A stretch of DNA of 64,000 bases, taken from assembly GCA_902728285.1 (NCBI GenBank), contig CACVBU010000359.1, positions 930,001 to 994,000 of the forward strand, written 5' to 3'. The notes below the pieces were generated by a model. That model saw nothing but the letters and a program-made list of their open reading frames with translations, ran no database searches and was not told where the DNA came from. The translations under genes and the position numbers were made by a program. Below are positions 1 to 64,000 of this stretch, piece after piece (position 1 is the stretch's first letter; each line of letters begins with the position of its first letter). Source of the stretch: Clytia hemisphaerica. Taxonomy: Eukaryota > Cnidaria > Hydrozoa > Leptothecata > Clytiidae.

Positions 1-1212
1 ACCATTCATCTCAAGCTCTTTGATATCATCCAGCATTGGCTTGAGTATCTTCCCATAACAATAGTCATTTAGAAGATGGGCATCAAATAAAACAAGAAGG
101 TTTATATCAGATAATCGTGATCTAAATAAAGAGGGAAGGTTTCCAAGAACAAAGTAAATGGCAGAAGTTTTATGCTTGACAGTTTTATTTCCTAATGGAT
201 TAACAGTGTTGAAGTCATCATGATAAAGAATGATTTGTAGAGATAGTGGTTCATTTGAAAATAAAGGATGTTCGCGAAAAACAGAACCATCTTTAAAATC
301 ACGCAAAATACCGTCACTTTCACTCTGAGAATTAGCAATAACTTCCGCAAAAAGATCTTCATGCTTTAACAAGACAGAAAGTGTTGACAAAATTGGAACA
401 TACTGGTAAGTATCCATTCCCCCCTTTGAATTATTGCCTAATGTGATTTCAATTGGCTCCACATACTGAGGTTTATTTTCAGTAAATTGAGATAAGGCTT
501 TTGCTCCTTTAAATTTATTAAAGGCTATGGCATATTCACTCTCACATTGCAATATCATTTTTGTTTCATGGTCAAGTTTAAAATTTGCGATGTTTCGAGA
601 CAAAGATGATTTGATTGCTTCTCCGTGTCGCTTTCGGTCTATACTTAAAATGTGAGATAATTTTTCACTTATAAAACAGGTCGCCTCAGTGGTAACAAAA
701 TATTTCTCACGCAGTTCGAGCAGAAAGGAATGAATAGTTTCGACCGCAGTTTCATCAAAATAAGACTCTTTGTTATATGGATTAGAATCTTCATTAGCTC
801 CTATACTACTTAAATCATTTTCTACACCAATAAAATTTTCACTGACCCCCCTGCTATTGCTTTCGTCATCAACTCCACCCTTGCCAAAAAGCTCTGGTTC
901 AACTACATTTTCAAAGTTAGTACTATCAAGACCAAGAGAAAATTCAACATTTTTACTTGTCTTTCTGACTTGCATGTGTTGCTCATAAAACCAAAGATGG
1001 CAAGCCTTAGCATGTCTACGGAAGCTCTGAAGATTTGTAAAAGTTTTGGTACAAGAAGAGATACGACAAGCATATGGTGCACCAACCTTTAATGTATGGC
1101 TTTCAAAAAAATGATTCAAAACCTTGTTGTAGTCTGTACTTGCATAAAGACAACCAAGTAAGGAACAGGAAAATTCTCGTGATGAGCTAGATTGGGCTGA
1201 AACAGCTGCCAT
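1..1212 (-). CDS. C2H2 zinc-finger protein, copy 1 (3' end outside window)
   Basis: An open frame runs from ATG at 1212 leftwards to the window edge with no stop, about 404 codons. After a short N-terminus (MAAVSAQSSSS) come two C2H2 fingers, both of the C-x4-C type. The second reads CRISSC, a 12-residue spacer starting TKTFTNLQSF, then H-x4-H. An acidic, Ser/Asn-rich linker follows, then a long conserved region containing VETIHSFLLELREKYFVTT, DTYQYVPILSTLSV, REHPLFSNEPLSLQI and NTVNPLGNK. Proteins with this finger-plus-conserved-region layout recur as uncharacterised multi-copy families in invertebrate and fish genomes; I recall no proven function. Nucleic-acid binding is inferred from the fingers. 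It lies head to head with the kinase gene at 1977 and has a truncated paralogue at 4980-5786 in the same arrangement. The start is supported by alignment with that paralogue (MAAL). Confidence 0.85.
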   Translation of the reverse strand, partial: MAAVSAQSSSSREFSCSLLGCLYASTDYNKVLNHFFESHTLKVGAPYACRISSCTKTFTNLQSFRRHAKACHLWFYEQHMQVRKTSKNVEFSLGLDSTNFENVVEPELFGKGGVDDESNSRGVSENFIGVENDLSSIGANEDSNPYNKESYFDETAVETIHSFLLELREKYFVTTEATCFISEKLSHILSIDRKRHGEAIKSSLSRNIANFKLDHETKMILQCESEYAIAFNKFKGAKALSQFTENKPQYVEPIEITLGNNSKGGMDTYQYVPILSTLSVLLKHEDLFAEVIANSQSESDGILRDFKDGSVFREHPLFSNEPLSLQIILYHDDFNTVNPLGNKTVKHKTSAIYFVLGNLPSLFRSRLSDINLLVLFDAHLLNDYCYGKILKPMLDDIKELEMNG

Positions 1213-1976
1213 TGTCACATTGTATACTTTTGGAAGCAAAATAAGTTCAACGAGCCAAAAACATCACAGTAGTAAAAGATACATCCAACTCAAAAAAATT
1301 ACAAGATGAACCTCTCACCAGCAAGTCAATTAAAATATGACAGAAAAACAAGACCCTTTCTAGTCTTATTTTCCCGCCAAAGTCGAAATCCAAAGTAGAA
1401 TTAAACAAAATGGTAGCTACATATAGTTGTGAGAATGTAAAAATTGATCAGTAATCAATAAGTTTATACATAGACATTATCTTTAAATAATTACACTATT
1501 CTGTCTTTTTATATATGTTAACTGTTGTTTGAGTCATTTTCAAGATTAATTCAAAGAGAGTTTACTCAGATCTCATAATAATCATTTCGAATTATAACGG
1601 TCCTTAGTTTTTGATCAGTAGAGCAATAAGCTCGTCTCCAGTCCACATATTTTATTTGCGCTTACCGCCCGACTATGCGCCCTAACTTACTGCAGATAAA
1701 TCTCATAGACACGGTTAAACCTTTTTCATAGACATGGTTTTTTTTAGGATGAAATGGCGGGAATCAAACAACGCCCCTCCCACATTTTGCGTGTGGGTTT
1801 GATTTGACGTGCTTGACGTTGATTGGCTGAATTAGACCCTTTTCGATTGTTCTTGTTTCACCCTCTAAAAGAGAAACTCACACCCAAGATGTGGCCATTT
1901 TTCTAAAAAAAGAAACAGAAAGACGACTTCTCTCCCAGCCCGCTCCTCGAATTGAATTGAAATCGAATTACGTGCC
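1213..1976. promoter_or_regulatory. Shared intergenic region of divergent C2H2/kinase pair 1
   Basis: This 764-bp gap separates two divergent start codons and must hold both promoters. Several segments match the equivalent gap of pair 2 (5787-6488): an AACAAGACCCTTTC..AGTCTTA stretch (about 1350 here, about 6030 there), a GATTGATCAG-like stretch (about 1445 and 6112), and an inverted CCAAT box in GATTGG at 1821-1826 and 6376-6381. No convincing TATA box was identified. Conservation between the copies is what marks it as regulatory; the factors are unknown. Confidence 0.55.
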
Positions 1977-3555
1977 ATGGCTGGTAGTAGTGCAAACGCA
2001 ACAAGATCTTGGTAAGTAATAAAAATGTTTATCTTGCCGATTCGTGATGTTGAATTTCTACAAAATACTCAAAATTTTTACCTTTTGAGCTTTTTTGGTT
2101 GCGTGAATGCGTGAAAATCGAAAAAAATTGCGTGAATGCATGAATTGAAAACTTGCGTGAACGTGAAAATCCACTTTTTTCGATTGCGTGAATGCGTGAA
2201 TCTGACCTGTTTTTTGCGTGAACACGTGAATTTTCCCTTTTTTACCCGATTTGTGCAAACTTTCCCGATTTTTGAATATTTCCCCTATTTTTTCCGAAAA
2301 TTTCCCCGATTTTCCAAAAAATCGGATTTGCGTCGAGAAGAACTTTGGCATAAGATAATTTTATACATCCTGGTGAATAATAATCTCTTAAATGCTTTTT
2401 TTTAACAGGCTGAAATGTAATGTATCACCATTTACATGCGATGGAAAACACGATCAATGTTTTAAATTCGATGATTTATACAAGGAGGCTTCAACAAACA
2501 ACATCGTCAAAACTCAAACATCGCTTGGTCGTGCTTTGAAATTGGAATTTCCTGATTCAATTAAAAAAATGCGTATTGGATATAAACGGAATCTTGTTTA
2601 CTGTGGGCTGAAAATGAAAGACAAAGAGGAAATCAATGATTTGAAAAAAAGGAAGGGGGAGTTGGAGCGAACGAATGCTGTATTGGAGAAGTCACTTAAA
2701 ACTTACCAGAATGAATTTGTTTCAGAAAGAAAAGAAAAAGAAAAGCTGCTGAAAGCTTTCAAGGAGAATAAAGAGTTTCATTTGCCAGCTTCATTTTATT
2801 TGCAATCAGAGCATTTGAAGCCAGTACAATCGAGCTCGACAATTGGTAGGGGAACGTTTGGGAGTGTTGAGCTTCGACATTTTAAGGGTGAAATTGTTGC
2901 GGCGAAATTATTAGTCAATGAGAAGTATACTTTTGAACAAAATCGCAATATGGTTTTAAAGGAGGCTAAAATCATTGCAAATCTGCGGTTCCATAACGGT
3001 CTGCCGTCTTTAGTTGGCATTTGCGTTGATGAGTCGCCTTTGAAATTGGTGATGCAATTTTATTCTTTTGAATGTGGACCAAAGTCTCTCTACTCTTTCT
3101 TGAAGGAAAAGTTTCCTGTTGATATTCAGAAAATGCACCTCATATTTCTTCAGATAGCAGAAGCACTTAATGTAATTCACGTAAGCGGGTATCTTCACAA
3201 TGACTTAAAACTTGATAACGTTGTTTTGCATGGAGATCGAAATACGATACAACCTGTTATCATTGATTTTAATTGCGGTTGTAAAATTGAGAGAGGTAGA
3301 CATTTCGAATTGAGTGTCGAAGAGAAGGAGAAGTACAAAAAAACTCGTCGTCATGTTGCTCCAGAAGTGGTTGAAGGCCAAAGCGCCCAGTCAGTAGTTT
3401 CTGACATCTTTTCGTATGGTTACATGTTGGAGCAAACAGTCAGATGTGGTTATAGCTCAGAAAAATTCAAAAAAATCATAAAAAATACAGTCGTTCATAA
3501 AAATTGGAAATATCGATCATCGTTAACAGCTATATGCAACGACTTAACTGAGTAA
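1977..3555 (+). CDS. RFX-like winged-helix / protein kinase fusion, copy 1
   Basis: Two exons, 1977-2011 and 2409-3555, join with GT/AG borders inside a Trp codon to give 393 residues. Residues about 11-85 resemble the RFX-type winged helix: a W-L start, a Phe/Tyr-rich helix (FKFDDLYKEAS), then LGRALKLEFP, RIGYKRN and VYCGLK, matching the family pattern of LG..L...F, R.LG.RG and YYG. A charged coiled coil (about 86-135) follows, then a kinase domain: GRGTFG loop at 158-163, VAAK lysine 178, helix-C KEAKII, catalytic loop HNDLKLDN (D277), DFN at 298-300, APE at 329-331. D, K and N of the catalytic loop and the metal-binding D are present, so activity is plausible. HRD to HND and DFG to DFN are departures from the norm. 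A paralogue lies at 6489-7830. Kinase call is firm; the winged-helix call is inference. The short first exon is supported by the same structure in the paralogue. Confidence 0.9.
2095..2240. repeat. GCGTGAA short repeats inside kinase-1 intron
   Basis: The 397-bp intron (2012-2408) carries at least six copies of GCGTGAA, often as TTGCGTGAATGCGTGAA with A- and T-rich spacers. Open frames across it on both strands are low-complexity (Phe/Lys-rich) and are not taken as coding. The paralogue's intron (6524-6704) lacks this repeat. Confidence 0.6.
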
Positions 3556-3815
3556 TATAATATTGATTTTCCACATAGGGAAAGTGCCTATCTCTCATCT
3601 ATTGTTTTGTTTTCAAAACAAAGTCAAAACACATACGTAGATTCTTATTATAAAGGGTGGTACAGTCTTTCGGTCGGGGTTGTCATTCTTTTTTTTTTGT
3701 TGCGAAGTAGGCACTTTCTCCCCCTCTTAAAACTAAAATTTCAAACAATATTCAATGTTCCAATAATTTATTGTAAGAATTTATTATCATTTATTCTTAC
3801 TTTATCATTAGATAA

Positions 3816-3821
3816 ATAAAT
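3816..3821 (+). terminator. Candidate poly(A) signal of kinase copy 1
   Basis: AATAAA lies about 260 bp after the stop codon in AT-rich DNA. It is the first canonical signal I see downstream on this strand. No cleavage site can be assigned. Confidence 0.35.
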
Positions 3822-4019
3822 GTACATTTCAAAACAAAAGAAGAAAATTCATTGTATTTTTACCGTCTTTCCGCATTTAGAAATTAATTACCAAAGAAAA
3901 TTTGAAAAGATCTCACCCGCGAAATTAAATTCCTGCAAACAAAAATGAATTTCATCTGCGAAATTAAAATACTAGACTGTTATGAGTTTTGTTTCGCTCT
4001 TTCCACCATACTCTCGGGT

Positions 4020-4275
4020 AACTAATAAACGGGGGGTCTGGAATAAGCGGGGGTGGGTGGAAAAAATCTCAAAACTTAATAAGCGGGGGGGAGGGGGTTG
4101 GAATAAAGATGTCCTTGGTGGAAAAGTTTTGAAAAGGGGGTTAATGCAGAAGAATAGGGCAAAAAAGAGATGAATTTTCAAAATACTTTCTGAAAATTTA
4201 ATAAGGGGTTGGAATAAGAATGTCCTGGGTGGAAAATTTTCGAAAAATTAATTAGTGGGGGGGGGTACGCTTATT
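4020..4275. repeat. G-rich AATAAGCGGGGG-type repeat
   Basis: Partly duplicated sequence with poly-G runs. Two blocks read GGTTGGAATAA(A/G)(G/A)ATGTCC followed by a TGGTGGAAAA- or GGTGGAAAA-like stretch, each flanked by AATAAGCGGGGG or TTAATTAGTGGGGG. Similar G- or C-rich stretches occur near 24620-24725 (inverse strand) and 38780-38820, so it belongs to a dispersed family. No coding signal. The rest of 3560-4650 is AT-rich with nothing recognised. Confidence 0.5.
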
Positions 4276-4689
4276 AGGTACCCGATAGTAGATCAATTAT
4301 TATCACCCCTCAAATCCTGTTCTGAGTAAAAAATAACTTCGTTATTTTTCGAGTTTTGATACTTTTTAACAAACTCTCAAAAAAGGCTTTTTGATCAGCG
4401 AAATTAAAACACCACAAAAAAAATTAGGAAACCCCTCATCCTCCCCCATTCGCTCCCGCTCGCAGAGACTTAAAGTACTACTAGGCAAAATAAAAAATAC
4501 AAGATATATTATGGGCACTACAAATTTCGTTGAAAAAAAATATTCTTCATTATAATTTTTGAATTCTTTGTTGGAAAAGTAATCGATTTCCTTTAAACAG
4601 CGTTAGAGGTCGCGCAAACCGCGTAAAAAGAACAACCTCATTTTGCACGCGCGACAAAAATATAATCAAACTTATGAAACGCTTGTCTA

Positions 4690-4979
4690 TGGAAAAATTG
4701 ATGGTCTCAAAAGAGACCTTAATGGGTGTTAAGAGGGACACACTTTATAACCAGACTCCCGGGGTTTATTTATTAAATAAAACGAGACCTTTTAAGGTTT
4801 CTTTTGAAACATTTTTTGAGAGGGAACCATTAAAGGTTCTATTTGAGACCTTTTTTAATATGCCTTTCGTACATTCCAATCTAGACCCCGAAGGTCTTAA
4901 ATGGGAACGTGAAAGGTATCGCTTAAGTCTTGTAAGGTCTACTTTCAAACGAGACCCCGAAAGGTCTCTTTCAAAACCT
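4690..4979. repeat. AGGTCT/AGACC palindrome-rich repeat abutting C2H2 copy 2
   Basis: A run of short imperfect palindromes, for example GGTCTCAAAAGAGACC and AAGGTCTCTTTCAAAACC, spaced by 20-40 bp. The right end (CCTTTAAAACTGTGAGTG) resembles the right end of the related block at 9365-9735 (CCTTAAAAACTGAGAGTG), suggesting a defined element boundary. It begins exactly where homology of C2H2 copy 2 to copy 1 stops. Confidence 0.6.
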
Positions 4980-5786
4980 TTAAAACTGTGAGTGTACAGA
5001 AAGGGTAGAAAGCAGTGGAACATATTGATAAGTGTCAGTCCCCCCTTTTTTATTTTGTCCTAAAACAATTTCAATTGGTTCCACATACTCAGATTTTGTT
5101 GTTGTATATTGTGACAAAGATTTTTGCCCTTTGAATTTATCAAAAGCTAAAGCATATTCACTTTGACACTTAAGAACCATTTTGGTTTCATGGTCAATTT
5201 TAAAATTTGGATTATTTCTGAGAAGAGATGATTCTACAGCTTTACTATGCCTCTGGCGGTCAAGATTTATTATGTTTGACATTTTTTCACTCAAGAAGCA
5301 GGTTGCTTCAGTAGTGATAAAGTATTTTTCACGCAATTCCAATAATAATTTATGGATTTTCTCAACAGCAGATTCATCAAAAATAGATTCATCATTTGGC
5401 TCAAAATCGTTATTTGAGTCAGCAGAAAAATTTGTTTGTATGTTATCCTCCCCACCAAAATGATCAGGCTCACAAGTATCTTCAATGTCGATGTTATTGT
5501 CATCAGTCACACAGTCAACAGTGTCACCAGTTTTCTTTCTTACGAGCATATACTTCTCATAAAACCAAGAATGTTTTGTTTGCACATGCCTTCGAAAACT
5601 TTGAAGATTTTTAAAGCTCTTAGGACAGGAGGAAATACGACATATAAAAGGTGCATCAGACTGCAAAGTGTGTTTGTCAAAAAAATGGTGCAAAAGCTTG
5701 TTATAATTGCTGGCAACATAAGGGCAGTCAAGTAGAGGACAAGAAAATTGTTGAGTAATTGGTTCACCTGATGGTAATGCTGCCAT
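4980..5786 (-). pseudogene. C2H2 zinc-finger protein, copy 2, truncated
   Basis: Paralogue of the gene at 1-1212: MAALPSGEP start at 5786, two C-x4-C fingers (the second CRISSC with FKNLQSFRRH), an acidic linker, then VEKIHKLLLELREKYFITT and DTYQYVPLLSTLSV. Copy 1 continues for at least another 125 residues here. Copy 2 instead reads VHSQF and stops, because the coding sequence runs into the AGGTCT repeat at about 4995. Codons upstream of 5786 (to 5828) are open but contain no ATG in this frame and have no match in copy 1; GTAAGT lies there too. No continuation of the lost C-terminal part is seen left of the repeat. It may be a decayed gene or an expressed short version keeping the fingers. 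It is divergent from the kinase gene at 6489. Confidence 0.75.
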
Positions 5787-6488
5787 CTCACCTCTCAAGA
5801 AAACATACTTACCTACAATTACATTCAATAATCAAGACAGAAAACAAAAACAACAAAACAAAATCTGCCAGTATGAAAATATTGGTGACAGAAACCGAAA
5901 GTTAAAGCTTCGTTATTTTTTCTGAGAATTTCTTCTTTAGACTATCAGCCGACATCTGCTTTTCGTGACAACCACATTGAAATGCTCGAACAAATCGCAG
6001 CACATAAAAAAAAGTTTGAATGAAATAAACAAGACCCTTTCAAGTCTTAATTTCGCGCTCTTTTAAAAATGAAAGTGAAAGGAATCGCAACAAAAGTAAT
6101 GAGAATCTAAAGATTGATCAGAAATGTAAAACAAAGTTGGACAAGAATATCAAAGTTTTTCTCTGAGTATGAAATTTTTCTTGTAAAATTAGAGCCCTGA
6201 CTTCATTGTAAATACTTTCAGAAATTTATTTTCTCTATGATCAAATAATTCATGACAAAAATCTTCCTTCCTTCTAAAATTATGATCATGAGATTTTTCA
6301 GCTTGTTCCCAGACTCCGCATAAATCATTTGGCGCACGCCCAATTCGCGCCAAATTTCAGAACGTATTTAACGCTGATTGGTCGTTGATGTTCGAATATC
6401 CGAATAAAGCAAGTGACCATTCGATTTATATCATTCATTCTCCATTCTTACCCAGCAACGAACAGGTCAACGGAAACTTTATCACATA
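5787..6488. promoter_or_regulatory. Shared intergenic region of divergent C2H2/kinase pair 2
   Basis: This 702-bp gap between divergent starts aligns in patches with 1213-1976: AACAAGACCCTTTCAAGTCTTA near 6030, AGATTGATCAG near 6112, and the inverted CCAAT box GATTGG at 6376-6381. The retained patches at similar distance and order support duplication of the whole pair with its promoter. Confidence 0.5.
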
Positions 6489-7830
6489 ATGACTGGTACG
6501 GCTTACGATGTGATAAGAGCTTGGTAAGTCAACAGGCGGGTTTTACAGGCGGAAATCTTTTGAAAACGCCGCTTTTAATAGCAATTTAGTCTCTCTAAGG
6601 GTTCAGAAGTGCACACATCCAACATCTCTTAACTCTAATCCCTTCCCGTCCCAGGGTAACCCTGATTTCCTCAGAATTTTATTTTAATCTTATTCTCTTA
6701 ATAGGTTGAAACGTAATGTGATGGCATTAAACTGTGATGGAAAGCATGCAAATTGTTCTACTTTTAAAGACATTTACGAAGAGGCATCCAAAGTAAAGGT
6801 AGTATCGAAAAAGCTACTCGCCAATGCCATTCAAATCGAGTTTCCAAAGGCTGAAAAGAAGAGGATTGGGGGGAAGAGAAAGATAATCTACTGTGGGTTG
6901 AAAGTAAAATTATTCAACAAAGATCGAGAAATTGAAGAGTTGGAGAAAAAGAATAAAGCACTAAACAAATCTGGTCAAATATATTTAAAAGAATGGAAGA
7001 ATGAAAGACGTGAAAAGGAACTGTTCCAGCAAGTGTACAAAGAGAGTAAAGAATTTTATCTGCCGCCAAGTTTTTTCCTACAATCAAAACAGCTGGAGCA
7101 ACTCGAAAAGACTTCAATCGGTAGTGGAACCTTTGGAAAAGTGGAATTGAGAATGTTCAACGGGAAGATGGTTGCAACAAAATTATTGGTGAATGATACT
7201 TACACGATGGAGCAACACCGTAATATGCTTTTAAAAGAGGCTAAAGTTATAGTTAACATTAGAAGTCATTGTAATTTAGCAACTTTGATTGGTGTTTGCA
7301 TTGACGAGCCTCCTTTTAAATTGGTTTTGGAGTTTTACTCTTTTGAAGATGGAGCTAGGTCATTATACAGCCTTTTAAAGGACAAAATCAATATCAAGAT
7401 CGATGCAATGCACCTCATATTTTTCAAGATTGCAGATGCGCTTAACACCATGCACCTAAGTGGATACATTCACAACGACCTTAAACTTGATAACGTCGTG
7501 CTTAAAGGTAACCGCCATTCTATACAGCCAGTCATCATCGATTTTAACTGCAGTTGTAAAATTGGTAAGGGAAGGAAGTTTTCTCTCAATGCTATTGAAA
7601 GAGAGAGATACAGAGAAGCAAGACGACATGTAGCTCCTGAGATAGTTGACGGTAGAGGTGGCCAGTCAATATTGAGTGACATATATTCGTATGGCTACAT
7701 GGCCAAACAAGTACTGAATTGTGGTTATGATTCAGATAAACTTAAATTGATTAAAAAAAACACTATACTGTTCACCAATTGGCAGTTACGCTCGTCTCTA
7801 ACAGCAATTTGTCAAATTTTGATTGAATAA
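6489..7830 (+). CDS. RFX-like winged-helix / protein kinase fusion, copy 2
   Basis: Exons 6489-6523 and 6705-7830 splice at the same position as copy 1, within the Trp codon, giving 386 residues. The N-terminal region has CDGKHANC, FKDIYEEAS, LANAIQIEFP, RIGGKRK and IYCGLK, the same RFX-like layout. A coiled coil (about 80-128) leads to a kinase domain: GSGTFG at 151-156, VATK lysine 171, KEAKVI, HNDLKLDN with D270, DFN at 291-293, and RHVAPEIVDG. As in copy 1 the catalytic Asp, Lys and Asn are kept while HRD-Arg and DFG-Gly are replaced by Asn. Conservation of these changes in both copies argues they are family features rather than decay. The frame is intact. Substrate and pathway are unknown; a DNA-bound kinase is an inference from the domain pairing. 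Confidence 0.9.
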
Positions 7831-7999
7831 TTTTTAGAACCGTAGCTTAGGCTACTACTGGATACTTTTTCATGCAGTGCTTTTTGCTGTAAAATGTCTT
7901 TTGTACAATGGCTTTTATCTTAGAATTTTTTTATTTCTATGTCTAGAAAAAATATTTAGTTCCCGCGAAAATTCCCTTTAAGTAGTAAACTTTTTTATC

Positions 8000-8725
8000 G
8001 TGTCTATTGGATTTTCACTATCGATCGCGTCTATTGAAAAGACTTGCAGTAAAGTCCGCCTGGGAAAGGTCTTGTTTGAGACCCCTAGAGGCATTACGAA
8101 TGAATTTTTTATCGTGTCTATTGGATTTTCACTATCGCGTCTATTGAAAAGACTTGCAGTAAAGTCCGCCTGGGAAAGGTCTTGTTTGAGACCCCTAGAG
8201 GCATTACGAATGAATTTTTTATCGTGTCTATTGGATTTTCACTATCGCGTCTATTGAAAAGACTTGCAGTAAAGTCCGCCTGGGAAAGGTCTTGTTTGAG
8301 ACCCCTAGAGGCATTACGAATGAATTTTTTATCGTGTCTATTGGATTTTCACTATCGCGTCTATTGAAAAGGCTTGCAGTAAAGTTCGCCTGGGAAAGGT
8401 CTTGTTTGAGACCCCTAGAGGCATTACGAATGAATTTTTTATCGTGTCTATTGGATTTTCACTATCGCGTCTATTGAAAAGGCTTGCAGTAAAGTTCGCC
8501 TGGGAAAGGTCTTGTTTGAGACCCCTAGAGGCATCACGAATGAATTTTTTTATCGTGTCTATTGGATTTTCACTATCGTGTCTATTGAAAAGGCTTGCAG
8601 TAAAGTCCGCCTGGGAAAGGTCTTGTTTGAGACCCCTAGAGGCATCACGAATGAATTTTTTTATCGTGTCTATTGGATTTTCACTATCGTGTCTATTGAA
8701 AAGGCTTGCAGTAAAGTCCGCGTAG
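8000..8725. repeat. 110-bp tandem repeat, about 6.6 copies
   Basis: Near-identical units begin at 8000, 8114, 8224, 8334, 8444, 8555 and 8666 (GTGTCTATTGG start). Each includes the short foldback AAAGGTCTTGTTTGAGACCCC, linking it to the AGGTCT palindrome blocks at 4690 and 9365. Since 110 is not a multiple of 3, several frames are open by chance over the array; these are not genes. Confidence 0.9.
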
Positions 8726-8739
8726 AAAATGTTTTCTTT

Positions 8740-9355
8740 GAGTCAATTTTTTCATCAGATCTTCACATTTTATCATATATTAATTGTTAATTAGATGAAA
8801 ATGAAGCCACCCTTACTTCCTTGCTTATGAAATATTAATTAATCTTATGAAATATTCAAGGAAAATCTATCAGTTTTTAAGTTTTATATGACACCTTTTA
8901 GAGGCTAATTATAACGCGGTTATTGACACTGATTTATGTACTCTGTTCATGAAAATTGCGTTGTGATGATAGAACTGCTGTGTCTCTATAATAAACTACA
9001 GAGATAGGTACGTCACAGCCAAACATCAGATTCGATCTGACAGCTCACACTGTACCATTCTTCAATGTAAAAAATTGAAGCTATCATATCAACCTAACAA
9101 CTCTTGTCAACTGTTATCAACTTCGTTCCCCCGTGTATCATATCAGCTTTAGTTATACGATCTTTATAGCGCTAGATTGTACGCTTGCATCGGCTGGATG
9201 AATCTTTTTTTCAGATGGGGAACTCAAACATTGACGTAATCACAAAAATTCGACGTTAGGAAAATGTATCTAAAATGATTGCCGAATGAACGTTTCCAAT
9301 AAACAACGGAATGTCGATAATACGCTGGGGGGAGGAGGTTGAACAGCAATTGATT
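8740..9355. other. Non-coding stretch, nothing recognised
   Basis: AT-rich single-copy-looking sequence with no long frame, repeat or RNA gene that I can identify. Confidence 0.5.
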
Positions 9356-9364
9356 CGAAGCAGA

Positions 9365-9735
9365 GAATCGAGACTATCAAAGGTCTAAATGAATGTGACC
9401 TGAAAAGGTCTGAATAAAAGCCTTTCATAAAAGGGACCCAAAAAGGTCTTATCTAAGGAATGACTCAAGACCTTAATAGGGCTAGAAAAAGACTCCGTTA
9501 ATAATTATTTTTTAAGGTCTTTTTTCAGACCATTTGGGTAACAGTTCCGAACGTATTTTAAATTAAAGCCCTAAACGGTCTCAATAAAGACCTCTCATAA
9601 CACACAATTATCCAAATAAAAATAAGACCGACTATGTTCTGAAAATTAAACCTAAAAGGTCTTATTTAAGACCGATAAGGTCTTTTCTCATATTAGCCTC
9701 TAAAAGGTCTTAATAAAGACCTTAAAAACTGAGAG
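9365..9735. repeat. Block of AAGGTCTT..AAGACCTT palindromes
   Basis: At least ten short foldbacks in 370 bp, for example AAGGTCTTAATAAAGACCTT, AGGTCTTATTTAAGACC and AAGGTCTTTTTTCAGACC. Half-sites occur in both orientations every 15-40 bp. The right end matches the right end of the block at 4690-4979. Confidence 0.65.
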
Positions 9736-9749
9736 TGAAGGGAGAAAGA

Positions 9750-11335
9750 TGGAGTAAAAAAAACATCTCACGCAAAATTCTTTGCAATGAAAACTTTAAT
9801 TTATCATTCGGGCCAATTTACACTGAATGAGTTAGGGTTGTTGTCCCTGTCCAATGCCGATTATGGAAATCCATTTGCAACGAGAACTTGATTCATTCAT
9901 CATTATGGGTGCATTTATAACGCACACTTGCTCAGCCAGTTCCAACATTTAAACATTTTCAGTTCTTTAAAAGCAACATGGTACCTGCATAAAAGTTTTG
10001 ACTAAAAGCCATCATTGCAAACAGAAAGATGAGGTACAAACAAGGCATCTCACACAAACCTCTTTGCAACGAGAACTGTATTTATTCATCATTTTGGCCC
10101 CGGGGGAGGGGGGTACTTTGGCAAAATGGGTGCCGGGTATGTGCAAGCCATAAGGGTCCCTTTTTCACAGTCTCGAAAGTCTCTCAAAGGGGTACAAATA
10201 CTATTGGAAAGCAAATTGAGTCCCTGTAAAAGGGTCCAAAATTACGTAAATCAAAATTACTTCTCTCGAAGGGTCGTGATTTTCAAAATTTTGGACAAAA
10301 ATGAGTGAAATTGGCCAAAAAGTTTGGGAAAAGTCTCTGTGAGGTCCCAAAAACGCTTATTTTCCCTCTCTCTAAGGGTCGATTTTCGATTTTTGGTTCG
10401 GACATACCCATCACCTCGTAAACCTTGTACCCCGCCCGGGGTTTTGGCCTCATTTATGATCTGCACTGCACAACTGCAGTCTTTCAACAAAATCAGTTTC
10501 TCTTATTAGGGTCTAAAAATATTTCAACTGAAAGCCCTCGTTTTAAACCAGGTCAGAGAAATACAAAAAGCATCTCAAACAAATCCATTTGCAACGAGGA
10601 CTTAATTTGTTTATCATTGGATTCCTTTACACCCTACAACTGCAGTCTTTCAACAAAATCAGTTTCTCTTATATTAGCTTTTCAAAACTTTCAAACTGAA
10701 AGCCCTCGTTGCAAATTTGAAATGAGAAATACAAGAAGTATCTCACACAAATAAATTTGCAACGAGAACTAAATTTATCATTTAGGTTTGTTTATACCTT
10801 AATTACAATGTCCTTTCCACAAAATCAATTCTTAATGTATCTGAACAGAAGATAACCATCATTCAGAGGAAATGAACGAGATACAAAAGGTCTTTCACAA
10901 ATAAATTTGCAACGAAAACTTAATTCGTTTATCATTGAGCTTCTTTACACTGTAAAATTGCAGTCTCAAACTGTCCATTTGCAACGAGAACTTTATTCAG
11001 TCATCATTATGGTTGATTTATAATCTGTCTTAAATCTGCATACAATAAAATTCAACTGGAAGCCCTCGTTGCAAAAAATTCTGGGAGGTACAAAAAGTAT
11101 TTCACACAAATCTCTTTGCAACGAGAATTTGATTAATTCACCATTTTCATTCATTTGAATTCAGTCATCATTTTGAGTTCATTCATAATTTGTATCACCC
11201 AGTCACCCCACACTATTTCCGAAAAATCTAAAAAGATAGTGATCACTCTGAATAATTTCGATGATTTTGATATTTCACACCAACCCATTTACTATGAGAG
11301 CTTAATTCATTCATCATAGGGCTCATATGTAAAGA
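9750..11335. repeat. Hairpin array A (CTCGTTGCAAA arms)
   Basis: Loosely tandem units of about 120-200 bp, each ending TTTGCAACGAGAACTT-ATTCATTCATCAT, with several preceded by a complementary AGCCCTCGTTGCAAA. In the best unit the arms CTCGTTGCAAATTT (10705-10718) and AAATTTGCAACGAG (10753-10766) pair perfectly over 14 bp around a loop with AATACAAGAAGTATC. Other units: arms at 11065-11075/11115-11125, and weaker ones near 10003-10078, 10536-10600 and 10850-10920. Between arms a TACAAAAAGTATYTCACA-like core recurs. A hAT-like MITE interrupts it at 10100-10441. Confidence 0.7.
10100..10441. mobile_element. hAT-like MITE with 8-bp target duplication
   Basis: Imperfect GC-rich TIRs (CCGGGGGAGGGGGGTAC left, GTACCCCGCCCGGGG right) bound a 342-bp element flanked by TTTTGGCC at 10092-10099 and 10442-10449. 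An 8-bp duplication is typical of hAT transposons. No transposase. It sits inside one unit of hairpin array A. Confidence 0.75.
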
Positions 11336-11339
11336 GATT

Positions 11340-12440
11340 CCCTATTGATACATTAGAAGTCCTCGTATTAGATTGTGACGTGTTTCCTGAAACATTACAT
11401 GTAAAAAATGACAAAGTTGGAAAGCAAACTCAAAAGCAACTGGGTTAAACGACTATCATTGATTGAGAAATAACCGCCAATATACATTAGAAATAGCTCA
11501 GTGAGATTGTGAGATGTTTCTTCGAATCTTTCATGGAAAAAATGATAAATTTAGGAAACCACCTCAAAAGCTACTGGGTTAAACGACTATCATTGATTGA
11601 GAAATAACCGCCAATATACATTAGAAGTGCCCAAGTGAGATTGTGAGATGATTCTTCAAATCTTACATGGAAAAAATGATAAATTTAGGAAACCACCTCA
11701 AAAGCTACTGGGTTAAACGACTATCATTGATCGAAAAATGAAGACCAATATACATTAGAAGTACCCAAGTGAGATTGTGAGATGATTCTTCAAATCTTTC
11801 ATGGAAAAAATGATAAATTTAGGAAACCACCTCAAAAGCTACTGGGTTAAACGACTATCATTGATTGAGAAATAACCGCCAATATACATTAGAAGTGCCC
11901 AAGTGAGATTGTGAGATGATTCTTCAAATCTTACATGGAAAAAATGGTAAATTTAGGAAACCACCTCAAAAGCTACTGGGTTAAACGACTATCATTGATT
12001 GAGAAATAACCGCCAATATACATTAGAAGTGCCCAAGTGAGATTGTGAGATGATTCTTCAAATCTTACATGGAAAAAATGATAAATTTAGGAAACCACCT
12101 CAAAAGCTACTGGGTTAAACGACTATCATTGATTGAGAAATAACCGCCAATATACATTAGAAGTACCCAAGTGAGATTGTGAGATGTTTCTTCGAATCTT
12201 TCATGGAAAAAATGGTAAATTTAGGAAACCACCTCAAAAGCTACTGGGTTAAACGACTATCATTGATCGAAAAATGAAGACCAATATACATTAGAAATAG
12301 CTCAGTGAGATTGTGAGGTGTTTCCTCAAACCTTTCATGTAAAAAGTGATAAATTTAGGAAACCACCTCAAAAGCTACTGGTTTAAATGACTAGCAGTGA
12401 TCGAAAATATACATTGTAATTCTCCAATAATTCTTAAAAC
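11340..12440. repeat. 134-bp tandem repeat with imperfect foldback (array F)
   Basis: Eight units at a regular 134-bp period (TGGGTTAAAC at 11441, 11575, 11709, 11843, 11977, 12111, 12245, and the variant at 12379). Within a unit CACCTCAAAAGCTACTGGG can fold on CCCAAGTGAGATTGTGAGATG with mismatches and bulges, giving a hairpin of about 90 nt. Internal units are nearly identical; edge units diverge. No coding frame. Confidence 0.85.
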
Positions 12441-14284
12441 TGGAAACTGGAAACCTCATCAACAAAATCAAACAAACATGTGTAGTTCATTGCATACTTT
12501 TGGGATACATAACTAGCTTTGATTCGTAGAGAAATCAACAGCTAAAAATACCAAAAGAATACTTGACTACTAGAATTGACTACTGTTGCTGTTACACCCA
12601 CCTATTACATTTAAAAGCCCTCATCTTCAAATCTACCTAAATACAGTATTATTAAATTAAAGTACGAGGCTATTGGATAGATAAAATATACATTAAGATT
12701 GCTCCAATATTCCTTAAGGTCCTTCTAAAAAGTTCTTCATGAAAATGAAGACTTTTGTAAAAAGAGTTAAATGCTATTGGTACATATGACTAACAGTAAT
12801 CAACTGCAATACTCCAATAGTTGTTCAAGTCCATCTTGAGACTTTCCATTTAATGGCTGATTCAATATTTCAGAATCTAATGGATAAAAAACATCAAGAT
12901 CATCAAGATTGCTCCAATATTTGGGTTACATAACTAGCTTTGATTGGTAGAGAAATCAACAGCTAAAAGGATAAAAAGAAGTGACTCCTGAAACGACAGC
13001 CAGAGATTCATTGAAGAAAAATCCTACTCGGAACTCTTTGTACAAAAAAAAGCTGCAAAATAAACAGGAAAGTTAGAAAAAAGAAACATTAGGTTATTCC
13101 AATACTACCAAAAATCAAAGCAGTAACAATTCGCTGGAAGTTTTTAAAGTTAGTCTCTAAAGCTCATGAAAACATGAGAAATTAATGATTTAACTTCAAA
13201 AGCTACCTGGTTAGTTGAGCAGCTGTGATATGCAACAATAATTCTTCTCCAATAAACGGAAAATTAGAATTTCTCTAATAGTTTGTTAAGTCCAGTACCA
13301 AAAAATCTCATAGAAAAAAATAACGAAATCAGTTTGTGAGCTTCATAACCTACTGGTGAGCAATTTAACTTTTGGAATTTCTATTTGAAATTAACATGGA
13401 CTAGGTAGCAAATAATGACATGCACTGCACAATTGAAGAACAAGGATGATGCATTTCATTACTCCCATAATGTTTAAAGTCAAAATTTTCATACAAGAAT
13501 GAAGAAATATCAAGGAAAAGACCGTAAAGCCATTTGGATTATATAACTAACAGTTAATTCAACAGTAACAATATAGAGACATCATAATACTCCCAATAAT
13601 TTTTAAAGCCTCATCAAGCGCATTATCATTGAAAACGACGATGAGATGATCGAATTTAAACATTACTGAGGTAGATAACTAAGCAGCTGTTACATCCATT
13701 ATGTTTAAGGTCCTTATCTTCAAGTTTGCCCAAAATAAGTTGCTACACGTAACATTAAAAGTCCTTTTTTTATATTGGAGCTTTCCATGTATAAAAAAGA
13801 TATACCCGAGCCGTTAAGAATAATCCAATATGCGCCTTTTACGCTCTCCAAAAATGAAGAGGCAATTTATAGAAAAACTTTAAAAGTTATTGGTACATTA
13901 TGACTAACAGTCATCAGCTGCAATACTCCAATAGTTATCCAAGCTCATCTTGAAGCTTTCTATTTAAGAATACCAAATTCAAAAGGTAATCAACTTCAAA
14001 ATCTAATGGATAAAAAAAATAGCACCAAGGTCATCAAGAATACTCCAATATTTCTTAAAATCTGTCTTAGAACTTTCCATTTAAGAATGTCAAATTCATG
14101 ATGAAAATTTTAAAATCTAATGGGTTACATAACAAACAGTCATACAAAAATCAACAGTAACAACAGTAATTTAAAAGACCGTTCTGAAACGAATCATCTG
14201 AGAATGACAAATTTAAGACGATGCTTCAAATCCAACAGGGTACCTTAAACGAAAATAAATGATATACTCAAACTGCTGTATAAA
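12441..14284. repeat. Degenerate repeats related to the flanking arrays
   Basis: Motifs such as TTATTGGTACATTATGACTAACAG, here recalled in parts, and CTCCAATAGTTATYCAAG recur every 100-150 bp. TTATTGG and CCAATAGTTAT lie about 40-50 bp apart in several units and are complementary with G-U pairs allowed, so foldback is again possible. Copies are too diverged for a fixed period. No gene seen. Confidence 0.5.
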
Positions 14285-17035
14285 TTTCAACAGTATCAAT
14301 ATAGACATCAGTATACTTCCAAATAATTATTAAAGCCTTATTAAGCGCATTATCATTAACAATGACATTGAAATGGTGGACTTTAAAAAATACTGGGTTA
14401 GATGATTAAGCAGCTGTTACACCCATTATGTTTCAAGTCCTCATCTTCAAATTTACCCCAAAAAGGCCCCCAATAATCGAGCTCAAACTTCACTAAATGA
14501 ATGACAATGTTAATCTATCGATTTCAACAGTAGCAATATAGAGACATCATAATACTCCCAATAATTTTAAAGCCTTATCAAGTGCATTATCATTAACAAT
14601 GACATTGAAATGGTGGACTTTAAAAATACTGGGTTAGATGATGAAGCAGCTGTTACACCCATTATGTTTCAAGTCCTCATCTTCAAATTTACCCCAAAAA
14701 GGCCCCCAATAATTGAGCTCAAACTTCACTAAATGAATGACAATGTTAATCTATCGATTTCAACAGTAGCAATATAGAGACATCATAATACTCCCAATAA
14801 TTTTTAAAGCCTTATCAAGTGCATTATCATTAACAATGACATTGAAATGGTGGACTTTAAAAATACTGGGTTAGATGATGAAGCAGCTGTTACACCCATT
14901 ATGTTTCAAGTCCTCATCTTCAAATTTACCCCAAAAAGGCCCCCAATAATCGAGCTCAAACTTCACTAAATGAATGACAATGTTAATCTATCGATTTCAA
15001 CAGTAGCAATATAGAGACATCATAATACTCCCAATAATTTTTAAAGCCTTATCAAGTGCATTATCATTAACAATGACATTGAAATGGTGGACTTTAAAAA
15101 TACTGGGTTAGATGATGAAGTAGCTGTTACACCCATTATGTTTCAAGTCCTCATCTTCAAATTTACCCCAAAAAGGCCCCCAATAATTGAGCTCAAACTT
15201 CACTAAATGAATGACAATGTTAATCTATCGATTTCAACAGTAGCAATATAGAGACATCATAATACTCCCAATAATTTTTAAAGCCTTATCAAGTGCATTA
15301 TCATTAACAATGACATTGAAATGGTGGACTTTAAAAATACTGGGTTAGATGATTAAGCAGCTGTTACACCCATTATGTTTCAAGTCCTCATCTTCAAATT
15401 TACCCCAAAAAGGCCCCCAATAATTGAGCTCAAACTTCACTAAATGAATGACAATGTTAATCTATCGATTTCAACAGTAGCAATATAGAGACATCATAAT
15501 ACTCCCAATAATTTTTAAAGCCTTATCAAGTGCATTATCATTAACAATGACATTGAAATGGTGGACTTTAAAAATACTGGGTTAGATGATGAAGCAGCTG
15601 TTACACCCATTATGTTTCAAGTCCTCATCTTCAAATTTACCCCAAAAAGGCCCCCAATAATCGAGCTCAAACTTCACTAAATGAATGACAATGTTAATCT
15701 ATCGATTTCAACAGTAGCAATATAGAGACATCATAATACTCCCAATAATTTTTAAAGCCTTATCAAGTGCATTATCATTAACAATGACATTGAAATGGTG
15801 GACTTTAAAAATACTGGGTTGATGATGAAGCAGCTGTTACACCCATTATGTTTCAAGTCCTCATCTTCAAATTTACCCCAAAAAGGCCCCCAATAATTGA
15901 GCTCAAACTTCACTAAATGAATGACAATGTTAATCTATCGATTTCAACAGTAGCAATATAGAGACATCATAATACTCCCAATAATTTTTAAAGCCTTATC
16001 AAGTGCATTATCATTAACAATGACATTGAAATGGTGGACTTTAAAAATACTGGGTTAGATGATTAAGCAGCTGTTACACCCATTATGTTTCAAGTCCTCA
16101 TCTTCAAATTTACCCCAAAAAGGCCCCCATAATTGAGCTCAAACTTCACTAAATGAATGACAATGTTAATTTATCGATTTCAACAGTAGCAATATAGAGA
16201 CATCATAATACTCCCAATAATTTTTAAAGCCTTATCAAGTGCATTATCATTAACAATGACATTGAAATGGTGGACTTTAAAAATACTGGGTTAGATGATT
16301 AAGCAGCTGTTACATCCATTATGTTTCAAGTCCTCATCTTCAAATTTACCCCAAAAAGGCCCCCAATAATTGAGCTCAAACTTCACTAAATGAATGACAA
16401 TGTTAATCTATCGATTTCAACAGTAGGAATATAGAGACATCATAATACTCCCAATAATTTTTAAAGCCTTATCAAGTGCATTATCATTAACAATGACATT
16501 GAAATGGTGGACTTTAAAAATACTGGGTTAGATGATTAAGCAGCTGTTACACCCATTATGTTTCAAGTCCTCATCTTCAAATTTACCCCAAAAAGGCCCC
16601 CAATAATTGAGCTCAAACTTCACTAAATGAATGACAATGTTAATCTATCGATTTCAACAGTAGCAATATAGAGACATCATAATACTCCCAATAATTTTTA
16701 AAGCCTTATCAAGTGCATTATCATTAACAATGACATTGAAATGATGGACTTTAAAAATGCTGGGTTAGATGTTTAAGCAGCTGTTACACCTATTATGTTT
16801 CAAGTCCTCGTCTTCAAATTTACCCCAAAAAGGCCCCCAATAATTGAGCTCAAACGTCACTAGATGAATGACAATGTTAATCTATCGATTTCAACAGTAG
16901 TAATATAGAGACATCATAATACTCCCAATATTTTTTAAAGCCTTATCAAGTGCATTATCATTAACAATGACATTGAAATGGTGGACTTTAAAAATACTGG
17001 GGAAGATGGCTAAGCAGCTGTTACAATAATCATGT
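14285..17035. repeat. 237-bp tandem satellite, about 12 copies (array G)
   Basis: Units start (TTTCAACAGTAG) at about 14285, 14522, 14758, 14995, 15232, 15469, 15706, 15942, 16178, 16415, 16652 and 16889. Central copies differ by a few bases; the first and last are more diverged, as expected under homogenisation. Each unit holds TTTTTAAAG and CTTTAAAAA about 65 bp apart enclosing ATTATCATTAACAATGACAT, so it can form a long imperfect hairpin. No frame is conserved. Confidence 0.9.
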
Positions 17036-18100
17036 TTAAGGTCCTCATTTTTAAGTTTGCCTCAAAATAAGTTGCTCAAGAATTGAATGATGCCTACACG
17101 CAACATTAAAAGTCCTTTTGTGTAAGAATAAAAAGGTTCAAGAAGAGGCTAGTGCATAGATAAAATATACATTAAGATTGCTCCAATATTGCTAAAGGTC
17201 CTTCTAAAAAGTTCTTCATAAAAAATGAAGACTTTTGTAAAAAGACTTTACATTTACAGGCTATCGGTACATGAGTAACGGTAATCAATTACATTACTCC
17301 AATAGTTATTCAAGTCCATATTGATACTTTCCATTTAATGGCAGATTCAATACTTCAGAATCTAATGGATAAAATAGATGTAAAATAGATACATCAAGGT
17401 CATCATGATTGCTCCAATATTTCTTGGAGTCTTTCTCTTACGCTCTTCTAAAAATAAAGAGCACAAAACGAAAGATTTCAAAAGTTATTGGCAGAGATAA
17501 CTAACAATCACCAACTGCAATACTCCAATAGTTATTCAAGTTCCTCTTGAAAATTTCGAACTTTAGAATGTCACATTCAAAATGTAATCGACTTTAAAAG
17601 CCAATGGATAAAAAAGATACATCCAGATCATCATGTTTGCTCTAATATTTGTTTAAAGTCCGTCTTTTACGCTCTTCTTAAAAAAATGAAGAGTCGCGAA
17701 TACAAAGTTTGTTGGTACAGATAACAATCACCAACTGCAATACTCCAATAGTTATCCAAGTTCATATTGAAGCTTTCTATTTAAGAATGGCAGATTCAAA
17801 TTGAGACTTCAAAATCTTATGGATAAAAAAGACATCCAAATGAATGCTCGCCAATAGTTATTAAAGTCCCATCTTCAAACTTCCCATTTAAGAATGGCAA
17901 GGTCAAACTGAAGGACTTCAAATTCTAATGTGTTACATGACAAACAATCATTAGAAATCAACAGCAACTCCAATAAGATTTAAAAGACCGTTCTGAAACG
18001 AATCATCAGAGAATGACAAATTCAAGACGATGCTTTAAATGCTACTGGGTAAACTATGAAAATATGATATCCTCGACTGCTGGATAATTTCTTGAATAGC
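17036..18100. repeat. Degenerate hairpin-type repeats following array G
   Basis: The same motifs as in 12441-14284 return (CTCCAATAGTTATTCAAG, GCTCCAATATT, AAAGTTATTGG), in irregular units. Sequence from 18100 to 18560 shows no repeat or gene that I can support. Confidence 0.5.
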
Positions 18101-18563
18101 GTCTTAATTTCTAATTTTTATTGGTACAAATTATATAAGAACAGAAGGCTTTACGAAATCTAAAATACCCAATTTCTAAGGAGATAGCACAAAAATACTC
18201 ACGAAATCGTGAAACCAAGAAAGTTATAAGAATTTTTTTAGATTTAAAACTTAAAAAGTGAAGAAAATTCAAAGACCTTAAAGATTTTGTATATGTTTAT
18301 AAAACTTTGTCTATGTAGCGATTGTTGGCCAATAAACTTTCCAAAACACGACTTACAATATTTACGAAAGATCCTCGTCCTCAATTCATCAAGAAGATGC
18401 TAATTGCAAAAAAGTCATATTTATTTTTAAAATTTTCTTCTGCACAAAATAAAATTGAAAATTGACGTCAGATTTTTTTATCACTGATGACGTTGCTGAG
18501 TGTTGTAAAACCCTTTTTAAGATCTCCTCTCTATGAGAGAGTCTTATTGAATTATATTGATGA

Positions 18564-18681
18564 TGTAATGTTTTCTACGGAAAGACACCGTTTTTTTGCC
18601 AGTAGTTGTTTATACAACTTTTGTCTAGTTTAAATTTGCCACTACTGGCTAAAACCGGGGTATTTCCGTAGAAAACTTTAC
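18564..18681. mobile_element. Palindromic MITE-like element
   Basis: Left arm GTAATGTTTTCTACGGAAA and right arm TTTCCGTAGAAAACTTTAC are complementary, and the interior continues with CCAGTAGT / ACTACTGG. This makes a near full-length foldback of about 118 bp. No obvious target duplication. Confidence 0.6.
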
Positions 18682-18917
18682 GTCGTGAATATTATGAATT
18701 GAATTGCATTGTTCAAAATCATAGAATATCTTCAGTCATCGTTTCAGAAAACAACAGAGTGATATTCTATAATAAAAAGTAAAACCGCCTCTACAAATTC
18801 TGAAACAAAGCACATGACCATGGCTTTTAAAAACATAGTATTTTCCATCATTTCAAAAATTAAATTTTCAAGAGTCTAAGCAACAAACGCCATGTTTTGT
18901 TCTTGGGTAAGCATTAG

Positions 18918-19194
18918 CGAGTTCATGTATTTGCACTTTTGAGGACGGTAAAGTGACTGAAGCGATTTGGAAAAACCCGAAGTTCTGCCTCGCAAAATCG
19001 AGGACGGTAAAAGTGATGATTTACCGTCGTCGTCAGTTGGTCATGATCTAGTCAAATTATAATCTTATCGTCTCCGTCGCTGAAAAACACAAATAATTCG
19101 TGGTTGCAAATGCAACTCGTAACTCGTAACTCGCAACTCGTATATTATCATATCACTATCTCCGTCGCTGAAAAACACACATACATAAACTCGG
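18918..19194. mobile_element. TA-flanked MITE (GCGAGTTTATGTAT family), copy 1
   Basis: TIRs begin GCGAGTT(T/C)ATGTATTTG and end ATACATAAACTCGG, flanked by TA on both sides, as for Tc1/mariner-type elements. The interior carries the family hallmarks GAGGACGGTAAA.GTGACTGAAGCG and TTACCGTC. This copy has an internal duplication of the CCGTCGCTGAAAAACAC segment. Other copies: 39281, 41387, 48250, 50544 and 52149. Confidence 0.75.
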
Positions 19195-19560
19195 TATTAT
19201 ACAAGGCGGTGATTACATAAAGTACTAAAGCCTGGGCGCTTAACCATGATAAACAAATTAACGAAAAATCCTGTAAGTCTTCAAGAGTGAGCATGAACAC
19301 TTCGATCACATAAATTACTCAATCCTGCAAAAAGGTATAAAATAACTGCAAATTGTCTTCTTGAAAAAGAATCTACACGATATTTTAATATCTACGTATA
19401 GACGCTTAACCAAGAAAACTAGAATGTAGTATTGCAGACAACTGACTGACATCCAGAACATTGAATGGTCAAACAATTTAAAACAAAAAAATCACGTTGT
19501 CTTCATGGCTAAGATCATACAAGGCGGTGATTACATAAAACATCCGCGTCTTATATCTTC
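19195..19560. repeat. First units of hairpin array B
   Basis: Contains GATTACATAAA cores and CGCTTAACCATGAT / TTCATGGCTAAGATCAT arms characteristic of the array at 21400-24300. Array B therefore starts here and is split by the nested element at 19870-21312. 19560-19869 has nothing recognised. Confidence 0.55.
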
Positions 19561-19869
19561 ATTTCTAATTCTTCATTTGAATGACCAAAAGCAGAAGGAC
19601 CGTAACTTCTTATAGATTTTCAATAGTTCTTGACTTTCAAGTCGAAAACTTTCATGATATTACGAAAGCAATTGACATGGAGTTCCCAAACAAATTGATA
19701 TTAAACTATGTATACGTTTTGAATCTTGTTTGGTCATTTTTGGTTCTTTTCATATTTGAAGTCTAGAATTATTGCTTTGATGTTATTATTTTGTGCAATC
19801 TTTCCCCTCATTAACGTTCCTGTGACCGATAAATTTTGGTTATTTTCGACTGTCCTGTCTTCGTAATTA

Positions 19870-21312
19870 CCGAGTTTATGTATTGAAGGATATCGAGGGT
19901 GACGGTAAGTGAAATCGATACAAAACAAAGTTGATACAGGGCTCCCACAGCTCCTCAAATCTCCTCAATTCTCGTTAAATTTCAAATGTCTCCTCAATTC
20001 TCTTCAAATCTCCTACTTTTTCTCGAATTCCTCCAATATTTTCTTCAAATCTCCTCAATTAAATTTGATCAAAATAAAAAACATTCTTCTAGGTAGTATC
20101 GCTGGCCTTTGAAAGATGTTTCGAAAGTTGATTTTCATGACTAACATGCAAAATCTTTTGCTCGCTTCGCTCGCACATTTCCTTACTCTAATATCATGTT
20201 TCCATTTACTCATTCTTTTTCAAAAACTCGAAATCAGTGGCGTTTTAGCAGGGACAGAGGCTATGACCACCCAACAGAGCTTTTTAAAAGGGGCGCTAAA
20301 GAGCAAGGGTCACTAAAGGAGGTTTTTGAAACGCCCCAAACTTAAAAATTATACTTTATGCATGGCTCCCTTAATTGCCGCCCAGGACCTATTTTACTAA
20401 AATCATTTTAAGTTACTTTCAATTTTTCTTGCTCGCTTCCCTCGCAATCTAGTTATTTGGTAATTTCTTTGAAATCTTGCTAATTTACAAGTTTTTTTTT
20501 GTGTAAAATGTAGCTTTATTGAATGAAAACCTAACTGCGCCCCAAGACCAATTTGCTAACAACAATATTATTTAAAACATAAAAACTCGCTTCGATATCG
20601 CAATACACAAAAATTTCTTTGAGTTTCTTTTTGATCTAGCAAATCTAAAATTTGTCTCTTTTTCTTTCATGATTTAGGGCATCTTGGCAGTTCGATTTTA
20701 AAAAGCTTTAATTTTAGAATTTAAAAATCTTTTCAGGTCTTTGTAGTTTTACACTTAGAGCCACTGCTTCCCTCAAAGGATAATTACCTAGGACCCCTCC
20801 CCAAGAAGGAGACTTTGGTAAACCTTTCCTTTGTTTAATTCGTAAAAAGCTCATTTTTGCAATAAAAGGAGAAAATAATCACTGTGCATCTTTCAGAAAG
20901 AGCCTACCACCCCTACTGCATGTTTGTCGATCTAACCCATTACCCAATTTTTTCATTGAGCAGTATCGCGTTGCTTTTTAACAACAAAAAGCATCATTTT
21001 AACTCTCAAAGTTTACTGTCAAGAAAATCTCCTCAATTTTTCTAAAAATATATGAAAAACTCCTCAAATTGTTAGAGGAATCTCCTTCAAAAAAGTGAAA
21101 AATCCTCCTTAATTCTCCTCAATTCTCCTTAAATTTGAAATTTCGAAAGCTGTGGGAACCATGTGATATTTGATGTACAGCTCTATATCGCCTTTGCTCA
21201 CCTAAACAGACGACAGTATTTTGGTGTTTTTACCGTCGCCGAGCGATTTCGACCCCATGTCAGCTTTGCTTTATTCCGTCCCCCTCGATTTATCTCGAAT
21301 ACATAAACTCGC
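19870..21312. mobile_element. TA-flanked MITE relative carrying a nested element
   Basis: Outer ends are CGAGTTTATGTATTGAAGG and ATACATAAACTCGC next to TA, with longer complementary TIRs including TATCGAGGGTGACGG / CCGTCCCCCTCGATTTAT. Inside lies a second element, 19940-21160, with inverted ends GGCTCCCACAG and CTGTGGGAACC and a direct CTCCTCAATTCTC.TTAAATTT repeat near both ends. Removing it leaves an ordinary short MITE of about 220 bp. No transposase frame seen. Confidence 0.55.
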
Positions 21313-21399
21313 TATTAATCATTTATCGTGACTCTGGAATAATGCAAAAAAAAACAACCTTCATACAACTAAACCTTAGTATGAAGATTCTCGCTTGTA

Positions 21400-24300
21400 C
21401 GACACGAGACTTTTAATCTACTCTAAGCTTCAAAACAGGGACGACACTGAGTGTTCATGGATAAGCATGACAACACTTCGGCTACATAAAGTATCCTAGC
21501 ATTGACGCTTAGCCATAAAAAGACTCCATCCAGTCTGGATCAGAGGTGCATAATTAAACAATTTAAAACACAGAAGATACAAGATGCTCACGGCTAAGCA
21601 TATCTAGACATCGGCTACATGAAGTACTCACGCCTGAACGCTTAGCCATGGAAACTCTGTCATGTCTGGATCAGAGATGATGAAAAAATCAACGAAAAAG
21701 CTGCGAAGTCCTCAAGGCTAAGTATCATTGAAGCCTTTGATTGCATAAAGTATCCACGTCTGGATTCTTAGCCATGATAAAACACCGCTATGTTTTGACA
21801 ACGAGTAATCAAAAATAAGTTACAAAATAACTACACGTTCTTTTCATGGTTAATCGTTGAACGCTTAACTATGATAAAAACTCCTTCGTGTCTGGATCAA
21901 AGGGGAGCAAATAAATTTCAAACAAAGAAGTCACGAAGTCATCATGGCTATGCATCAAAACTTTAACTACATAAAGTACACGCGTCTTGATTCTTAACCA
22001 TGATAAAAACACCGTCATGTATGGATCAGAGGTGAAAAACAATTTGAAACAAATAAGACACATTGAGACGCTGAGTGTTCATGGCTAAACTTCGTTCAAG
22101 AGATTACATAGAGTATTTTAGCCTGGACGCTTAGCCATAACAAAACTCCGTCGTGTCTGGAGAGGAGAAGGATTAATCGAAAAAGTTTGGATCAGAGGTG
22201 AAAAAACAATTTGAAACAAAAAAGACACGTTGAGACACCGAGTGTTCATGGCTAAACTTCGTTCAAATGATTACATAAAGTGTCTTCGTCTGGATGCTTA
22301 ACCATGATTAAAAACCCAGTCATTTCTGGACCCTTAGGCATGATTTAAAACTCAGTCTTGTCCGGACCAGCGATGATAAACAAATTAACGAAAAATCCAG
22401 GATGTTTTCATGACTGAGCATCTACAATCCTGCTACGTAAAGTATCCTAGCCTGGACGCTTAGCCATGATAACCCCATCAAGTCTGGATAAGAGGTGATT
22501 GAAAAAATCGAAACAGAGAAGATACAAAGTCATCATGGCTAAGCATATCTAGACATCGGCTACATAAAGTAGCCTAGCCTGGACGCTTAGCCATGGAAAC
22601 TCTGTCATGTATGTATCAGAGATTATGCAAAAATCAACAAAGAATCTGTGAAATCCTCATGGCTAAGCATCGTTGAAGACTTTGATTACATAAAGTATCC
22701 ACGTCTGGGTTCTTAGCCATGATAAAACACCATCATGTCTGGATAAGCGAGTAATCAAAAAAAGTTATAAAATAACTGCACGATCTCTTCATGGTTAATC
22801 ATTGTTGAGGATATTTGTTATTATAAAGTATCCACGTATAGACGCTTAACCATGATAAAAAGTCTTTCGTGTCTGGATCAAAAGTGATCAAGAAATTTTA
22901 AACAAAAAAGTCGCGAAGTCATCATGGCTAATAATCAATACTTAAACTACATAAAGTATACGGGTCTTGATTCTTAGCCAAGATAAAAACTCCATCATGT
23001 TTGGATCAAAGGTGAAAAAACAATTTGAAACAAAAAAGACACGTTGAGAGACTGATTTTTTTTTTGCTAAGATCGTTGAAGACTTTGATTACATAAAGTA
23101 TCCACGTCTGGACGCGCTTAGCGAGAATTAAACTCCGTCGTGTCGGGATCAGCGAGTAATCGAAAAATGAACGAAAAGTCAAGTAAGTCATCATGGCTGA
23201 GCATCAGCATCCCGGCTACATAAAGTATCCTAGCCTGGATGCTTAGCCATGATAAAAACTCCATCAAGTCTGGATTAGGGATAATGAAAAAATCAACGAA
23301 AAAGCTGCGAAGTATCTTCATAGCTATATCGTTGAAGACTTTGATTGCATAGTATCCACGTCTGGGTTCTTAGCCATGATAAAAACACCATCATGTCTGA
23401 ATAAGCGAGTAATCAAAAAAATTATAAAATAACTGCACGTTCTCTTCATGGTTAATCATTATTGAGGATATTTGTCATTATAAAGTATCCACGTATAGAC
23501 GCTTAACCATGATTAAAACTCCTTCGTGTCTGGACCAAAGTGGAGCAAAAAAATTTCAAACAAAGAATCAAGAAATCGTCATGGCTAAGCATCAAAACTT
23601 TAACTACATAAAGTACACGCGTCTTGATTCTTAACCATGATAAAAACTCCGTCATGTTTGGATCAGAGGTGAAAAAACAATTTGATACAAAAAGACACGT
23701 TGATAACTGAGTGTTCATGGCTAAGCATCTTCCAAGAGATAACATAAAGTATCTTCGTCTGGATTCTTAACCATGATAAAAACTCCGTCATGTTTGGATC
23801 AGAGGTGAAAAAACAATTTGAAACAAAAAAGACACGTTGAGACACCGAGTGTTCATGGCTAAACTTCGTTCAAATGATTACATAAAGTATCTTCGTCTGC
23901 ATGCTTAGCCATGATTAAAAACCCAGTCATGTCTGGATCAGCGATGTTGAAAAAATCAGCGAAAAAGCTGCGAAGGCTGAGCATCTACATTCCAGCTAAA
24001 TAAAGTATCCCAGCCTGGATGCTTATTAGCCATGGAAACTCTCTCATGTCTGGGTCAGAGATGATGAAAAAATCAACGAAAAAGCTGCAAAGTCCTCATG
24101 GCTAAGCATCGTTGAAGACTTTGATTACTTAAAGTATCCACGTCTGGACGCTTAGCCATGATAAAACTCCGTCGTGTCTGGATCAGCGAGTAATCAAAAA
24201 ATTAACGAAAAAACCAGTAAGTCATCATGGCTGCGCATCAGCATCCCGGCTACATAAAGTATCCTAGCCTGGACGCTTAGCCATGATATTAACTCCATAA
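21400..24300. repeat. Hairpin array B, about 22 units (TCATGGCTAAGC arms)
   Basis: Units averaging about 130 bp each contain TCATGGCTAAGC, a core ATTACATAAAGTATCC, then CGCTTAGCCATGA. In the unit at 24096-24161 the outer 12 bp pair perfectly (24096-24107 with 24150-24161). Inner pairing continues (GTT/GAC, AGAC/GTCT, UAC/GUA), so about 66 nt folds into one hairpin. Linkers of about 65 bp carry CTCCGTC.TGTCTGGATCAGAGGTGA. Units vary, and in several both arms vary (CTTAACCATG, TTAGCCATA). Frames here are short and not conserved. Confidence 0.8.
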
Positions 24301-24497
24301 GATTTCAAACGAAAAAGCACGTGGATGTGGCTCAAAGTACTCACGTGATTTACAATATTTGCAATAAATGAAGTTTCAGCGATCCTAATCCTCACAAAGA
24401 CTCTAACTGCCTTTACCTTCTACGCTGCAAAAAGTGAAATCACTCAAGTTTTCTTTTACACAAATGACATGGAAAATTGACGTCAGATTTTTTTATC

Positions 24498-24577
24498 AAT
24501 GATGATGCTGTTGAATGCTTCAAAATACTTTGAAAGATTCAAAATGGTATTTGTAGCATTCAACAACGCCAATCATT
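24498..24577. mobile_element. Short inverted-repeat element
   Basis: GTTGAATGCTTCAAAATAC pairs with GTATTTGTAGCATTCAAC across a small loop. It follows ATTGACGTCAGATTTTTTTA, which also occurs at about 18462 next to another foldback, suggesting a shared element. Confidence 0.5.
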
Positions 24578-24599
24578 GAATCATGTGTGTAAAACAATA

Positions 24600-24725
24600 A
24601 ATAGTTACACCTTTTTTATAAACGCGCCCACGAATAAACGCCCCTCCTTTAAGGAGCAATTTTCAATGAACGCCCCCTTAAATAAACGCCCCCTTCGAAT
24701 AAGCACCCCGAGGGACGTTTATTTG
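24600..24725. repeat. C-rich AATAAACGCCCC repeat
   Basis: Four short repeats of the form (G)AATAAACGCCCC(C/T)(T/C), the reverse strand of the G-rich repeat seen at 4020-4275. Dispersed low-complexity element. 24726-25040 has nothing recognised. Confidence 0.45.
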
Positions 24726-25041
24726 AAACAAGTAGCAATAAGGAAGTATGATATGAAGAAAAACACAACAATAATTGTATTCTTTTTGTATTCGAACTGA
24801 AAAATTGAAAAATTGTCTAAAAGTCCTAGATTACTGGGCTATCCACGTAAAATATTGACTCTATCTATCTAAGAAAGCCAACAGATCGACAATTCGTTTC
24901 CATTTTCCCAACTTAAACTGCTTTGAAAGAATATGGTGATTCTCAGAGATGCATACTTTTATCTCAGAATAACCGAAAAGAATTTCAAATGAAACGAAAT
25001 GAAGTGATTTCTAAAAACACCTCGAATTCTTTACTGAAAAG

Positions 25042-25076
25042 CACGAGCACGAGCACGAGCACGAGCACGCGCAAAT
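25042..25076. repeat. (AGCACG)n microsatellite
   Basis: About five perfect AGCACG hexamers followed by a degenerate copy. Confidence 0.85.
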
Positions 25077-25198
25077 ACGAGTTAGTTGACACTGCATAGT
25101 TTCATAGAATTTTTTGATCATTACAAAATTTGAACTGCCGTCTGACTTCAGTGGCATCTTCCATTAACTTATAAACCGAAGAATTTATTGAACTTTAA

Positions 25199-26247
25199 CC
25201 TTTAGACGCCGAGAGACGTACCACGTACGTCATATATACAGGCCGAGAGACGTACCACGTACGTTTTGATACTGGGGTCCTTTCAAAGTTTAATAAAATA
25301 AAGACCAGTTTGAACTTTTCTATTCTGTAAAATTTAGCAGACAGGATAGGGGTGAAGGTTCATTCATTCAAAATTTTACGGGTCCTGCTTTTATACATCT
25401 CGAGATATCGGAACTCAATGTCGGTGTATTTTTCAAATGTCAACAAAACATCGTTTTAGTGGTGGACAGAGGTTGTTTGATGGATTTTTGGACTGAAAAG
25501 TCATGTTTATGTCTGGTTTTTTCTTGGTTTCAGCATATAAATATCATTATATGAGATAGAGAACCTTTATTGGCAGTTTCTATGTGGTTTGAAGGGGTTT
25601 TAGGGGGTATTTCCTGACATACATGCCTATCTCTAGCTCCAACAACTCAGGGCTGTTTTGCCTCAGTTTTTCCACTATTCTGGTGTTTTATTGCTTGAAT
25701 TTACATGATAGAGAGTCTGTTATGATTATTGTAGTAATTTTACAGGCTTAGGGTAAGTGCAGGGCCAATTTTAGAGCAACGGGACCACTTAATTTACCTG
25801 TTGTGGCCAGAGTGTCGATTTTGGTGGAAGAGTGTGCTTCACCGAAACTTAGATTCTGAGATGAAATGAGCTTCTTCAGCCCTGAAATTTCACACAATGG
25901 TGGCTTATAACATAAACTAAAACAAAATAATTTTTCTGGGACCAATCTTTACCTTGTACCCACTTTTTTCATTCAATTTGTCAAAAAAAAGAAAAAAAGT
26001 GAAAAAATCGTAAACATGGAATTTTTACTGTTTTGATTTGAGGCTGTGTAGTCAGGTTTAAAAGGGTGATGAGGCGGCTTTTTGTTATTATCTGAAAAAA
26101 TAGATCCTTAGCATTTCAAAATGGGTTTACTTTTTACTTAAGCTTTAGCGGTTCAGATTTTATGACATTTTCCGCGAAACCTCCATTTTCATGAAAAAAA
26201 CAGCGGCAGCAGCGCGCGCTGTTTTTAAAAACAGCGGTGTCTAAAGG
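25199..26247. mobile_element. piggyBac-like non-autonomous element with TTAA target duplication
   Basis: CCTTTAGACGCCG at the left end and CGGTGTCTAAAGG at the right end are 13-bp TIRs with one mismatch, flanked by TTAA at 25195-25198 and 26248-26251. TTAA duplication and CC-starting TIRs are typical of piggyBac. The left subterminal region has two direct copies of GAGAGACGTACCACGTACGT; the right has an AACAGCG..CGCGCTGTT palindrome. The 1049-bp interior has no transposase frame. Confidence 0.8.
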
Positions 26248-26379
26248 TTAAACCACAATAAAATTAAAATGCAAGGCGTTTTTAATTATACAGAGTAACC
26301 ACATCTAGACCATTAGTCACGAGAACAATTCATGTCCTGGTAATTGAAATTCAAACATTCAACCAAAACATTAAAATGA

Positions 26380-27420
26380 AGGAACCACGGAGTCACTATA
26401 GCTAATTATCAAAAGACCTCAGCTACATAAAGTACTCACGTCTCGACCCTTAGCAATAATGAGACCTCAAGACGTGTCAGATTCACGATGAAATGAAAAT
26501 GCTTAATGCTAATCTGAGGACACTCGACTTTTACAAAGATTTTAAACCACCTTCAATGTCACCCAGAATTCAACACTGAAGGATCGCAGGACAACGAGTC
26601 TTTGCAATTTTCAAATATGCAGTGAGCTTTAAAACGTATAAATCACGTCGTCTTCGTGGCTAAGATCATACAAGGCATAAAATACCAAACCTGAACGCTT
26701 AGCCATGAAAGCTACACTGGAGTTGCAGACAACTTCTTCACATCCAGATCATTGGGTCAAACAATTCTGATTAAAAAAAGACACGTTGTCATCATGACTA
26801 AGATCTAAAGGCGATGATTACATAAAGTATCCACGTATAGATGCTTAGCCATGAAAACTACACTGGAGTTGTAGACAACTGATTCACGTCCAGACCAGTT
26901 GATGGTCAAACAATTTAAACCAAAATCACGTTGTCTTCATGTTTAAGAGATTATTCAAGGCGGTGATTACATAAAGTATCCACATATAGAAACTTAGCCT
27001 TGAAAAGTACACTGGAATATTGGGTGGGTCCCTAAACAATTTAAACCCAAGTCTCGTGGTATTTATGGTTAAGATCATACAAGGGGGTGATTACATAAAA
27101 TACCAAGCCTGAACGCTTAGCCAAGAAAACTACACTGGAGTTGCAGACAACTAACTTACATCCAGACCAGTGGGTGGTCAAACAATTAAAAACAAAGTCA
27201 CGATGTCATCATGGCTAAGATTATACAAGCCCGCGATTACATAAAATACCAAGCCTGGATGCTTAGCCATGACTTTTTCCTCATGTGTAATACTGAATTT
27301 TAATCTGGTTTCACAATGTCAAGTTGTCTTCATAGCTTAGCACCATTTAGCCTTTGTTATATAAAATATCCTAGCCTGGATGCTTAGCCATGAAAACTAT
27401 GTAGTGATTACAGTCAGGTT
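26380..27420. repeat. Hairpin array B, second block (about 7 units)
   Basis: Same architecture as 21400-24300: TCATGACTAAGATC or TCTTCGTGGCTAAGATC, GATTACATAAAGTATCC, then GCTTAGCCATGAAA. Linkers differ (ACTACACTGGAGTTGCAGACAACT), so it is a sub-family. It is separated from the first block by the C-rich repeat and the piggyBac-like element. Confidence 0.7.
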
Positions 27421-27546
27421 TTGTGGATTAAGGCTAAAATTCACTTGACTCTAAAGACTTAAATTTACAACGCAATAACAGTTTCCGGTCGGTTAAAGGT
27501 AGCCTAGTTACTTTAAGGGCAGAAACTTTCGAAACTTTTTTTTTTT

Positions 27547-27832
27547 CTGGTCACGAGAACCCAATTTCTTGAAGAGGCCAGCTTTCTTTTCTATTTTCTC
27601 GTAGATTACGAATAAGTTTATTGGAGCAACTTTGGCCCTACTAAAGCCCTTCCATTTTCATTTTCCATTAACATGAACATAATCATAGTAAAATGCAATG
27701 TTCTTCGGGGTCATGACCAGAATGAAGCAGTTAGATTAACGAATGAATATAATTCTTCAAATCTGGTCACGAGAACCCAATTTCTTGAAGCAATCCGCTT
27801 TCTTTTTTATTTGATCACAATCGTAGTTTACG
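27547..27832. repeat. Direct repeat of about 70 bp, two copies
   Basis: CTGGTCACGAGAACCCAATT and the following 45 bp occur at 27547-27612 and again at 27763-27832, with small differences, separated by 150 bp. No terminal inverted repeats seen. Confidence 0.6.
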
Positions 27833-27835
27833 CAA

Positions 27836-27952
27836 CTTCTATTTCTATTTGGTTGTGTCAGTCCATGGTGCTGATGGGTAGTCAGTCCAAGGTGCTGACG
27901 GGTAGTCAGTCCATGGTGCTGATGGGGCACTCATTAAAAGCGTCCATACCTT
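27836..27952. repeat. SINE-end fragment with 24-bp triplication
   Basis: Starts with (CTATTT)n and GGTTG, like the tail of the SINE at 37389. Then come three 24-bp repeats (CAGTCCATGGTGCTGATGGG type) and GCACTCATTAAAAGCGTCC, which match that SINE's body on the opposite strand. It is therefore a rearranged fragment. The open frame over it is repeat-derived. 27953-28190 shows nothing further. Confidence 0.45.
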
Positions 27953-29469
27953 AATTATTGACCTTATGCTGAACCTAAATTTTCTCAATTTCAAGCAATT
28001 TAGGGGTCAAAGTAGTAAAAATTGGGTATATTGTCTAAATTACTTCAATTACATCCTATAAATAAGAACAGGATAAGAACAATTTGAGGCTCAAAATGCC
28101 AAAAAAATTAGCCGAGCAACAGAAAGAACAGTCAAGCCTCAGAAAAAAATCATTTTTCAAAAAGCAAGGATAAAAAAAACCCTTAACAAAAGGGCGATAC
28201 AGCGTAAAGCCATCGTGACTGGTTGAAGAAGCATGCTTCTTGAAATGAATGTGCTTTTCTCATCCAGCCAGGAGAGCTCCACTTTCTTTTAAGCTCAGAG
28301 GATTTATAATGTCTCTCAACCTCCAAAATATATTTTAATGATGAGCGATACACCTTCAGAGAGTCATCGTGGCTCTACGAAGAAGCGCTTTCTTGGAATG
28401 AATGTGCTTTTCCCATCCAGCCAGAAGAGCTCCGCTTTATTTGAAACCTATAATGTCTCTTAACCTCCAAAATATATTTTAATGATGAGCAATACACCTT
28501 CAGAGAGCTATCGTGGTTAAGACAGAAAAACGAAACCCATCCATTAAACGAATGGCCTTTTCTAATCTAGCCAGGAGAACTCAGCTATGTTTTGCCGGAA
28601 AATTTCTAATTTCTTTTCAGCATCATTAAAACAGTTTAAAAAAGCGAAATGTTAAAGAGTCATCGTGGCTAAAATATAAAAGGAAGCCATTCGTTAAAAA
28701 GAATACGTCTCTTTCTTGATAGCCAAGAGGACTCGTTTTTTGCTTCTTTTTTTATGGACAGTCCTAATTGTGTTAGGCTTAAAGTCATTTGACCGTTACA
28801 TCGTTGAGCCCTCGTGGCTTATCTTCAAGAAAAAGTTTTTCATGAATTGAAACCGTTTCTTCAAATTTTAGCCAAGAAAACTCAACTTAGACTTCCATGT
28901 CTTTAGAATTTTTGCTTGAACTAGCGGAAGATTTTGAATTTTCTTAATCTTTATGCGTAACGATGAGGCTCTTGCAATCTTGTCAGTGGATCTCAACTAT
29001 GCTTTGCCAGAATATACCTAATATCTTAAAACCATCATGGCAGAACTCAAAACATGGCAGAAACATACTGATAAGAATGATAACTAATGGGGAACTAATG
29101 CTTTGAAAACAGACTGTTGCAAATACTTATTAGCCTAGCCTGTACGAAAATCTTTTTTCAGAAAGCAAAGAGAAAAAACCTAATAAAAGGTCTTAAGTCA
29201 TAGAGTCGTCGTGGCTAAATAAAAAAAGGATGCCATTCATTAAAAAGAATACGCCTTTTCCATTAAAGCCAATAGAACTTGTATTTTACTTTCTTTAAGG
29301 ACATTCGCCTATACATCATCGAGCCTTCATGGCTCAACTTCGAGAAAGGCTTTCCCTTGAAAAGAAATCGTTTCTTCAAATTTTAGCCAAGAAAACTCAA
29401 TTAAGACTTCGATGTCTTTTAGAATCTCTTCCTGGACTAGAGAAAGATTTTAATTTTTTTTCTAATGAA

Positions 29470-30262
29470 AAGAAACCGTCTCTTCCTTGTTGGGTCAGGG
29501 GCAAATGAAGGTGAGACTGGCTGTGTTCGTAACACAATTGAAGTATGGTTCGAACTAAAATGAAAAAATTAACTAAGTCTTACAAAAATATCTAAGTTGA
29601 AAATAAATTGAAGTCTAATTTAATTGCATTGAGAATATTGAATTTGAAGTTATAATTGAAGTGTCTATGTAAAAAGTTTAAGTTGAAGAAAAATATAAGT
29701 TGAAATGGCTAAGTCCTAGCAGTGCAAAAAGGCAACACCCAGGCAAAATGGCAGACAGGAAAAGCAAACACTGAAAAGAAAAAGCAAAACTTACCAGCTA
29801 GCCTGGGTATGAAAACTGTGTGAAAAATGTGTGACTAAGTCATATTTGAATTGAATGACTAAGTCTTGTTGAAAGTTGAAATGTTGAAAAATTGATGTTC
29901 ACCCTTCAAGTGCTCCTTTTGGAATGAATGCAAAACTGAGAATGGAACTGCTATTTATCAACTTGTGTATAAAATACAGACCAAAAATTTATAAATGAAA
30001 AATGCAGAATAAAGCAAAGTTGACATATACTATTTGAAATTTATTGAATAAATTGACATAAATTAACATAAATTAACTGAAAATGTCCAAAAGCACTGAA
30101 AATCCCAAAAATGCAAAAACAGAGAACAAAACACAGACCAGACAGAAAAAATGGCCAAAAAGGGCAAAACACAGAAAAAACTGAAAAGGCCAGAAAGACA
30201 AAAAACTGAAAACTGCAGCTGATGCTGTGACTTCCTCCCTTCCTCACTTCCTCGAATAGTAA
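29470..30262. other. Unclassified insertion in hairpin array C
   Basis: Array motifs stop at about 29470 and resume at about 30263. The block contains repeated GAATTGAA / AAGTTGAA words, and an A-rich half with many CAGAAAA and CCAAAAA words. No TIRs or coding domain seen. Confidence 0.4.
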
Positions 30263-31697
30263 AATATTTTGAGTTTTTTTAAATCTGTATGCGTAACGAT
30301 TAAGGGTATTCCAATCTAGCCAGTGGATCTCAACTATGCTTTGCCCGAAGATAACTCAACTTAAGCTTCCCTGTCTTTTAGAATCTCTTCCTGGACTAAA
30401 AAAAGACGACTTCACGAAAAAGAATACGCCTCTTTCATGATAGCCAAGAGAACTCGTCTTTTACTTTGTTTTAGGGACACTCCTAATTGTGTTAAGCTTA
30501 AAGTCATTTAGCCGTTACATCATCGTGCCTTCGTGGCTTAACTTCGGAAAAACCGTTCCATGAAAAGAAACCGTTTCTTCAAATTTTAGCCAAGAAAACT
30601 CAACTTAGACTTCCGTGTCTTTTGGTATCTTTTGGTAACTTTATTTGCTTGAACTAGCGAAAGATTTTGAGTTTTCTTAAAATCTGTATGCGTAACGATT
30701 AAGGCTCTATCAATCTAGCCAGTGGATCTGAACTATGCTTTACCAGAAGATTCCTTGTATCTTAAAGCCGTCATGGCAGAGCTCTAAATTCAAATTTTGT
30801 TATCAGGACATCCATTGTCACAGTATTCCATCAATTGATTCAAATCTTATTGCCTATTTGTTTCATCCAGTATTCAGTAGTAAACTTCAAAACTTTATTT
30901 CACTCCAGATATCCAGTGTCCAAGAAAAAAGTTGTGAAAGTTACAGATAGAAATAAAACAAATCATTTCCCTTATGCTTCATACGAACAGTCAAAAAAGA
31001 GCGAAAATAAAAAAGTCATCGCCGTGGCTAAAATATAAAAGGAAACCATTCGTTAAATAGAATACGCCTCTACCATGATAGCCAATAGAACTCATTTTTT
31101 GCTTTTTTTATGGACATTGCTAATTGTGTTAAGCTTTAAAGTCATTTAGCCTATACATCATTAAGCCCTCGTGGCTGAACTTAGAGAACTACTTTCCCAT
31201 AAAAACAAACGGTTTCTTCAAATTCTAGCTAAGAAAACTCAACTTAGACTTCCATATCTTTTAGAATCTCTTCCTGGACATAATTAAAGATTTCGAGTTT
31301 TCTTGAGATCTTTATGCGTAACGATGAGGCTCTTCAGAAAAAGATTACGCCTCTTTCATGCTAGCCAAGAGAACTCATTTTTTTGGCTTTTTCAATGACT
31401 TTCCTAATTGTGTTAGGCTTAAAGTCATTTGGCTTATACATCATTAAGCCCTCGTGGCTTAACTTAAGAAGAAAGCTTTCCATGAAAAGAAAACGCCTCT
31501 TTCATGCTAGCCAAGAGAACTCGTTTTTTTCTTTTTTTAAGGACATTCCCACATTCCCAATTGTACTAGGCTTAAAGTCATTTGGCCGTGACATCATTGA
31601 GCCCTCGTGGGCTTCCAATGAAAAGCTTACGCCTCTTCCATGCTAGCCAAAAGAACTCGTTTTTTGCTTTTTTTTAAGGACATTCTTAATTGTGTTA

Positions 31698-31954
31698 AGG
31701 GCTACATACACTACACAATATATTGTCAGGCAATATATTGATGATATATTGCTGAATGTCGACAATATATTGAAAAGGTGTCCGTAATATATTGTCAGCT
31801 CGATTTGCAATATTCCAACAATAAAGGGGGATTATTTACAGAAAGAAAATTCCTTTTTATAATAGAGTACCGGTTGTTTACTTCGTACATTACGGTCCGC
31901 AAACCATATTGTCGAATATTCTTCGTCAATATATTATGTAGTCTAAGTAGCCCT
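31698..31954. mobile_element. MITE with AGGGCTAC TIRs and ATATATTG-rich ends
   Basis: AGGGCTACATACACTACACA at the left matches the inverse of the right end (TGTAGTCTAAGTAGCCCT) with few changes, and CAATATATTG repeats fill the subterminal zones. Length 257 bp. It lies within an array C unit. Target duplication not clear. Confidence 0.7.
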
Positions 31955-32209
31955 GAGCTGAACTTTTAGAGAAATACTTTCCATGAAAAGAAGCCGTTTT
32001 TTCAAATTTCTGCCAAGAAAAGTCAACTTAGGCTTTCATGTTGTTGGAATATGTTTGGAAACTTTGAACTTATTTTTTACTATTTGACTTACACACTCAA
32101 AGAATTCTCTCATGAGTCATGAGTAGTTTTTATTCAAAAGATGAGCTCGACTTAGAGAGATTGATTTTGGATAAGCCAGATGCAAAGAAAAATCGTACCT
32201 ATGATTCTA

Positions 32210-35030
32210 ACATTTAATGCAAAAAGACCTCGTAGCAGTCAATTCATTTATAGAGACCTCGTCGAAGGTTCCCAGATGCCTGTGCACTTAATGCATGGAC
32301 GCCTTTGAGAATCCGACGACGAGACCCTCCTTTAAGAAAAATCGTAGCTATGATTATAGCTCCTCATTGCATTTAATGCATGAGTTTTTGAGAATCCAGA
32401 GCGACGAGACCTGCCTCGGGAACTTGTTACTCACTCAGACTACACCTAAGCATCCTAGCAAAGATACAGATGGAACAAAATATTCACGATATAGAGGCCT
32501 CGTCGAAGGTTCCCAGATGCCTGTGCATTTAATGCATGGACCTTTGAGCATCCGGTAACGAGACCTTCCTTGGGAGCTTGCTTTTTCATTGTCTAAACCC
32601 TTCAGTGAAACATAGCAGAAAAAGCTGGAACAATAATATGTTTAAAGCAAAGAGAATTCGTAGCGAGGGCTCTCAAAAACCACCATTACATTTAATGCAT
32701 GTGGGTTTGAGAATCCCGCGACGAGACCTTCCATGGGAGCTTGTTGGACCTACCTCCGGGTGCCCCGGTGGAGGTCCTATGAATTAACCCATGTCCGTTC
32801 GTCCGTTCGTCCGTCCGTCTGTTACCAGCTTTTCTCAGGATTGGCTCATTAGTTTTTTTTGATTTTTGGCACAATGATGCAAAATGGTAATGCCCGAAAT
32901 GTGACGGAGCCCGATTTTCGAAAAAAAATCATTTCCGGCCGAAAATGCCGGAAATATGCCGGAAAAACCGGTTTTCTGGCACTTTCTCAAGATTTCATCA
33001 TTAGTTTTTTCTGATTTTTTGCAAAAAGATGCGTATTAGCAATGCCCAAAACTTGGCCGAGTCCGATTTTTGAGAAAAAATCTTTTCCGGTCGCAAATGC
33101 CGGAAATATGCCGGAAATCGCCATTTTTGCAGATTTTCATCGGACTTTTTCCTTATATTTCGTTGTTTTTTCACACAAAAACATTATTAATAGCAATGCC
33201 CACCATGAAGCATGGTTCAATCGTCAATAGAACTGAGTTTTGAAGCCGGAACTTTCTAAAAATCGCCGGAGCAGCCCATTTTCGCCTGAAAAACGGTATT
33301 TCTTGATTTTCTCGAGCTGTACTTTATATTTTTTTATGAAATTTTGCACACTGATGCAAAATGATAATACCTAAAATGTGAGGAAGCCTGATTTTCGAAA
33401 AACATTTTTTTTCGGCCGAAAAAGCCGGAAATATGCCGGAAATACTGGTTTTTTAGCATTTTCTCGAGATTTTATCATTAGTTTTTTCTGATTTTTTGAA
33501 CAAAGATGCGTATTAACAATGCCCAAAACATGGCCGAGTCCGATTTTTGAGAAAAATTTTTTTCCGGCGGAAAATGCCTGAAATATGCCGGAAATCGCCG
33601 TTTTCTGGGTTTTTATTGGGCTTTTTCCTTTTAAATAGTTGTTTTTTCATTCCAACACATTATTAATAGCAATGCCCACCATCAAGCATGTTTCAATTTT
33701 CAATAAAATTGAATTTTGAAGCCGGAACTATTTAAAAATCTCCGGAACAACCTATTTTCGCTGGAAAGACAGTATTTCTTGAATTTCTCGAGCTGTACTT
33801 TATATTTTTTTATGAAATTTTTCACACTGATGCAAAATGATAATATCTAAAATGTGACGGAGCTCGATTTTCGAAAAACATTTTTTCCGGCCGAAAATGC
33901 CGGGAATATGCCGGAAAAACCGGTTTTTTGACATTTCCTCGAATTTTCATCTTTTGATTTTTTCTGATTTTTTGCAGAGAGATGCGTATTCGCAATTCTC
34001 AAATCATGGCCGAGTTCGATTTTTGAGAAAAATTTCTTCCGGTGGAAAATACCGGAAATCGCCATTTTTGCAGATTTTCATTGAATTTTTTCCTTATATT
34101 TCCAATTTTTTTCACACAAAAACATTATTGACAACAATGCTCACCATCAAGTATGATTCAATTGCCAATAAAACTGATTTTTGCGACCAGAACTTTCTAT
34201 TTATTTTTTCCTTACAACTCTTTTCCTCTCCCCCCCCCCCCCCATCAACAATCAATGATGAATTTTTTGCGTTATGCATTTTCTGACTGATTTTTTTCAT
34301 TTTTCTCCTCGCATTGCTATCTAACTCTCATCATCAGGTAGGTCCATTCAGCATCTAGCTTGTTTCTTTTCTTTTCTCTTTGTATACACCCTATAGAGAA
34401 AAGTCTACACCAAAACATCCTAGCAATGATACAGATAAAACGAAATATTCAAGATATAGAGACCTCGTCGAAGGTTCTCAAATGCCTGTGCACTTAATGC
34501 ATGGGCCTTTGAGAATTCGGCAACGAGACCTCTTATGGGACCTTATTACTTTTGCATTGTTTAAACCCTTCAGTGAAACATCGCAGAAAAAGCTAGAACA
34601 ATATGTTCAAAGCAAAGAGAATTTGTAGCGACGGCTCTCAAAATCCACCATTACATTTAATGCGCATGCGTTTTTGAGAATCCCGCGACGAGACCTTCCA
34701 TGGGAGTTTGTTACTTTTTACATTGTATACACCCTATAGAGAAAAGTCAATTTCAAAATATCCTAGCAAAGATACAGATACAACAAAATATTCAAGAGAT
34801 ATAGACCTCGTCGAAGGCTCCCAGATGCCTGTGCACTTAATGCATGGACCCTTTGAGAATCCGGCGACAAGACCTTCCTTAGGAACTTGTTACTTTTTCA
34901 TCAACTCTACCCTTCAGTGAAACACCGTGTAATATGACAAGACAAGAGAAATCATCTCTATGTCTTCCAATCCCAGTCCAATTAATACATGGATCTTTGT
35001 GAATCCGAGCGACGAGACCTTCCTTGGAAA
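32210..35030. repeat. Hairpin array E (CTCGTCG / CGACGAG arms)
   Basis: At least seven foldback units near 32230, 32350, 32490, 32650, 34460, 34630 and 34800, and a weaker one near 34945. Each ends GAGAATCC.GCGACGAGACC. Two 5'-arm types alternate, ACCTCGTCGAAGGTTCCCAG and CGTAGCGAGGGCTCTCAAAA, and both can pair with the nearly constant 3' arm. The apex is the near-palindrome TGCACTTAATGCATG. Interrupted by the element at 32745-34346. Confidence 0.7.
32745..34346. mobile_element. TIR element filled with a 470-bp tandem repeat
   Basis: TGGACCTACCT (32745-32755) and AGGTAGGTCCA (34336-34346) are perfect 11-bp inverted ends. AGCTTGT occurs just outside on the left (32738-32744) and 10 bp beyond on the right (34357-34363); array E continues on both sides. 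The interior holds a (CGTTCGTC)-type run and about three copies of a 470-bp unit rich in GCCGGAAATATGCCGGAAA. No transposase seen. Confidence 0.65.
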
Positions 35031-35615
35031 CTAACTTTTTTCGTTGTCTAAACCCTATAGAAAAACACCGGAGATGAGCTGAAACAATATGTTCAAAACA
35101 AAGAGAAATCGACGGGTCCGACTCCAAATGTATTTAATCTCCTTGTTTTTTAATTATCACTGGCATGCCTTTATACAATCAATTCTCTCTAATTGGAATA
35201 TCTATTATTCACTGTATTTTGATAACAGATAATAATACCAAGAGAACCGAGTAAGTAGTCAATGTCGAAAGCCTGGAGAACTTCAATACTCCCTTTATTG
35301 ATGCTACTCGGCAAACTTTGTTCATTTTGAACGACTAAAATGTTTACTGCAAGAGAATAAAAAACTACCTGAAAATTTTTGAGTACAAGACCAACGAACC
35401 AAATATTTCTATATCCTTTTCTTATTTCTGCAAGTTTAAAAGTTGTAAGTTAGCTCAAGACTGGCTGCAAGAAAGTTGTGAATTCTAATCATTGCTTTTG
35501 TAAAAAAATATTTATATTTGACGTCACGTAAATTTTGACGTCATACCTTTCTCCTCGTTTGGAATTAGATTCGATTCCATGTACCATGTAACTAGGGCTT
35601 TTGTGAATACGTATT
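35031..35615. other. Non-coding stretch, nothing recognised
   Basis: AT-rich sequence between array E and the MITE at 35616. No repeat, RNA gene or credible coding frame identified. Confidence 0.45.
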
Positions 35616-35880
35616 GGGCTCTTCCAGAAAAAAATTGTACATTGGGGTGGAGGATATTTTGTCCTGGGGGTAGCAAAAAATCATCAAAGTTTGCCTTGTC
35701 CGGGGGTAAATTTGCTCTGTCCGGGGGTAATTTGGGTAGTCCGGGGGGTCAGCAGAAGCTTGTCCGGGGGGTAAAACCTACTGTCCGGGGGGCCAAAAGT
35801 CACCCTGTTCGGGGTAAATCACTAAAAATTGTTATATCCTCCACCCCCCCCCCATGTACAATTTTTTTCTGGAAGAGCCC
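35616..35880. mobile_element. MITE with GGGCTCTTCCAGAAAA TIRs
   Basis: Long TIRs: GGGCTCTTCCAGAAAAAAAT plus GTGGAGGATAT at left, ATATCCTCCAC plus TTTTTTTCTGGAAGAGCCC at right, flanked by ATT on both sides. The interior has at least five TCCGGGGGGTA-type short repeats. A second, 5'-truncated copy is at 56625-56808. The open frame here is TIR and repeat sequence, not a gene. Confidence 0.8.
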
Positions 35881-35994
35881 ATTGTTGTAAATAACAATGT
35901 GATTAATGGCTATTAATTAACAAACCTGGTCTGGAAGTCGGGTTATTTTGAATTTCGAGGCTGATCTTTCTTTTGCTCATTGTTTTAAGTCACA

Positions 35995-36100
35995 TTACCC
36001 AGCTGGCACACAGCGATGTTTCAACGTTCATCTAGCGTTATATGGACGTTGTGAACGTTAGATAAACGTTGAAACAACGTTGTGTGAAGGGTGAAATTGT
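35995..36100. repeat. CCCAGCTGGCACA / AACGTT repeat
   Basis: CCCAGCTGGCACACAGCG followed by several CAACGTT / AACGTTG boxes in both orientations. A second copy is at about 45470-45530 and a fragment at about 44728. Dispersed repeat of unknown class. Confidence 0.55.
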
Positions 36101-36229
36101 GGGAAGTCTTCATAGTGGAATGACAACGTGACGTCACTCTGTTAAACGATTGTAGATTACCCATAGATTTGCAGTCTTTAGACGGAATGTGTAATGTCCA
36201 AAACTAACACTTGTTATCCTTGGAATTAT

Positions 36230-36850
36230 TTAACGGTAAAATCAGAAAACCACCATGGCGAACATTTGGTCAAGGCGTTACATATATAAAGCATCGCCAT
36301 CCCTAAGTAGTTGCCATGATGGACTTCATTCAATATTCATGCTGACAATCAATCAATTTGGAAACAAGCTATATTTGTAGCTAGATTCACTTAAAATTAA
36401 CTTTTCTCTCCTTCATAAATCCAAGACAACTCTTTACAGAAGGCATTTTTAATTTATGTCAAAAACTCTCTTTATTATCTTTTGAAAGTTAAAATTAGAA
36501 AACTATCATGGCGAATATTTGGTCAAGATGTTACATTCATAAAGCATCAGTATGGCCAAGTATTTGCCATGGCGGACTTCATTCAATAATTTTGCCGGCA
36601 ATCAATTAATTTTGGAAACAAGCGATATCAAAGTTACAGTCTCGCTAGAAATTATAGCCTTTCCCTATCCAAGACAAACTCCTTACAGAAAGGCGTTTTC
36701 AATTCTCGCTTTCATTATCTTTTAATATTAAAAATCAGAAAACCACCATGGCGAAGATTCGACCGAGGCGTGCATACATAAAGCATCATCATGGCCAAGT
36801 ATTTGCCATGATGGACTTCGTTTGATATTTTTGCTGACAATAAATTAATT
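36230..36850. repeat. Hairpin array D, three units of about 245 bp
   Basis: Three units, each with CCATGGCGAA(C/T/G)ATT, then ACATANATAAAGCATC, then AGT(A/T).TTGCCATG. In unit 2, 36507-36524 (CATGGCGAATATTTGGTC) faces 36554-36571 (GGCCAAGTATTTGCCATG): 15 Watson-Crick and 3 G-U pairs with no mismatch, plus an inner GATG/CATC. Linkers share TGGACTTCATTCAAT and TTGGAAACAAGC. 36851-37388 has nothing recognised. Confidence 0.75.
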
Positions 36851-37388
36851 TTGGGTGGATTTATTTTTGGCGATTGTCTCAGAAGTTCAGTAGAATTAGA
36901 CGAAATTTCACTGAAACCTGGACAAAATTTCCGGGCTGAAATTTAGCATAATTTTTTGATACCTTAAGGGAAAAAATTTTCGCGGAAAAAATTTTCGGGG
37001 AATTTAATTTTTCGACAAAGCCGCGAAATTATTCCGCGAAACACCAATATTCTCATGATTTAAAAAATCACTTATAAAATTGGTATTTTTAGGATAAAAT
37101 AGGCCATATTTCTAACATAAAATCCTTTCATTCCGCGAAACTTCCAAATTTTGAGGTGTGAACCGCGAAAATTTCTTCCCTTAAGGTAGCATTCGTGTAC
37201 GGTATCTTCAAAAGAATTATTCTTATAAAGGATTATATCTTCTACAGTGACTTAGCATACCTTAGGGAACATGATCATTGTGGATTTGTGTATCAGTCGC
37301 GAAGTATAATTTTTGCAAAAAAATCATTAGACGTCCCTAGGAAAATTAAAGAATTTCGGTGAAAGTCAGCATCAACCGCGAAATTTAG

Positions 37389-37636
37389 TCTATTTCTATT
37401 TCTATTTCTATTTGGTTGAGTTGCAGGAGGCTTTAGAGGCCTATTCTCGCAACTATAGACGCTTACTAATGAGCGTCCCGTCAGCACCTTGAACTGACTA
37501 CCCAATTCCCCTCACATGGCATGGGTTGACCCGGGCGAAGGAACGTTCACTTGCCAAGTGAACTGCCGTGAGTGGGAATCGAACCCTGGCCGCCTGCACA
37601 GAAGCCAAGGTCGACTACCACTATACTACGGCACCT
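37389..37636 (-). mobile_element. tRNA-derived SINE with (AAATAG)n tail
   Basis: Read on the minus strand: head with an A-box-like AGTATAGTGGTAG and a B box GGTTCGATTCC, a body shared with the SINE at 37881 (CTTCGCCCGGGTCAACCC), a unique segment ending CAACTCAACC, then an (AAATAG)n tail. The tRNA-like head does not fold as a proper tRNA gene. Confidence 0.75.
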
Positions 37637-37880
37637 TAATAATACGTGACAAAGGAATTAAATTCAAATCTACAAAAGTTCTTCCGCCGATATCTTTGGT
37701 AGGGGGCCCTTGGTAGGATTGAACGTTTTGCAAAATTTTAAAAGTCCAAAAATAAAACACACATTAAATTCATAGAAAATACCAAACTCAAATTGAAATA
37801 TACAGACTTTCACAGAAAAGTGTTCTAGATACGAGACTCTCTAATAAAAACGCCTAGTCTCTATTTAGCCTGAATTCAGA

Positions 37881-38272
37881 AGTAGATAGATACATGGATA
37901 GATATACCCTCCGATGCATCAGAATGGGTCCTACCCACGGTGGAGTAGGAATTACAGCGCAAGCAGACATTGCAACCCTGTAGATGCGAGCTGCCGAGCC
38001 ATGGTGTATACCACGACACTCGAACTACACGGGAGAACGGATGTCCTCGCAAGTGTAGAGCCCCCTAAGTGTCTCGGCACACCACAATGTCTGGAATATC
38101 CTACCCATACTCTTGTATCAGAGTTATGGTACCCAATTCCCCTCACATGGCATGGGTTGACCCGGGCGAAGGAGCATTCACTTGCCAAGTGAATCGTAGT
38201 GCCACGGTGGGTATCGAACTCGAGCCTCCTGGACAGAAGTCAAGCACGATAACCACTACACCACTACGCTTC
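37881..38272 (-). mobile_element. tRNA-derived SINE with target duplication
   Basis: Minus strand: tRNA-like head (GTGGTGTAGTGGTTATCG A box, GAGTTCGATACCC B box), a body with CTTCGCCCGGGTCAACCC and GTAGGACCCATTC, and a TCTATC-rich tail. GAATTCAGA at 37872-37880 and 38273-38281 is the target-site duplication. The SINE at 45572 shares its body. Confidence 0.8.
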
Positions 38273-38281
38273 GAATTCAGA

Positions 38282-39280
38282 TGTACACACAGTAAAGTAA
38301 TAATATATATCCCGAAGATTTATAAATGTCACTAAAAGTGGGTTTGGGCAAAATTCGCTTAATATTTCTAATCTACAAATTCACAAACATCGGAGGTCTG
38401 GATCCAATCTCTCAATTGTATTCCTAATGCATGTAAATAAAGATCGAAACTTACATAAGATTGAACCAACAAACTCTACATACTGCTGTGTCTGTTTGTT
38501 TTCGTCGAATGCAGAATTTTGAAAGGATGTTTTTGAATGATAATTTTTCTTAAAGCAAATGAGAATTTTGACGTCAGATTTTATTTGAAATGAACATTTG
38601 TATGACGTCAATTTTGATTTGACATATAGTCAAACTCTCTCTGATTCGAACCTTTATTATTCGAAATTTACAATAATTCGAGAAAAAAAATTGTCCCGTT
38701 CAGCTGAAAAGTCATAAAACACTCCCCATACTCTTGTCTCCCGAATCCTACACTGTAATAAGATATTAAATTATTCGAATTTAATTAGCGGGGGGGGGGG
38801 TCTTAATAAGAGCGGGGACTTCTATTCGGGAGACAAGAGTAATACGAATCCTTCTATAATTCAAAGAAAATTGTTGTTCCCTTGGAGATCGAATTAGAGG
38901 GAGTCTAGTGTACTTTCTAATGTACTTTAAATCACCTTCAATGATAATGATCCTACACTTTAACTTCTGTTGTACTCCTGTGCAGTAGGTCAAATTTTTT
39001 CATAATTTCGAATTTCCTTTGGTTCAGCTGAAAAAAATCCTGCAGAGATATATATTATGCATTTGATTATCGTTCCTAGTGGAGATCAGATATCTTTAGT
39101 TTTCCACTTGAAATTAAAAATTACATCCGGGGTGAATTTTGGACCAATTTTTCCCGTGGTTTGATGGTCCCATCTATTCTGATATAGGGGTGTGATACAC
39201 AACATAGTAACTTGATCTTCAGTTTTCTTCGTCTTCTGAATCGTATATATTATTTTGAAACTCCCATGAATTTTACATTA
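38282..39280. other. Non-coding stretch before DNAI3 exons
   Basis: AT-rich DNA with a poly-G run (38791-38800) next to AATAAGAGCGGGGAC, related to the G-rich repeat of 4020-4275. A tandem-like GAATTAGAGGGAGTC signature at 38640-38900 also occurs near 40060-40215. No upstream DNAI3 exon recognised here. Confidence 0.4.
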
Positions 39281-39408
39281 GCGAATTTATGTAATTACAC
39301 GTTGAGGGTGGTGGAGTGGGGTCAAAACTACGGCTTGTTCCACATCGCTTCAGTCACACCTCAAAAGTCCAAATACATAAACTTGCTAATGTGTCTGCAT
39401 AAACTCGC
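39281..39408. mobile_element. TA-flanked MITE, short copy
   Basis: GCGAATTTATGTAATT left and CATAAACTCGC right with TA flanks; interior reduced to about 128 bp. Lies 60 bp upstream of the first recognised DNAI3 exon. Confidence 0.6.
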
Positions 39409-39467
39409 TATTGCATAGAGAAAAATCTCGAGTTGAATCAAATCAAAATATCACCTTTTTTTCACAG

Positions 39468-42400
39468 GAGTATCAATCATTCACAGATTTACAGTTCAGC
39501 AAGAACAAGACAGTTCATGATATACAATGGCATCCACACATAAAAGGTACGTCTGCGAATTCCGAAAAAACGTTCAATATCTAGTGTATACAGTTTTTCC
39601 CAAAAAAAGCGGAATATGACGAATTTCCAATGAAATAAAGTACTAAAGCCGCAATTCTCGCCCGAAACTTTAAATTCTAGAAAACGTAAAAATACACTAA
39701 AATCTCAATATAATTCGACCATGATTGTAGTGTGTAAAGGAATGTAATATCTATGCGATGTCATCACTTTAAAATTTGGCAGCACCTTGCTGTCCGTAAA
39801 GTAAACGGACATTGTCAAAACAGCGTTGTATATACCGGACGGTTATAAGATCTATTGAATGGACTAAGTTAACATTTTTTATTTTTTCTAATCTTGCACA
39901 AACTCGATAAAAAACCTGCACCCTCTTTTTCTTGAAAATTTTTCCGTCGTCGAAATAGTTTTGGATGCTTTCGAAATTGTTTTCCTTTGTATTTTTTACA
40001 GGTTTGATAGCAGTGCGTAGCACATTACTCTTGTCAGTTGAACTAAAAATTTCAGACATACAGTCAACGCTCTCTAATTTGACGCTCTAATATTCGATAC
40101 ACTCCAGTATTCGATAATATTGAAAATCACCGTCAACAAGAAACTCCCATAAGAAACGGCGCTCTGATATTAGATACAATCCTTTATTCGGCAAAAATTG
40201 AATTAGAGAGTGTCAACTGTTCAACTGTTCGGAACTTTCTTACTTTTATAACATGATTTTATGAGAAAAAAAATTTGTCTATATATTTTCACAGGTGTGA
40301 TTGCAGTATCCTGTACGGAGCACATGTCGTTTTACGAGAGGATTGATAAAACAACACGAGCTTCTCAATCACCTTCGTTAATCCTTATTTGTCTATATAT
40401 TTTCACAGGTGTGATTGCAGTATCCTGTACGGAGCACATGTCATTTTACGAGAGGATTGATAAAACAACACGAGCTTCTCAATCACCTTCGTTAATCCTT
40501 ATTTGTCTATATATTTTCACAGGTGTGATTGCAGTATCCTGTACGGAGCACATGTCATTTTACGAGAGGATCGATAAAACAACACGAGCTTCTCAATCAC
40601 CTTCGTTAATCCTTATTTGGAGTTTCGCTGACCCTATTCATCCCTTGGTAAGTAGTGTTAAAAGTTCTACCGTCTCAGACAGATTATTTTCTCAAAGAAG
40701 TATATAAAGAGGCTTTCATGTCTCTAAATTCTCCAAAATTTCAAGAACAGTGTGTGCTAATTTGCTGTGTAAAATCCATTTTCGTCTCAGAAAAGAAACC
40801 TTTCGCCGCTGGGTAAGATCTGATATATTGATTGATTAATTTTGAGACTGAACTGTTTCGTCTTTTGAGGGCTTCAGATGTTAATCAAATTTTATAAATT
40901 TGATAATCTGCAATAGACTGTAACACATCGAGTAGTTGCTGGGAATAAATACCATACTCTTACTGAGTAGCTTCTAATGGAATTTTTGCTTATGTGGTGT
41001 AAGTTTGAATAGAGAGTATGGATGTCCAGTAAACTAATCGAGTAGGGGCACTGCTCTGAAAACCCAAATCAAACCTCCAGGGTTAGTAAAGCTTAGCCAT
41101 CTTGACAAATAGTATTTCCTTTTGTTTTCAGTTACTACTGGAAGCGCCAGACGATATTTTGTGTTTCAAATTCAATCCATCAGATCCCAACATCGTTTGC
41201 GCTGGATGCTTCAATGGACAGGTCGGTTATAAGCGCGTTGCTTTCCTCGTTTTTTGAATGAATTTGTTTTCATACTTTATCTTTACAAATAGGCCGGTGG
41301 TGAAGATTCCTTTTTTTCTTTCAACCTTTTCAAGCAGTACCAAAAAGGTTTTCTATTTTTCTATTTTCTCATAATAGCGAGTTTATGTATTTGCACTTTT
41401 GAGGACGGTAAAATGACTGAAGCGATTTTGAAAAACTCGCACGCAGTTCTGACCCGCAAAATCGAGGACGGTAAAAGTGCTGATTTACCGTCGTCCTCAG
41501 TCAGTCAGGATGTAGACAAATTAGAACCTTACCGTCTTCGTCGCTGAAAACACACATACATAAACTCGGTAATATGGCCCTTGGGACTTCAAAACCAGAA
41601 TTTACTATGCTGGCAACGCCGGAGAAAATATTTATTCAACATTGAAGGGCATACGGCGACTGGCCTAAAGAGCCCTCGGAAAGTCAATTTTGAAGTTCCT
41701 TATTGACAGAAACAGATTGTACCATCTAACTAACAGAGTTTGAAGATTAGATTTCCATAATGGACATTTGTCTCATTTGGTCGACTAAGTTCCCTAAAAA
41801 TTAACTTCAAAAATGCTGCATCAGCATTTTTTTAGGAATTTTGCTTAAAAGAACTTTCACAATCAGGATACAGTCAACCTTAAAATATAAACATCTTCTA
41901 ATTCATGATATGTAATAGTTATCGGACAGTGCGAGTACAATATGAGAAATATTTTAAGAGTTCCGAGATTTTTCCGAGCCTTTAGGCGAGGAAAATATAC
42001 GGAAAATCCGGAACGAGTGAAATATTTCCATATTGTACGAGCTAATGTCTGATAACTGGTTTATCGGTGATCTAAAAAATGCACTATTTGTGTTGGGAGA
42101 AAGCGCAGGGCACTTTTGTAGCAAAGTGACGTTAGATCGCTGCTACCGCTACAATGCAACAACATCTTTTCGTCAATTTATATTTTTACATGTAAAATAC
42201 AAGACATATTGTACTCTTTTTAACCAATCAGATTGCTAATATTTTTTGGATCGCCGATAAACGCCTTTGTAATGTCTTCTGATGTCACATCACGGACCCA
42301 ACACCTGAATGGTTGTAAATAACGTAAAATCAGCCAATACGTCACTTTCAACCAATCAACTGTTGGGTCCGTGGAGGAGAGTACAATGGTGCATATTATG

Positions 42401-45400
42401 AATAGGGTTATAAAAACAAAGGCTATATAGAAAAAGGCTAATCTGTTCTACTATTTCATTGATATTTCTACAGATTGTGTTGTGGGACATCAAAAATTAC
42501 AATGATTTATTGGTCAACCATAAAACACACGGACAAGGAAGTAACCCCAACCAAAATATGTCCAATCTGGTAATAACCTTTTATGTTTTAAGTGGCTGGC
42601 TCCGAAAAATCCTTGAGCTTTTAGACAGCTCAAGGATTGTCTCCACGAAGGGCCACTATGAACCGAACAAGAACAGTAACAAAAAGGAACAGGGAAATTG
42701 AATAAATAATTGAAGAATTAGGTGAAAAAATGTTTTCTAGCGCTACTCTTGAAAGGCACTTTGAAATTCAAGAATCCTTGTCTGTATCCATGCTAATGAT
42801 TTTATTTATGTTTTTTCTTTCACACGGAAGGAATAAATTCATCATAAAATCTCATTCGGACAAAATCTGCAGTGGCAAATTCAAATACATTTTTCAAGCC
42901 TTTTGTGCAGCGAGTTTATGTACCGGGTTTACCGAGAATACATGTATTTCGTAGCAGATTCATTTAAAAAAGTTACGAAAAACATCGAGTTAACCTCTGA
43001 TTGGTTGAATATTGCACACATAAGTATATTTTTTCAAAATGTCCAAAGCATGAGGTAATCTTTGCATGTCTAAACTAATCAGAGCTTTATTCGACGTATT
43101 TTCTTGACCTTTTTACATGAATCTAATATGAAATACGTATATTGGCGGTGAACCCAGTACAAACTCGCCATAAACAAAAGGCGTGAAAAAGGTATTTCAA
43201 TTTGCCACTTTAGATTTCATTGAAATAAGATCTCATGATGAATTTATTTCTTCTCATACTCTCCAGCCATCTTTCTACAATACAAATACAACGGAATTAT
43301 CACCGAAAGTTCGTTATTGTGCAGTTTCAAGTATCGAAAATTCACATCGTATGCCTATCACTGACATACAATGGATTCCTGACGATATTGAGGTAAAGTT
43401 TTGATAAACAGTAGACTTATTCCCAGTCTCCGTCAAAAATAAACCCTCTTGATATGCTTCCATTAACTCAAATCTCTCTGTAATTCGAACAAACAATGAT
43501 ATCCCCCCACTGACCTTTATATATCCCTGGACTAAGCTATATCCGCCATCTTTGATCACATCACTAGTGTACAAGCCATGATTGGGTAATCTGATCTAGG
43601 CGGGAACTTAGAGTAGATGTGACGCTTCACCTCAGCATTCATTCTCCCAGATCTAGCGCAAATAGAAAAAAGGATAGACAGCCACAGGATAGACAGCCAC
43701 AGGATAAATATACTTGCTTTACTTACATTCACAGATTGGCCGTATGGGAGCCGTTTTAGAAAATCGATTGCGTTATTGTTCTCAAATCATGACGGCGTCG
43801 TCTGACGGGTGAGTTTTTCGACGTGGGCGCTCTCGAATTCGATTTTTTCAAGGGGAGTCGGATTTTCATGGAATAAGGGAGCGTATCAAATAGTAGAGTT
43901 TCTTGTTGACGGTTACTTTCAATATTATCGAATAGAAGAACTTCGAATTAGAGTTTTCGCACAAGTTGTGACAGAGCTTGATGCAAGCATATTGATATGA
44001 TAAGAAGAATTATTGTGCTGTAAAAGCATCAGAATATATCGATTTATTTTTTATTTAGACATGTTTTGTTTTGGGACACGCGTGCATCTAAATCAGGCGT
44101 CGCTCGAACACCAATGCCCGAAAACACGTCTTCCAATCGAGTAACGACTTTCCAACATCTTGATTTGTCATGGAAACCACTTTTAAAGGTGAGATAATTT
44201 TTTTTTGTTATCGCTGATAGGTTTCTAGGCTGGGATATATTCTTGCAAAGTTTGACGTCTTTCCGCGACCCTTTAGATTTAAGAGGGGGATATAACATCT
44301 TGAAAGAGAAACATGTAGGTTTGTCAAGGTATTGCGAGTTTACGGTTATGTATTTTTGCTAAATTACGCTCAGAGCGTTTGTTCTTTTAGACTCTGTTGA
44401 GGAACAAGCTCATGCTAATCCGCTCATCACAAGCGATTTTGCTTGAAACTTTTATTTGTTTGTCACTCTGGTGACAACAGCAGTCTATACTCATTTTCCT
44501 GAGTTGTACTGACGAGTCCTTGCAAGGATGAAGCAAATGTCTGCGGGGAGCAAGTGACTTCAGATCTATCTATAAATCTTCCAATTCTAGGTGACAGCCC
44601 ATCGATTGCGTGGCTCAGGCGAATGCAGCCCTGTCAAATTCATTATCGATGAAGTGCAAAGTTCCGCTAGACGGCCAGGTTGGTGTCTCTTTTCTCTGTG
44701 ATTTACTCAAGCTTCCATTGCGTGAAGTTTCAACGTTCATCTAATAGTAAATGTGCCTTCACTGTTTTTCAAAGAAATTTGAACAAAGTATAATTGAGTC
44801 TCTGCATTCTTTTCGGGACCTTTTTAAGTGGAGCAATTATAGACAGCCGAGCCGGCTTGCCGTGGATCACTTCAATAAACAATCGAAAGACTGTCTGAAA
44901 GTCCTAGATTACTTGGTTATTCACGTAAAAAATCAATCCTATCTATCTAGGTTCCCAACTTAATCACATACTGATAACCAGTTTAACCCACAAACATCTC
45001 ATATAAATCACTAGATAGAGCTGTACTGTATTTCTCAAGCGACGACAGTTGAAGCAAAATAATGCATCATCTTCGCTGAGAGTAGACTACAGTAGACCGC
45101 AGTAGAAACCTTGGTTTCACTGTTGGAGTATTTTGACACTGCAATTACTTCAAAATTTCAAGAATCTCGCAAGCTAGATTGTGACGTCACTTTATCCAAG
45201 ATGAAGAATTATTTTGCTCAAAAATGGGGTGTATAAGATATCTGTGGTTTAACCCCGGTTCCCGGTTCTTGTAATCTTTCGCCGTACGGAAAACATAATT
45301 CTCTTTGATTCCAGATATCCCTTTAACGCAACCTGTCGAGGAAGAGGATAATAATTTCACATCCTTCAAGAAAAAAGATGAACCCAAATCACTGGATAAC

Positions 45401-48400
45401 ATCAATTCCAAATTTTACGTTGCTACCGAGGTATTCTCATTTATTCATGTGCATAACGCGGACTATCCCAGCTGGCACAGAACGTCATAACAACGTTCAT
45501 CTGACGTCCCTGACGTCCATATAACGTTACATGTATTCTCATTTGTTCATGTGTATAACACGAACTATATATTGGCTAAGTGGTATGGTGGTCATCGCGC
45601 TCGGCTCTCGACAAGCGACCCGAGTTCGATTCTCACCGTAGCACTTCGACTCTTTTGGCAAGTTAGTATACCTTCGCCTGAGTCAACCCTTACCATATGA
45701 GGAGAATATGGTACCACAGCTCTGTTGAAAGAGCGTTGATAGATATCTCAGACATTGTAGTGTGGTTACATTCATGCTCAAGCTTGCGAATGCGTACGCC
45801 CTCCCGCTCTGCTCGAGTGTAATCATTAAGCATCGTCTGATATCTGTATGTCGCGCACAGGCTCATGCTTCGCCGAAAAGGAGTAGGACCCATTCCGGTA
45901 ACTTGGAGGTGTAATATATACGAGAAAGTAATAAGTCTATTCAGCTCCTCATTCATTTCATTCATTTCATCTTTCTCGTTTAAGGATGGTGAAGTGATTT
46001 ATTTGGACTGGAAACCAACTAAAGACATTGACACTGGAAAAATTGTTTGTAAGTAACACCACCGTAAATCCATATGCTTTTTTTATTAGAGTCAGGAGAT
46101 TTTGAAGGCGCCTCGAAAGAAACCATAATCTCTTCCAGCATAAACTTTCCATAGCATTCTTTTGAAATTACTCGAAGCCACCCCATTAGGTCTTTCTTGG
46201 GATCACATCAATCAAGATCAATAGAACAGCCTTTTTCAATGGAATGTCTCAAAGCATTCTTTCGAAATAAATAGAATTCACTCTATTTGTATTTTTCGAT
46301 ATACGCCAATGCCAACCAATAGAATGGCTTCATTGCATTCTGAATGAAATGTCTTTCCAATAGGCAATGGCCAAGAGCGTTTGTTCAAAAATAATCAAGT
46401 CAATGCTTTATTCATTTATACATCAATACCAGCCAACCATAGAACGCCAAAATCTTTATTTTACTTTTAAATCTCTTCAACATCATCCAGAACATTCGTT
46501 CAAAAGGAATCGAAACGATTCATTTTATGCATTTATGCCAACCAATAAAACAGCTTTATTTCACTTTAAATCTTCAATATTTTCAACAGCGAATCGCCCT
46601 GAACATTCACTCGAAAGTAATCGAATCGATTCTTTTTTATACATTAATGGCAACTAATAAAACAGCTCTATTTCACTTTAAACATTCCATCTCTTAAACA
46701 CCATCCAGAACATTCGTTCAAAAGGAATCGAAACGATTCATTTTATGCATTAATGCCAACCAATAAAACAGCTTTATTTTACTTTAAATCTCTTCAACAG
46801 CAAATCGTCCAGAACATTCGTTCGACGCACACGACAGTACCATCAACACCTTACAGAAATCTCCTTTTAACAAGACTATCTTCTTGACCGTTGGTGGATG
46901 GACTTTCTCAATCTGGAAAGATGGTGTCACGGTATGTTTAATGTATAGTTAGACTGTCAAAACCGCAGTTGATGGCGGTCCGAAGGCTCCCTTCTCTTTA
47001 GCTGTCTATTGAAGGTTAGGTTTTAACACTCCTTTCCCATCGCTTTTTGAAAGCATGGAGTGATTAAATATGTCATGTTTTTTGATAAACTACTTTCTTT
47101 TAAAACAGGATCAGAGGATTGTAAACTTTGTTTTCAGTTTCGTAAAATACTTCTTTCAGTTTCGTAAAATGTTTCTTTTAGTGTCGTAAAACATTTCTCT
47201 CAGTTTCGTAAAACATTTCTTTCAGTTTCGTAAAATATTTCTTTCAGTATCGTAAAATGTTTCTTTTAGTTTCTTAAAATACTTCTTTCAGTGTCGTAAA
47301 ATGTTTCTTTCAGTTTCGTAAAATGTTTCTTTTAGTATCGTAAAATGTTTCTTTCAGTTTGGACCTTTGATACAATCATACCCCCACGACTGTAAATTGA
47401 CAAGTGGCATGTGGAGCCCGTCTCGACCTTCCGTCTTTTTCATCGGAAAAGCTGACGGAAATATTGATGTCTGGGATCTCTTAGATAAGTAAGTTCACGC
47501 ATTTGTCTCATTTTTCCGTTTTCGTTCGTTCGTTCATTTGTAAACTTTCAGCAGCTCTCAGATAATCGATAATACGAAAACTGTAAGGAGATAGTATCAG
47601 TATGTACATACCTAAAAATATATATCCCTTCCATTATTTTTTGCTTGTTTTATATTTTGTCCGAAATAGTCGCCTAGCAATTTAGTTTTATCATAGGAAT
47701 ACCACGTGGGTAAAAAATCGCCCCTAATTTTCGATTTTTGACGTACAAATTTCTATCCAACAAAGACAAATGAAATTTTTCAGGGAAGATTTAAAATTTG
47801 ATTTTTTACTCTTGCTGAAAATTATACATTTGTATGTTCATTTAAAATGACTGTATAACAATTTGGCTGACTTCCGTCAATTTTTCACTGTTCGCAAATT
47901 TTGATAGTTGAATTTTCCGGTAGTATGCATTTATCATTCCCGAATGTTTCTTTGTTTTTACGTACAGGAGTCACGAACCGTTTTTAACGCAAAATGTTTC
48001 GCCCGTTCCAATAATCACTGTTTCACCATTCCAAATGTCACGTGAGTTAGTTTGATCTTGTTAGGATAGGAATTACCTTTATTAGTAGTAATCCTTTAAA
48101 TGTATTATGTGCCATGGAAAATCAAATGTAACATTTGAAATCAAAATTTTTACTTCCGGTGAATTTTTTTTTTACAGACACATTATTAACCGGACATAGA
48201 CAAAACCCTAAGGACTCACATTGCGATATGCTACACCCCCTACCAATTAGCGAGTTTATGGATTTTCACTGTGGAGGACGGTGAAGTGACCCGCAGTTCT
48301 GACCCACAAAATTCCAGGGCAAAGTGCTTGCTACCGTCGTCCTCAGTTGATCAAGATCTAGACAAATCAGAAACTAACCGTCTCCGTCGCAGAAAAACAC

Positions 48401-51109
48401 CCGCATATAAACTCGTCATTATATCGCTACGGGTGTTGAACGAATGTTTGTTTGACGTTAAATTCTGTTTTCTTTTCAGCCAAACAACAATTACTAGCAG
48501 CTGGTGATGAAGTAGGAACACTTCACGTCATGGAAGTTCCTTGGAATTTGCGATATGCTACCACCAATGAGGTGCCAACTACATTATTTTGATCGCCTAT
48601 AATTCTTCTCAGTACAAGAGGAACCGCAGATTTAGACAATTGGCATTTGCACTTGCTTGAAAAGGCAATAATGCGAAGCTACCATCTGTTAAATTATGAT
48701 TGAAACTCTCTTAAGTCCACCCGTGATACAGGGTTGTACTGTGATACAGGGTTGTACTGTGATACAGGGAGGTTATGTGATACATGAATATAGACCGATT
48801 CCGTATGACGTCATTTTCACTCACGATCAGCCCTTTACCTACTAAATGATAGAAAGAATATGTACAGGATGATTTAGTAACACCTTGATAGCTCAACGTC
48901 TTCAAATATTTCCCGTTTGGACCTGCGCAAAGTTTTTTGTATGTTTTTATTTCGTGGGTGAAATTTTGTGTCAGTTAGGAACAGGCAGCTTACTTGAGGT
49001 TTGCTTGAAAATAGTTTCTAACTGGATTTTGCCGAAATTGGTCTATATTGTATGTGTATATAGGGTTGTACTCTGGCACATAGGTATACTTTGATACTGC
49101 GATACTGCAATACAGGGGTGTGCTATGATTCAGGGGTATTGTACTGTTATGCAGGGGTGTGTTATGATACAGGGGTATTGTACTGTGATACAGGGGTGTC
49201 CTATGATACAGTGGTATTGTACTGTGATACAGGTATTTTGTACTGTTATACAGGGGTGGGTTATGATACAGGGGTGTTGTTCTGCGATGCAGGGGTGTGT
49301 TATGATACAGGGGTATTGTACTGTGATACAGGGGTGTCCTATGATACAGGGGTATTGTACTGTGATACAGGTATTTTGTACTGTTATACAGGGGTGGGTT
49401 ATGATACAGGGGGTGTTGTTCTGCGATACAGGGGTGTGTTATGATACAGGGGCATTGTACTGTGATACAGGGGTGTCCTATGATACAGGGGTGTGCTATG
49501 ATACAGGGATATTGTTCTGTGATACAGGGGTGTGTTATGATACAGGGATATTGTACATAAGAAGTAATAACAACGATGACTAATATTTTAAAACACCCCT
49601 TCTCACAGACCCGGTGGGATTATATCAGCCAGTGGGGTGTAAAATAACGATGGGGGATTGATATTTTCATGTTTTTTATGGCTGGGGAATTGAATTCCAT
49701 TGTTTTCTAGCCAGAAAATTCAGAAGGGATGGAAAAATACCACAATAATTAGCAGTAAGGATTTGCATATCTAAATATTTTCAGTGGGGACAAAAATTAG
49801 AGTATAATTTCCTACTGGGAATGATTTTTTTCCAGTGGGAAGGGTTCCCAGTGGGTCTGTGAGAAAGACGTGTTTTAAGTTGCTGGCCATGGAATGGTGA
49901 ATCAGCTTATATAGATGCAGCTGAGTCGTTGTCTTCCCCAGGGGTCACTGGTGTAAGGTAGCAGAACAACAACAGGAACGATAACCAGTTTAAATAATAA
50001 GTAATGAATTTCTGATTGAAGATACGAGTTTTGATTTTTGTTTTAAAAGATATAAGGGATTGGCATTGTTTCATCTCTAAGGGTAAGTACTTTGATACAT
50101 TGTGTAACATGTGTATTGAAAGACTTGTTTAATTTTAAAGCTTCTTTTTCTTTATTTAGCTCCATGCATTTGAACATTATTTGGACAGAGAAGCAAGTCG
50201 CCTTGAATTATTGGATAAAACACGTGGTCAAAACTCGCTCCCAACCTCCATCAAAGTGGATTCAAAAGCAGTGAGTTTGAGAGCCTCTTTCCTAGATCTT
50301 CTGTGAAAATATAAAGAAGAACATGTATGAAAAAAAACAGCCGTAAAACATTAGAAATAACCGCCAAGCTAAAAGACAAAAACTTTGACATTGGTTACAT
50401 AGCTGGTTTGCACATTTAAAATCTATTTAGTTGTAAACAGGGCTATAATAGGAATGATAGCCGAGTGGTGGCAAGTAGTCTAAGAGTCATTGCCACAATC
50501 CAGGGAACCCGGTTTGGGTTCCGGCACCATCCAGTATAAAGTAGCGAGTTTATGTATCTGTGACGGAGACGGTAAGGTTCTAATTTGACTAGATCCTGAC
50601 TGACTGAGGATGACGATAAATCAGCACTTTTACCGTCCTCGCAGGTCAAGAAAGCGGGTTGTTCCAAATCGCTTCAGTCACTCTGCCGTCCTCAAAAGTG
50701 CAAATAAATACATAGACTCGCTACTGTAAATCCCTTTACCAATTAGCTGTGACGTATGAACTTTTATCCTTTTTTCCTCATAGGGACATGTCCAAGAAAC
50801 TGAAGAGGAATGGGATACGAGATCAAAAGCTGTGAGTTTTCATTATTTTATTACACTTGAATTTCCATAATTCGAAAAAATAAGTCTTGGTTTATATATA
50901 ATACAGTAATTTCTCATGGAAAATTGGCCATATGATATTATTGCCATATAATATATGATATTATGACCAAATACCAAACTTTAGGGAACTCGGGGGTACA
51001 AATTGGATAAAAACGAAAATAAATCTTTTCATAGCAATATGCTGAATATCTTGAGATGGAGAAAAAGCTTTTGACCGAAATGGGATTGCTGGTTGAATCT
51101 ATGGAGTAA
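39468..51109 (+). CDS. DNAI3: Axonemal dynein intermediate chain DNAI3 (WDR63), 5' part missing
   Basis: Seventeen exons with GT/AG borders and matching phases: 39468-39546, 40295 (or 40523)-40647, 41132-41221, 42474-42569, 43267-43392, 43735-43808, 44059-44188, 44591-44678, 45315-45430, 45985-46048, 46801-46931, 47358-47488, 47968-48041, 48480-48571, 50160-50270, 50784-50831, 51035-51109 (stop TAA). They give about 550 residues if the third exon-2 acceptor is used, against about 890 in the human protein; roughly the N-terminal third is not seen. WD-repeat signatures in order: DIQWHPHIKG, LIWSFADPIHP, LLLEAPDDILCFKFNPSDPN, IVLWDI, VLFWDTRAS, VIYLDWKP, LTVGGWTFSIWKD, NIDVWDLLDKSHEP, LHVMEVPWNLR, then a helical C-terminus (YLEMEKKLLTEMGLL). 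The family (Chlamydomonas IC140) is an intermediate chain of the two-headed inner-arm dynein f/I1 in motile cilia. Several introns hold SINEs, MITEs and acceptor-spanning repeats. Confidence 0.93.
40278..40620 (+). repeat. 114-bp triplication spanning a DNAI3 acceptor and exon
   Basis: Three tandem 114-bp copies, each with TCTATATATTTTCACAG followed by the exon start GTGTGATTGCAG. Possible exon starts are 40295, 40409 and 40523. 114 is 38 codons, and the repeats are open in the DNAI3 frame throughout. A few base changes (TCG/TCA, ATT/ATC) separate the copies. Confidence 0.9.
41387..41569. mobile_element. TA-flanked MITE in DNAI3 intron
   Basis: GCGAGTTTATGTATTTGCAC to ACATACATAAACTCGG with TA on both sides; 183 bp. 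Same internal GAGGACGGTAAA and TTACCGTCGTCCTCAG blocks as the copies at 18918, 50544 and 52149. Confidence 0.8.
41919..42055. mobile_element. Inverted-repeat element in DNAI3 intron
   Basis: TTATCGGACA and TGTCTGATAA at the ends, then TACAATATG..AAATATT against AAATATTTCCATATTGTA, give a foldback of about 137 bp. No clear target duplication. Confidence 0.6.
42910..43168. mobile_element. MITE related to the GCGAGTTTATG family
   Basis: GCGAGTTTATGTACCGGGTT left and AACCCAGTACAAACTCGC right form TIRs. The interior differs from the TA-flanked family, so this is a sub-family. It lies in the intron between the exons ending 42569 and starting 43267. Confidence 0.6.
45433..45568. repeat. Direct repeats around an AACGTT-type repeat
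   Basis: A segment starting TTCTCATTTATTCATGTG (45433-45466) recurs as TTCTCATTTGTTCATGTG (45536-45568). Between them is the CCCAGCTGGCACA / AACGTT repeat also seen at 35995. It could be a long target duplication or a local tandem duplication. Confidence 0.5.
45572..45920 (+). mobile_element. tRNA-derived SINE, plus strand
   Basis: tRNA-like head with GTATGGTGGTCATCG (A box region) and GAGTTCGATTCTC (B box). The body has CTTCGCCTGAGTCAACCC and ends GTAGGACCCATTC, matching the SINE at 37881-38272 but diverged. Sits in the DNAI3 intron 45431-45984. Confidence 0.7.
46410..46800 (+). repeat. Intron repeat copying the next exon's acceptor and start
   Basis: Four units of about 100-110 bp share AACCAATAAAACAGC, a TTTAAATCTCTTCAACA tract and CCAGAACATTCGTTC. 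The last is the real boundary at 46801. The copy at 46588-46620 keeps AG and reads on as exon-like sequence until an in-frame TAA; the copies at about 46488 and 46699 have lost the AG. Confidence 0.8.
47125..47357 (+). repeat. 22-bp tandem repeat of splice-acceptor-like units
   Basis: About ten units of TTTCTTTCAGTTTCGTAAAATG, several ending in CAG or TAG before TTTCG. The final TTTCTTTCAG is the actual acceptor of the exon at 47358, so the polypyrimidine tract plus AG has been amplified upstream. Confidence 0.85.
48250..48415. mobile_element. TA-flanked MITE in DNAI3 intron
   Basis: GCGAGTTTATGGATTTTCAC left and GCATATAAACTCG right, with internal GAGGACGGTGAA and CTACCGTCGTCCTCAG. It ends 64 bp before the exon at 48480. 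Confidence 0.7.
48724..49556 (+). repeat. GATACAGGGGT minisatellite in DNAI3 intron
   Basis: Short block 48724-48785 and main block 49090-49556, built of about 17-bp units such as TGATACAGGGGTRTTGTAC and TATGATACAGGGGTGTG, with a higher-order period near 120 bp. Open frames across it are repeat-derived. The intervening 48786-49089 has nothing recognised. Confidence 0.8.
50455..50535 (+). mobile_element. tRNA-like SINE head fragment
   Basis: GATAGCCGAGTGGTGGCA (A-box-like) and GGTTTGGGTTCC (B-box-like), with no SINE body, directly abutting the MITE at 50544. Not a functional tRNA gene as read: no convincing acceptor stem. Confidence 0.45.
50544..50721. mobile_element. TA-flanked MITE in DNAI3 intron, inverse orientation
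   Basis: GCGAGTTTATGTATCTGTGA to TACATAGACTCGC with TA flanks; internal blocks are in the reverse order relative to the copy at 41387. 178 bp, ends 62 bp before the exon at 50784. Confidence 0.8.
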
Positions 51110-51745
51110 AGAAAGAGACAAAGTGAAAGAGAAGAAGAAATTTATGTAAATATTCACAAATTGTTGATACATAATTTAACTTGTTGATATGTTGTATGGA
51201 TCAAGGTAACTCGACTTTCTAAATTGCATTTATTGATCGTTTTTGGTTCTAAATTTCTTTTATTGATCGTTTTTGGTTCTGATGGACACCACTTAACTAC
51301 TTCGTGTCATATTATATGGAGTTTTTGAATTGAAATATGTTTTGGTTGTGTTTCTTCATAAAACTTTGGAATTATTGGAATATAATGGATGTTCTATTCG
51401 ATTCTATTGGATGTTCTATACGAAACTTTAGGATTTATTGGAGGATAATGGATGTTGTTTTCGAATTTTTTTCATCCGAACATTCCTACTTTGAAAAGAG
51501 AAGATTGATTTTAATGGTTTGATTTTATTGCGATGTTTGGACGTTGAATCTCAACCAAGCACCACCGTAAATACTATTCCAGAAAGTTTTCTCATCTTAA
51601 AACAATCAATGATGGATCCTCTGTATTCACCAGAAATGACAACGACGAAAAGAGACTTGTGAAACCATTTCAAACAGGGTCAACGATACTTATTCTTTCA
51701 TTTTTTTATCAAATGCTTAAAGCTATTAGCAGATGATTTTTGATA

Positions 51746-51945
51746 TTTGGCTTATTTAGAGATACCTTTTATGGTCCAAAGCTGAGATATTTGACTTTGA
51801 ATTTTCAAATTTTTACTTGAAAACAATAGAGATTCAACTCATTTTTAGAGATTTCAAAGTCAAATATCTCAGCTTTGGAAAATAATTGGATCCAAAGATT
51901 TAGTTGTGTCTCACTGGACCATAAAAGGTATTTCTAAGCTAAATA
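51746..51945. mobile_element. Inverted-repeat element downstream of DNAI3
   Basis: Two nested arm pairs: TAGAGATACCTTTTATGGTCC with GGACCATAAAAGGTATTTCTA, and AAGCTGAGATATTTGACTTT with AAAGTCAAATATCTCAGCTT. It can fold almost end to end. The rest of 51110-52148 has only a local TAATGGATGTT repeat at 51390-51455 and no gene. Confidence 0.65.
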
Positions 51946-52148
51946 TAGTAATATTCAGCCAAATATGAAAATTCATCTGATAACCCAAAGAACTTTGACC
52001 AGATTTCTGGATAATCTAACAAGGATGATTTGATTTGCTGTGTATAAAAATAGATGTATATTTATTCTTTCAACCAAATAATATATTTTTCACAACAATT
52101 CAATTAATTAATCTTTGCATCAACCTTAGACCTCACCCAAAAGAATAA

Positions 52149-52336
52149 CGAGTTTATGTGTTTGCACTTTTGAGGACGGTAGAGTGACTGAAGCGATTTG
52201 GAATAACCCGCAGTTCTGACCTTGCAAAACCGAGGACGGTAGAAGTGCTGATTTGCCGTCATCCTCAGTTGGTCAGGATCTAGTTAAATTAGAACCTTAC
52301 CGTCTCCGTTGCAGAAAAACACACATACATAAGCCC
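52149..52336. mobile_element. TA-flanked MITE, copy downstream of DNAI3
   Basis: ACGAGTTTATGTGTTTGCAC left and CACATACATAAGCCC right. The right end has lost the CTCGC terminus. Internal blocks are as in the other copies. 52337-53034 has nothing recognised. Confidence 0.7.
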
Positions 52337-53034
52337 AAAGAATCTGGTTCCTGAGGACGGTCCTTCAAAATCACACTCTAACATTCAAGTGAAGAAGTAG
52401 CACACTTCTTTCAACATTGAAGGATTGCTACAATCAAGGTCGTAATATTTGGGAAAAAGGGAAAATCCCACGAAATCTTATAGCCACAATCGATTTGGGA
52501 GCGCTCTAACTTAGGTTGGAAGGGTCTAATAAGGCTCAAAATATAGCCTGGAAGTCTATAAAAACCCTTCTCAAATTGAAATATTCGATAGGCCCAAGAG
52601 TGACTTTCTCGTCCGAACTTCAAATTTCGAGAAACGAGGAAATAACCAAATTATCAAAAAAGCTCTAGCTAAATTAATGAAGTTCTTTTTGGTGGTAGGT
52701 GGTCACGTTAGTTGTATTGTGAAATTAAGCTTTTCAAGAAACCGTACTGAGACTCGAAGATATACTGTCCAAAAATTGTGTCAAAGAATTTAAATAGCCG
52801 AGCCTCGACGAGGATTTCTTTGTTCTTATAAAAAAAAGTGTATTAAAAGCTCAATAAAAATATCCTGGTCATTATTTGCATCCTCAGATTTGGATGCAGG
52901 CGATCTAGGAAGACCAGACCGTAAACGATAGGCAAAAACACAATAAACTAGACTGAAATAGTTTACAGTCTGGATATCCAGGCTAAAAAATCCAAGGAGA
53001 TGTTTTGAATACATTAAGTCAATATCCATGCTTC

Positions 53035-53721
53035 TTAAGTCACTTGTGATTCCTCGGCCTCATTATTATTCACCTCCATTTTCGATTTTGCTGAAGATCC
53101 TTTTGTAACATCCTGATCTTTTGAGTCCTTCGCAGCATGTTCTATATAATGATTATTCAACCATTTCCTAACCTTCTCAGTACTACTCATACGTTTCAGT
53201 TCGAACGTTTGTAAATGTTGTTGAAAGGAGTCGTTGATTCTCGGTTGGTTATTAATAAAATCGTATAACTCTTCGTTACCGAATCTTAATTTCTCGGTAA
53301 CGAGTTTTGTCGGGATAGTTTTCGGGTATGTTTTATTTGGTAACGACGATCTTTTCGTATTTTGTTTACGGCGGCAATATTTTTCACTGTGAGTCACTGT
53401 TCGTAAAAGTACGTTCTGTTTCGAATCACAAGGAGCCATCGATTCGTCTCGATTCATCTCTATTTCATCGTTTTTCTCGTTTATTCGTAAAACGAGCGGT
53501 TGATCGAATGGTATTTTTGTTGTTTTCTCGTGATGTACTCGAGTACTTTTTCGTTGTATCCTTGCTGGTAGTTCCTGAGACAGAGATGGAAAAATGACTT
53601 TCTTTTGTCCATAATCTTTGGTTTTATTGTTGTTAAACGATTGAGCCATGGACGCACTTGCATTTGAATTTTGTTTCATCATTTCAGGGAATCTGAATGA
53701 GAGCGTGTGACCATTTTCCAT
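53035..53721 (-). CDS. Hypothetical protein, single exon, 228 residues
   Basis: An uninterrupted frame from ATG at 53721 to TAA at 53035, much longer than chance frames in this AT-rich window and of normal mixed composition. The protein is hydrophilic and basic: N-terminus MENGHTLSFRFPEMMKQN, a Lys/Arg-rich middle (KYCRRKQNTKRSS), a more ordered segment near residues 150-195 (ELYDFINNQPRINDSFQQHL, VRKWLNNHYIEHA) and an acidic Lys/Ser/Glu tail. No signal peptide, membrane segment or known motif. An alternative start one codon upstream would be GTG, so ATG is chosen. It lies tail to tail with DNAI3, 1.9 kb away. I do not recognise the family; further exons upstream cannot be excluded. Confidence 0.6.
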   Translation of the reverse strand: MENGHTLSFRFPEMMKQNSNASASMAQSFNNNKTKDYGQKKVIFPSLSQELPARIQRKSTRVHHEKTTKIPFDQPLVLRINEKNDEIEMNRDESMAPCDSKQNVLLRTVTHSEKYCRRKQNTKRSSLPNKTYPKTIPTKLVTEKLRFGNEELYDFINNQPRINDSFQQHLQTFELKRMSSTEKVRKWLNNHYIEHAAKDSKDQDVTKGSSAKSKMEVNNNEAEESQVT

Positions 53722-56600
53722 CACCCGTAAACGATGATAACACTTTTTGATGGGCTCCCCTAAATCAATTCGTTTTCAAGTATTCGTTTTTTTTTCTAAA
53801 TTCGATTGTGGCTCTTCAATTTAGAAAAAACAGGTTGTAATTTCCAACTTCCAACTTCCAAAGTCAAAGACAATCACTAATTTTAATACTTTTAATCAAT
53901 AAGTAATACCTTTTTGATTGATATAAAATCCATCAAAAAGGTTCAATTCCAAAAAGATGTCCTTTGTTCTCTATCTAGTACTCTGTATTATTTGACCTGT
54001 TCAAAAACAAAAATATATTAACTACCAACCAAGAATTTTCTTCAAGTAGAAATCTGAGATTTACAAAATATAGTAGATGCTAATATCATAAAGATTTCCA
54101 ACTCGTTCATTTCGACACAGTGATCTTGAAGAATCTGATAAAATAATCAGTTATGTAGATATTGTTGTTATATAAGGCTAAAACTTTTTATAAGAACATC
54201 TAACATTACCTACTTTTTTTAATATAATTTTAGAGTATAATGTACAGTAAAAATGTATCAACGCTGCTCTGATTTAACAATTTTTACGAGACAATATATT
54301 TGGTTATATTGAAAATCGTCAGGTTATCATTAAACGTACTTTTACAGTAGGTCAAAAAGTTGACTTTTAAAGTTTTGAATTTCAATTCTTATAAAAAACT
54401 AAAGATTAAAAATATCATCTTCTAATTTTTCTGTAAAGAAATTTTTCGATATATTTAATTGTTTTGAGATTTCTCGATAATTATTTTGATCATTAAGGGT
54501 GATGGTTTGTTTACGAAAGACAGCATGACGTAATCATTATATAACCATGACAACGGAAAAAGCTATTCAAAAAATTCTTGAAAATAGATATTTTAGTATA
54601 ATTTAGTAGTAATTTAGACAATGCTATCGTCCGTTAGAGGGTTTAGTAAATGCGGGAAAAATATATGCGCAGAGTTTACAGCCATCACGGCGGTTTAAGG
54701 GGAAATTATTGGTGGTAGAGTCTGGAACAAACAACGTAACACTATAAACACCACTGCTTACTCTGTCCCAGGCCGTTTTCAAATTTTTCCCGCCTCTTAA
54801 ACTTTTCCCTTTTTAGTGATCTTTTGTAGACAATAGGATGGTAGTTATTCCGCTTTTCTCACTGACCGGTGAGAGTATTCATACCGAGAAGATTGAGAAG
54901 AAAAAGTCACTTCACGCTCAATTCCCAAAAGGTCAGGCTCTAATAAAATCTCGGATGTTTTTATAAAAGTGTGGTATATTTTCAACGGGGAGGGGTTCTT
55001 TTGCAATGATGAGAATAAAAGCATTTTTAAAGGGTTTCTTTTCTTGGGTATATTACGTCCTTTCAGGGATGGTGACCGTGGTCCTTTTTATTAGAACAAG
55101 GAAGCTGAAATAGGCCTAAATAAGAACAATAAGGCTCGAAAACATTTAAAAAGAGAACAACTTTATAAGAACAATGAAGCCAAAAATGATTAAAATAAGA
55201 ACAAGACGACTTAAAGTCGAAAATTTCGCATAATACTTGAACATCAACGACGAAGACGCGTGAAACGTGACTCCTGCAGCATTATGCATTTTGAATGAAG
55301 CGTTACACAAAATATACACAATGTATTGTACACACAGGTCATAGATGTCATAGATACCCTGTTTTTTTATGAAAAATCTCAATCCATTAAAAAAAAGATT
55401 CCTTAAAAAAATTAGAGAAAGAATTCTATTCTATTTTGCACATAGGTCCAGGAATAATAACGAGATATAATGATTTTAAAATAGAAAGAAAGTGCTGATT
55501 CTGCAAAAATAGGCGTTCTAACGATTTTTATAACGGCTGATATAAACATATTGAACAATATATTTTTCTGAAAGCCCGTGATCAGGGCTCCATGATGAGC
55601 ATGTCGTTGTTCCAATTTATTGCTCTTACAAAAAATGCTGACGTCATCAAAATCGTCATTTTTTGGACTTTAGAGGTCATATCTTGGGACCACGTGGTCC
55701 AAATTTCAAAAGTGACCCCATTTTTTTCATCTACTCATCAAGAGGGTGTTCCCTGTCTAGTTATTTTTGACATTTGAAAATCATTAAAAATCAGTTATCA
55801 AGGGTCCCCCCTTGATTAATTGTAGAAAAAAGTACCATGCTCGCCATTATGGATTTGAGGGTGTTCCCATCTTCTTGGGGGTAGGGCTTTTTTTTTGGTG
55901 AATCCTGACATGTTCCTGGACCCCTGTGCAATATTTAATCTCTACACAATTTTTGTCTGGGGTAGTTATGTAATTCTACCTGACTATATGTTCACTGTAT
56001 TTCACAAGGAAAGTATTTCCTTTTTAAAAGTCCAGAGTAGGCTTGAGCTGAGGTGAAATTTTTTTTTAAGTGAATATCTTGCATATAATATAGAAATGGA
56101 TTCAGAATGGCCCAATCAGCTGCGATGTTAGTTATTTTCCCTCAAAAATACAAGACAAGTAATTTTCCTTTAAAAATACAGAAATCAGATGTTAGTTATT
56201 TTCCTTCGAAAATACAAGACTGAGATGAAGAATGAAGGAAGGGAAAGTGGTGAATTTCTCCATGATTATACCCTAACCCCGCCCCCCCCTGCAGGGAATT
56301 CTACAAAGTTTCAGGCTATAATTTTTTGGGTGCTGGCAGGCATTATGGATGGAAAGATCCATGTCAAATTTCAAGCTCATACCTTTCCTGGTTAGCTCAC
56401 AAGTCGGCTATTACAAGAATACTAACCTACTAAACAAAATCTTTCAATTCAGAATAATTCAGAGAACTGCATTATACTTGAGAAAAATAATTTAAAATTT
56501 TTTTGAAAACAAAGAAGAAAAAATGAACTGTTCATTCTTTAATGCCAGAAACCTCATTTTGTGCTTTGAAGGAACTTGTGATAAAGACTTCTTTCACTAG
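53722..56600. other. Long non-coding AT-rich stretch
   Basis: No convincing frame, TIR element or RNA gene. Small local repeats only: ATAAGAACAA words at 55090-55205 and a direct repeat GATGTTAGTTATTTTCC at 56122 and 56186. The part just right of 53721 should hold the promoter of the minus-strand gene. Confidence 0.4.
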
Positions 56601-56624
56601 CGCAAAGTTTATATCAATTGTGAC

Positions 56625-56808
56625 TTTTGATCCCCCGGACAGCAGGTCTAACCCCCCCTGCTTCGGACAAGCATCAGTTGATCCCATCAAGAGCAAGTTT
56701 ACCCCCCCCCCCAGGACAAGGCAAATTTTGTAGATTTTTCACTACTCTCCCCTCCAGACACTATATCCTCCACCCCCATGTACAGACATCTTCTGGAAGA
56801 GCCCATTA
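56625..56808. mobile_element. 5'-truncated copy of the GGGCTCTTCC MITE
   Basis: The right end ATATCCTCCACCCCCATGTAC then TCTTCTGGAAGAGCCC, followed by ATT, matches the right end of 35616-35880, with remnants of CCCCCCGGACA-type internal repeats. The left TIR is not found. Confidence 0.65.
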
Positions 56809-57148
56809 AAGGCAAAAAGCAGTTGAGCACACTCATTTTTTTTATAAGCATACGGTAAATTCCGGCTGAAGCTCACTATGCTTAAGTAAAGCTCAATTTT
56901 GAGACTCGAATTATGCTTAACCCTATGCTTGGTAAAAAAATTATGTAAGTTTAGATAGTGTACATTCTTATTCAGAGACCAAACCCTCCCCAATATCTTG
57001 CCGATTATCCCGTGAAAAATATATAGGGGAAAGATGCGGAATGGGAATCTTATACAAACAACGTACCATGGTTCAAAATGAAAATCCTAATTAGCAAAAG
57101 ATGTATCAAGATTGGTGAAGTTTGATTGAAGCTCGATTAGTTTGATGT

Positions 57149-57473
57149 GGGGGGCGTACGGTATTTCGGAATTGCGGAAATCGACCCTTTTTTCTTCGGA
57201 ATTTCAGAAATCGGGGAAAATTCCTTCGGTATTTCGGAATTCTGAAATTCTTTCGGTATCGGAAATCCATGAATTTTTGCTTCGAAATTTCGGTATTATA
57301 AAGTTTTTATCCCCCTTTTTCGGAATTCATACATGAAAAATCAAATTTAATGGAAAATTAGTCAAAACGAGGAAAAATTCGGTATCGGAATTGCAAGTAT
57401 TTTTTTACGGAATCTCGGAAATTTTGGCTAAATTATTCGGTATTTCGGAAATCGCAAACCCCGTACGCCCCCC
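57149..57473. mobile_element. MITE with GGGGGGCGTACG ends
   Basis: GGGGGGCGTACG and CGTACGCCCCCC are perfect 12-bp TIRs flanked by TGT on both sides. The interior is many TTCGG(A/T)ATTTCGGAA words. 325 bp. 56809-57148 and 57474-57994 show nothing else. Confidence 0.75.
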
Positions 57474-57994
57474 TGTGCATAGCACTACTTCGTCACATAT
57501 CCTTACTTCGTCTCCTATTGTTATTTTCTCTTTTACGTCATAATATATGCATGAATAATCGCATAAATTATTTCTGATTGATCTTGAGATTAGAGGTGGT
57601 TTCTACTTGCTTTTTTTTTTAATTGTATTGTTCTGTAACACCTTTATAGCTGTTGAAATTAAACAAGAAAATTGTTCTTGAAGGTGTTAATAAACAAATG
57701 AAACAATAAATAGTCTATGGTTGATCTCTCTCTTTGTTTAAAGGTGTTAACAAACAAACTATTAAAGTGAATGGAAGATCGCTTTCTTGTTCCGTCTAGC
57801 AAAAAGTAATGGTTGAAATCTCAATGTCAAAAACTTTATAAAGAACGTACTGTAAGCGGCACAAGAAAATTTATAAAATAATGGAATCGAATTTGACATT
57901 ATTTTTTAAATAATTTTAGATAAATTAGTTTTCACAGATCACTATCTGTGTAGCGTTTCTTTAGTATCTCTAAAAGTAATGATAAAGTCTCCTT

Positions 57995-58210
57995 ATGACA
58001 AGTCAAAATGTAGAAGAAAGAAGTTTTTTGATACATACATCAAACAGGTCACAAGTTCTGGGACACTTTCGTTTTCGACAGATCACTCTGTCCTTTCCTG
58101 ATCACGGTTGGGATCCCTTAAAATCGGTCATACCGGTTAAAGATCGCCGTAAAAATTTCAATAATATTTTTAGGGTTAAGATTCAAAAGAAAGAACACCC
58201 TAAAGCTTAA
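57995..58210 (+). CDS. Possible small ORF or terminal exon, 71 codons
   Basis: The frame ends at TAA 58208-58210 and reads like protein in its second half (HFRFRQITLSFPDHGWDPLK, then a basic tail). It has no recognised domain, no paralogue in the window and no clear promoter. It could be the last exon of a gene or chance. Confidence 0.2.
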   Translation: MTSQNVEERSFLIHTSNRSQVLGHFRFRQITLSFPDHGWDPLKSVIPVKDRRKNFNNIFRVKIQKKEHPKA

Positions 58211-58465
58211 AAAAAAATTGAATACTCTTAACAAATCTCAATAGAAAAAGGTATATATGTCATTCTGTCTCGTCGGGTGTTTCGGCCGCAAATGTACTAA
58301 AAGTGCAAGTTAGCAACTCCTCTTCACCTGAGCTGAACTTTCAATATGTCGTAAAATTCTTTAAATATCGAATAAAATTTTTGGACGAATAATGGAAGTG
58401 AGGAGAGCTTTTAATGAAAGATATGATTAAGTAACATTTGGTAGGGTTTTTATTTGAAAAATATC

Positions 58466-59000
58466 TCAATGTTTAAGGAGTGAAGAGTCGCGACCAAGTA
58501 GTGTTTGGTGTTTTTGATCCAAACTATGAACATTTCTGATGAGGAAAAACGCGCGACGGAGTAGTGTTTGGTTTGTTTGATCAAAATTATGAACATTTCT
58601 TATGAGTGAATTGGCGAGACAAAGCAGTGTTTGGTCTTTTTGGTCCAAACTATGAACATTTCAAATGAGAAAAAAGACGTAACCAAGTAGTGTTTAATGT
58701 CTTTGGACCAAACTATGAACATTTTTTATGAGTGAAAAGGCGTGGTTTATGGTCTAAATAATGAACATTTCTTATGAGTGAAAAGGCGTGACCGAGTAGT
58801 GTTTGGTGTTTTGGTGCAAAATATGAGCATTTTTAAGGATAAAAAAATTTGACCAATTAGTGTTTGGAGTTTTTGGTCCAAATTAGGAAAATTTCTTATG
58901 AGTAAAAAGGCTTGACCAAGTAGTGTTTGGAGTTGTTGGTCGAAGTTATGAACATTTCTATTGAATAAAAAAACGTGACCAAATAGTGTTTGATGTAAAC
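58466..59000. repeat. About 80-bp tandem repeat, start of terminal satellite
   Basis: About seven units of AGTGTTTGGTGTTTTTGGTCC, AACTATGAACATTTCTTATG and AGTGAAAAGGCGTGACCAAG. The GTGACCAAGTAG part is shared with the next array, so the two are related. Confidence 0.8.
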
Positions 59001-62000
59001 ATGACCAAGTAAGGATAAATTTTTTTGACTGATCTGTAAATTCTAACTTTCAAGCTATGTGACCAAGTAAGGATAAAAAGTTTTGAATGATCAGGACTGA
59101 TCCGCAAAATCTAAATTTCAAGTCATGTGACCAAGTAAGGATAAATTTTGTTGACTAATCTTTAAAATCTAACTTTTAAATCACGTGACCGTGTAGTGGG
59201 AATATAAATTTTTGTGAAAGTTTTAAAGAACTCTTACACAATGAATGGTGACCAAGTAAGGATAAATTTTTTGACTAATCTGTAAAATGTAACTTTTAAA
59301 TCACGTGACCGTGTAGTGGGAATATAAATTTTTGTGAAAGTTTTAAAGGACTCTTACGCAATGAATGGTGACCAAGTAAGGATAAATTTTTTGACTAATC
59401 TGTAAAATCTAACTTTTAAATCATGTGACCAAGTAAGGATAAATTCTTTTACCTGGTCTGCTAAATCTAACTTTCAAGTCATGTGACCAAGTAAGGATAA
59501 ATTTCTTTGACTGATCTGCAAACTCTAACTTTCAAGTCATGTGACCAAATAAGGATAAATTTTTTTGACTGATCAGGACTGATCTGCAAAATCTAACTTT
59601 CAAGTCATTTGACCAAGTAAGGATAAATTTTTTTGACTGATCTGCAAAATTTAATTTTCAAGTCATGTGACCAAGTAAGGATAAACTTTTTTGACTGATA
59701 TGCACAATTTAATTTTCAAGTCATGTGACCAAGTAAGGATAAACTTTTTTGACTGATCTGTAAATTCTAACTTTCAAGTCATGTGACCAAATTTAATTTT
59801 TTTGACTGATCAGGACTGATCCGCAAAATGTAACTTTCAAGTCATGTGACCAAGTAAGGATAAATTTTTTTGCCCTGGTCTGCAAAATCTAACTTTCAAG
59901 TCATGTGACCAAGTAAGGATAAATTTTTTTGCCTGGTCTGCAAAATCTAACTTTCAAGTCATGTGGCCAAGTAAGGATAAACTTTTTTGACTTATCTGCA
60001 AACTCTAACTTTCAAGTCATGTGACCAAGTAAGGATAAATTTTTTTGACTAATATTTAAAATCTAACTTTTAAATCACGTGACCGTGTAGTGGGAATATA
60101 AATTTTTGTGAAAATCTTAAAGAACTCTTACGCAATGAATGGTGACCAGTAAGGATAAACTTTTTTGACTTATCTGCAAACTCTAACTTTCAAGTCATGT
60201 GACCAAGTAAGGATAAATTTTTTTCACTGATCAGGAATGATCTGTAAAATCTAACTTTCAAGTCATGTGACCAAATAAGGATAAATTTTTTTGACTGATC
60301 AGGACTGATCCGCAAAATGTAACTTTCAAGTCATGTGACCAAGTAAGGATAAATTTTTTTGACTGATCAGGACTGATCTGCCAAATCTAATTTTCAAGTC
60401 ATGTGACCAAGGAAGGATAAATTTTTTTGACTGATCTGTAAATTCTAACTTTCAAGCTATGTGACAAAGTAAGGATAAAATTTTTTGACTGATCAGGACT
60501 GATCCGCAAAATCTAACTTTCAAGTCATGTGACCAAGTAAGGATAAATTTTGTTGACTAATCTTTAAAATCTAACTTTTAAATCACGTGACCGTGTAGTA
60601 GGAATATAAATTTTTGTGAAAGTTTTAAAGAACTCTTACGCAATGAATGGTGACCAAGTAAGGATAAATTTTTGACTAATCTGTAAAATCTAACTTTTAA
60701 ATCATGTGACCAAGTAAGGATAAATTCTTTTGCCTGGTCTGCTAAATCTAACTTTCAAGTCATGTGACCAAGTAAGGATAAATTTATTTGACTGATCACG
60801 ACTGATGCAAAATCTAACTTTCAAGTCATGTGACCAAATAAGGATAATTTTTTTTGACTGATCAGGACTGATCTGCAAAATCTAACTTTCAAGTCATTTG
60901 ACCAAGTAAGGATAAATTTTTTTGACTGATCTGCAAAATCTAACTTTCAAGTCATGTGACCAAGTAAGGATAAACTTTTTTGACTGATCTGTAAATTCTA
61001 ACTTTCAAGTCATGTGACCAAATAAGGATTAATTTTTTTGACTGATCAGGACTGATCCGCAAAATGTAACTTTCAAGTCATGTGACCAAGTAAGGATAAA
61101 TTTTTTTGCCTGGTCTGCAAAATCTAACTTTCAAGTCATGTGACCAAGTAAGGATAAAATTTTTTGCCTGGTCTGCAAAATCTAACTTTCAAGTCATGTG
61201 GCCAAGTAAGGATAAACTTTTTTGACTTATCTGCAAACTCTAACTTTCAAGTCATCTGACCAAGTAAGGATAAATTTTTTTTGACTAATATTTAAAATCT
61301 AACTTTTAAACCACGTGACCGTGACCGTGTAGTGGGAATATAAATTTTTGTGAAAGTTTTAAAGAACTCTTAAGCAATGAATGGTGACCAAGTAAGGATA
61401 AATTTCTTTGACTGATCTGCAAAATCTAACTTTCAAGTCATGTGACCAAGTAAGGATAAACTTTTTTGACTGATCTGTAAATTCTAACTTTCAAGTCATG
61501 TGACCAAATAAGGATTAATTTTTTTGACTGATCAGGACTGATCCGCAAAATGTAACTTTCAAGTCATGTGACCAAGTAAGGATAAATTTTTTTGCCTGGT
61601 CTGCAAAATCTAACTTTCAAGTCATGTGACCAAGTAAGGATAAATTTTTTTGCCTGGTCTGCAAAATCTAACTTTCAAGTCATGTGGCCAAGTAAGGATA
61701 AACTTTTTTGACTTATCTGCAAACTCTAACTTTCAAGTCATGTGACCAAGTAAGGATAATTTTTTTTTGACTAATATTTAAAATCTAACTTTTAAACCAC
61801 GTGACCGTGACCGTGTAGTGGGAATATAAATTTTTGTGAAAGTTTTAAAGAACTCTTAAGCAATGAATGGTGACCAAGTAAGGATAAATTTCTTTGACTG
61901 ATCTGCAAAATCTAACTTTCAAGTCATGTGACCAAGTAAGGATAAACTTTTTTGACTGATATGCACAATTTAATTTTCAAGTCATGTGACCAAGTAAGGA

Positions 62001-63420
62001 TAATTTTTTTTGACTGATCTGTAAATTCTAACTTTCAAGTTATGTGACCAAGTAAGGATAAATTTTTTTGACTGATCAGGACTGATCTGCAAAATCTAAC
62101 TTTCAAGTCATGTGACCAAGTAAGGATAAATTTCTTTGACTGATCTGCAAAATCTAACTTTCAAGTCATGTGACCAAGTAAGGATAAATTTTTTTGCCTG
62201 GTCTGCAAAATCTAACTTTCAAGTCATGTGAGCAAGTAAGGATAAACTTTTTTGACTTATCTGCAAACTCTAACTTTCAAGTCATGTGACCAGGTAAGGA
62301 TAAATTTTTTTGACTGATATGCAAAATTTAATTTTCAAGTCATGTGACCAAGTAAAGATAATTTTTTTTGACTGATCTGTAAATTCTAACTTTCAAGTCA
62401 TGTGACCAAGTAAGGATAAATTTTTTTGACTGATATGCAAAATTTAACTTTCAAGTCATGTGACCAAGTAAGGATAAATTTTTTTGACTGATCTGTAAAT
62501 TCTAACTTTCAAGTTATGTGACCAAGTAAGGATAAATTTTTTTCACTGATCAGGAATGATCTGCAAAATCTAACTTTCAAGTCATGTGACCAAGTAAGGA
62601 TGAATTTATTTGACTGATCACAACTGATCTGCAAAATCTAACTTTCAAGTCATGTGACCAAATAAGGATAAATTTTTTTGACTGATCAGGACTGATCCGC
62701 AAAATGTAACATTCAAGTCATGTGACCAAGTAAGGATAAATTTTTTTGCCTGGTTTGCAAAATCTAACTTTCAAGTCATGTGACCAAGTAAGGATAAATT
62801 TTTTTGCCTGGTCTGCAAAATCTAACTTTCAAGTCATGTGACCAAGTAAAGATAAACTTTTTTGACTTAACTTTCAAGTCATGTGACCAAGTAAGGATAA
62901 TTTTTTTTGACTGATATGCAAAATTTAACTTTCAAATCATGTGACCAAGTAAGGACAAATTTTTTTGACTGATCTGCAAAATCTAGCTTTCAAGTTATGT
63001 GACCATGTAATGAAAATCTTTTTGACCAATCTTTAAAATCTAACTTTTAAATCACGTGACCGTGTAGTGGGAATATAAATTTTTGCGAACTTTTTAAAGA
63101 ACTCTTACGCAATGCATCGTGTCCAAGTAAGGATAAATTTTTTGACTGATCTGTAAATTCTAACTTTCAAGCTATGTGACCAAGTAAGGACAAATTTTTT
63201 TGACTTATCTGCAAACTCTAACTTTCAAGTCATGTGACCAAGTAAGGATAAATTTTTTGACTAATCTGTAAAATCTAACTTTTAAATCACGTGACCGTGT
63301 AGTGGCAATATAAATTGTTGTGAAAGTTTTAAAGAACTCTTACGCAATGAATGGTGACCAAGTAAGGATGAATTTTTTTGACTGATCTGCAAAATCTAAC
63401 TTTCAAATCATGTGATCATG
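59001..63420. repeat. Satellite of about 60-75-bp units with TCAYGTGACC motifs
   Basis: Dozens of units: GTGACCAAGTAAGGATAAAT, TTTTTTGACTGATC(AGGACTGATC), TGCAAAATCTAACTTTCAAG, TCAT. A second unit type recurs at least eight times with AATCACGTGACCGTGTAGTG, GGAATATAAATTTTTGTGAA and AACTCTTACGCAATGAATGG. Multi-unit blocks are themselves repeated (for example about 60960-61400 and 61440-61870). No coding frame. Confidence 0.9.
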
Positions 63421-64000
63421 TGTAGAGCACCTGCGCATGCGTATTATGGTTTCTTCGAGATATTTCTTTAGAATTTCAATCACGATTGTTCATCGTGCAT
63501 TCACTCTTCAAAATGTTACATGTATAGTAGTGATTTGATTGGTCAGTTAAAGCATGAACATATAAACGACTGGACATCCATCTCCTTTGTCTTTTTTTAG
63601 AAAGGGCTGCTAGCTTCGTTGCCGCCTCGTTAAAAGCATAAAATGAAACAATAGATTTTGGTGATATACCACTTGGGAATACCTTGCTAATAACGTCAAA
63701 ACTTCGACAAAAGTCTATGTTGTTCTTTATTTCTAAATTTTGACTTAAAAGTATCTAATAATTTTAGAAAGTGTCACATTCTTATCTCGATATTCTTATG
63801 GTACAGGCTCTCAACGTTGGCAAGCTATTTTTTTTCAAGTCAAGAAAAAATTATTGGAGTTACAAAAGAGATTCAAAAGTATACATGCAGTTGAAATTCT
63901 GCATTTCAGAGTTGAAAATGTTGATCAAATATATTGCAAACTTGTGAAAAAATCCGAAAATAATCTTTTGTGCATTAGGAGTAATTTTCAAGCTCTATCA
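63421..64000. other. Non-repetitive end of window, nothing recognised
   Basis: Satellite ends at about 63420. The following AT-rich sequence has no recognisable coding segment or element. Confidence 0.4.

What the first reader, a model, noticed from the sequence alone, without database searches (positions are those of the whole stretch)
9750..36850. A 27-kb succession of different tandem families, each unit able to fold into a hairpin
Seen: arrays A, F, G, B, C, E and D have unrelated arm sequences but the same plan, a foldback of about 60-90 nt separated by a linker of about 60-170 bp, repeated from 3 to more than 20 times. Known: pre-miRNAs and hairpin-siRNA loci have this size. Inference: this is one large locus of serially diverged hairpin units, possibly a small-RNA precursor cluster; ordinary satellites need not preserve foldback in each family.
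Basis: partly seen in the sequence, partly recalled or inferred. Interest (0 to 1): 0.9.

Follow-up and report, generated by a model that had tools for sequence, protein, structure and literature searches.

The report
Giant one-strand cluster of RNA hairpins
A stretch of what looks like a cnidarian genome carries arrays of many different, partly related hairpin-forming repeats that seem to belong to one DNA strand and look like precursors of small regulatory RNAs, although no RNA data were available to prove it.

Summary
Window 9.7-36.9 kb holds consecutive tandem families of 70-90 nt foldbacks. Units beat dinucleotide shuffles in most families (control 1 of 60). Polarity is mainly minus-strand: three covariance models mark 185 distinct places on that strand of the locus, and 71 of 72 opposite-strand places mirror them. 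Arms covary in A and E, wobble pairs are kept on that strand, and hairpins are more conserved than linkers. Several families are relatives: A shares a 13-nt apical loop in register with B and P although its arms differ. The locus exceeds the window: contig C749 carries three sets about 77-80 kb apart. Best explanation: one-directional transcript(s) of miRNA-like or hpRNA hairpins, in a cnidarian (exact hit to a recalled miR-2022 sequence). Transcription, processing and targets are not shown; genome-wide searches with three arms found no convincing target outside the locus. Closest kinds: miR-430 clusters, tandem hpRNAs such as hp-CG4068. New variant of a known kind; function inferred.

The parts
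9722..11134 (-). Family A hairpins (CTCGTTGCAAA / TTTGCAACGAG arms, apical loop GATACTTnTTGTA); hits 9722-9800, 10002-10082, 10528-10607, 10696-10775, 10849-10925, 11056-11134
11370..12409 (-). 134-bp tandem array, one 83-nt foldback per unit; strand preference not clear (4 of 8 units)
12410..14283 (-). Degenerate serial units related to the 237-bp family (ends like CCAATAG ... TATTGGAG); part of them fold well
14284..17067 (-). 237-bp tandem array, 11.8 copies, one 78-nt foldback per unit
17068..18100 (-). Degenerate serial units, as 12410-14283
19171..19581 (-). Family B, three weak units
21440..24306 (-). Family B main array, period about 127-136 bp (CATGGCTAAGCATC / GATGCTTAGCCATG arms, apical loop GATACTTTATGTA)
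26381..27410 (-). Family B second array
28203..32028 (-). Family E hairpins (CTTGGCTA / TAGCCACGA arms), interrupted at about 29.5-30.25 kb
32247..32732 (-). Family D hairpins (GGTCTCGTCG / CGACGAGGTCTC arms), first group
34453..35026 (-). Family D hairpins, second group
36243..36831 (-). Family P, three hairpins (CATCATGGCAAAT / TTCGCCATGGTGG arms, apical loop GATGCTTTATGTA in one, one mismatch to it in each of the other two); minus more stable in 2 of 3 but plus more stable on average
1..9737 (.). Right-hand part of a 26,537-bp insertion with terminal inverted repeats that splits family A; not part of the hairpin locus

Best explanation
The region is one side of a very large non-coding locus, read from the window's minus strand, whose transcript(s) fold into a string of 70-90 nt hairpins. 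Each hairpin is cut out by RNase III enzymes (Drosha/Dicer type) into a duplex of about 22 nt, as in a polycistronic miRNA cluster or a tandem hpRNA locus. Units multiply by unequal exchange into arrays, then diverge; selection on the RNA keeps the arms complementary (often through G.U) and, in A, B and P, keeps the apical loop, while arm sequence drifts from family to family. Whole sets of families have been duplicated in blocks of about 77-80 kb. Shown by computation: hairpins beyond chance, overall single-strand polarity, covariation in A and E, hairpin conserved over linker in A, B and E, relatedness of several families, repeated blocks. Inferred: transcription of the minus strand, processing to small RNAs, any target.
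For: Unit folding and array folding inside against outside. Polarity: 185 distinct covariance-model places on the locus strand, 72 on the other strand of which 71 overlap a locus-strand place; at E <= 0.01 none in C254 890-900 or 994-1054 kb or C749 54-64 or 284-365 kb (models of A, B and E only). Covariation: family E 29 double-changed cells against 13.0 shuffled, 0 of 500; family A 10 against 5.1, 1 of 500; arm-swap test with 23 E units 0 of 5000, 15 A units 140 of 5000, 27 B units 4 of 2000. Wobble kept on the locus strand: G.U against A.C cells 69:16 (E), 40:4 (A), 14:5 (B); in the strand-neutral inverted repeats of the region 131:89, tandem copies and unrelated repeats included. Pairwise identity hairpin / 5' flank / 3' flank: E 0.67/0.44/0.45 (23 units), A 0.75/0.52/0.52 (12), B 0.70/0.60/0.46 (18). 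G+T excess on that strand in most of the locus and about 0.50 in its flanks; small over E, absent over D and P. miRNA-like geometry: a 22-nt stretch with >= 16 pairs and inner loop >= 8 nt in 181 of 212 locus-strand model hits against 305 of 1060 shuffles (the three hit lists overlap). No ORF >= 150 aa in the arrays. A Dicer_dimer domain is in the genome, a partial match with one stop inside.
Against: No small-RNA or transcript data. No Rfam family at gathering score in the window or in 10 related loci. B shows no significant column covariation (61 of 500 shuffles). Arm-swap not significant for the 10 E units of the window alone (659 of 2000) or 5 D units (335 of 2000). P folds on average better on the plus strand and the 134-bp units show no strand preference. 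In the young 134- and 237-bp arrays the hairpin is not significantly less variable than the rest. Only 7 of 24 degenerate units fold well. For three arms no convincing near-full-length target lies outside the locus, although cnidarian miRNAs are reported to rely on such sites (PMC10368294, passages).
Confidence: 0.6

Rival explanations
1. A long structured non-coding RNA whose many hairpins act as a repeated protein-binding scaffold (for example for a nuclear body or a double-stranded-RNA binder) and are not cut into small RNAs.
For: Polarity, covariation and hairpin conservation need only RNA-level pairing. The apical loop is the most alike part between A, B and P in loop-anchored comparison, 12, 11 and 12 of 13 positions. 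No convincing targets found for three arms.
Against: Hairpin size and pairing resemble pri-miRNA geometry; E and D do not share that loop.
Confidence: 0.2
2. DNA-level satellites: inverted repeats spread by unequal exchange and arm-to-arm conversion with no RNA function; strand asymmetry comes from strand-biased mutation.
For: G+T skew would turn C-G into wobble-compatible changes without selection; young arrays show no hairpin-specific constraint; B lacks column covariation; P and the 134-bp array lack a clear strand preference; flanks hold strong inverted repeats too.
Against: Other tandem arrays of the same contigs fold no better than shuffles, 0 of 11 with z <= -2 against 15 of 29. Arm conversion would be expected to restore perfect repeats, not wobble pairs (inference). 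Hairpins are more conserved than linkers in A, B and E, and 185 places share one strand.
Confidence: 0.13
3. A uni-strand piRNA cluster whose repeats happen to fold.
For: Uni-directional skew, repeat-rich, with inserted dispersed repeats.
Against: piRNA precursors need no hairpins (recalled); here pairing is kept over deep divergence in A and E and the hairpins are the conserved part.
Confidence: 0.05
4. Foldback or MITE transposons accumulated in tandem, or hammerhead retrozymes.
For: Units carry inverted repeats; an isolated strong foldback in the region behaves like a dispersed element (31.7 kb).
Against: The A and B arm searches hit only C254 and C749 (9 of 9 and 26 of 26); for E all 8 exact and 20 of 22 one-mismatch hits are there. 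No hammerhead family hit.
Confidence: 0.02

Closest known systems
miR-430 clusters of zebrafish (PMC2427041 and PMC10368294, passages seen)
   Same: Many clustered miRNA-size hairpins, listed there as polycistronic; copies counted in tens (two clusters of 57 and 10 genes).
   Different: miR-430 members are grouped by a common seed; here at least seven families with differing arms follow one another and the whole set is repeated in large blocks. No expression shown here.
Drosophila tandem hpRNA cluster hp-CG4068 and hp-tHMG cluster (PMC10317233, passages seen)
   Same: Tandem hairpins of one transcript with copy number changing between close species (20, 9, 14, 10 copies).
   Different: Those make Dicer-2 siRNAs against a coding target; here no convincing target for three arms was found outside the locus, and units are far more numerous and diverse.
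Cnidarian miRNAs (PMC7935066 and PMC13137736, passages seen)
   Same: Probably the same phylum (exact hit to a recalled miR-2022 sequence); stem geometry fits.
   Different: Cnidarian miRNAs are reported in PMC7935066 as overwhelmingly of singleton families; this is a very large multi-family cluster.
Mammalian lineage-specific clusters such as Sfmbt2 (PMC3212979, title and start of abstract in a search listing) and C19MC (recalled)
   Same: Lineage-specific, repeat-driven expansion of hairpins.
   Different: Different animals; here several families share an apical loop and blocks of families are duplicated.

Membership tests
miRNA genes (MirGeneDB criteria as quoted in PMC13137736) | at least 16 of about 22 nt paired, loop of at least 8 nt | tested here: met
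   181 of 212 locus-strand model hits (77 of 93, 35 of 46, 69 of 73; lists overlap) against 305 of 1060 shuffles
miRNA genes | 5p and 3p reads with 2-nt offset and fixed 5' ends | not testable with these tools
   no small-RNA reads available
miRNA genes | similarity to a described miRNA family | tested here: not met
   no Rfam match at gathering score; 7 matches with E 1.9-4.8 in the permissive search
miRNA genes | compensatory evolution of the hairpin | tested here: inconclusive
   met in A and E; B significant by arm swap but not by columns; D not significant; C, F, P not tested
Tandem hpRNA locus (hp-CG4068 type) | direct tandem repeats of hairpins on one strand | tested here: met
Tandem hpRNA locus (hp-CG4068 type) | arms complementary to a coding target gene | tested here: not met
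   A 3p 9 of 9 hits and B 5p 26 of 26 hits lie on C254/C749; E 5p two one-mismatch hits elsewhere, both read by eye, neither a convincing target, and 51 two-mismatch hits elsewhere not followed; other arms not tested
Tandem hpRNA locus (hp-CG4068 type) | Dicer-dependent 21-22 nt siRNAs | not testable with these tools
   no reads
Ordinary satellite | no folding beyond shuffled sequence | tested here: not met
   15 of 29 arrays in the locus z <= -2 against 0 of 11 outside
Hammerhead retrozyme | hammerhead ribozyme in each unit | tested here: not met
   no hammerhead hit in Rfam searches of the window and 10 related loci
MITE or foldback transposon | dispersed copies with target-site duplication | tested here: not met
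   A and B arms only on C254 and C749, E almost only at <= 1 mismatch; target-site duplications not examined

The most novel reading that the evidence does not exclude
A cnidarian carries a diversifying repertoire of hairpin guide RNAs: well over a hundred units whose arms change under a pairing constraint, with the apical loop kept for recognition in some families, and whose number differs between two collinear copies of the locus in blocks of about 77-80 kb. Since no near-perfect target of the tested arms was found outside the locus, the guides would act against changing non-self sequences (viruses, selfish elements) or in cis on the locus: a heritable small-RNA arms-race locus rather than a set of housekeeping miRNAs.
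Probability: 0.15. Interest if true: 0.92.

Novelty: new variant of a known kind. Interest (0 to 1): 0.72.

Why it matters
If the hairpins are processed, this would be a very large and diverse miRNA-like cluster in a phylum whose miRNAs are reported as mostly singletons, and it would show how new hairpin families arise: tandem expansion, compensated arm divergence, block duplication. It makes testable whether loop recognition and arm divergence are decoupled, and whether cnidarians run an evolving small-RNA repertoire. Even if not processed, it is a good case for RNA-level selection in satellite-like DNA.

Tried and rejected
Known RNA families: nothing at gathering score; the 7 matches of the permissive search have E 1.9-4.8. 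Hammerhead retrozymes: no match. Coding tandem repeats: no ORF >= 150 aa in the arrays. Local targets: of 286 short matches of 97 hairpins to flanks only the best 25 were shown to me, none in the window's left 9.7 kb with the kinases. Genome targets: A 3p, B 5p, E 5p. For E, 38 of 91 hits are on C254/C749; of the 53 others two have 1 mismatch and 51 have 2, of which 44 belong to four repeated sequences and 7 are single; the backwards control had 0. I did not follow the 51; the one pattern sent for a repeated sequence did not complete. A D-arm search did not complete. Organism: the let-7 model (57 of 45,158 candidates scored) and 22-mer gave nothing, the GFP family nothing; these two family searches rang in no control genome either. 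miR-2022 gave one exact hit and hits with 1 and 2 mismatches. Hairpin constraint in young arrays: not significant. Pairwise family similarity against hairpin-preserving shuffles, listed if at most 20 of 1000: A-E 14, B-E2 4, B-P 0, E-E2 0, C-Fd 5, F-Fd 10, and an unexpected E2-Fd 0 that I do not interpret; A-B, B-E, D-E and C-F among others did not reach this on the full hairpin.
Full report
What was checked. The window is C254:930001-994000 of a 417-Mb, 951-contig genome without a name.

Folding. On the minus strand most units fold better than 150 dinucleotide shuffles: z < -2 in F 11 of 11, B 22 of 27, E 10 of 16, D 5 of 6, P 3 of 3, C 6 of 8, A 4 of 10 (the anchor used for A also caught 3' arms), degenerate units 7 of 24; random windows 1 of 60. 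The plus strand folds too, as inverted repeats must, but mostly less: F 11 of 11, B 17 of 27, E 6 of 16, D 3 of 6, C 2 of 8, A 3 of 10, degenerate 1 of 24; P is the exception, 3 of 3 and more stable on plus on average. Minus is the more stable in F 11 of 11, B 21 of 27, E 14 of 16, D 5 of 6, A 8 of 10, degenerate 21 of 24, P 2 of 3 and C 4 of 8. In 29 tandem arrays inside the locus (on C254 and C749) the mean z is -2.33, with 15 at -2 or below; in 11 arrays outside it is 0.16 with none; the locus strand is the more stable in 24 of 29. Four arrays of the inserted element were kept apart from both groups; two of them also have z <= -2. Strand-neutral inverted repeats of score >= 14 number 49 against 3 in one shuffle and 17 in a flank; at score >= 20 region and flank are alike, 4 and 5, so part of the excess is a general feature of this genome. 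Flanks also exceed their shuffles somewhat in folded hairpins.

Polarity. Covariance models of B, A and E were run over the window and 28 loci, 335 kb. At E <= 0.01 they mark 65 distinct places on the minus strand of C254 (53 of them in window 9750-36850) and 120 on the plus strand of C749, which is the same strand of the locus; of 72 places on the other strand 71 overlap one of these. No place lies in C254 890-900 or 994-1054 kb or in C749 54-64 or 284-365 kb. C, F, D and P have no model. G+T is in excess on the locus strand: 0.51-0.56 in the C749 pieces of the locus, 0.49-0.50 in its flanks; on C254 the excess is clear over A-F and B, small over E, and absent over D and P. This fits transcription of that strand, which is an inference.

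Selection on pairing. Family E (23 units of two loci): 94.5% of cells paired, 29 double changes against 13.0 in shuffles, 0 of 500 as high. Family A (15 units): 10 against 5.1, 1 of 500. Family B (24 units): 3 against 1.3, 61 of 500, not significant. Own arms pair better than swapped arms in E (0 of 5000; upper stem alone 1 of 5000), A (140 of 5000) and B (4 of 2000), each time more clearly on the locus strand than on the other (75 of 5000, 698 of 5000 and 120 of 2000); not in 10 window E units alone (659 of 2000) or 5 D units (335 of 2000). These shuffles do not remove kinship between units. Wobble-compatible mismatches outnumber the reverse kind on the locus strand, 69:16, 40:4 and 14:5; those structures came from that strand. 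The strand-neutral repeats give a weaker 131:89. A strand-biased mutation process could add to this. The hairpin is more conserved than the linkers in E, A and B, but not significantly in the young C and F arrays.

Relatedness. B and P also share arm cores (ATCATGGC.AA and GCCATG.TG) at other spacing, 0 of 1000 shuffles, so the contrast of kept loop and changed arms is clearest for A. B shares GAGTTT..TC.TGGCTAA with E in a local alignment; only the E2 subtype reaches 4 of 1000 shuffles. The E model finds A and B units at E 0.0005-0.01 (E-values are rough), and one unit at C749:68610 reads as intermediate between D and E (by eye). C and F share the ends CCCAGTA ... TTGGG (by eye) and join a degenerate unit at 5 and 10 of 1000 shuffles. 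So several families look like diverged relatives.

Extent. C749:54-94.6 kb is collinear with window 9.7 to about 45 kb, in the order A, C, F, B, E, D, P, in pieces of roughly 65-98% identity (short pieces and most of the 237-bp array were left out of the last listing). Arm patterns find further sets: A at C749:93, 171-173 and 252 kb, E at 66-72, 143-149 and 222-227 kb, B at 78-82, 156-159 and 231-236 kb, thus three blocks about 77-80 kb apart; and on C254 a second set, B at 867-873 and E at 873.6-874.7 kb. C254:893-909 kb matches C749:274-291 kb in pieces and C254:909-913 kb matches C749:94.6-98.6 kb. Whether C254 and C749 are two haplotypes or duplicates is open.

Organism and targets. The exact 21-mer that I recall as miR-2022 occurs once, with one hit at 1 and one at 2 mismatches; let-7 does not at up to 2 mismatches. 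I take this as a cnidarian. [quoted passage not shown] The A 3p 18-mer has 9 hits with at most one mismatch and the B 5p 21-mer 26, all on C254/C749 on the locus strand; the E 5p 21-mer has 91 hits with at most two mismatches, 38 on these contigs and 53 elsewhere, of which two have one mismatch. These two were read by eye: one precedes what looks like an ankyrin-repeat exon, neither is a convincing target. The other 51, and other arms, were not examined.

Mechanism. Stems of 26-31 pairs and spans of 71-87 nt (medians of the 184 of 212 model hits that fold unbranched) and the pairing suit RNase III processing. Transcription, processing and targets are not shown. I put RNA-level selection at about 0.85 and small-RNA precursors at 0.6.

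Literature. Nine paper searches brought up no report of such a locus in the listings; two searches returned no paper at all. This is a limited library and no proof of absence. Passages were seen in PMC11067881, PMC6211395, PMC10368294, PMC7935066, PMC10317233, PMC2427041 and PMC13137736; none was read whole.

Noticed in passing
C254:913201-939737 (window 1-9737 and 16.8 kb to its left, L019/L020): A 26,537-bp insertion with 36-bp terminal inverted repeats (CACTCTCAG...), apparent 2-bp duplication, two protein-kinase ORFs (window 2392-3555 and 6688-7830) and two long related ORFs, pieces of which have no Pfam match over cut-off; the collinear C749 copy has the empty site. It landed inside a family A unit. 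It looks like a giant DNA transposon with kinase cargo.
   Followed up: partly
C254:866-967 kb and C749:63-284 kb: Two collinear contigs, pieces of roughly 65-98% identity, with very different numbers of hairpin blocks; possible structural haplotypes.
   Followed up: partly
window about 10100-10440: A dispersed repeat with dozens of copies of about 78-86% identity on other contigs, inserted in the family A array.
   Followed up: no
window 18565-18681, 31699-31801, 36007-36086: Isolated strong foldbacks not in tandem; the 31.7-kb one has 92-98% copies or part copies at C254:1013.7 kb and C749:310.6 and 336.9 kb, so it is probably a MITE.
   Followed up: partly
window 7991-8742: 110-bp tandem array of 6.8 copies inside the inserted element, z -2.3 on the minus strand; 118-134 residue frames run through part of it.
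   Followed up: no
window 58478-63415, 49103-49554, 40273-40619: Other tandem arrays right of the locus, z between -1.6 and 1.1 on the minus strand.
   Followed up: no
window 37400-37640 and 38100-38280: Two copies of a sequence that by eye ends like a tRNA-derived SINE (GGTTCGATTCCC-like box on the minus strand); not tested.
   Followed up: no
C749:74626-75668, 277718-278680, 278865-280609, 280787-281192; C254:904165-906100: Further tandem families of the same strand (131-243 bp units) with z from -2.2 to -5.4. The first matches window 27.55-27.82 kb at 83-89% and is hit by the E model at E 0.0005-0.0014; the others are not assigned to a family named here.
   Followed up: partly
G000:C508:2054714-2065980: Ten copies of a 2-mismatch match to the E 5p arm spaced about 1250 bp; an unrelated tandem repeat or a possible target, not examined.
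   Followed up: no
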